29,197 nucleotides of DNA, from positions 1 through 29,197 of IMG/VR virus record IMGVR_UViG_3300032236_001853; one strand, written 5' to 3'. Made by a program: the position numbers and the translations under genes. Origin of the DNA: a virus. This document shows positions 1 through 29,197 of the stretch, piece by piece. The notes under the pieces are model-generated. The model did not search any database. It was not told where the DNA came from and was given only the letters and a program-made list of their open reading frames with translations. How positions within the stretch are numbered: position 1 is the stretch's first letter; every line of letters starts with the position of its first letter.

Positions 1-17
1 CTTGCATCTAATTAAGA

Positions 18-1145
18 TTAGAATGTGTATGTGCTGTTGCCACCAAGAACATTTGCACCGTGTGTTACGGAACCAAATGCGCCATCTGCAACTGAACCTG
101 CGACCTTAACGTTCTTTACAAGAACGTGTGCGTCGTAGTTTTCCATAGCTGCGCCAACACGAATAAAGAGGGTATACTCAATTGTATCCTTCTTTGGTTG
201 GAACAAGCGATAGACAGTAACATCACGCTTAATACCGATGATAAAGTTCTGTGGGAATGTCAAGTGGACATCTCCATGAAGACCTGCTGCACCTGAATAG
301 GTTCCTGCAAGGGTTTCGTCCATCAAAGGTACGTTGATTACAGGAATGCCGAAAGCGAAAGGAGTTGTAGTTCCTGGTCCGCCGTCGTTAGCTGCAACAT
401 CTCCACGGATAACGCCAGAAGCGATATCAAATGGATTTACTGAGCCAGCATTAGCTGTTAGGTTGTATAGGTAGTCTTGTACCAAGTTAGATCCTGTGAA
501 GAATCGGAGTTGGTTACGACGTTGCTTATACTTACGTGGTAGGGTCTTGATAGCTAGGTTGAATACCTGCTTGTCTAGACCTACACCTTGTGCGTCAACA
601 ACATGTGCGTTGTCGCTTGCAAGTTTGCGGAATCCCTTGAACGCTGAAAGCAGACCTGTGTCTGCACCTGTACCATTGATCAAAACATCCTCAATGTCAT
701 TTCCAGCTTGGGTAGCCATCAAACGTGCAATGTGGTCTTCCAAATCTGGACCCTCAAGGTTATCCTCAAGAGATTCAGATGAAAGTTCCCAATCAAGACG
801 AAGCTTGCGGGTTGTCAAAGAAATCTTTGAAAATGTTGCAGCAGCATTTGTGAATTGGTTGTTGCCTGCGTTTACATAATCACGAGGATTATCTTCGGAA
901 GCTACAGTCATAATTCTTTGTCCTACTGAAACACGATCAATTTCTGTTGTGTTTGAACGCATACGGATTGTACGAGCTGCCTTAGCAAGAATCGTAGCAT
1001 CCCACATGTAATCAAGGAAACGATTAGCTTGATCTGGGTATAGAAGACCAGTACCTGAAAGGGTACGACCATCACCTGAAAGATCAGAACCTGATGTTCC
1101 TAGATTTGTTGTATCAATTACTTTTTGTAGAAGTTCATTACTCAT
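18..1145 (-). CDS. Major capsid protein (HK97 fold)
   Basis: This 375-residue protein is the likely major capsid subunit that forms the icosahedral head. It lies directly downstream of portal and prohead protease genes, the usual place and order for an HK97-type capsid gene, and its size fits. The residues around 110-130 (LTTRKLRLDWELSSESLEDN) resemble the spine-helix entry of HK97-like capsids, and the C-terminal half has the alternating beta pattern of the P and A domains (FAFGIPVINVP, then DVTVYRLFQPKKDTIEYTLFIRVGAA). There is no long N-terminal delta domain, which agrees with a separate scaffold being encoded upstream. The start ATG is preceded by AAGGTGGTG about ten bases away. The fold is inferred from pattern and context, not from a search. 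Confidence 0.85.
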   Translation of the reverse strand: MSNELLQKVIDTTNLGTSGSDLSGDGRTLSGTGLLYPDQANRFLDYMWDATILAKAARTIRMRSNTTEIDRVSVGQRIMTVASEDNPRDYVNAGNNQFTNAAATFSKISLTTRKLRLDWELSSESLEDNLEGPDLEDHIARLMATQAGNDIEDVLINGTGADTGLLSAFKGFRKLASDNAHVVDAQGVGLDKQVFNLAIKTLPRKYKQRRNQLRFFTGSNLVQDYLYNLTANAGSVNPFDIASGVIRGDVAANDGGPGTTTPFAFGIPVINVPLMDETLAGTYSGAAGLHGDVHLTFPQNFIIGIKRDVTVYRLFQPKKDTIEYTLFIRVGAAMENYDAHVLVKNVKVAGSVADGAFGSVTHGANVLGGNSTYTF

Positions 1146-1176
1146 TTATTTATTTCACCACCTTATTTTGTTTAGT

Positions 1177-1686
1177 TTATTTAGTTAAGCTTTGTACACC
1201 GAGGAAGTGTCCTTGCCATATACTTTTTTGTATTTTTGTTTCCTCCAGTGATCCGTTAAGGTCGCTGGACTTCTTTACTGCCGTTGCAGATTCAAAACCC
1301 TTTAGGGCGTGATCAACGTACTCAATCTTTCCGTACATATCTGCTATGGTCTTTTTCATTTCTTCTTTGTGTTCTTCATGCTTTGCCTTAAGTTCATCAA
1401 CGGCTTTTGCCATTTCACGTCTGGTTTCCTCTACCATATTGTAAACATCTTGAACTGTTGCAGCATGTGTTGCATAATTCTTTTCAATAGCTTCATTGAT
1501 GGAGGTCTTAAGATCGGTTACCATTTTTGTGAAATCAAGGGTATCCTCAACCTCTGAAATAGTCACAGACTTCTCAATTACCTCACCAGCAGAATCTGCT
1601 ACCTCATCTACAGCAACAACTGTTTCTTCTGCTGCTGGAGCCACTTCAGTAGTTTCTACTACTTCTGTATTTGTTTCTTCTGTCAT
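1177..1686 (-). CDS. Internal in-frame scaffold protein
   Basis: The last 169 residues of the protease gene can be translated separately from the ATG at 1684-1686 (residue 289 of the long form). That ATG has an excellent Shine-Dalgarno, AAGGAGGT, seven bases upstream, one of the two best in the window and much better than that of the full-length gene. The product starts MTEETNTEVVETTEV, with an acidic low-complexity region, then a predicted coiled coil (REMAKAVDELKAKHEEHKEE) and a C-terminal segment that could bind capsid. This is the arrangement of lambda C/Nu3, where a scaffold is nested in the 3' end of the protease gene and made in excess. Separate expression is inferred from the ribosome site only. 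Confidence 0.7.
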   Translation of the reverse strand: MTEETNTEVVETTEVAPAAEETVVAVDEVADSAGEVIEKSVTISEVEDTLDFTKMVTDLKTSINEAIEKNYATHAATVQDVYNMVEETRREMAKAVDELKAKHEEHKEEMKKTIADMYGKIEYVDHALKGFESATAVKKSSDLNGSLEETKIQKSIWQGHFLGVQSLTK

Positions 1687-2550
1687 TTCATTACCTCCTT
1701 CATGCTTTTTAATCGCCGTACTTACGTCTATAGGCGAAACCTTTTTTTGTTTGTTTTGATCTGGGTACAAATTAATTGCAGACTTACTGTCAACTACATT
1801 GTGTGGAGCTGCAGTTTCTAGTGCTGCGTGATCTGGACCTGGAGCATCATCCTTTTTAAAATATGAATCAATTACTTTTTCAATTGTTTCAAATTTTTCT
1901 ACATCTGATTGTTCTACCCAACCAACGTTTGTCATTGGCTTATCGCATACTACACAATCTTTTGTAATATCAACAGATGTTGATGCAACCTCATCGGTAT
2001 TGCACCAAAATACATTTTCAGTAATTACGCCTTGCGCCATCTTTTGAATAGAAAAAATATTTGCGAGTGGATTTGCAGGAGAATCCACAAGACTAAGTTC
2101 GTGAAGATCATAATTGTGAATAACTCTCCTTGTTTCATCGCCATCGTCTGCCTTTTCCATTTTAGCATCAACGATATTACCACCAATTGAAAATCCTGTA
2201 TAAGTTCCATCTAGGCATTTTTCCCAAGCATCTTGGGCACCTTTTGAAATATAAGCGGTGACATAAACACCATTGTACTTTTTACCTGTAGTCTTATCAA
2301 AGAAAGAATCTTCTTTAAATGAAAGCATTTTACCTACTGCAGATGGTCCGTGCATTTCACGAATGTTTCCTCTGAAATTATCAAAAGCTCTCTTGCTTGC
2401 TTCGGCTGTTACGATATCTCCGTGACGATCAACATTATCTAATGATGCGAATCCAGACACAGTTCTTTTTTCCTTATCAACTTTCGCAATAGGAAAGGAT
2501 AGGGTCATTGATGATTCGCTGTTATTCCAGTACGTCTTTTGAATATCCAT
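1177..2550 (-). CDS. Prohead protease fused to scaffold (XkdF-like serine protease)
   Basis: A 457-residue protein with two parts. Residues 15-170 look like an XkdF/HK97-type prohead serine protease: VSGFASLDNVDRHGDIV near 31-47, a candidate catalytic His67 in REMHG, Ser121 in YTGFSIGG, and the family-typical DLHELSLVDSPANP at 148-161. Residues 289-457 are acidic, then helical and rich in Glu and Lys, as expected of a scaffold that is removed during maturation. Between them is a linker with Cys183, Cys199 and Cys202, which is unusual for this family. The gene lies between portal and capsid. An extended -10 (2561-2569) stands ten bases before the ATG and there is no Shine-Dalgarno, so its own mRNA would be nearly leaderless. 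Confidence 0.85.
   Translation of the reverse strand: MDIQKTYWNNSESSMTLSFPIAKVDKEKRTVSGFASLDNVDRHGDIVTAEASKRAFDNFRGNIREMHGPSAVGKMLSFKEDSFFDKTTGKKYNGVYVTAYISKGAQDAWEKCLDGTYTGFSIGGNIVDAKMEKADDGDETRRVIHNYDLHELSLVDSPANPLANIFSIQKMAQGVITENVFWCNTDEVASTSVDITKDCVVCDKPMTNVGWVEQSDVEKFETIEKVIDSYFKKDDAPGPDHAALETAAPHNVVDSKSAINLYPDQNKQKKVSPIDVSTAIKKHEGGNEMTEETNTEVVETTEVAPAAEETVVAVDEVADSAGEVIEKSVTISEVEDTLDFTKMVTDLKTSINEAIEKNYATHAATVQDVYNMVEETRREMAKAVDELKAKHEEHKEEMKKTIADMYGKIEYVDHALKGFESATAVKKSSDLNGSLEETKIQKSIWQGHFLGVQSLTK
1693..1700 (-). promoter_or_regulatory. Strong internal ribosome binding site
   Basis: The minus strand reads AAGGAGGT followed by seven bases and ATG, inside the protease reading frame. 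A full anti-SD match with optimal spacing in the middle of a gene is the main support for independent scaffold synthesis. Confidence 0.8.
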
Positions 2551-2560
2551 ATGTAAATAA

Positions 2561-2569
2561 ATAATACCA
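2561..2569 (-). promoter_or_regulatory. Extended -10 promoter for protease/scaffold/capsid
   Basis: The minus strand reads TGGTATTAT, ending ten bases before the protease ATG at 2550. No recognisable -35 lies 17 bases upstream. A start site six to eight bases downstream of the -10 leaves a leader of only a few bases. The same TGGTATTAT occurs at 4531-4539 in the same relation to a start codon. Confidence 0.55.
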
Positions 2570-2602
2570 ACTTTTATAATTAACTCATAATTTCAGTTAA
2601 TA

Positions 2603-4189
2603 TTATTCCTGTTGTCTTCCTTCTCCTTGAGGATTTCTTCCTCCCCCAGAACTATCTGGGGAATTTAAATTCCTATCTTTATCTCTTTGTCTTGTACCTT
2701 TTGCACTAACTATGGCTTCTTGTCCATCCTTAGCATTAAGATCTAATGGCTCATCCCCGCCTTCTATAGGTGCTCTTCCCATTCTTGAACGAACTTCATT
2801 TGGAAGGATTACCTTATTTACTAGGTATGCCGAGTCAATCTTTGCCTGAGTTTCTTCATCTGTAAGAGCCAACTCATTAAATCTAAGTGTGAATGCGTCT
2901 GTAAATTCAGCAATGATTTTGTTAAGCTTATATTCAAGCTCTTCTTGCATAGGGCGACATACCTGCTCTTTAAATGTCTTATCAGCATCTTTAGCATTTG
3001 CCAATGATACATCTGCAGGCATACCAATCTTTGAAATAGGAACTCTATGAGCAATAAGAATACGATCTCTATTTTCTACTGCATAGTTCTTGAATGATGA
3101 ATCTTGAATTCCCGCCTCAACTGGCTGCATGTTGAATTCAACACGAGCATTTTCTCCGTCTGATGGAAGTGGGATATAAAGTGTTCTGTGATTACGACCC
3201 TTTAAACCTGTTTGGAAAAATTCAAGAAGCTTACGTTCTGAATCAGCAGTAAGCTTAGCTCCCTTAACGGTAATAATATAGCGTGGAACTGCTTTGTTCT
3301 CAAAGTAATCTAAGTTAAATCTTTGTGCAAACTCATCTCCAGCTACGGCATTTTTTGCAGATAAAATATCTGGAATACCATAATATGTATTTGATGGAGT
3401 AAACTTTTTAAAGTGAATAACTTCGTTAGGCTGTGGATCTGTTCCAATTTGATCTGGAGTTTCTGTATCTCCAAAATTTCTAAAGAATGTGTAACGGTTA
3501 TAGACTACCTGTACAAAACCATCACGGTGACGGCGAATACGCATAGTAGTAACTGGAATATGTCCAATGTAGCCAATCTTTCCAGTTGATGTGCGACCAA
3601 CTTCAAGGTAAGCATTTCCTGTTGCTTCAAGGTCTGTGTATACCTTCTTCATGTTTTCTAAGAATGAGTCGTCTGAGTTAAGAGACTCAAGATAACTTGT
3701 TAATTCAACTTTAGCAGCTTCAATTTTTGTACGTAGTTTGTCAAGCTTAACAGGATTATCAATTACATCTTGAACCTTTTGTGTAACCTTAAATGTTTCT
3801 TCAAACTTATATCCTAGGCCAATTACGTTGGCAACTTTAGCATTTACCGCTGAATGATGATATGGAGATACATCGTACAGCTGTGAAAGATAAAGCATGT
3901 TGTATGGAGGTTGCACAATTTGAAATAGTGAATATCCTGTAAGATCAAGTGGATCAAGTTTCTTAGACTTAGCATCACCTTGGCCTGTAAATGCTTTTTC
4001 TAATCTTGCTGCATGTCTGCGAAAATTAGGTCCTAGCCCTTCTGACTTTCTAATCTCTCCCCATGTCTGTGCAAATGGGTCTTCAAATGTTTCTGAAGAT
4101 GATCCTGACATTCCAAAGTCTGCGTTAGATAATATCTGGACTTCACTGTCTTCGTCATCGTTCATGATTGTTACATTATGGTCTATCAT
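2603..4189 (-). CDS. Portal protein (PBSX/HK97-like)
   Basis: This 528-residue protein is the likely dodecameric portal at the head vertex that conducts DNA. It sits immediately upstream of protease and capsid, and its length is typical. Recognisable stretches include AVNAKVANVIGLGY near the N-terminal third, a core with EVIHFKKFTPSNTYYGIPDI, and near the C-terminal third HRVPISKIGMPADVSLANAK followed by QVCRPMQEELEYKLNKII, as in PBSX-type phage portals. The C-terminal tail is Gly/Gln/Arg rich and probably disordered. Its ATG overlaps the stop of the upstream gene as ATGA, so the two are probably translationally coupled. No terminase gene is next to it in this window. Confidence 0.85.
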   Translation of the reverse strand: MIDHNVTIMNDDEDSEVQILSNADFGMSGSSSETFEDPFAQTWGEIRKSEGLGPNFRRHAARLEKAFTGQGDAKSKKLDPLDLTGYSLFQIVQPPYNMLYLSQLYDVSPYHHSAVNAKVANVIGLGYKFEETFKVTQKVQDVIDNPVKLDKLRTKIEAAKVELTSYLESLNSDDSFLENMKKVYTDLEATGNAYLEVGRTSTGKIGYIGHIPVTTMRIRRHRDGFVQVVYNRYTFFRNFGDTETPDQIGTDPQPNEVIHFKKFTPSNTYYGIPDILSAKNAVAGDEFAQRFNLDYFENKAVPRYIITVKGAKLTADSERKLLEFFQTGLKGRNHRTLYIPLPSDGENARVEFNMQPVEAGIQDSSFKNYAVENRDRILIAHRVPISKIGMPADVSLANAKDADKTFKEQVCRPMQEELEYKLNKIIAEFTDAFTLRFNELALTDEETQAKIDSAYLVNKVILPNEVRSRMGRAPIEGGDEPLDLNAKDGQEAIVSAKGTRQRDKDRNLNSPDSSGGGRNPQGEGRQQE

Positions 4190-4524
4190 CCGAGTTTCAT
4201 CTCCCGCATCTCTTTAACATATTCCATCATGGCTGGAAGGTCTTGTGGGTCTGGAACAAGTCCTAGATCTGACCTTGCTTTTTGTTCTTCAAATTCTTCA
4301 TCTGTTACTTGGCGATGTCCCGAAAAAAATATTGGCTTACCTTCATCAAGTCCGTAATGTTTTGCAACTTCCTTGAGCTTTTTAATTTGAACTATGTCAC
4401 CACGACGAGACGGGATACTTAAATACCCACCATCTTCGTCCATTACAATAGAATCATCAGGCATTTGCCATAAATACAATCCATAGTTGACTTCCTCAAC
4501 TGGAGTAATCTTCATTTTTCCCAT
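4186..4524 (-). CDS. Hypothetical protein coupled to portal
   Basis: A 112-residue protein of unknown function. It is rich in charged residues, and its middle (SIPSRRGDIVQIKKLKEVAKHYGL) suggests a small alpha/beta fold; the C-terminus is helical (MMEYVKEMREMKLG). It overlaps the portal start by ATGA, which ties it to head assembly or to expression of the portal. The first ATG (4524) lies only six bases after an extended -10 (4531-4539), so that transcript would start at or next to the ATG. An alternative in-frame ATG at 4515 (MKITP) has GGGA just upstream. No motif identifies it as a terminase subunit. Confidence 0.75.
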   Translation of the reverse strand: MGKMKITPVEEVNYGLYLWQMPDDSIVMDEDGGYLSIPSRRGDIVQIKKLKEVAKHYGLDEGKPIFFSGHRQVTDEEFEEQKARSDLGLVPDPQDLPAMMEYVKEMREMKLG

Positions 4525-4530
4525 ATAGGT

Positions 4531-4539
4531 ATAATACCA
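4531..4539 (-). promoter_or_regulatory. Extended -10 promoter, leaderless geometry
   Basis: The minus strand reads TGGTATTAT with only six bases before the ATG at 4524. A normal start site would fall on the A of the ATG, which gives a leaderless mRNA for the portal operon. No clear -35 was seen. Confidence 0.55.
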
Positions 4540-4583
4540 TTCTGCTTTACTAAAGCGTAAAAAATGTACTTACAAATGCCATT

Positions 4584-6536
4584 TTACAAAACATAATCAT
4601 TAAATACTATTGGATTTCCTGAATTAAACATAGAAACTGTACCAGAATATTCCGAAAGTGATCCCATACCAGTAACTCCATCATTTACTACTTGATTGAT
4701 TGTTGTTAAGTAAGACAAGTATCTATTTTGAGCTTGTGATAGATTTACTTGATTTGGATAAACAGAAAAATAGCCATAAACAGCATCACATGGAGTAAGC
4801 CAACCACTTTTTGCACCATTTATATATATTGAGTCTGTTAGTTGTGTGGAATAAGAGACTATAATATGATAAGACTCTCCAACGGTCAATGGAATATCCC
4901 CGCCTGTTTTATCTTGTCCGTTTATAAATAATGTTCCAGTAAAAAATGTAGTTTTTAAGTGACCCGTAGACTGATCTATGTACAAATCTCCAAAAGGATC
5001 TGCCAGTCCGCTATCTACTATCATCCCGCCCTGACCATTATATTTAAACCAAAATTCTAATGCGTGATAGGGAGTATTATTTTCAGAATATATCTTTGCA
5101 ACACCATTATTTGAATCTGGGTCTTGATTTGAAAAGTTTATGCCAAAGTTTTTAGATCTATATAAAAATCCATTTGTATTTTTTCTAATCATGTAGGTGT
5201 TGCCTTCTGTTGGGGATATTGCAAATCCGCCAGAATCTCCGATGATTTGTATTGAGTTATATATACCTACAAATAAATTATCTATTCTTGGTTGAACTGA
5301 AAATGATGTATCTGGAGAATATATTTCTACCTTTATAAGCAAGCTTGTAGCTGAACTTGATATAAAGTAAGGAACTTTTTTATTATTACCGACTTCATTA
5401 AAGGTTAACCCATTATCATAAGATGTTGAAACCACAATATACCTAGAGTTTGCCGTGGAGCTTTCTAAAGATCCTGTGTCCCAACTAATATCTATTCCCG
5501 CTGCTCCAGAGTTATTTACTATTGGAAAATTATATAGCCAATACCCATAACCTTCTTGTGAAGTATCTGTTGTTTGTAGGGTAAGTCCTGTACCATCTGA
5601 AATCAATCCGTTATAGTAACCTAGGTCGTAGTCTGACTTTACTACAAAATTTCTTTTTGCTGAAAACATACCATTGTTTGTTTTTACATCAATATAATAA
5701 CTACTACCTTGTTTTGCAAAATTATCTGGGCCAGAGTCTACGTTAGACCAAAACATATGGTTTCTTATTTCATTAAGAGATAAATTTCTTGAATATAAGG
5801 CTACATCACTTATTGTATAATAGTTTCCAGAACTGGCTGGTCCGACAACTATATCTACTTCTGAATCGCTATAAAACTCAAAGTTACTATCAATTGATAT
5901 TGATTCATCATATATTCCATTTACACAAATCTTAATAGTCTTTTCACTATAAACAGCAAATATATGAACTTTTGAGTTCCAATTTAATATTTGTTTTTTT
6001 GTAATATAAGTAGTATCTGAATAGCTATCTGTAGACTTATTGTATAGCCTTCCCTTTACAGTAAAATATAAAATGTCTGATATAGCATATACCTCGGCCA
6101 ATACGTTGCTGCTTGTATCTGTTACACTGAAGAGTGTAGTTTTTTCTACTGGACTTTGATTTAACAATACCCACGCTTCAATACCCGCCGATATTTGTTC
6201 ATATCCTTTTACAAAAAAATTATAGTTGTTTGAGATTTTTATTTTAGTTCCATCATAAATTCTACAAGCGCCTACGGTTAGGTCATCATTGCGACGAGAG
6301 GTAAGTGGGGCAACATCTATGATTTGAGAGTCTACTGTGCCAACTTCAGTTGTAGCATAGCCATTAACCAAATCTGTAAAGCTATTGGCGGGGATTACAT
6401 CTTGATAAGTTGCAATAGTTTGTAGATAATCTTGGTATGTATTGAAGTCTGCCAATAGGGTGGAGTAGGTTGGCTTTAGGGTAAATGGATAGTATGCCAA
6501 AGGCCTGCTATTTAATATTGCGTTTTTATATGACAT
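4584..6536 (-). CDS. LamG/concanavalin-like tail adhesin
   Basis: A 650-residue protein that appears to contain two LamG-like (concanavalin A-type jelly-roll) domains, common carbohydrate-binding modules of phage tail proteins. The first is near residues 110-270, with EAWVLLNQSP, then KTIKICVNGIYDESI and YTISDVALYSRNLSLNEIRNHM, a typical LamG ending. The second is near 490-590, with HALEFWFKYNG and ESYHIIVSYS followed by DSIYINGAKSGW. A beta-rich region of unknown type separates them. The N-terminus (AILNSRPLAYYPFTL) is also a LamG-style opening. It has its own promoter (6555-6563) and AGGGGT as ribosome site. The likely role is receptor or surface-glycan binding; the exact virion position is unknown. 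Confidence 0.75.
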   Translation of the reverse strand: MSYKNAILNSRPLAYYPFTLKPTYSTLLADFNTYQDYLQTIATYQDVIPANSFTDLVNGYATTEVGTVDSQIIDVAPLTSRRNDDLTVGACRIYDGTKIKISNNYNFFVKGYEQISAGIEAWVLLNQSPVEKTTLFSVTDTSSNVLAEVYAISDILYFTVKGRLYNKSTDSYSDTTYITKKQILNWNSKVHIFAVYSEKTIKICVNGIYDESISIDSNFEFYSDSEVDIVVGPASSGNYYTISDVALYSRNLSLNEIRNHMFWSNVDSGPDNFAKQGSSYYIDVKTNNGMFSAKRNFVVKSDYDLGYYNGLISDGTGLTLQTTDTSQEGYGYWLYNFPIVNNSGAAGIDISWDTGSLESSTANSRYIVVSTSYDNGLTFNEVGNNKKVPYFISSSATSLLIKVEIYSPDTSFSVQPRIDNLFVGIYNSIQIIGDSGGFAISPTEGNTYMIRKNTNGFLYRSKNFGINFSNQDPDSNNGVAKIYSENNTPYHALEFWFKYNGQGGMIVDSGLADPFGDLYIDQSTGHLKTTFFTGTLFINGQDKTGGDIPLTVGESYHIIVSYSTQLTDSIYINGAKSGWLTPCDAVYGYFSVYPNQVNLSQAQNRYLSYLTTINQVVNDGVTGMGSLSEYSGTVSMFNSGNPIVFNDYVL

Positions 6537-6554
6537 TTTTACCCCTAAACTATG

Positions 6555-6563
6555 ATTATACCA
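6555..6563 (-). promoter_or_regulatory. Extended -10 promoter for LamG adhesin
   Basis: The minus strand reads TGGTATAAT, a perfect extended -10. It overlaps the stop codon of the upstream glycosyltransferase, whose TAA lies inside the TATAAT. The ATG at 6536 is 18 bases downstream, with AGGGGT between. No -35 match was seen. Confidence 0.6.
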
Positions 6564-7449
6564 TTTTATGATGTTTTAACGTAGATAAGTCTATATCGGC
6601 ATAATATTCAAAATCTTCTATTGTTCTTTTATCTCCCAGGGCAAATCTCCCGACTATTCTATTTGCAATAATATTTTTTATTTCAATGTTTGATTGATTA
6701 AATATATCATTTGTTTTATCTGGAAAATCTTGACCCGATAACCTTCTTTTATTTTTTTCATCTTCTCCATAGTATAGATGATATAAGCTTTGTTTTTCTG
6801 GTAACATTAAATCATATCCGTGGGTAAATAATCTTATTGCTGTTAAAAATTCTTCCCCCCAATTAAACATTTTAGGGTTTGGCTCTATTGTTGCTATATC
6901 TCCTGAAGAAAATATTTCTCCTCCTGATACCGCTCTTGTAAATATATTTTCAGGTTTGTTAGGCTTTGATGTTTGATGTAAAAAATAAAAATTTTCTTCT
7001 ATGTTATTTTGTTCAAAATCAGCATAAACAACTGAGGGATATTTGTCATATTTAACGTCTGATCCTTCATAATGATATCCTGAAGGATACGCTGTTAAAA
7101 CTGGATTACATCCTTCATTTGAGTACTTTTTATAAGTATTTATAAAATCAATATCCCAATTTTTTGAAAACCTTGTATGTGCATCTATTTGAAGATAGTA
7201 ATCTTCATCTTTATAAAAACTATTTGCAATAAACCTTCCATTGCCAACGCCTAGGCCTTCAGGAGCCATTGTCTTTTCTATTTTTATATTTTTTAAATTT
7301 GGTAAATTAATTTCATCTTTATTGTAATAGCACAAATGAATTCCAAAATTAACATTATTGTTATCAGAAATTTTATCCATACAATCTTGTATTGTTTTAG
7401 GTAACTCATAGTCATGGTATGCGGATATTTGTACAAATATACTTGACAT
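6556..7449 (-). CDS. GT60-family (Skp1-type GlcNAc) glycosyltransferase
   Basis: This 297-residue protein has the hallmarks of the GlcNAc transferase family first known from Dictyostelium Skp1 Gnt1 (CAZy GT60), which moves GlcNAc from UDP-GlcNAc to hydroxyproline. It shows the sequence DYYLQIDAHTRF with the metal-binding DxH (Asp89, His91), preceded by GVGNGRFIANSFY. Later it has NWGEEFLTAIRLFTHGYDLM followed by SLYHLYY, the family's GEE...THGYD...H.Y block. There is no signal peptide or membrane segment, so it should act in the host cytoplasm. It is flanked by adhesin genes and downstream of collagen-like fibres rich in Gly-Pro-Thr. Family membership is fairly firm; the acceptor is unknown, and fibre residues are the obvious candidates. 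Confidence 0.85.
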   Translation of the reverse strand: MSSIFVQISAYHDYELPKTIQDCMDKISDNNNVNFGIHLCYYNKDEINLPNLKNIKIEKTMAPEGLGVGNGRFIANSFYKDEDYYLQIDAHTRFSKNWDIDFINTYKKYSNEGCNPVLTAYPSGYHYEGSDVKYDKYPSVVYADFEQNNIEENFYFLHQTSKPNKPENIFTRAVSGGEIFSSGDIATIEPNPKMFNWGEEFLTAIRLFTHGYDLMLPEKQSLYHLYYGEDEKNKRRLSGQDFPDKTNDIFNQSNIEIKNIIANRIVGRFALGDKRTIEDFEYYADIDLSTLKHHKMV

Positions 7450-7683
7450 CTACCATTTACCAATTGGGCATTTAGAGTTTTCTAATTTTGTTTTTACTGA
7501 CATAAAACAACCACATTTTTTACATTGTTTTGTTAAATTTATAAATTCTGGGCAAGACTTACAAATATTATATCTTTGATTTGCTATATCTTCATCAACA
7601 TATTTAGTATTTGTATTAATTAGGTCCCAAGGCCTTGCTTCTCCATTTGCCTCTTTCCACTTTTGCCATGGCGTTTTTGACAT
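7450..7683 (-). CDS. Small zinc-ribbon phage protein
   Basis: A 77-residue protein with a clear four-cysteine-plus ribbon in its second half: CKSC near residue 41, then CKKCGCF near 53, and a last cysteine in SKCPIGKW at the C-terminus. Similar small proteins ending in CPxGKW are, to my recollection, common beside structural and glycosyltransferase genes in environmental phages, with no assigned function. It has a weak ribosome site (ATAGG) and is separated by six bases from the upstream gene. Its stop codon abuts the start of the GT60 gene, so the two are probably co-expressed. Confidence 0.75.
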   Translation of the reverse strand: MSKTPWQKWKEANGEARPWDLINTNTKYVDEDIANQRYNICKSCPEFINLTKQCKKCGCFMSVKTKLENSKCPIGKW

Positions 7684-7689
7684 AAAAAC

Positions 7690-8013
7690 CTATTCTATTA
7701 AATCAAAGACTATTTGTGGGTTACTTAAAAGAGCTGCAAAAATCATCTGATTACTATCTTCTTTTGAAAATATAAATTTTTGTTCTTTTCCAGTATTTGG
7801 ACTTACCATTTTTATTCTATTACTATTTAAATATTCTTCTGGAAGATCATTATCAACCTCGTTTGTAATATCTGTAATTATAGGGTTTGACTCATAAATC
7901 TCTTCTATATCAATTTCTTTTTCAGTAATTGGAACTTTTGTTTCTGGATCCAACTTAATTACATGAAATGGTATTGTATCTTGATCAACAATAAGTTTAT
8001 AGCTTTTTATCAT
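7690..8013 (-). CDS. Hypothetical acidic protein
   Basis: A 107-residue acidic protein that I do not recognise. It has a beta-strand start (SYKLIVDQDTIPFHVIKLD), a Glu/Asp/Ile-rich middle, and a C-terminal helix with QMIFAALLSNPQIVFDLIE. There is no signal peptide or membrane segment. It is the first gene behind the only complete TTGACA-17-TATAAT promoter seen in the window, with TTGGAG five bases before its ATG. It should therefore be well expressed and leads a unit with the zinc-ribbon and GT60 genes. A chaperone or assembly role is possible but is only a guess from position. Confidence 0.7.
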   Translation of the reverse strand: MIKSYKLIVDQDTIPFHVIKLDPETKVPITEKEIDIEEIYESNPIITDITNEVDNDLPEEYLNSNRIKMVSPNTGKEQKFIFSKEDSNQMIFAALLSNPQIVFDLIE

Positions 8014-8030
8014 TTTTCTCCAATTTTATT

Positions 8031-8059
8031 ATTATATCGTTATGTATAGATTATGTCAA
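8031..8059 (-). promoter_or_regulatory. Consensus sigma-70-type promoter
   Basis: The minus strand reads TTGACA (8054-8059), a 17-base spacer, then TATAAT (8031-8036), a perfect match to the housekeeping consensus. The -35 overlaps the stop codon of the Ig-like gene. The downstream ATG at 8013 has GGAG before it. Confidence 0.8.
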
Positions 8060-8928
8060 TAACATGAGCCAGAGCAGTGTATAGTTCCCAGATGTCCGTA
8101 TCCTAGGAAATCGTACCACATACAAGATTGTCCTGTATTTGGATCACAAGGCGCTGCAGTTGTAGTGGTTGTAGTAGTAGTTGTAGTGGTGGTAGTTGGT
8201 GGCGCCTGATAAATTTCAGATACGCTAAAATTAGCACCGTAACCACTTAAAGGAATTCCAAATGCGCTAGACCATGGATTTGAACCGTTTATTGGTTGAA
8301 TTAATCCGCCTAGTGTTCCAGTAGCTCCGTTTGGTAAAGTAAATGTGGCGCTTGTTACATTTCCAAGGTAACCTTGAGTAAATCCAACATTTGGACCAGA
8401 ATACTGATAATAATATCCTGTTACACCAGCAGATGGTTGCCAATATACGTATACAACATCAGATGATTGTCTATATGCTCCCAATCCTGCGATTGGCGCT
8501 GGATATACTAATGATATTGAAGAATCTGCAGATGTATTTCCTCTTGAATTTGTAGCCTTTACAACACATTTAATATTATAACCAACTAATGTTGGATCTG
8601 ACAATGTATATGAATTTGTTGTAGATCCAGATAAAATTGTCCAACCGCCTGAATACGCTTGTTTATACCATTGATAAGTATATGTTAAGGATGCTCCAGT
8701 CCATGTTCCAGTATCTACTGTTCCTACACTTCCTATTGCTGCCCCACTTGTTCCGCTCCAAGTTATTGCGGGTGCAACTGTATTTGTTGGAAATTCAGGA
8801 TAAAATTGTTTCCAGTCTGAACCATCAAAAACAAAAGCATTTGAAGAATCAACCCATGAGGTTCCATCAAAATATTTAATTTTTTTTTCAGGATTAAAGT
8901 TTGATCCATCATTTATGCTTATAGTCAT
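8056..8928 (-). CDS. Ig/FnIII-like fibre protein with poly-Thr linker
   Basis: A 290-residue surface protein. Residues 15-45 have a short FDGSDWKQFYP-type module common at phage fibre N-termini. Residues 50-140 look like a bacterial Ig-like domain (TYQWYKQ..., then YTLSDPTLVGYNIKCVVKATNSRGN). The next 95 or so residues are probably FnIII-like (VVYVYWQPSAGVTGYYYQYSG). Then come PP, thirteen consecutive threonines and AAP, and a small tail with four cysteines (CDPNTGQSC, HCSGSC). The Thr codons are mixed (ACT, ACC, ACA), so the run is kept at protein level. Thr-rich linkers are frequent O-glycosylation sites in other systems. The ATG lacks a clear Shine-Dalgarno and lies five bases after the previous stop. 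Confidence 0.75.
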   Translation of the reverse strand: MTISINDGSNFNPEKKIKYFDGTSWVDSSNAFVFDGSDWKQFYPEFPTNTVAPAITWSGTSGAAIGSVGTVDTGTWTGASLTYTYQWYKQAYSGGWTILSGSTTNSYTLSDPTLVGYNIKCVVKATNSRGNTSADSSISLVYPAPIAGLGAYRQSSDVVYVYWQPSAGVTGYYYQYSGPNVGFTQGYLGNVTSATFTLPNGATGTLGGLIQPINGSNPWSSAFGIPLSGYGANFSVSEIYQAPPTTTTTTTTTTTTTAAPCDPNTGQSCMWYDFLGYGHLGTIHCSGSCY

Positions 8929-8933
8929 TTTAT

Positions 8934-9296
8934 TTAGTATTGAATATAGATATCTCCCGCTGCGGTACCTGATGGCGGGGTAGGTGATGTTCCATAAAAT
9001 ATTTTATTTGCAGTACTTGCTGTTCCATTTACATAAACATTTGTTGGAGCAGATGTTCCTGTAGCTCCCGTTGGTCCCGTTGGCCCTGTTGCACCATTTA
9101 AACCATTTGCTCCTGTTGGGCCAGGAATATTGCTGTCCGCACCTGTTGGACCCGTTGGTCCTTTTAATCCTTGAGGACCTGTTGGTCCTAGAGCAGTTGT
9201 GACGTTATCCCAAGCAGAGCCATTCCATTGCCATGTATAATTTCCAAAAACATACTGGTCATTTAAGTTGGGGGAAGATGGAAAATTTATAGGCAT
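8934..9296 (-). CDS. Short collagen-like fibre protein
   Basis: A 120-residue protein with an N-terminal module ([23 protein letters not shown]) of the kind that precedes collagen-like repeats in phage fibres. About twelve mostly unbroken Gly-X-Y triplets of the GPTGPQG and GATGPTG type follow. It ends with a short Ser/Thr/Pro-rich domain ([19 protein letters not shown]). Collagen-like repeats in phage proteins form trimeric stalks. The gene starts one base after the stop of the 30-residue gene upstream, whose last codons supply GAGGAG as ribosome site. Confidence 0.8.
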
Positions 9297-9297
9297 T

Positions 9298-9390
9298 TTA
9301 CTCCTCTGGCTTTACTCTTTTTTTTACAGGTATATCGTCTACTACAGGTATATGAATTTCGCCCTCTAATATTTCAATATTTTCATCCAT
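9298..9390 (-). CDS. 30-residue micro-protein
   Basis: A short reading frame encoding [20 protein letters not shown] followed by [10 protein letters not shown]. It is supported by position, not by homology: an extended -10 (9400-9408) ends nine bases before its ATG, and its stop is one base from the start of the collagen-like gene, for which its final GAG GAG codons serve as the ribosome site. It could be a true peptide or a leader cistron that couples translation to the fibre gene. The charge pattern is acidic then basic, with no membrane segment. Confidence 0.5.
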
Positions 9391-9399
9391 AATTATATA

Positions 9400-9408
9400 A
9401 TTATACCA
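9400..9408 (-). promoter_or_regulatory. Extended -10 promoter, leaderless geometry
   Basis: The minus strand reads TGGTATAAT nine bases before the ATG at 9390, so the start site should lie within a few bases of that ATG. No -35 match was seen. Confidence 0.55.
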
Positions 9409-9415
9409 TCTATTG

Positions 9416-10798
9416 CTATATAGAGACTTTAGAGACCGAATCTATTGCAATGCCACTATATACAATGGTTGAGCCATTTGAAAAATAAAAAAATGAATAT
9501 CCTGGGTCTGATGAAGTATGTGCTCCCGCCGAATCAGTTAAGCTTGAATTATTTATCACAAAAGTAAAATGTGCTCCTGCTGGATCAACCCCTACAGTAC
9601 TGGCAATTCCAGGTATTGATTTTGAAGAAACATTATGTTGGTTTGATGGAGAGAACTTAATAATTCCTCCAGGTTCACCACTGCCCGATATTTTATATAA
9701 ATTACTGGTTAAATATAAATCATTATATTTGTCTATTGCAGTTCCCAATTGACCATTTTGATCAAAATTATCTGGACTTGAATATTTTACTCCTACTGAT
9801 TTTCCCCATAAATAATTTCCATTTGTATCAAATTTAATAACTGATGGATATCCAAAGGCAAACGGAAGATATGTAACAGTTATTCCTGTATCACAATTAT
9901 AGTGGTAATAAACATATATATTATCTTCAGAATCAACTTTTATACTGCTTATCCCGCTAGATTTGTTAGAATTTAATGGAGTTACTGTTATGCTTTTTTG
10001 CCACTGAATACTTCCATTTGAATCATACTTTATTAAAACTCCAATAGTTGGATTAGTTGTGGTTACTGGCCCTATCCATCCCGCCACAAAAATGTTATTA
10101 TTGCTATCAGAACAAATTGATAAAGGTGTAAAATTAGATATATCTCTTTGCCATAATAAATTTGCACTTTGATCATATTTAGCTAATGTTGCAACTGAAC
10201 TTACTGTTGCTCCCGCTATTATTGGATTATTATTTTTATCTAAACTCATGGTTACTTGATCTGCTCTTGCGCCTAGGTCTAGTTTTGCTTGACCAATTAC
10301 TTTTGCATTTCCATCTAAATCCCATTTATTTATATATATTTCATTTCTATTTCTTCCAGATGTCCAAAAAAAATCATTATTTTTAGATACATTTAAAGAA
10401 GAAGGGCTCATTATAGCTGGAGATGCATATCTAAAATATCTGTCATAAACATAATTTCCATTTGTATCAATTTTTAATACTGTATGAACAGTGTCAGTTC
10501 CTGTATTATTAAATTGAGCTACATAAATATTTTCACTTGCATCTATATCCATGCCTAATGCTGCGCCATATCCATATGAGTGAAGTGATTTTTCCCATAC
10601 AAAATTAAAATTTTTATCAAGCTTAATTAATGAATTATGGCTTGAGGTTTCTCCTTGAGGTTGATATGTATTTAATAAATAAATATTTCCTGTATTATTT
10701 GATACCGAAATTAAATAGCTTGCATACCCATATGCTCTAAACAAATACTCGGCAAAATTTTGTTCTTTTGAAGAAGTATTAACTCCTATTGGAAGCAT
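9416..10798 (-). CDS. Beta-propeller (SBBP/NHL-like) tail protein
   Basis: A 460-residue protein made of repeats of about 50-60 residues, each with a strand pattern such as DIDASENIYVAQFNN or DSNNNIFVAGWIG followed by IKYDSNGSIQWQKS. This is the signature of SBBP/NHL-like beta-propellers, so a single propeller covering most of the chain is likely. The preferred start is the ATG at 10796-10798, which overlaps the stop of the upstream collagen gene as TAATG. A nine-codon extension to a TTG at 10825 is also open but would lie inside the upstream gene. It probably forms a receptor-binding or structural head on the fibre encoded just upstream. Confidence 0.75.
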   Translation of the reverse strand: MLPIGVNTSSKEQNFAEYLFRAYGYASYLISVSNNTGNIYLLNTYQPQGETSSHNSLIKLDKNFNFVWEKSLHSYGYGAALGMDIDASENIYVAQFNNTGTDTVHTVLKIDTNGNYVYDRYFRYASPAIMSPSSLNVSKNNDFFWTSGRNRNEIYINKWDLDGNAKVIGQAKLDLGARADQVTMSLDKNNNPIIAGATVSSVATLAKYDQSANLLWQRDISNFTPLSICSDSNNNIFVAGWIGPVTTTNPTIGVLIKYDSNGSIQWQKSITVTPLNSNKSSGISSIKVDSEDNIYVYYHYNCDTGITVTYLPFAFGYPSVIKFDTNGNYLWGKSVGVKYSSPDNFDQNGQLGTAIDKYNDLYLTSNLYKISGSGEPGGIIKFSPSNQHNVSSKSIPGIASTVGVDPAGAHFTFVINNSSLTDSAGAHTSSDPGYSFFYFSNGSTIVYSGIAIDSVSKVSI

Positions 10799-12492
10799 TA
10801 AATTATATCCCCAGAAACATACCAAGTGCTACTTGATTTTTTAACTGCTATTGCAGCACTATATTGACTTCTAATTTTAGGGGTAGCGCCATTTGTTCCT
10901 GATCCCGCCGAATATACTGTAACACCACTTGCGCCTTGAATTGTTGTTTGACCTGTTCCAATTTGCCAGATAGTAATAGATGAACCATTTGCTATTGTTG
11001 TAGTATCTGCGGGAAGGGTAACAGTATTTCCAGATCCAACATTCATCCATATGATTGCATTTACATCAGAAGATTGCAATGAGTATGATGATGTTTGAGT
11101 ATTGTCTGAATATATTGCTGCACCTGTTGGTCCAGTGACTCCCGTTGTTCCTGTTGGTCCAGTTACTGATGGACCTGTAGGCCCAGTTGACCCTGTAGGA
11201 CCTGTAGAACCTATTGGTCCTGTAGGACCTGTTGGTCCTGTTACTGATGGGCCTGTTGATCCTACTGAGCCTTGTGCGCCTGTTGGACCCGTTACTGATG
11301 CACCTGTTGGACCTACTGCTCCAACTGCACCGTCAAGATTTACTGTCCAAGAAGCATATGTTCCTGTTCCAGTACTTTTTGTAATTGTAAATATTAATTG
11401 ACCATTAGATGAGTTGTAAGATGAAACATCACCAACAACATAATGAGTTGCGTCATACGCAACAATAATGCTTTGTGCTGTTGAATAACCAAGTCCTGTT
11501 CCAATTGTAATTGTTTGGCTTCCGCTGCTTGCAATTGCAAATGATGTTGAAGATGTTGTTTGATAAGAGTCTCCTCTTGGCCCCGTAGAACCTGTTGGCC
11601 CTGTAGAACCTGTTGGCCCCGTAGAACCTGTTGGGCCTGTAACTCCAATTGGTCCTGTAGGTCCTGTAATTGATGGACCTGTTGCTCCTATTGAACCTGT
11701 TGGACCTGTAACCCCTGTTGGTCCTGCTGGTCCTAGGTATCCGCTTGCTGAAAGCTGAACCCATTGACTGCTATCAGCATCTGTAGTCCATGTATACTGG
11801 ATACCATTTGTAGAGTTTACCCATCTATCTCCAACTACTGGGCTTGTTGGTGCTGTGTCTGAAAAAGTATAATTTGTTGAAATTGCTCCTGTAGGACCTG
11901 TTGATCCTGTTGGGCCAGTTGCTCCCACGTTTCCTGTTGATCCTGTTGGACCAGTCGCTCCTATTTGTCCGTTTGATCCATTTGTACCTGCTGCTCCAGT
12001 AGCACCAGTTGGTCCTGTTTGACCTATTGATCCTTGTGGGCCTTGAATTAAACCTGCGTTAATCCATGCAGATGTTGTTGTGGACCAAACATAAAGATAT
12101 CCATTTATTAAATATCCATCGCCTGAAGAACCTGTTGGGTGTGCTGTTTGTAGATCAGATAAAGTGGAATAAGTTCCTAAAATTGTTACGCCAGTGCCCT
12201 GTGGGCCTGTTGCACCCGTTGGACCTGTAGAGCCTATTGGTCCTGTAGAACCTGTTGGTCCTGTTACTGATGGGCCTGTTGCTCCTACTGAGCCTTGTGC
12301 ACCTGTTGGTCCTGTTACTGATGCACCTGTTGGCCCTGTTACTGATGGACCTGTTGGACCTGTAGCACCTGCTGGACCTGGATGTGCGTCAAGATATGCA
12401 TCCACATCTTGAGCTAAATATCTTAAATCACGGGGAACATCAGGAGTATCAGAATATTGAGGATAATGAAATCCTTTACCAGTAGTAGTCAT
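10798..12492 (-). CDS. Collagen-like fibre with shuffled beta domains
   Basis: A 564-residue fibre. After a short N-terminal anchor ([19 protein letters not shown]) it alternates Gly-X-Y blocks rich in [12 protein letters not shown] and SVTGPTG with globular modules: a [20 protein letters not shown]...[10 protein letters not shown] module near residues 100-145 (also in the protein at 23317-23958), a [20 protein letters not shown] module, and a roughly 90-residue beta domain starting [18 protein letters not shown], which recurs in the fibres at 17274 and 18804. The C-terminal domain ([17 protein letters not shown]) is a common phage fibre cap. The upstream sequence is a -10 and AGGGGG. Thr is very frequent in the Y position of triplets. 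Confidence 0.85.
11520..11579 (+). repeat. 60-bp repeat shared with 18146-18205
   Basis: The 60 bases here are identical to 18146-18205 in another fibre gene, 6.6 kb away. They encode the beginning of the shared beta domain ([12 protein letters not shown] and following residues). Identity without synonymous differences indicates recent exchange or duplication. Outside this block the two genes have diverged. Confidence 0.85.
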
Positions 12493-12502
12493 TATACCCC
12501 CT

Positions 12503-12511
12503 AGTATATCA
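12503..12511 (-). promoter_or_regulatory. Extended -10 promoter before collagen fibre
   Basis: The minus strand reads TGATATACT, then ten bases including AGGGGG, then the ATG at 12492. The geometry again allows an almost leaderless transcript. The AGGGGG may instead act as a ribosome site for read-through mRNA. Confidence 0.45.
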
Positions 12512-12513
12512 AA

Positions 12514-14622
12514 TTATTGATTTAAGGCATTATTAAAAAAGATTAAATTATTAGATAGTCTTTCATCTGCTGGATTTATATCACAAGCGATTTTACCTTG
12601 TTCATATGCCTCTTGATATCTGCTTAAATTATACAACGCTATTGCATATAAATCATGTGGCTTTTCATTCCAAGCATATTCTTCACATAAATATTCTAAA
12701 GGCTTTACTGTAATATCTAGTGTTTGCTTGCATATATCTGCACATTCCTGCCATCTACTATTTTGATAATAGTATTCTGCTAGATCTACTAGTGCTTCCC
12801 GCCTTCCTGGTGCTTGAGCAATTGACTTCTTAAGCCATTCCTCTGCTTCTGCTGGATTACACTTAGCGATATATCTCATAGATGTAGCACGTTCTGGTGG
12901 CCAAGTTGCTGTTGGCAAAGTAAGATGCTTTTTTAATTGTTGCTCTGCTTCTTGATAATGTCCATGAAACATTAGCTCTCTTCCATAATAAAATACGTTT
13001 CTATCATTTTGAGGATCTTCTTCAACAGACATTTTTAACAAAGGAAGATATTGAGATCTACTTTTTGTGTTATCTGGATGATGATGAGTTTCTAGGCCAT
13101 CTATCCACGTTTGCTTTTCTTCAATTCCATATACATATAAACATTCATGTACGGGATGCTTCCATCTATAATTTTTTCTTGAGTGAATGTGGTCATATGA
13201 AAATTCTAGCCCTGGAGTTCCATCTTCTTTCCAACTCCAAACATGCTTATATCTTGGACGGGTAATTCCTTGTGCCCAAGCATTTTCTAGTGGCTCCCGC
13301 CAGTTTGGAGTAATTACTTCATCCATGTCTAGCGAAATACACATATCAATATCTTTTGGGAGTGCTGCTAGTGCAGCATTACGAGCATCATCAAATCTCC
13401 ATGGGACAACATTTACAGTTACGACATTAATTCCTAATTCTTCTGCAAGCTTTACAGTATTGTCTGTTGATCCCGTATCAGCAATAAGCAAGTAATCTGC
13501 ATCCTTTGCAGATTCATACCATCTTTTTACAAATTGTTCTTCATTTAGTGCAATTGTGTATATTGCTACCTTCATAGTTTTCTTCATCTTTTCTTTGTAA
13601 AGTTCAAGATTATTTTGCAATCTTGAATCGGCGGGATTCATAGATAACGCTTTACTTCCATATTCTACTGCATCCCTATATAATTCTAAATTATAGCATG
13701 ATAATGAAGCAAGATCATATGGCTTATTTCCCCATGCTTCTTCTCTATATGTAAAGCCATCTCTTTTGTGATTTACATTTATACATTTTTTAGCATATTG
13801 TAAACATTTATCCCAGTCTTGTTTTTCATAAAATAGCTCTGCATAGAATAAGGTATTCTCCTTTTCTTCGCTATCTTGTAGGCTAATATCAAACCATTTA
13901 ATGGCATTCTCTAGGTCACCTAGTGATTGGTAATTTCTTGCTATATAGCTTGATGTATAAGATTTTGTAAGGCTTGTATTATCTTCAGCATTATAACTTT
14001 CTATTTTATATTTAATGGAGTTTTCAAGGTCCCCCAAAGTTTCATATTCTATTGAAAGAAAGTAAAATGTTTTCCAGTCTTTTTCTTCTTTTATTTTTTT
14101 TAAAAGTAGGGGTAGATAAGATTTTCTATCTTTATTTATATCCTGTTTTTCATCTAAAAAAATGGTGTCAATATAGACTTCATTTTGAGGCATATCCCAT
14201 TTAAGATTTTCATGAACTACTCCGAACCATTGGCAATTATTTCTATTATGTATTTTGCTATGCCATTGCCATGGGTTGCTATTGTTCCTATATTTATGGT
14301 AATAAACTGTAATTTCTGGTTTATAGGATTTTTCTAGTTCTTCCCGCCAATTATCATTTAATGACTCATCTAAGTCAAGAGATACGCAAACATCTATATC
14401 TGCAGGTATTGAATTTAAGGCAATGTTTCTTGCCTCATCAAATCTCCAAGGATTAACATTTATTTCAATTACATTTATACCGAGTTGGCGGGCTTTTTCA
14501 ACAGTCCCATCATTTGATCCTGTATCTGCAATTAAAACATAATCAGCTAATTTGGCGGAAGCAAACCATTTGTCAAGAAACTTTTCTTCATTCTTGACAA
14601 TAGTATATACAGCTATTTTCAT
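12514..14622 (-). CDS. Tandem-duplicated GT2-TPR glycosyltransferase
   Basis: A 702-residue protein consisting of two homologous halves that join at Met350. Each half starts with a GT-A/GT2 domain: MKIAVYTIVKNEE...LIADTGSNDGT in the first and MKVAIYTIALNEE...LIADTGSTDNT in the second, with DxD motifs in SLDLDE (81-86) and SLDMDE (about 430-435). Each continues with NPWRFDEARN / VPWRFDDARN and ends in helical TPR-like repeats (DLENAIKWFDISL and others) finishing with a NPADxRLxNNL motif. The same GT2 plus TPR plan is known from protein-modifying enzymes such as SunS. Both halves keep the DxD, so both may be active. No strong ribosome site precedes Met350. The substrate is unknown; phage fibres are plausible. 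Confidence 0.85.
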   Translation of the reverse strand: MKIAVYTIVKNEEKFLDKWFASAKLADYVLIADTGSNDGTVEKARQLGINVIEINVNPWRFDEARNIALNSIPADIDVCVSLDLDESLNDNWREELEKSYKPEITVYYHKYRNNSNPWQWHSKIHNRNNCQWFGVVHENLKWDMPQNEVYIDTIFLDEKQDINKDRKSYLPLLLKKIKEEKDWKTFYFLSIEYETLGDLENSIKYKIESYNAEDNTSLTKSYTSSYIARNYQSLGDLENAIKWFDISLQDSEEKENTLFYAELFYEKQDWDKCLQYAKKCINVNHKRDGFTYREEAWGNKPYDLASLSCYNLELYRDAVEYGSKALSMNPADSRLQNNLELYKEKMKKTMKVAIYTIALNEEQFVKRWYESAKDADYLLIADTGSTDNTVKLAEELGINVVTVNVVPWRFDDARNAALAALPKDIDMCISLDMDEVITPNWREPLENAWAQGITRPRYKHVWSWKEDGTPGLEFSYDHIHSRKNYRWKHPVHECLYVYGIEEKQTWIDGLETHHHPDNTKSRSQYLPLLKMSVEEDPQNDRNVFYYGRELMFHGHYQEAEQQLKKHLTLPTATWPPERATSMRYIAKCNPAEAEEWLKKSIAQAPGRREALVDLAEYYYQNSRWQECADICKQTLDITVKPLEYLCEEYAWNEKPHDLYAIALYNLSRYQEAYEQGKIACDINPADERLSNNLIFFNNALNQ

Positions 14623-14625
14623 ATA

Positions 14626-15303
14626 TTAAATTTCTGTAGGTACGTGTGTCCAGTCAATTTTTAAAATTTTATGATGATTAACCATAACATCTGGATAACA
14701 ATAAATAGGAATTTGTTGTTCGTAGGCCTGAATACACCAAGAAATATCTTCTCCTAATGTTTCTGTAAAAATAGAACCATCTTCTAATTTTCTATCTTGA
14801 TGGTAATGCCCAAACCAAGGTCTATGCATTGATTCAAATACTCCACTTTTAACAGCAATAAATCCAAAACCACAACTTCTTATTTCAAATTCTTTAGACA
14901 TTCCTTTAATTATGTGGGCTGGCATTCCTCCAGGTTTTTCTACGGCATGAACGCTTGTAGTTGTTGCGTCACCCAAAAGATAAACTCCTGTTGCAATTTG
15001 ATGTTCTGAATTATATAGTTTAAAAAAATCATCAACTGTCCATGAAATATCTGAGTCAATCCAAAATATTTTATTGTATGTTACGGTATCAGATAAAGGA
15101 CCTTTATCTTGAGGGTTTAATAAAAGCCCACCGCCAGAAATAGTTAATTCTCTTGCATTTCCCACTAAAGAGGATCTTCCATTTAACCATTTATAAGAAA
15201 TATTTTTTTTATTTAATTCAATTAAAGTATCTACCAAACTTGCTACATAGTCTGCTTCTAAATTTTCTCCTGGGGTAGCTATCAATACATCGTAATGTTC
15301 CAT
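14626..15303 (-). CDS. GT-A fold glycosyltransferase
   Basis: A 225-residue putative nucleotide-sugar transferase. It has LIATPGENLEADYVASL at the N-terminus, RSSLVGNAREL near 43-53, a DxD in FWIDSDISW (Asp83, Asp85), a GGMPAHIIKG loop, and ETLGEDISWC (Glu185, Asp186), the usual place of the general base in GT-A enzymes. VNHHK near 208-212 is a typical late metal-ligand histidine. It lacks a signal peptide or membrane segment. It has a promoter (15340-15348) and a good ribosome site (AAAGGA), and is followed three bases later by the duplicated GT2-TPR gene, so the two form a glycosylation operon. Confidence 0.8.
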   Translation of the reverse strand: MEHYDVLIATPGENLEADYVASLVDTLIELNKKNISYKWLNGRSSLVGNARELTISGGGLLLNPQDKGPLSDTVTYNKIFWIDSDISWTVDDFFKLYNSEHQIATGVYLLGDATTTSVHAVEKPGGMPAHIIKGMSKEFEIRSCGFGFIAVKSGVFESMHRPWFGHYHQDRKLEDGSIFTETLGEDISWCIQAYEQQIPIYCYPDVMVNHHKILKIDWTHVPTEI

Positions 15304-15339
15304 TATTTTCCTTTGTTAGTGTTTAAACAATATAAATCT

Positions 15340-15348
15340 ATAATAGCA
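15340..15348 (-). promoter_or_regulatory. Extended -10 promoter of glycosyltransferase operon
   Basis: The minus strand reads TGCTATTAT, 36 bases before the ATG at 15303. Its TG overlaps the end of a perfect inverted repeat (15347-15380), which would cover the spacer and the -35 position. Confidence 0.55.
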
Positions 15349-15380
15349 CATATGGGGCTGTTTTATCAACCCCATATGTG
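15347..15380. repeat. Inverted repeat at promoter, operator or attenuator
   Basis: Two perfect 11-base arms, CACATATGGGG at 15347-15357 and CCCCATATGTG at 15370-15380, are separated by 12 bases that can pair further (TTG/CAG with one wobble on the minus strand, loop ATAAAA). No U-run follows on the minus strand, so a simple intrinsic terminator for the gene ending at 15400 is doubtful. Overlap with the -10 suggests an operator or an RNA stability hairpin. Confidence 0.65.
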
Positions 15381-15399
15381 TATATCAATATTTAATTAA

Positions 15400-15699
15400 T
15401 TATTTTGATAAAATCTCAGTTGCCAAAGATTCTCTTTGTGCTGGAGACATTGTATTTAACCAATCACTTCTTTGTTCTTGAGTTAAAAGTGGATCTATTT
15501 CTTCTGGAATATAAAATCCATCAAAAGGTCCTGGAGGATTGGTTGCTTGATCAATAAAAGATTTTGCCCAATCTTCGGCTTCTTTTTTATTAGCCCATTG
15601 GACATTTGATCCATTATGTGGCTGATAAATAAATGGAACATCTGATCCATCTTCAAAAATTCTTACTGCATATGTATTTTCTTCTATTTCATATCTCAT
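15400..15699 (-). CDS. Hypothetical fibre-associated protein
   Basis: A 99-residue protein with an N-terminal beta part (RYEIEENTYAVRIFEDGSDVPF), then WANKKEAEDWAKSFIDQA, and a helical C-terminus with LLTQEQRSDWLNTMSPAQRESL. I do not recognise the family with certainty. The size, the position right after fibre genes and the AEDWAKSF-type helix recall small fibre assembly or chaperone proteins. It starts in a TAATG overlap with the upstream gene; the ribosome site GGAGT lies within that gene's last codons (GVEL). It is the last gene before the inverted repeat. Confidence 0.65.
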   Translation of the reverse strand: MRYEIEENTYAVRIFEDGSDVPFIYQPHNGSNVQWANKKEAEDWAKSFIDQATNPPGPFDGFYIPEEIDPLLTQEQRSDWLNTMSPAQRESLATEILSK

Positions 15700-16025
15700 T
15701 ATAGTTCAACTCCAAAAATTGTAATTATATATTCAGGTGCATTATCTGTATTCAATGTCATAAAATCGCCAGATTGCATTGAGAATGGTCCTTTTATGGT
15801 AACTGTATTTGAATCTGATGGGTAGCCTCTATAGATTCTATCCGCATCACTTACACTATTTCCATTTTGAGTAATTGATATGCTTGCTGGTCCGTCATAA
15901 GTTGTAGTAACTATATTGATTGCCCTTACTACAGCTTGAACTCCACTTGGTACTGTATATAAAGTTGTATTGCTTGCATGTCCGCTACTTTTAACTTGTG
16001 CTAGTATTTTATATGTTGTTGTCAT
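15699..16025 (-). CDS. Small beta-sandwich virion protein
   Basis: A 108-residue beta-rich protein, TTTYKILAQVKSSGHASNTT at the start and GPFSMQSGDFMTLNTDNAPE followed by YIITIFGVEL at the end. It is the compact form of the domain that is split in the next protein upstream (16025-17269): the N-terminal 65 residues and the C-terminal 40 residues of that protein align with the two ends of this one. Both end in GVEL and TAATG. The phage virion location is inferred from the neighbours; the function is probably structural. Confidence 0.7.
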   Translation of the reverse strand: MTTTYKILAQVKSSGHASNTTLYTVPSGVQAVVRAINIVTTTYDGPASISITQNGNSVSDADRIYRGYPSDSNTVTIKGPFSMQSGDFMTLNTDNAPEYIITIFGVEL

Positions 16026-17269
16026 TATAGTTCTACTCCATTCACTGAAAAACTTAATCCAGTATCGCCTATTACGGTAATTGTATTATTTGATCCTAAT
16101 GTAATTCCTGGCCGTAAAATATCGGTATAGTCATTACCTATTGTGTGATTACGATATAAATAATTTGATGTTGAGCTAAATCCTGGAACACCACTTATGG
16201 ATATGTATGCAATTCCATTAAAGGCTGAAAGAGCTGTCCAAGTTATCGCATCTGTTGAAGTTTTCCAATAGTATGCATCTGATTTGTAAAAATTTCCATT
16301 TGCAAAAAAAGGAGGTTGATAATAAGTATAAATATTTTGTGAACTATCTATTGTCCAACTTACTGCATCTGTTGAATGAGCAACTTTTTGTGGATATACA
16401 GCCGTATAAACTCCAAGATAGGTATTATTTCCAAAAGCATATTCTTGAATAGTGCTACTACTAGAGATGGTTGTAAAATTCACTCCATCAACAGTTGTTT
16501 GTGTAGTTCCATTTCCATTATAAAGCCAAAGTACACCATTGTTGATATTTAAAGCAGAAGCATAAACTTGACTATTTGATGTCCAAGTTATACCATCGGA
16601 ACTACGCATGAGTGCTCCAGCGCCCTCATTTGCAAAATACAACCCTGTGCTTGGTACATATTGAAGTACAGAGTTTCCGCTTACATATGCATTATATGAA
16701 GGAGTACCATAAACTACTATACTATTTGCTGTCCAAGTTACTGCATCTGTTGAGGTCCACATGTTTGCATTATAATTATTCCACCACAAATATCTTTGAT
16801 ATACAACATCATATTGTATATTACCTCCAGATGGATATCCTAACCCAGTAACTTTAGATAATATAGTAACATTATTTCCAGATTTGGATGCAGTAGCAAC
16901 AGTATTACCACCATATATAAAATATGTATTATTTAATTTTTTGGTTTTGTATGTTGAATTTGTAAAAGAAAAACCATTAGTGTTTACACTTGCTGTTGTC
17001 CAATTTAATCCATCTGTTCCAGTATAAACGTTCAGAGTGCTATTTCCAAACCACACGGCGGTTGCATCATTTGTTGCCACAAAATCACTATCCACATGTG
17101 TTGCATTATATACGTTAATAGTATATGAATGAGAACTTCCTGCATCAGTATTATTTACTACAATACCATTGATTATTGCATTAACATTAGTTCCTGATGT
17201 GTAAAGTACTTTTTCTGTTGTAGTATCAGTAGTAACTACTTTACCTAAGTTTTTGTATGTATTTGTCAT
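16025..17269 (-). CDS. Beta-domain protein with inserted propeller
   Basis: A 414-residue protein whose ends (about 1-65 and 370-414) form the same beta domain as the 108-residue protein next door. About 300 residues are inserted between them, built from repeats with the signature TSTDAVTWT / RSSDGITWT / TDGLNWT / HSTDAVSWT, each followed by strands such as NNTYLGVYT. These resemble BNR/Asp-box-like beta-propeller repeats, a fold often used to bind glycans. There is no sign of sialidase catalytic residues that I can identify. The gene starts from ATG with GGAG upstream, overlapping the end of the collagen gene region. The likely role is an adhesin. Confidence 0.75.
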   Translation of the reverse strand: MTNTYKNLGKVVTTDTTTEKVLYTSGTNVNAIINGIVVNNTDAGSSHSYTINVYNATHVDSDFVATNDATAVWFGNSTLNVYTGTDGLNWTTASVNTNGFSFTNSTYKTKKLNNTYFIYGGNTVATASKSGNNVTILSKVTGLGYPSGGNIQYDVVYQRYLWWNNYNANMWTSTDAVTWTANSIVVYGTPSYNAYVSGNSVLQYVPSTGLYFANEGAGALMRSSDGITWTSNSQVYASALNINNGVLWLYNGNGTTQTTVDGVNFTTISSSSTIQEYAFGNNTYLGVYTAVYPQKVAHSTDAVSWTIDSSQNIYTYYQPPFFANGNFYKSDAYYWKTSTDAITWTALSAFNGIAYISISGVPGFSSTSNYLYRNHTIGNDYTDILRPGITLGSNNTITVIGDTGLSFSVNGVEL

Positions 17270-17273
17270 TTAT

Positions 17274-18743
17274 TTATGCTCCTAATCCTACAAAGAATAT
17301 TGGGTCTATCCCGCCTGAACTTGAACTACCTGCTGGTCCTGTGGCACCTGCAGCACCTGTTGGGCCTGTGGCTCCGTTTGAACCTGCTGAACCTGCAGCA
17401 CCTGTTGGGCCTGTGGCTCCGTTTGAACCTGCTGAACCTGCAGCACCTGTTGGGCCTGTTGGTCCACTACCAGAACCGCCTGAACCAGCTGGACCTGTTG
17501 GTCCTACTGCACCTTGTGCACCTGTTGGGCCTGTTACTGAATTACCTTGTGCGCCTGTTGGTCCTGTGGCTCCGTTTGAACCTGCTGAACCTGCAGCACC
17601 TGTTGGACCTGTGGCCCCATTGTTTCCTGCAGAACCTGTTGGCCCTGTAGCCCCGTTTGAACCTGCTGAACCTGCAGCACCTGTTGGGCCTGTTACTGAA
17701 TTACCTTGTGCGCCTGTTGGGCCTGTTGCACCTGTGTTACCTACAGAACCTTGTACACCTTGAATACCTTGAGCACCTGTTGGACCCGTTGCACCTGTAT
17801 TACCAGTTGAACCTTGTGCGCCTGTTGGTCCTGTGGCTCCGTTTGAACCATTAGAACCTGCTGGACCCGTGGCTCCTACTGAACCATTAGCTCCTGTTGG
17901 ACCTGTAGCCCCATTGTTTCCTGCAGCACCTGTTGGGCCAACTGCTCCAACTGCACCATCAAGATTTACTGTCCAGGCAGCGTGTGTTCCTGTTCCTGCA
18001 CTTGCTTTAATTGTAAATGCTAAAGCACCATTTGAAGAATTATAAGATGTAACTTCACCAATTACATAATTATTTACATCAAAAGCAACAATAACATTTT
18101 GTGCTATTGAGTATGCTAATCCTGTACCAATTGTAATTGTTTGAGTTCCGCTGCTTGCAATTGCAAATGATGTTGAAGATGTTGTTTGATAAGAGTCTCC
18201 TCTTGATCCTGTAGCACCTGTTGCACCAGTTGCACCAGTTGGACCTTGTGGCCCCGTAGCACCTACTGCACCATTGGAACCTGTTGGACCCGTTGCGCCT
18301 TGTGGTCCTGTTGCGCCAGTATTACCTGTTGCACCTGTTGGTCCTGTTGCGCCTGTATTACCTACAGAACCTTGTACACCTTGAATACCTTGAGCACCTG
18401 TTGGGCCTGTTGCGCCTTTATTACCTGTTGCACCTGTTGGTCCTGTTGCAAATTGAAGTTGTGCTGTTGGAACATATCCATTTCCATCAAGCTCTGCTAC
18501 TCCACCTGGTGCACCTTTTTCTGAAAAAGCAATATAATCTGTACCTGCTACTGGCAGGTAAGTTGAAATATCTGAAGGGAGAACTGAAGCATATGACAAA
18601 TCTGTCCAAGCAGTGTTACCTGTACCAATTTTAAATTTTCCAGAGTCTGTTTCAAATCCCACCTCACCTTGTGATAAAGTTGGATTTACAGAAGTCCATT
18701 GACTTGCTGAATCTCTTCTTACTTGAATTTTACTAGTTGTCAT
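17274..18743 (-). CDS. Collagen-like fibre with Mtd-like N-terminus
   Basis: A 489-residue fibre. The N-terminal 60 residues ([20 protein letters not shown] and [20 protein letters not shown]) match the module found at the start of Bordetella phage Mtd-like and many environmental phage fibres. [17 protein letters not shown] follows. Then come long Gly-X-Y blocks with the shared beta domain [18 protein letters not shown] near residues 180-265, and further Gly-X-Y repeats almost to the end, with [14 protein letters not shown] as the tail. The last third contains near-perfect DNA repeats. Ribosome site AAGGAGA and an extended -10 (18762-18770) lie upstream. Confidence 0.85.
17351..17440 (+). repeat. 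Two tandem 45-bp collagen-coding repeats
   Basis: Units 17351-17395 and 17396-17440 appear identical, and a partial third copy follows. Each encodes five Gly-X-Y triplets, so unit number can change without frameshift. Parts of the unit recur near 17570-17690. Confidence 0.85.
18146..18205 (+). repeat. 60-bp repeat shared with 11520-11579
   Basis: This block is identical to 11520-11579 and encodes the start of the same beta domain in a different fibre. The third copy of the domain, in the fibre at 18804-20480, is diverged at DNA level. Confidence 0.85.
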
Positions 18744-18761
18744 TTTATTTCTCCTTGTTGA

Positions 18762-18770
18762 ATTATAGCA
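18762..18770 (-). promoter_or_regulatory. Extended -10 promoter for collagen fibre
   Basis: The minus strand reads TGCTATAAT 18 bases before the ATG at 18743, with AAGGAGA in between. No -35 was found. Confidence 0.6.
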
Positions 18771-18803
18771 TGTTTAATTTAAAAAGCTTAAAATAAATAG
18801 CTA

Positions 18804-20480
18804 TTAAGAACTTGAATTTCCTCCACTAATTGTGAAGTCAAAGCTTTGAGTTGAAGCATTTCCACCCGTAAATGAGTAGTCAAAACTTTGTGTTGAAGCA
18901 TTTCCACCTTGAGCATTTGAAGGAACTGCATCAATAAGTGGAATCATCTTCCAAACTGAGTTTACATAAATCATCAAGTTTAATGTTGCTGAATTTACAT
19001 ATGTGGTTCCTTCTATTGGATCTGTTGGGTCTGCAGTTAATACTTGAATAAAATTATTTGGTCCCGCTGCACCAGTAGCGCCTGTTGGGCCCATATCTCC
19101 TGCAACACCTGTTGGGCCTACAGCACCTGTTGGTCCAGTTACTGATGGACCTGTTGGACCTTGTGATCCTTGTGATCCTGTTGCGCCTGTTGGACCCTGA
19201 ATACCTTGTTGTCCTTGAATTCCTTGAACACCTTGTGGACCTGTTGGGCCTTGTGAACCCGCTGTTCCTGTTGGTCCAGTTACTGATGGACCTGTTGGAC
19301 CTTGTGATCCTTGTGATCCTGTTGCGCCTGTTGGACCAGTTACTGCTGGACCTGTTGGGCCTTGAATACCTATAGCACCATCAAGATTTACTTGCCAAGA
19401 ACTATATGTTCCAGATCCTGTGTGACTATCTTTTGTAAAAGTTAAATTTCCTGTATTTGCATCATAACTAGAAACAGTTCCATGTTGATGATTATTAACA
19501 TCATAAGCAACAATAATTGATTGACCTATTGAATAATCAACATTTACATCTGCAACTACAATTGTTTGAGTTCCTGAATTAGCTAATGTAAATGAAGTTG
19601 TAGATGTAGTTGCATATTTATCTCCGTCTAATCCCGCATTTCCTTGTGGGCCAGTTGAACCTGTTGCACCTGTTGGACCTTGTGGTCCTGTTGCTCCTGT
19701 ATTACCAGTTGCACCTGTGGCGCCTGTTGTTCCTTGAACTCCTTGAATTCCTTGAACACCCTGAGGGCCTGTTGGGCCAGGGTTTGCAGCGATTGCAGAA
19801 GTTAAGTCAGCTTTTGTAATAATTTTATTATCATTGCTTGAATCAGAATTTGCATAAATTGATCCGCTTGCACTTAAAATTAAATTACCACTTGAAGCGC
19901 TTATTGAAAGATTATTCCCAGAACCTGAGTTAAATGCTAGTGCATCTCCAAAAGTTTTGTTTGTTAATGTTTGTGCACCACTTACCGTTACATATGTTGA
20001 TGTATCTGGTGCTGGTCCCGTAGCACCTGTAGCACCCGTTGGGCCTGTTACGTGACTATCTGCTCCCATAGCACCTGTTGGACCTTGTGGTCCTGTAGCA
20101 CCTGTTGCGCCATTAGATCCATTAGCTCCCGTTGCACCTGTAGCACCCGTTGGGCCTGTTATTGAATTACCTTGAGCACCTGTTGGTCCTGTGGCAAAAC
20201 GAAGTTGTGCTGTTGGAACATATCCATCTCCATCAAGTTCAGCTACACCGCCTGCTGCGCCTTTTTCTGAGAATGCAATATAATCGGTTCCAGCAACTGG
20301 AATACTAATTTCTGAAGCAAGAACTGAAGAATATACTAATGAATTCCATGTACTACTGCCATTACCAATTTTAAATTTTGCAGTATCTAACTCAAATCCA
20401 ATTTCACCTTCTGAAAGTACAGGATTTTGTGATGTCCATTGTGCGGCATTTCCACGTCTAATTTGAATTTTTGTTGTCAT
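18804..20480 (-). CDS. Collagen-like fibre with Mtd-like N-terminus, paralogue
   Basis: A 558-residue paralogue of the fibre at 17274-18743. It has the same N-terminal module ([40 protein letters not shown]) and [14 protein letters not shown]. It then alternates Gly-X-Y blocks with a beta-helical stretch ([38 protein letters not shown]) and the third copy of the shared domain ([18 protein letters not shown]). The C-terminal module [18 protein letters not shown] is followed by two 14-residue repeats, [14 protein letters not shown] and [14 protein letters not shown]. The start is supported by TAGGAG, and an extended -10 lies inside the end of the upstream gene. Confidence 0.85.
18837..18908 (+). 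repeat. 42-bp imperfect tandem repeat
   Basis: Blocks 18837-18866 and 18879-18908 differ at only two or three positions and have a 42-base period. They encode the repeated [11 protein letters not shown]-terminal motif of the fibre. Confidence 0.7.
19126..19196 (+). repeat. 71-bp direct repeat, copy 1 (copy 2 at 19267-19337)
   Basis: The 71 bases appear identical to 19267-19337, offset by 141 bases (47 codons). They lie in Gly-X-Y coding sequence. In-frame recombination between the copies would delete 47 residues. Confidence 0.8.
19267..19337 (+). repeat. 71-bp direct repeat, copy 2
   Basis: This is the second copy of the block at 19126-19196, and it ends where the sequences diverge after GGACC. 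Confidence 0.8.
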
Positions 20481-20489
20481 TATTTACTC

Positions 20490-20777
20490 CTATGCAATTC
20501 TTCCTGAGTCAATTATAGCATTAAAAGAAGATGTGTTGTAAAATCCACCGTCAATTGATGTATCAAAAACAGAAGTATTATAATATCCGCCATCATATGT
20601 TGTTGATGAAGGTGTTGTTCCTATGTCATCAAGAAAAGCTACTGCTTTCCAAACTCCGTTATAAAAAATTTGAATTCTTCCATTAGTTGTATCAAGATAC
20701 ATATCACCATCATTAGCTGTTTGAGGGACTAATGCTGATGCATAATTTCTTACTGGTACAAGTCTTTTGGTTGACAT
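20490..20777 (-). CDS. Short fibre-tip-like protein
   Basis: A 95-residue protein that resembles the C-terminal end of the following fibre (18804-20480). It has NDGDMYLDTTNGRIQIFYNG followed by VWKAVAFLDDI, corresponding to the [13 protein letters not shown] module, and then repeats of the GGYYNTSVFDTSID / GGFYNTSSFNAIID type. It looks like a stand-alone version of that tip, perhaps a competing or co-assembling subunit. AAAAGGA precedes the ATG. The gene's end carries the -10 of the next gene, and its stop codon lies next to that gene's ribosome site. Confidence 0.7.
   Translation of the reverse strand: MSTKRLVPVRNYASALVPQTANDGDMYLDTTNGRIQIFYNGVWKAVAFLDDIGTTPSSTTYDGGYYNTSVFDTSIDGGFYNTSSFNAIIDSGRIA
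20512..20520 (-). promoter_or_regulatory. Extended -10 promoter inside gene end
   Basis: The minus strand reads TGCTATAAT within the last codons (NAII) of the 95-residue gene, 31 bases before the ATG at 20480. It is the same nonamer as at 18762-18770. Confidence 0.5.
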
Positions 20778-20794
20778 TTAATTCCTTTTAATTG

Positions 20795-20817
20795 GGCGGG
20801 GATTTTTAGTCCCCGCC
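20795..20817. terminator. GC-rich hairpin, polarity unclear
   Basis: There is a perfect 8-bp stem, GGCGGGGA / TCCCCGCC, with a 7-base loop, placed between the large fibre gene and the 95-residue gene. On the minus strand, the direction of these genes, the stem is not followed by a U-run. On the plus strand it is followed by TTAATTTATTTTATT. It could be a terminator facing antisense transcription or an RNA-stability hairpin after the fibre gene. Confidence 0.5.
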
Positions 20818-20830
20818 TTAATTTATTTTA

Positions 20831-23284
20831 TTATCCTACGATAACTACGCCGTAGTTTTCTCCTGTTGCTGGAGCAGATCCAAAAGAGACCTGAACTGCA
20901 TTTTGAGAACTACGCTTAATATCTACTTCAACATCTGCCCATTGATCTGCGCCTGATGATGTTTGATATACACGAACTACAACATCTTTTGTATTAAAGT
21001 TGTGAGTAAATGTAAATGTGCTATCTGTTGAATTTCCAGTAATATCTGCTGTAAACTTACGAGATACATTTGTTATATCTGAAGATTGTACAAATCCATC
21101 TGTAGCAAGTTGTGATTCAAGTGATGTGTAATCAATTGTAACATTACCGCTGTTATCAATCTTTACGCCATTTGCAGTTTTTACATAAAGACCACTATCG
21201 TTTTCCAAACCACCATCTGTATGGTAATTTACCTTGAGTCCAGAACTTGTTATATTTAGGCTATCTGAATCAAGCTTTACATAGATTGAATTTCCATCAA
21301 GACCGATTGAATTAGATCCAACATATGTTCCTTGACCTGAGAATTGTACCCATGCTTGACCAGTAAAGTCTGTTAGATAATGGTTTGATTGTACCCATGC
21401 AGTTGAACCAAAATTAGTTCCTTCTTCTACAAATACTGCTGCGCCAATTAATTCTTGATAAGCAATTGCATCCCCTGGGCGATCAAGTGCCCAACTTGTA
21501 CCGTCATCAGTATATGACCAAATACCTGCATGTGCTCCATTTGTAATAAGGATTCTATATCCATTATTTGCACTTGTAAGAGCTGGATGATTATCAATTA
21601 CCAGTGTGTTTGTTAAACCAACAAGTGATGCATTTGCATCATCCCAAAGAAGGTTTACTGAGTCTTTCCATGTCAATCCTGCTTGAAGGGCGGTAAGATC
21701 AGAGAACTTTACAACCTTATTATTAGCATCAACTGAACCAATATAAACTGAGTTGCTATTATCAGATTGAAGAACAAGGTTATTTTGATTTGCATTGATT
21801 ACAAGGTTTTCATCTCCATCAAGGAAAATAGAACCATATTGATTACCAGTAGTGCCGTATGGTGCATAGAATTGAACTGTTCCGTGGATATCCGCAGAAG
21901 CATTTCTGTCTGTTCCATTAGCTGAAACTGTAAATACATTATCTCCATTAGAATCTTGTATGCGGAAGTATCCATCAGTTCCTGTATCAGAACCTCCGAT
22001 ATAAATTCCATTCTTTACATAAGCGTTATTTCCAACTTCAAGATTTGTTCCATTTGAAATTATTACGCTTCCATCTGCATTAAGATTAATGTTTCCAGAG
22101 TTTGAATTAATTACTACGTTGTTGTTATAAGAAGTAAGTGTTGCATCTCCTGAATTTGATTCAAGTTGCAGGCCATTGTTAACACCAGTGATTCTTATTG
22201 AACCATCACTTTGTGCAGCAATAATACCTTGTTGAGTTCCATCTCTCCAATATTCTGTCTTTTGAAGATGTAATTCTCCATAACCCGTTCCAATTGTTAC
22301 TACACCAGAATCTGGAAGCATTTGAATGTCTCCAGTATGTGATTCCAATTGAAGTGGATAGTTAACAGAGGAAATACTAAATGCGTTGCTAAATCCATTA
22401 GCAGCTACAATTCCGTATTGATTTCCATCTAGCCAATATTCTGTCTTCTTAAGATGCAATTCACCATTATCAATATTGATATATGAAGGAAGGGAAATTG
22501 TTACTGTTTCACCCGTCTTGCTAACAGAAATTTGATCTTGTGTTCCATCAATAGCTTGAATTGCTCCTTGTGAAATATCACCAAGTGTTGCAATACGGTT
22601 ACTTCCGTCTACAAGTTGTGTACCAATATATGCATAACCACTTGTTGGAAGAAGAACAATATCATTTGAAGAACCTAGTGTAAGATCGGTGCTATCAGAA
22701 CCAATATAATTTTTCTTACCTGCACCTGGGCGTGTTGTTCCATTTTGACCAAATGAGATATAACCTTGAGTAGAGTCTTCAACACCCTTAACATTAAATG
22801 TATTAGAAAGGTTTACATCGCCAATCCAAACATCATCACCAATTTGAAGATTTTCTCCAGAACTTCCGTTGTGTGTTAAAGTAAGACTTGTAAGACTTGC
22901 ATCATCACCTGTTTGAATGTATCCAGACAAAGATGGAATGTCTGTAGTCTTAGCATATCCAAGATTACTTACTGCACTATCAAGTCCACTTTGTGTTTGA
23001 TATGTTGAAGAAGCATCTGAAGTAGTAAGATATCCTGAAAGATCTACATTTAGTTGTCCGTCTGTTACAGAAAGATTTGAGCCTACTGATGAAATATATT
23101 GAACTCCTACTGGTGACCAGTTTCCTGTTCCCGTTCCAGTTGAGTAATAAAATGTGTTATTTCCAGTATTAAAGTATAATTGTCCTGCTGCTAGAGCACT
23201 AGGTGCCGAGGAAGCAGAATGGATAACTGCATTGAGTAGCTGATTACCCTTAAGATTTATATTTGTTAAAAACGTTTTTGCCAT
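20831..23284 (-). CDS. Large tail fibre protein
   Basis: An 817-residue fibre, the longest protein in the window. The N-terminus (AKTFLTNINLKGNQLLNAVI and LAAGQLYFNTGNNTFYYSTG) is a module that is common in phage fibre proteins. The middle is a long beta-helix-like region with recurring motifs such as GELHLKKTEYWLDGNQYGIV and GELHLQKTEYWRDGTQQGII, and stretches like SGNINLNADGSVIISNGTNL. The part around residues 530-610 (TWKDSVNLLWDDANASLVGL) is a separate module often seen in such fibres. The C-terminal 80 residues (FTFTHNFNTKDVVVRVYQTS ... VQVSFGSAPATGENYGVVIV) form the typical fibre cap. AGGGGA precedes the ATG. Receptor binding or shaft function is likely. Confidence 0.85.
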   Translation of the reverse strand: MAKTFLTNINLKGNQLLNAVIHSASSAPSALAAGQLYFNTGNNTFYYSTGTGTGNWSPVGVQYISSVGSNLSVTDGQLNVDLSGYLTTSDASSTYQTQSGLDSAVSNLGYAKTTDIPSLSGYIQTGDDASLTSLTLTHNGSSGENLQIGDDVWIGDVNLSNTFNVKGVEDSTQGYISFGQNGTTRPGAGKKNYIGSDSTDLTLGSSNDIVLLPTSGYAYIGTQLVDGSNRIATLGDISQGAIQAIDGTQDQISVSKTGETVTISLPSYINIDNGELHLKKTEYWLDGNQYGIVAANGFSNAFSISSVNYPLQLESHTGDIQMLPDSGVVTIGTGYGELHLQKTEYWRDGTQQGIIAAQSDGSIRITGVNNGLQLESNSGDATLTSYNNNVVINSNSGNINLNADGSVIISNGTNLEVGNNAYVKNGIYIGGSDTGTDGYFRIQDSNGDNVFTVSANGTDRNASADIHGTVQFYAPYGTTGNQYGSIFLDGDENLVINANQNNLVLQSDNSNSVYIGSVDANNKVVKFSDLTALQAGLTWKDSVNLLWDDANASLVGLTNTLVIDNHPALTSANNGYRILITNGAHAGIWSYTDDGTSWALDRPGDAIAYQELIGAAVFVEEGTNFGSTAWVQSNHYLTDFTGQAWVQFSGQGTYVGSNSIGLDGNSIYVKLDSDSLNITSSGLKVNYHTDGGLENDSGLYVKTANGVKIDNSGNVTIDYTSLESQLATDGFVQSSDITNVSRKFTADITGNSTDSTFTFTHNFNTKDVVVRVYQTSSGADQWADVEVDIKRSSQNAVQVSFGSAPATGENYGVVIVG

Positions 23285-23316
23285 TTTTTTTATTTCCCCT
23301 TATTTATTTTTTTTTA

Positions 23317-23958
23317 TTAGGATAAGTATGCATACCCTGAAACATGTTCAGAAAACGTTAATGTTAACTGATTTTCATTAGTATGTCCTATATCACATTC
23401 TATATTATTTTGTCCATAATCCATAACAATTACATTAGGTCTAAATCCTAAATTATGAGTTATGTTCCAAACTGTTGCATTTGATTGTTGTTCATATGTA
23501 AAAGATACAAGTGATACATTAAAAGGTGTTGGATCTCCTTGATCTCCTTTTGGTCCCGTCGGTCCTTGTATACCTTGTGAACCCGTTGGTCCTTGTGAAC
23601 CTGTTGGTCCATCTGGACCTTGCGAACCTGTTGGTCCCCTTAAACCTGTTGGTCCTTGTGAACCTGTTGGTCCTTGTAAACCTTGTGCACCTGTTGGTCC
23701 TTGCACACCTTGTGAACCTGTTGGTCCTGTAACACCAATTATTGGTCCTGAAGAAACCCATTGAGATTGTTCAGAAGACCATATATATAAAACTGAATTT
23801 ACTAGGTAGGCGTCCCCTACGTTTCCTGTTGGATGGGCTGCTTGTAACGCTGCAAGTGAACTGTATGCACCTAATACGGTAACTCCACCTGCTGGACCTG
23901 TTGGTCCTTGTAAACCTCTAGATCCTTTTGCACGTACTACAATTACATTATTTGCCAT
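23317..23958 (-). CDS. Collagen-like fibre with capped C-terminus
   Basis: A 213-residue fibre. It has a short N-terminus ([20 protein letters not shown]), then the [20 protein letters not shown]...[11 protein letters not shown] module that also occurs in the fibre at 10798-12492. About 60 residues of Gly-X-Y, rich in GPTGSQ and GPTGLRG, follow. The C-terminal domain is [20 protein letters not shown] ... HVSGYAYLS, a frequent phage fibre cap. Its ATG overlaps the stop of the upstream gene as TAATG, with GGGGAC as weak ribosome site. Confidence 0.85.
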
Positions 23959-24317
23959 TAGTCAATAGTCCCCGCATTCACTAGAAACCAACCTTGAAGA
24001 AAAGTAGTATTTTCTCCATATGGGTCTGTTCCCTGTATTTGATAAGATGCTCTTGGATAATTGAATTTGCGAGTTTTTTCTGGAGATACGGATATTTCAA
24101 TAATTCCATTAGCTTCGTCAATAATGTCTATTCCATCACCGACTGTACATCTTGCAGATAGAATTCTTCCACCTGGTCTATCTTTTACTTCCATAATTAC
24201 ACTAAACCCAGTAAGATCTATGGGATTGTCGTCTGGGTCTTTATATTCTAGCTCAAGGGAAAAAGTATCACCTTGCGTGACTTTCCAATTAACATCTTTA
24301 TCCGAAGTTACGGCCAT
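23958..24317 (-). CDS. Small beta-sandwich tail/baseplate-type protein
   Basis: A 119-residue beta-rich protein, [20 protein letters not shown], then [20 protein letters not shown] and [20 protein letters not shown]. This pattern is like the N-terminal domain of BppU-type baseplate proteins and related small tail proteins; the match is by eye only. It opens the fibre operon, directly after the terminator of the reductase gene, and has its own extended -10 (24351-24359). It overlaps the collagen fibre as TAATG, which suggests that it anchors that fibre to the tail. Confidence 0.65.
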
Positions 24318-24350
24318 TTTTCCCCATAAAAAATACGTATTTGTAGAGTT

Positions 24351-24359
24351 ATTATATCA
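24351..24359 (-). promoter_or_regulatory. Extended -10 promoter of fibre operon
   Basis: The minus strand reads TGATATAAT, 33 bases before the ATG at 24317 and just downstream of the reductase terminator. No -35 consensus was seen. Confidence 0.6.
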
Positions 24360-24384
24360 AGTTAATTTAATAAATCATAAGAAA

Positions 24385-24409
24385 TCCCCGCCATTATAAA
24401 AAGCGGGGA
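24385..24409 (-). terminator. Intrinsic terminator after ribonucleotide reductase
   Basis: The stem is TCCCCGC / GCGGGGA with an 11-base loop. On the minus strand it is followed by TTTCTTATGATTTATT. It lies 22 bases past the reductase stop codon and before the next promoter. Confidence 0.75.
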
Positions 24410-24431
24410 CAAACTATTTTTACTGTGTAGA

Positions 24432-26363
24432 TCAAGCGTTTATATCTACAATTTCACATTCTCCAGATACACAGGCTAATGCTTGTGTTCCAGTTGTTGT
24501 ATCTTCTAATTCATACATAGATAATGCTTGCCATTGGATACTTTCTGGCATTTTAGCCAAAAGATCATTATAGGCAGATTCATCAATTTCTTGATATGGA
24601 GCTTGTACATAAGTATGATCTGAATAAGGCAGAAATGAAATTCCAGAAACTTCATCAAAATGCTTATATACCCATGCTCCAACTTCCATCCATTCATCTT
24701 CTTTAACAGATACTGTAATTGATGGTTTATGCTCACACCAATGGCGTTGATAGGTTAGCCAAATTTCAAGTTGATCAATTGCTGTTAACTTATCTCTAGT
24801 GATTGCATTTGATGGAGCCTTTACTGGAAATGAAAATACTGTTGTATCTTGTGGCTTCATAAAATCATCTTCTGCAGGAATTCCTGAGTCCTTTAAAAAT
24901 TGAGTTAAAGGATCTTTTTTATCTCCACGAACTGTTCTAATATAATAATCTGAATGCCATGGATGCATTCCTGAACTTACCCCGACCAATTGAGAAACTG
25001 TACCTGATGGCTTTACACAAGTCACCGCAGCAGAAGCGGGAATCCCAATTTTCCCTGCTTCTTCAATATTTGTTGTAACAGCATATTCACGAAGTTTATC
25101 TAAAACATCGGCAAGCTTATCAAGGCCATCTTGTCCAGAAAAAAATTTATTACCGAACTGCCCAGTTAAAGAAACACCTAGTAGTCTTTCTTCTTCGGTA
25201 TTGTCTTTCCAAACTTTACGTATGTACTTAAAATCTGTAAGCGTAGATTGCCACGTACCAAGTATAGACGCAAGTCTAACTTTATTAGCAACAGTTTCAG
25301 GTGTATCTTCTTCACGTAATACGACTTCTGAAAGATTACAAAATTGATAAGGTCTGAGAATAATTTCTGAACATGGGTTTGTTCCATAGTGAATCTCTGG
25401 ATCTCTGCGTCCATATTTTGCTGCTTGCTTTTGTGCTGCTGCAACATTGTAGATTCCACGTTCTCCCGACTTTGAATCATAAAGCGATTTCCATTCTGCT
25501 ATAAATTGAGCCATTTCTGGTTTGCGTGAGTATGCAACAGAATTGTTTGACAAGGCACGTTGAGAATTATTTTCCCACCAATTACCTGCCTTTGCTGCTG
25601 CCATTTCAATATCATTAATATTTGAAAGCGAAATCATTGCAGAGCGACGAACACCACCGACTACAACTACTTCACCAATCTTACACATAATGTCATGAGC
25701 TTCAATTGGTTTTAATTGACGACCAAGTGCTCCTTTAAAAATTTGAATTGTAAAGTCAAAAAGATTTACCAACGGTTGTGGGCCTGAAGATCTTCCACCC
25801 ATTGTCTTAAGACGTGCACCAGAAGGGCGAACCTTACTAATATCAATTTGAGGAATTTGTCCAGCCCATAGAAGTGAAAGAAGTTCACGATAAGCTTTTG
25901 CCCATCCTTCTTTTGAATCTCCAACTGAAACAACTGTGTTTGATTTTTCTAATGTTTCTGGGAGGGCAGGAAGTTTATTGATGTACTTATACTCAACAGA
26001 AAATCCAACTCCAGTTCCACACATAAGAATATACATTGCTTCATCAAATGATTTTAAGTTATCTACTGGAAGAAATGCACAGTTATATCCAGATACATTT
26101 TCTCTTTCTAGCGCTGGTCCCGCCGTCATAACGGAACGCATTGATGGCATAACATTTCTATTAAAAACTGCATCACGCAATTCTTTAACTAATTTTGAAT
26201 CTGGTTCATATGCATGCTTAGCAAATAATTGATCCAACATAAACTTGAAATAACGATCAACCGTTTCACCCCATGTTTCTCTGCGATTCTCATCTTCTAG
26301 CCAACGAGCGTAGCGGGAGAGTGCAATAAAATTTTCATATGGGTTTTCAATTACGTTAGACAT
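24432..26363 (-). CDS. nrdJ: Adenosylcobalamin-dependent ribonucleotide reductase, class II monomeric
   Basis: A 643-residue enzyme that reduces ribonucleotides (triphosphates in the Lactobacillus leichmannii type) to deoxyribonucleotides for phage DNA synthesis. Matching residues are Cys95 in SGYNCAF (L. leichmannii Cys119), Cys331 and Glu333 in TNPCSEI (thiyl-radical Cys408, Glu410), and Cys342 in QFCNLSE (Cys419), with the same 11-residue spacing. The C-terminal shuttle pair is Cys631 and Cys636 (CVSGEC, same spacing as Cys731/Cys736). The length and single-chain form fit the monomeric class II type, with no R2 subunit gene next to it. Adenosylcobalamin would have to come from the host. 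AAGGAGA and an extended -10 precede the ATG; a terminator follows. Confidence 0.95.
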   Translation of the reverse strand: MSNVIENPYENFIALSRYARWLEDENRRETWGETVDRYFKFMLDQLFAKHAYEPDSKLVKELRDAVFNRNVMPSMRSVMTAGPALERENVSGYNCAFLPVDNLKSFDEAMYILMCGTGVGFSVEYKYINKLPALPETLEKSNTVVSVGDSKEGWAKAYRELLSLLWAGQIPQIDISKVRPSGARLKTMGGRSSGPQPLVNLFDFTIQIFKGALGRQLKPIEAHDIMCKIGEVVVVGGVRRSAMISLSNINDIEMAAAKAGNWWENNSQRALSNNSVAYSRKPEMAQFIAEWKSLYDSKSGERGIYNVAAAQKQAAKYGRRDPEIHYGTNPCSEIILRPYQFCNLSEVVLREEDTPETVANKVRLASILGTWQSTLTDFKYIRKVWKDNTEEERLLGVSLTGQFGNKFFSGQDGLDKLADVLDKLREYAVTTNIEEAGKIGIPASAAVTCVKPSGTVSQLVGVSSGMHPWHSDYYIRTVRGDKKDPLTQFLKDSGIPAEDDFMKPQDTTVFSFPVKAPSNAITRDKLTAIDQLEIWLTYQRHWCEHKPSITVSVKEDEWMEVGAWVYKHFDEVSGISFLPYSDHTYVQAPYQEIDESAYNDLLAKMPESIQWQALSMYELEDTTTGTQALACVSGECEIVDINA

Positions 26364-26393
26364 TTTTCTCCTTGATTTTTAAAATAGATTCCT

Positions 26394-26402
26394 AGTGTAT
26401 CA
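26394..26402 (-). promoter_or_regulatory. Extended -10 promoter of reductase gene
   Basis: The minus strand reads TGATACACT, 30 bases before the ATG at 26363, with AAGGAGA between. It lies eleven bases after the stop of the upstream glycosyltransferase. Confidence 0.5.
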
Positions 26403-26412
26403 CACTAAAATT

Positions 26413-27414
26413 CTAAAAATACTCTTTTTCAATTTTTTTCAATCTCTCAACTGCAGGTTTAGAGACTTTTTTCCAGTTGTAGTCTTTATGGATTAAAAAT
26501 GCATTATTATAAGAAACTGCAGAATAATATTCATAGTCAGTAACTACATCTTCCATAAAATATTTTAATTCGTTATAATTTGGTTTTAATAAAAGTCCTG
26601 GATGAGTTGTAGGCCAAGGAGACTTCCACCATTTAGAATTTAATGGCATAGTAATATATTTAGCGTATGTTGCCCATCCTTCTGTACAAATTGTTGGAAT
26701 TCCTTTTGCCATTGCTTGAAGAGGATTAAATCCAAAACCTTCTCCCCAACTAGGGTAAACAAAAACATCACATAGGTCGTATAAGCCATCCATTTGCTCT
26801 ACAGATAAAAATGATTCTATAATTTTTATATTAGGGTAAAAGGTACTTGGTGATCCTTTTACATGCCCGTCTTTTTTATCAAAAATTCTAGTGGTATTTA
26901 AATTACTGCATTTTAAAATGAGTTCGTAATTAGGATTGTTTCCATAAAGGCTTACAAATGCATCAACCACCATTTGTGCATCTTTTCTAAAAGCTGGCTC
27001 TCCTATGTGCAAAAATCTAAATGGGCGGGAAGGATTAATTTCCCTTTTCTTAGGAATCCAATTATCTTGAACACCATGCTCATATACAAATACAGGTTTA
27101 TCAGTATGCTTTTTAAATATCTCAGCACACCAAGGAGATGTTGTCCAAAGTTCATCAATTAAATCATTTAGGGGTTTTTTCCAGCTAGGAAAAATATCAG
27201 TTGACTCCCATGGAGTATATCCGATCTTATATTGATTTTTTCCAAACCTGTATTGATCTGGTTGAATAAATGATATCCCAATTTTAGGATCTCTTGATTT
27301 AATTAAGCATTCTATGCCCATATCTTCAAAAGTATTTATAATATGAGTTGACGCTTCACCATATCCAACATTACGATCCATCCATTCTGGAGCACCCGTA
27401 AACGATATTTTCAT
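26413..27414 (-). CDS. GT4-family glycosyltransferase (GT-B fold)
   Basis: A 333-residue enzyme. The N-terminus (MKISFTGAPEWMDRNVGYGE) has the glycine-rich loop of GT-B acceptor domains, and the C-terminal half has FRFLHIGEPAFRKDAQMVVD, then FVYPSWGEGFGFNPLQAMAK with the paired acidic residue region (E-x7-type) that binds the donor sugar nucleotide in GT4 enzymes. There is no signal peptide or membrane segment. It transfers a sugar from an activated donor; the target is unknown and could be a phage protein, DNA base or host glycan. It is the first gene of the leftward block, with AGGAA as ribosome site and an extended -10 at 27437-27445. Confidence 0.85.
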   Translation of the reverse strand: MKISFTGAPEWMDRNVGYGEASTHIINTFEDMGIECLIKSRDPKIGISFIQPDQYRFGKNQYKIGYTPWESTDIFPSWKKPLNDLIDELWTTSPWCAEIFKKHTDKPVFVYEHGVQDNWIPKKREINPSRPFRFLHIGEPAFRKDAQMVVDAFVSLYGNNPNYELILKCSNLNTTRIFDKKDGHVKGSPSTFYPNIKIIESFLSVEQMDGLYDLCDVFVYPSWGEGFGFNPLQAMAKGIPTICTEGWATYAKYITMPLNSKWWKSPWPTTHPGLLLKPNYNELKYFMEDVVTDYEYYSAVSYNNAFLIHKDYNWKKVSKPAVERLKKIEKEYF

Positions 27415-27425
27415 AGATTCCTGAC

Positions 27426-27454
27426 TTGTTTTTCTTATTGTATCATGCTAAACT
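27426..27454 (+). promoter_or_regulatory. Rightward promoter of lysis-gene operon
   Basis: TTGTTT (27426-27431), a 17-base spacer, then TAAACT (27449-27454) preceded by TGC. It drives the gene at 27489, which has AAGGAGGT six bases before the ATG. Confidence 0.5.
27437..27445 (-). promoter_or_regulatory. Leftward extended -10 of divergent pair
   Basis: The minus strand reads TGATACAAT, 22 bases before the ATG at 27414. It directly abuts the rightward -10 at 27446-27454, so one polymerase would exclude the other. Confidence 0.5.
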
Positions 27455-27488
27455 TGAATTTACTACTCTTTCCTGAAGGAGGTTCAAA

Positions 27489-28175
27489 ATGAATAATGAG
27501 AACAAAACAAGGATAAGGATTGCGTTGAGTATGGTATTTGTGAGTATTATCACATTACTTTTTGGCATAAATAATGTTGAAGCAGCTCAACTCAAGGAAA
27601 ACATAGTGTATAATAAAAATATATTATATATTAATAAATTTAATAATTTAGTTAATATAAAAGATATTATAAATATAGATATATTAAATAATAATAAACG
27701 ACTTCTTAATAAGACTGTTTATATTGTTAATGATTTATCATCTAGAAGCACTTTTTTAATGCCCGCATATAGCAATTTGCTAAATTTAACTTCAAGAGTA
27801 GACAAGCGGGTTATAGTATCAAGACTAGCGAACGGTATCAAGTCCACTGAAACAGGTGGGGCTACTGCCTATTATCGTAAGTCTTATTCCAGCAGTGCAT
27901 GTGGTGCTTACCAGTACATGCCTGAAACATGGAACAACTACATGGGCTACAAAAGTGCATGCTTAGCACCTGCCTGGGTACAAGACCAAAGAATCATTGC
28001 TGAATTGCAAGCTTCTTTCCAAAAGTATCACAGCTGGTCCAAAGCAGTCGCAGCACATCTAATGCCAAGCCGAGCAAATGATCCTTGGACATGGAACAAG
28101 CCAGTTCCAGGGAATCCAACTGTTCAGCAGTATGTAAATTCTGTTTTTCTCAAGGCGAATATTGCACTAGCGTGA
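27489..28175 (+). CDS. Secreted transglycosylase/lysozyme-like lysin
   Basis: A 228-residue protein with a signal peptide or membrane anchor (basic start, IALSMVFVSIITLLFGINNV, likely cleavage after VEA at residue 32). Residues 35-100 are an Asn/Ile/Lys-rich spacer encoded by very AT-rich DNA. The C-terminal half (about 108-228) resembles a soluble lytic transglycosylase/Rpf-type domain: GIKSTETGG with candidate catalytic Glu121, GAYQYMPETWNNY, and W-S-KAVAAHLMP. Cys138 and Cys158 may form a disulfide, as in exported enzymes. It should cleave peptidoglycan during lysis or release. The ribosome site AAGGAGGT is perfect, and the stop overlaps the next ATG as TGATG. Confidence 0.8.
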   Translation: MNNENKTRIRIALSMVFVSIITLLFGINNVEAAQLKENIVYNKNILYINKFNNLVNIKDIINIDILNNNKRLLNKTVYIVNDLSSRSTFLMPAYSNLLNLTSRVDKRVIVSRLANGIKSTETGGATAYYRKSYSSSACGAYQYMPETWNNYMGYKSACLAPAWVQDQRIIAELQASFQKYHSWSKAVAAHLMPSRANDPWTWNKPVPGNPTVQQYVNSVFLKANIALA

Positions 28176-28426
28176 TGATTCAAGTCTTTTCAGAATATTT
28201 ACAATTAGCGCAGGCGGGAAAGGTAAACTTTCTCGCCTGTCCTATGCATCCCGAAGATGGTGACCTATATCACTTAAGTCATTACCTTGATGCAAGAGAA
28301 AGAATAGTTTTAACCTGTTATGCTTGCGGGTATAAAAACATAGTTGGAAAAACTTTATATGATATTATATATAAGTTAGTGGCTGAAAACAGTGAGCCGC
28401 AAAAAGTGGAAGAAGAAATCAAATAA
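28175..28426 (+). CDS. Small zinc-ribbon protein
   Basis: An 83-residue protein starting at the ATG that overlaps the lysin stop (TGATG), so it is translationally coupled to it. Cys22-x2-His25 and Cys48-x2-Cys51 (LACPMH, LTCYACGY) form a zinc-ribbon-like pair. The rest is helical and acidic at the C-terminus. An upstream in-frame GTG (28172) exists but would lie mostly within the lysin stop. The function is unknown; small zinc ribbons are common in phage early or accessory operons. Confidence 0.7.
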   Translation: MIQVFSEYLQLAQAGKVNFLACPMHPEDGDLYHLSHYLDARERIVLTCYACGYKNIVGKTLYDIIYKLVAENSEPQKVEEEIK

Positions 28427-28437
28427 ATAATTTACCA

Positions 28438-28902
28438 ATTGTAAATAACCGCTCTTGCGGTGATTGCACAAAATGTTGTGAAGGATATCTTGCAGGAGAT
28501 ATCCGTGGGCATTATATGGGCATGATGCCCGATAAGACAATTAAGCCCTGCGTATTTGTGGAACTTGGTAAAGGCTGTAAAGAGTACGAAAAACGCCCTG
28601 TAGACCCTTGCAGAACCTTTAAATGTGATTGGCTGACCAATCCTGACATCCCTGAGTCATTTAAGCCTTCTCGGTCAAATGCAATCATTATAACTCGCAA
28701 GATAAATGGCGTTGAATATACAAGATTACTTGAGGCGGGAAGAAAGCTGGATTCAGAAGTCCTATCATGGACAGTATCCTATGCATTAGCAAATAATCTT
28801 AATTTAGCTTGGCTGGTATTAGAAAATATCTTTTGGATAGGTGATCAAGAATTTAACGATATGATGGATAAAGATTATCCTATGTTACAATCAGATTCAT
28901 GA
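28438..28902 (+). CDS. CxxCxxCC (YkgJ-type) metal-cluster protein
   Basis: About 155 residues with SCGDCTKCCEG near the start, then further cysteines in KPCVF, KGCKEY, DPCRTFKC, the pattern of the YkgJ-type CxxCxxCC family, thought to bind zinc or an iron-sulfur cluster. The first cysteines lie upstream of every ATG in the frame; the first ATG (28516) would remove CxxCxxCC. From the in-frame stop at 28393 to the cluster there is no ATG, GTG or TTG. The start given here is the ATT at 28438; ATA at 28423 is another option, and a frameshift from the upstream zinc-ribbon gene cannot be excluded. It overlaps the next gene as ATGA. Confidence 0.6.
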   Translation: MVNNRSCGDCTKCCEGYLAGDIRGHYMGMMPDKTIKPCVFVELGKGCKEYEKRPVDPCRTFKCDWLTNPDIPESFKPSRSNAIIITRKINGVEYTRLLEAGRKLDSEVLSWTVSYALANNLNLAWLVLENIFWIGDQEFNDMMDKDYPMLQSDS

Positions 28903-29138
28903 GAGCATATATTGAGGCGCACGATGAGAATGAAGACAATTTCTCAATCTTGATCCATATAGATAAAGTTTTATGTGGCAAGGTACCCTTGGATAATCCC
29001 AAGTCATGGCTATATACGCTTAATAATGAAGATGGTGATTTGATTTTAAATAATTCGGCGGGAATGGAAGCCAATAAATGGGATCATATTACCTATGAGA
29101 TTATAGGAATGGATAAAGAGCATACATGGGTAATTTAG
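28899..29138 (+). CDS. Hypothetical small protein
   Basis: A 79-residue protein of unknown function. It is acidic, with strands FSILIHIDKVLCG, SWLYTLNNEDGDLILN and KWDHITYEIIGM and no motif I recognise. Its ATG overlaps the stop of the YkgJ-type gene (ATGA), which indicates one operon. It contains a GGCGGG hexamer in the codons for Ser-Ala-Gly. Confidence 0.6.
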   Translation: MRAYIEAHDENEDNFSILIHIDKVLCGKVPLDNPKSWLYTLNNEDGDLILNNSAGMEANKWDHITYEIIGMDKEHTWVI

Positions 29139-29197
29139 GAGAAGAATTAAGCGTATTTGAGGCTATGCATGAGCTATTAGGCGCTATATACATTCAA
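29126..29197 (+). CDS. Start of next gene, truncated by window end
   Basis: Twenty-four open codons from an ATG overlapping the previous gene by 13 bases: MGNLGEELSVFEAMHELLGA then IYIQ. An amphipathic helix is likely. The ribosome site is weak (AAAGAG). It is too short to identify. Confidence 0.45.
   Translation, partial: MGNLGEELSVFEAMHELLGAIYIQ

Follow-up and report, generated by a model that had tools for sequence, protein, structure and literature searches.

In C. difficile, the gene of SgtA, a 358-aa enzyme with a GT-A domain followed by TPRs, adjoins bclA3, and the enzyme has been reported to put β-O-GlcNAc on Thr of collagen-region peptides (PMC7157674). The GT60 family of glycosyltransferases (GTs), which takes in Skp1 Gnt1 (PMC6939170) and has a D-x-H motif in common with GT27 (PMC7185993), also comprises polypeptide α-GlcNAc transferases, exemplified by T. 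cruzi OGNT and Dictyostelium enzymes; GlcNAc-α-O-Thr on mucin-like proteins constitutes the better precedent for the phage GT60 enzyme described below (PMC9472816, PMC8724618). Among viruses, mimivirus L230 acts on hydroxylated lysine of the virus's own collagen-like proteins (PMC9614988). Virion structural proteins of mycobacteriophages Che8 and Rita are glycosylated, and phage-encoded GTs are thought to be responsible (PMC11256854, PMC12619734). Pelagimyophages harbor a hypervariable host recognition cluster of tail fibres and several GTs, the latter interpreted as O-chain modifiers, along with structural proteins bearing collagen repeats (PMC7029224).

The DNA compared with these systems here (the window, i.e., the whole analysed stretch of 29,197 nucleotides from IMG/VR record IMGVR_UViG_3300032236_001853) is a virus-record fragment whose backbone, judged from its sequence, is that of a Stanwilliamsviridae-like actinophage. 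Capsid, portal, and ribonucleotide reductase are 57%, 53%, and 59% identical to those of Streptomyces phage Gilson and follow an identical order, a likeness that in a fragment does not set the family rank. The window contains a variable fibre block of ~20 kb with five collagen-like proteins (encoded at 8934, 10798, 17274, 18804, and 23317, and all scoring above the cut-off of PF01391, Collagen), one poly-Thr protein, and GT genes (Table 1). An earlier note on this DNA had listed four GT genes, five collagen-like proteins, and a poly-Thr linker; the GT and collagen-like genes were all found where it had placed them, on the minus strand. It had located all four GTs within or at the edge of the block, which applies to the genes at 6556, 12514, and 14626 and not to that at 26413, which lies beyond the ribonucleotide reductase gene. 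In a comparison of 12 blocks, each extending from ribonucleotide reductase to portal, the flanks were common and the interiors largely dissimilar. A hypervariable region in which conserved flanks enclose fibre and GT genes is likewise seen in the host recognition clusters of pelagimyophages and cyanomyophages, phages that also have collagen-repeat structural proteins; unlike the enzyme–acceptor pairs proposed for the window, however, the pelagimyophage GTs are read by their authors as host O-chain modifiers, and their account, in the part drawn on here, describes no such pairing (PMC7029224). The most probable explanation, to which we assign a probability of roughly 60%, is that the block is a swappable host-recognition region containing at least two cassettes, each a fibre with its own GT, that glycosylate Thr-rich fibres. 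As in Che8 and Rita, phage structural proteins would be the glycan carriers and phage GTs the enzymes; the carriers named in those phages are capsid and tail-tube subunits, whereas the targets proposed for the window are Thr-rich fibres.

Table 1. Features of the window, with coordinates in nucleotides
Feature	Position	Strand	Remarks
Major capsid protein	18..1145	−	~57% identity to Streptomyces Stanwilliamsviridae phages
Portal protein	2603..4189	−	One block edge; neutral marker for finding relatives
Laminin_G_3 (ConA-like lectin) protein	4584..6536	−	Portal-side edge of the block
GT60-family (PF11397) glycosyltransferase, 297 aa	6556..7449	−	126.5 bits vs cut-off 21
DUF6171 protein, 77 aa, Cys-rich	7450..7683	−	Repeated neighbour of GT60
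107-aa protein	7690..8013	−	Between poly-Thr and DUF6171 genes; Pfam match absent
Poly-Thr protein, 290 aa	8056..8928	−	Run of 13 Thr; proposed GT60 acceptor
Short collagen-like protein, 120 aa	8934..9296	−	GPT 43%, 14 triplets
Collagen-like fibre, 564 aa	10798..12492	−	GPT 29%, Thr at Y 60%, 68 triplets
Two fused GT2-TPR glycosyltransferases, 702 aa	12514..14622	−	Glycos_transf_2 + TPR, two copies
phrog_1574 protein, 225 aa	14626..15303	−	Predicted GT-A fold
Collagen-like fibre, 489 aa	17274..18743	−	Mtd_N N-terminus; Thr at Y 47%, 97 triplets
Collagen-like fibre, 558 aa	18804..20480	−	Mtd_N N-terminus; Thr at Y 46%, 59 triplets
Collagen-like protein, 213 aa	23317..23958	−	At Y: Gln 39%, Thr 36%, 28 triplets
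Ribonucleotide reductase	24432..26363	−	Opposite edge of the fibre block from portal
GT4-type glycosyltransferase	26413..27414	−	Glycos_transf_1, 39.1 vs cut-off 26.4

The two halves of the GT2-TPR protein, ~350 aa apiece and 37% identical to each other, each match Pfam GT2 and TPR, with an N-terminal GT-A domain followed by TPRs. This is the domain order and size (~358 aa) described for SgtA (PMC7157674). The model predicts a mixed strand–helix domain up to residue 165 and helices at residues 173–352; its structural relatives include the peptide GTs SunS and ThuS (Z 20–21), and a PDB sequence search returned GmaR (E 2e-4). As in SgtA–BclA3, the enzyme gene is found beside a GPT-rich collagen-like gene with Thr-rich repeats, that of the 564-aa fibre (GPT 29%) 21 bp downstream. 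In contrast to SgtA–BclA3, which belongs to the spore coat and has a single enzyme unit, the window's enzyme accompanies a phage fibre, has two units fused in one chain, and is encoded in a block with four further collagens. The bias towards Gly-Pro-Thr and Gly-Ala-Thr pointed out in the earlier note was borne out: among 266 Gly-X-Y triplets in runs of at least five, 26% are GPT and 15% GAT, and Thr occupies 50% of Y positions, as against 7.6% of the window's non-collagen proteins. Taken alone, this bias is weak evidence, since collagen-like proteins of Gram-positive bacteria have Thr at 48.3% of their Y positions (PMC8968730) and EPclA, a prophage collagen expressed in E. coli, remains stable up to 42 °C in unglycosylated form (PMC3368898). 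The weight of the case lies in the triplet bias and the enzyme varying together.

Relatives of the GT2-TPR enzyme amounted to at least 561 viral and at least 343 bacterial matches. When viral loci were selected by the enzyme only and collagen was then counted within 5 kb, it was present in 39 of 54 nonredundant loci, and in 22 of the 24 loci flanked on either side by 5 kb or more; the corresponding figures for GT60 and phrog_1574 were 5/54 and 2/27 nonredundant loci. One isolate with the pair, Actinomycetia phage DSL-LC01, carries GT2-TPR ~3 kb away from a GPT-rich collagen gene. Lineage redundancy weakens the viral counts: 39 of the 54 loci belong to a single 70%-identity cluster, and counted by cluster the figure is 7/12. 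GTs and fibre genes might gather independently in a recombination hot spot, so that their associations mirror lineages and habitats, an explanation we consider rather improbable. The dominance of one cluster in the viral set is in line with it, as are the unlike interiors of the 12 blocks between their common flanks and the chance-level co-occurrence of GT60 and collagen (both in 9 of 31 records, where GT60 in 14 and collagen in 18 would by chance coincide in ~8.1). What it fails to account for is the pairing of distinct enzymes with distinct acceptor types and the extension of the linkage to bacterial GT2-TPR homologues at 23–58% identity, where collagen was found in the examined flank in 56/79 cases and within 300 bp in 39/79, with Thr at 64% of the Y positions. 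In a reverse test, loci were selected by collagen DNA only and GT2-TPR was scored at ≥200 bits. The enzyme was detected in 15/115 GPT-only versus 4/113 G[IT]Q-only loci (p = 0.015) and, by composition, in 17/81 loci with GPT ≥25% versus 1/113 with GPT <15% (p = 1.4e-6); the 21 enzymes of the collagen-selected loci represent 15 clusters at 70% identity. It was not seen in 64 of the 81 GPT-rich loci within the stretch examined (bin medians 8.3–8.9 kb), so GPT-rich collagens may often need none. Exceptions occur in each direction: GT2-TPR is present and GPT triplets are absent in one locus (L095), phages Lu11 and PaBG carry distant homologues with no collagen within 10 kb, and one record (G007) has GPT-rich collagen without the enzyme. 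In a post hoc count of window-related records, GT2-TPR or GT60 was found in 8/8 with GPT at ≥5% of triplets versus 3/11 of the remainder (p = 0.003), one of these three having a weak GT60 match. This count derives from 24 rows with L083 and G015 merged as one phage, leaves out the partial loci L084, L126, L129, and L130, and includes the looser relatives L050 (portal 45%, 9 triplets only) and L026 (joined via phrog_1574 and ribonucleotide reductase). Together, these associations support GT2-TPR and GPT-type collagen as an enzyme with its likely acceptor.

A different acceptor is suggested for the GT60 enzyme, which carries D-x-H in place of D-x-D (QIDAH, residues 87–91). The Thr run of its neighbour is coded by mixed ACT, ACC, and ACA and is thus not a plain DNA triplet repeat. 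A single-query scan for relatives of this GT60 gave seven stretches matching the pattern, none of which was confirmed; an alignment query gave 80 loci from 512 matches. Poly-Thr runs of at least eight residues, an association spotted post hoc, occurred in 18/54 GT60 loci versus 0/473 loci in six other sets. In 15 of the 18, the poly-Thr gene ends 376–705 bp upstream of GT60, the window having the same order and a distance of 606 bp; among the closest relatives (≥45% identity, at least two upstream ORFs) poly-Thr was found in 10/14. GT60, poly-Thr, and DUF6171 genes form a recurrent cassette. Other GT60s of window-related phages, at 20–31% identity, lack poly-Thr, and in phages RAS14 and XacN1 the vicinity of the GT60 gene contains no poly-Thr and no collagen. 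The PF11397 match, the D-x-H motif, and the adjacent Thr-rich, mucin-like stretch are consistent with the T. cruzi and Dictyostelium GT60s, and the first two features are shared with Skp1 Gnt1; in contrast to all of these, the enzyme is phage-encoded, lies beside DUF6171 and poly-Thr genes, and has a putative donor and acceptor. A PDB sequence search with it returned nothing useful. Linkage thus supports GT60 and poly-Thr as a second enzyme with a likely acceptor, and co-occurrence of gene pairs in other phages, named as a check in the earlier note, was observed for both pairs (39/54 viral GT2-TPR loci with collagen; poly-Thr as counted above).

A role of the GT60 as a collagen enzyme was not supported, collagen being present within 5 kb in just 5/54 loci. 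A GT60 HMM had no matches in 120 GPT and 113 G[IT]Q collagen loci; it recovers 80/80 GT60 loci, which is not an independent measure of sensitivity because these loci came from its own seed. The same scarcity of collagen bears on the route raised in the earlier note, by which the GT60 would act, Skp1-style, on collagen hydroxyproline made by a prolyl hydroxylase encoded elsewhere in the genome. Apart from the family membership of Skp1 Gnt1, this route could draw on PF13640 2OG-Fe(II) oxygenases, which occur in 12 of the 31 records comprising the window and its relatives. The PF13640 profile, however, had no match in the window, itself a genome fragment, which within that fragment sets its GT60 apart from the Skp1 Gnt1 case; neither collagen nor GT60 was matched in G010, G025, and G026, the three records where the oxygenases are most numerous (six to ten copies); and GT60 and PF13640 coincide in six records versus ~5.4 expected. 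Matches to a home-made 2OG HMM (10/120 GPT, 3/113 G[IT]Q, 1/79 GT2-TPR, and 13/80 GT60 loci) are suggestive at most. The route is unsupported, and we regard it as most improbable.

The predicted folds of GT2-TPR and phrog_1574 also resemble TarP, TarS, and RmlT, whose substrates are teichoic acids. The enzymes might accordingly alter host surface glycans, blocking superinfection or changing receptors, their location in the block reflecting a common role in host recognition. Such a function has been proposed for pelagimyophages (PMC7029224), and the window's block is equally variable. Yet it predicts neither that GT2-TPR tracks GPT-type collagen (17/81 vs 1/113) nor that a separate GT tracks poly-Thr (18/54 vs 0/473), and a membrane-helix-like hydrophobic stretch is absent from all four GTs. 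We consider host-glycan modification unlikely.

The two remaining GTs stand apart from the proposed fibre cassettes. Three of the four enzymes were assigned to families by Pfam; that at 14626 matched nothing in Pfam or NCBIfam, only phrog_1574 (function unassigned there), and is a predicted GT by fold and motifs. Its AlphaFold2 model (pLDDT 89.2) adopts a GT-A fold resembling the collagen-modifying enzymes LH3 (Z 16.5, residues 294–536), R699 (Z 15.0), and COLGALT1 (Z 14.3), and also STIV A197 (Z 18.4), yeast Mnn9 (Z 15.6), and TarP and RmlT (~13); a PDB sequence search gave no match. As in mimivirus, a virus would modify its own collagen-like proteins with its own enzyme, and the phrog_1574 model is similar in fold to mimivirus R699; L230, however, uses hydroxylated lysine, in contrast to the Thr-rich repeats of the window, and phrog_1574 is unlinked to collagen genes. 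Its candidacy as a collagen enzyme was set aside, being a matter of fold likeness with collagen near 2 of 27 nonredundant relatives. The GT4 gene at 26413 is a conserved backbone gene outside the fibre block. It adjoins ribonucleotide reductase in 12/12 blocks (the window and 11 relatives chosen for carrying GT4) and in Gilson also. Five of these 12 blocks have no PF01391 match (G004, G010, G011, G018, with a Gly-X-Y run of five triplets only, and G025), and Gilson has two GT4 homologues, while its first 50 kb contain no run of six Gly-X-Y triplets. GT4 was rejected as part of a fibre system on account of its backbone position and its presence in collagen-free relatives. That the GTs glycosylate phage DNA at hypermodified bases, DNA modification having been offered as one role of freshwater actinophage GTs (PMC10202952), appears very unlikely: the fibre block houses both GT2-TPR and GT60, next to Thr-rich proteins, and the GT2-TPR fold resembles peptide GTs. 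The GT4 gene alone, given its place beside ribonucleotide reductase, may be of this type. The single glycosylated-fibre system proposed earlier must therefore be split, since two enzymes each have their own likely acceptor: the proposal is supported for 12514 with GPT collagen and 6556 with poly-Thr, and not for 14626 and 26413.

Fibre glycosylation by two cassettes would proceed as follows. In the first, the TPR parts of the GT2-TPR enzyme would bind unfolded collagen-like chains, and the enzyme would add a sugar, most likely GlcNAc, to the Thr residues of Gly-Pro-Thr and Gly-Ala-Thr triplets while the triple helix has yet to form. In the second, the GT60, beside the DUF6171 and 107-aa proteins, would add GlcNAc-like sugars to the poly-Thr stalk, yielding a stiff mucin-like linker. 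The sugars may make the stalks stiffer, better hydrated, and less accessible to proteases, and may keep adhesin heads off the virion. We infer catalysis, sugar identity, pre-assembly timing, and physical role from the sequences and models. Beyond gene content and family membership, genomes display linkage between enzyme and acceptor genes, in viruses for both pairs and in bacteria for GT2-TPR; the common location of enzymes and fibres could reflect hitch-hiking of cassettes. More tentatively, and with somewhat less than an even chance, acceptors with their own O-glycosyltransferases might constitute mobile cassettes, GT2-TPR with Gly-Pro-Thr collagens in phages and bacteria and GT60–DUF6171 with poly-Thr in phages, both being present here.

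The host range of tail fibres is usually inferred from amino-acid sequence only. If co-inherited enzymes glycosylate fibres, expression in E. coli in the absence of the enzyme would yield incomplete fibres, with consequences for structural and host-range work. Related enzymes lie beside like fibre genes in other viruses and bacteria, so the idea is directly testable on defined enzyme–acceptor pairs. The pairing would carry the biochemically proven bacterial SgtA reaction over to many phages and to bacteria of several phyla, and it suggests a candidate function for phage GT60 enzymes. If the cassettes are indeed mobile, the fibres of this phage would be glycosylated collagen rods and mucin-like brushes, adding a post-translational layer to fibre evolution that would be readable from genomes.

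The window, a fragment of a virus record of 29,197 bases, shares 57%, 53% and 59% identity with the capsid, portal and ribonucleotide reductase, respectively, of Streptomyces phage Gilson (Stanwilliamsviridae), and these three genes follow one another as they do there. Between the ribonucleotide reductase and a small pre-portal gene, Gilson carries an endolysin and one 564-aa gene, where the window holds fibre genes in a block of ~20 kb. The five collagen-like and four enzyme genes named in the earlier note are real, as judged by profile matches; one enzyme gene, phrog_1574, lacks a Pfam match and has a predicted structure (pLDDT 89) with a GT-A fold. Two collagen fibres begin with an Mtd_N domain (see table), which fits a host-recognition role. 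The best reading of the block is that of two cassettes, each pairing a fibre with a putative cognate enzyme that would O-glycosylate the Thr-rich part of its fibre ahead of assembly.

The first of these enzymes, GT2-TPR, consists of two fused glycosyltransferase-plus-TPR halves, both containing the motifs DTGS, D-x-D-E and VHE. A model of one half (pLDDT 94.9) resembles SunS and ThuS, both peptide glycosyltransferases (Z 20-21; 257-283 residues superposed at 3.4-5.7 A). Clostridioides difficile SgtA has the architecture of a single such half; its gene lies directly upstream of bclA3, and the enzyme is reported to place beta-O-GlcNAc on Thr of collagen-region peptides, or on Ser if Thr is replaced (PMC7157674). 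Viral loci selected solely by their enzyme (at most the 80 best matches of each scan) were dereplicated at 95% enzyme identity and searched for ORFs with at least six consecutive Gly-X-Y triplets. A collagen ORF lay within 5 kb at 39/54 GT2-TPR loci, vs 5/54 for GT60 and 2/27 for phrog_1574. The difference between GT2-TPR and GT60 (Fisher 1.4e-11) is to be read with many viral GT2-TPR loci belonging to a single lineage; counted as clusters at 70% identity, the proportions are 7/12, 3/31 and 1/7. In a second selection, made on collagen DNA alone, the matches listed comprised 120 loci with three GPT triplets and another 113 with three G[I/T]Q triplets. Among the matches listed, GT2-TPR (at least 200 bits) occurred at 15/115 GPT-only vs 4/113 G[IT]Q-only loci, three of the latter four also holding GPT-rich collagen. 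Among the 219 listed loci with at least 10 triplets, GT2-TPR accompanied 1/113 with a GPT share below 15%, 2/25 at 15-25% and 17/81 at 25% or more (outer bins, Fisher 1.4e-6). Within the window-related records, GT2-TPR and GPT-type collagen occur together in the window, L070/L200, L026 and L050 (GPT 26-47%; L050 has 9 triplets only), and Gln takes at least 39% of Y positions in 10/15 rows with GPT below 5%. Exceptions are L095, with GT2-TPR and no GPT, and G007, G021, G015/L083 and G009, with 5-28% GPT and no GT2-TPR, yet with GT60 in each. An enzyme-only scan of bacterial and archaeal genomes yielded 79 GT2-TPR loci, including Planctomycetes, Actinomycetota, Proteobacteria and Clostridia. A collagen gene lay in the flanking sequence, which spans no more than 6 kb on either side, at 56/79, for which 3/14 unmatched whole control genomes with collagen profile matches give the scale, and within 300 bp at 39/79; Thr occupies 64% of Y positions in the collagens of the bacterial loci.

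Several neighbouring genes are listed in the table. The tandem genes of L220 likely parallel the window's fused pair, the Fringe-like protein of L200 could extend the first sugar, and the tryptophan halogenases, found in another phage lineage, are a possible further fibre modification.

Features in the window and in related or scanned viral loci
Locus	Positions	Feature	Surroundings
Window	14626-15303	phrog_1574	
Window	17274-18743	Fibre, N-terminal Mtd_N (named for a phage major tropism determinant)	
Window	18804-20480	Collagen fibre, N-terminal Mtd_N	
Window	26413-27414	GT4	
L220	10001-13028	Three GT2-TPR genes in tandem	Adjoin 1012-aa collagen gene
L200	9279-9968	Fringe-like (PF02434)	Immediately before GT2-TPR; both flanked by two collagen genes
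L145	11071-12576	FAD-dependent tryptophan halogenase	Beside GT2-TPR, near collagen; methyltransferase gene
L175	8400-9986	FAD-dependent tryptophan halogenase	Beside GT2-TPR, near collagen
L010 (DSL-LC01)	22222-23793	FAD-dependent tryptophan halogenase	Beside GT2-TPR, near collagen
L145	5046-6632	Subtilase-family (PF00082) protease	Within fibre block of collagen-rich phages
L062/L134 (G010)	21-29 kb	Array of 6-10 PF13640 (2OG-Fe(II) oxygenase) matches	
L107 (G025)		Array, as for G010	
L111 (G026)		Array, as for G010	

The second cassette would join GT60 to a poly-Thr protein. Runs of at least eight Thr occur at 18/54 GT60 loci vs 0/473 in six other sets (54, 27, 80, 120, 113, 79), an association that is post hoc. 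At 15/18 loci the poly-Thr gene shares the strand of GT60 and stops 376-705 bp upstream of it; the poly-Thr gene lies farther upstream in L238 and L257 and downstream in L302. One or two small genes often intervene, DUF6171 among them, the window order being poly-Thr protein, 107-aa protein, DUF6171, GT60. When genes up to four positions away are counted, at loci with two or more ORFs upstream, a poly-Thr neighbour accompanies 10/14 enzymes at least 45% identical to the window GT60, 5/16 at 36-45% and 2/21 at 25-36%. Trypanosoma cruzi GT60 enzymes are described as forming GlcNAc-alpha-O-Thr in mucin-like proteins (PMC9472816), and the D-x-H motif reported as common to GT27 and GT60 (PMC7185993) is present in the window enzyme. 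Because GT60 enzymes from window-related phages share just 20-31% identity with it and lack poly-Thr neighbours, the cassette looks imported. What chiefly weakens the two-cassette reading is that viral GT2-TPR loci are redundant by lineage, that the poly-Thr result is post hoc and that contigs are short.

By analogy with animal collagen, whose chains are described as not modifiable after trimer formation (PMC8968730), glycosylation probably precedes folding. A prophage collagen expressed in Escherichia coli is reported to fold stably without sugars (PMC3368898); sugars are therefore not required by every phage collagen. The hydroxyproline route proposed earlier finds no support in the window, and the three largest 2OG oxygenase arrays among its relatives (G010, G025, G026) have no collagen and no GT60 match. 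The nearest structural match of the phrog_1574 model is A197 of the archaeal virus STIV (Z 18.4), followed by LH3 residues 294-536, Mnn9, Mimivirus R699 and COLGALT1.

Relatives were drawn from the best 80 of 427 viral portal matches, plus others, and 11 records with both GT4 and portal were mapped against the window. GT4, ribonucleotide reductase and a 119-aa gene (a weak match, 32%, in G018) recur on one side and a 112-aa gene and the portal on the other, while the interior is exchanged between records. GT4, formerly counted in the fibre system, is a flank gene, found too where collagen is absent. Relatives of the PF00082 protease occur in 7/25 mapped neighbourhoods. Glycosyltransferases amid fibre genes are not new per se, since freshwater actinophages are already described as having host-recognition islands, one of which encodes two collagen-like proteins (PMC10202952), as are pelagimyophages, glycosyltransferases included (PMC7029224).

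Already known are SgtA-BclA3, mucin-type initiation by GT60, mycobacteriophage virion glycosylation and mimivirus collagen modification by L230. A literature search, with subscription papers mostly outside its reach, returned no title or abstract on glycosylated phage collagen-like or poly-Thr fibres, and passages of three viral-collagen papers (PMC6316719, PMC3368898, PMC9614988) describe no glycosylation of phage collagens. As far as these searches go, the novelty lies in the pairing of enzymes with acceptors in phages and in how widely it recurs.

Follow-up and report, generated by a model that had tools for sequence, protein, structure and literature searches.

In the bacteriophage analysed here, the gene for a glycosyltransferase from a family chiefly known in protists travels with the gene for a surface protein that carries a mucin-like run of threonines, which suggests that the phage probably coats its own fibre with sugar, as some parasites coat themselves. 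Computational analysis places the enzyme in family GT60 (Pfam PF11397), and its interpretation as a mucin-type threonine O-glycosyltransferase acting on the stalk of the phage's own fibre is the reading that we moderately favour. A broader proposal, for which we see an even chance, is that phages carry a cassette dedicated to mucin-type O-glycosylation, in which a poly-Thr stalk, a "phage mucin", is paired with its own GT60 and which lies in an exchangeable surface-modification slot.

In the proposed mechanism, GT60 would be a retaining, metal-dependent polypeptide O-HexNAc transferase of the GT-A fold, most likely using UDP-GlcNAc as the donor and forming an alpha linkage. Its targets would be threonines in the stalk tract of the fibre-like protein encoded upstream (8056-8928), and other Thr-rich virion segments may be modified as well. 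Glycosylation would make the tract a mucin-like stalk that is stiff, hydrophilic and resistant to proteases and that presents a small Cys-rich C-terminal tip, and three other glycosyltransferase-like genes (12514-14622, 14626-15303 and 26413-27414) could lengthen the glycan from the first sugar. Computation establishes the family, the fold, the conserved motifs, the cassette, the promoter-like site and the linkage of GT60 to Thr tracts, from which the donor sugar, the acceptor residue, a place in the virion and the benefit to the phage are inferred.

The window, that is, the whole stretch of DNA analysed, is an incomplete virus record of 29,197 bases. It comes from a tailed phage, with genes for the major capsid protein, head protease and portal at 18-4189. 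With a capsid protein that shares about 57% identity with those of Streptomyces phages and has IMG/VR contigs as its nearest relatives, the phage is likely to have an actinobacterial host. The metagenome series of these contigs, which we take to be freshwater, suggests a freshwater origin. In three capsid-kin records (those of L039, L042 and L041; G019, G022 and G021), PF13640 2OG-Fe(II) oxygenases are clustered in groups of five to eight. The features of the window that are relevant to the argument are as follows.

6556..7449, minus strand: GT60/PF11397 glycosyltransferase gene, an intact ORF of 297 aa, with profile matches and conserved motifs
GT60 product: D89-x-H91 metal motif, G198-E199-E200 loop and H224 as candidate C-terminal metal His, from motifs and conservation
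7450..7683, minus strand: DUF6171 zinc ribbon, 77 aa (PF19668, E 4e-7)
7690..8013, minus strand: gene for a 107-aa protein with a C-terminal LLSNPQ motif
8031..8059, minus strand: sigma-70 promoter-like site TTGACA-N17-TATAAT, 12/12 consensus, between the Thr-tract and 107-aa genes
8056..8928, minus strand: Thr-tract gene for a 290-aa fibre-like protein with a Cys-rich C-terminal tip, the proposed acceptor
8158..8196, minus strand: 13-Thr tract, residues 245-257 of the 8056-8928 protein
12514-14622: glycosyltransferase-like gene, 702 aa, two GT2-type domains and TPR-like repeats (phrog_13126, E 3e-186)
14626-15303: glycosyltransferase-like gene (Pfam/PHROGs)
26413-27414: glycosyltransferase-like gene (Pfam/PHROGs)

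Family assignment and predicted fold of the phage GT60

The first-pass annotation assigned the 6556-7449 product to GT60 on the basis of its DAHTRF and GEEFLTAIRLFTHGYD blocks, and the HMM search that it called for bears out this assignment: PF11397 is the sole Pfam family matched (score 126.5 bits, cut-off 21, E 2.2e-36), and the PHROGs match is to the glycosyltransferase family phrog_24687 (E 1e-25). A search of 14 control genomes with the PF11397 profile gave no match. In viral contigs, a scan with the single protein detected no GT60 relative, whereas alignment-based scans did. In a conservation alignment of 91 sequences comprising viral and bacterial relatives, the two blocks coincide with the best-conserved columns of the family. 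Four residues (H91, F94, W98 and G211) are invariant in this alignment, a further set (D89, G198, E199, E200, R206, T209, P217 and H224) is conserved in at least 90% of the sequences, and H224 is a candidate for the C-terminal metal His. More distant phage GT60s (L121, L131, L138, L143 and L151) occur as tandem gene pairs of approximately 415-450 aa each, with a C-terminal extension.

The AlphaFold2 model of the phage enzyme (pLDDT 94.3, pTM 0.93) adopts a GT-A fold with DxH in place of DxD and a conserved C-terminal His. Replacement of DxD by DxH is typical of GT27 and GT60, both of which carry out polypeptide Ser/Thr O-glycosylation, and in GT27 the metal is coordinated by a C-terminal His (PMC7185993). 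When the model was searched against the PDB, all 50 of the 50 matches listed were polypeptide GalNAc-transferase structures (GT27), the best of them with E 6.5e-10 and a match probability of 1.00; sequence identity to these structures was 11-15%, and the query-normalised TM-scores were 0.52-0.60. Sequence searches of the PDB found no solved GT60 relative. Membership of the phage enzyme in GT27 itself was considered and rejected: PF11397 was the only family matched, a ricin-type lectin domain is absent, and the likeness is one of fold only.

The minus-strand cassette and the slot downstream of DUF6171

Read 5' to 3' on the minus strand, the cassette consists of the Thr-tract gene (8928-8056), the 107-aa gene (8013-7690), DUF6171 (7683-7450) and GT60 (7449-6556), with the ATG of GT60 immediately after the stop codon of the zinc ribbon. 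The Thr-tract gene, which lies directly upstream and whose PPT13AAP segment the first-pass annotation overlooked, encodes a product in which APPT13AAP spans residues 242-260 and the tail, CDPNTGQSCMWYDFLGYGHLGTIHCSGSCY, is rich in Cys; residues 51-149 of this product resemble a stretch of an fn3-containing fibre (L090). The codons of the 13-Thr tract are mixed (ACT/ACA/ACC). The structure model of the 107-aa protein is poor (pLDDT 56), and in most relatives a 68-149-aa relative of this protein occupies the same place in the cassette. The gene order, namely the Thr-tract gene, the "LSNP" protein (68-149 aa), DUF6171 and GT60, is repeated in relatives (e.g. L090, L092, L097, L102 and L104), sometimes with a radical-SAM or DUF7164 gene inserted between DUF6171 and GT60.

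Promoter-like sites matching 11 of the 12 consensus bases occur at the same position in L115, L090, L088, L390, L431 and L120. Overall, such a site was found in 8 of 20 regions of this kind, compared with 0.013 expected per region, and the site of L087 falls within GT60; among DUF6171 loci, the site is not specific to those with GT60. The 107-aa, DUF6171 and GT60 genes form a compact operon, which, judging by the consensus match, probably has its own sigma-70-type promoter.

The slot downstream of DUF6171 is an exchangeable surface-modification island. In other phages (L377, L389, L395, L399, L411, L413 and L422), the place of GT60 is taken by PF13640 2OG-Fe(II) oxygenases, radical SAM/SPASM proteins, GDP-mannose dehydratase-like sugar-nucleotide epimerases or O-fucosyltransferase-like proteins, the last represented by a weak O-FucT match (L377:3726-4754, E 0.004).

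Threonine tracts near GT60 genes and the proposed acceptor

Runs of at least eight threonines after a proline are common in phage proteins (L255-L374), mostly with no GT60 nearby. When 80 loci of each kind were compared, tracts of at least five threonines turned up in 28 of the phage GT60 loci, in 3 of the capsid-kin loci and in 1 of those around bacterial GT60s. The GT60 of the window belongs to a phage-only clade of 24 GT60s (SH-aLRT 100) in a quick tree that has long branches outside this clade. A Thr-rich, mucin-like candidate acceptor, as expected for a mucin-type pp-alpha-GlcNAc transferase, is present in the window as APPT13AAP, and a gene rich in Thr (10 or more T per 20 residues) lies upstream in 19 of the 20 clade members whose upstream DNA was assessable; the corresponding count for bacterial GT60 loci is 2 of 59. 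Nearly all Thr-tract proteins of the clade have a Cys-rich C terminus, and their long tracts are written in mixed Thr codons, which indicates that the run is maintained at the protein level and not as a DNA repeat.

The linkage of GT60 to Thr-tract fibre genes is specific to the phage clade, and together with polypeptide transferases as the nearest fold it argues against a non-protein target, which could be either a glycan on the host surface, altered to mask a receptor or to exclude superinfecting phages, or a glycan that another glycosyltransferase of the window starts and GT60 extends. We regard such a target as unlikely, although PF11397 homologues occur widely in bacterial genomes that lack such a tract, the window contains three more glycosyltransferase-like genes, and the more distant jumbo phage GT60s have other gene contexts.

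The association was also analysed independently in phage loci for which DUF6171, and neither GT60 nor the tract, served as the anchor; three scans with the best 80 hits each provided 82 unique loci with enough flank. Thr tracts and GT60 were associated in this set (14 loci with both, 11 with the tract alone, 9 with GT60 alone and 48 with neither; OR 6.8, p=3.9e-4), the seed sequences of which were partly taken from loci carrying both GT60 and the tract and may bias it towards such loci. The p-value was 0.0019 after dereplication and ranged from 0.03 to 0.0002 when the labels were permuted inside anchor-similarity clusters; the pair test on the DUF6171 tree was based on just 2 supported pairs. 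Inside a clade, the linkage is partly shared descent. Several observations weigh against the tract as the acceptor: 9 of the 23 GT60-bearing DUF6171 loci have no tract at the chosen threshold, the close relative L087 lacks both the tract and the cassette, and GT60 is found in the fetched flank of 2 of 101 P-T8 loci, so the presence of a tract by itself does not predict GT60.

Phage poly-Thr tracts without GT60 are common and many other modification genes reside in the island, as would be expected if the two genes merely shared a ride in a hypervariable tail-fibre island and the poly-Thr segment were a plain flexible linker. This explanation appears quite improbable to us, as the association persists through dereplication and within-cluster permutation, while two other island features show no association with GT60.

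The first-pass annotation had compared the enzyme with Skp1 Gnt1 and asked whether it modifies hydroxyproline, with nearby collagen-like proteins as the context, or has moved to Thr or Ser; the GT60 assignment and the shift to Thr/Ser emerge as the better-supported parts of that reading, and the hydroxyproline and collagen framings are not supported. A Skp1 Gnt1-like hydroxyproline GlcNAc-transferase acting downstream of a prolyl hydroxylase seems very unlikely. Gnt1 and the phage enzyme share a CAZy family (PMC6939170), prolines flank the Thr tract, and a PF13640 2OG-Fe(II) oxygenase is located between DUF6171 and GT60 in L411, L400, L392 and L451. However, the search for a prolyl hydroxylase detected no PF13640 gene within the 29,197 bases of this fragment, and Pfam scans of the examined ORFs of the record gave no other hydroxylase family; as the record is incomplete, such an enzyme could still be supplied by the host or by a distant part of the phage genome. 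Across the 82 DUF6171 loci, the association between 2OG-Fe(II) oxygenases and GT60 is, if anything, negative (OR 0.4, p=0.08), and several Thr runs have no adjacent proline (the first runs of L115 and L431).

The collagen-like proteins themselves are real: the window encodes five of them, rich in GPT triplets, the nearest at 8934-9296 and the rest in 10798-23958. In some bacterial exosporium collagens, Thr (or Ser) is reported to be glycosylated within collagen-like GPT repeats. Such repeats of the phage fibres, instead of the poly-Thr tract, might be the main target of GT60; as they also put Thr next to Pro, one enzyme could serve both. Among the ten closest GT60 relatives (L085-L093 and L115, 44-59% identity), however, a PF01391 search of the whole records found collagen in L088 and L115 and not in the other eight (L085, L086, L087 and L089-L093). 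Collagen was present inside the fetched locus of 4 of the 24 window-clade members, and no consistent linkage with GT60 was seen in the 82 DUF6171 loci (OR 0.82, p=0.8). We consider GPT repeats as the main target to be a decidedly unlikely alternative.

The proposed mucin-type modification of the fibre stalk compared with known systems

If the phage GT60 does glycosylate its own poly-Thr stalk, then HexNAc transfer to Thr-rich stalks by a GT-A enzyme, as in protists and animals, works in bacterial viruses with a co-encoded acceptor. Biochemists and structural biologists would gain a GT60 system that is soluble and simple, the runs of poly-Thr seen in certain phage fibres would be explained, and phage decoration of the receptor-binding machinery would become directly testable.

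Both phage virion glycosylation in mycobacteriophages and mucin-type GT60 activity in protists are already known; a literature search that covered few subscription papers found no publication joining the two. Mycobacteriophages carry glycans on their own structural proteins (Freeman et al. 2023, cited in PMC12619734). According to the excerpted text of PMC12619734, these are attached to the C-termini of capsid and tail-tube subunits, whereas the proposed site in the phage described here is a poly-Thr fibre stalk; the same excerpt does not mention GT60, poly-Thr stalks or this cassette alongside mycobacteriophage glycosylation.

Skp1 Gnt1 of Dictyostelium and Toxoplasma has the PF11397/GT60 family and the catalytic motifs in common with the phage enzyme, but requires hydroxyproline on Skp1, whereas no hydroxylase was found in the scans of the phage record. 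The GT27 ppGalNAc-transferases provide the best solved fold match, with DxH and the metal His, and their polypeptide Thr/Ser acceptors resemble those proposed for the phage GT60; they differ in having no detectable sequence match to it, in a lectin domain that the phage enzyme lacks, and in using UDP-GalNAc as the donor.

GT60 is not a single hydroxyproline family: its TcOGNT-2/DdGnt2-type members initiate mucin-type alpha-GlcNAc-Thr glycosylation (PMC3769586, PMC6939170, PMC7185993). The T. cruzi pp-alpha-GlcNAcT, for which TcOGNT-2 is the gene identified, belongs to GT60 (PMC6939170), and its activity was assayed on KPPTTTTTTTTKPP with UDP-GlcNAc and Mn2+ (PMC3769586). Trypanosoma cruzi TcOGNT-2 and Dictyostelium DdGnt2 are eukaryotic Golgi enzymes, whereas the phage enzyme is a predicted 297-aa product of a phage operon. 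They have the family and DxH in common with the phage protein, which is likewise a predicted retaining GT-A enzyme; the peptide used for the T. cruzi activity, KPPT8KPP (with Mn2+ and UDP-GlcNAc; PMC3769586), is close to the APPT13AAP of the phage stalk.
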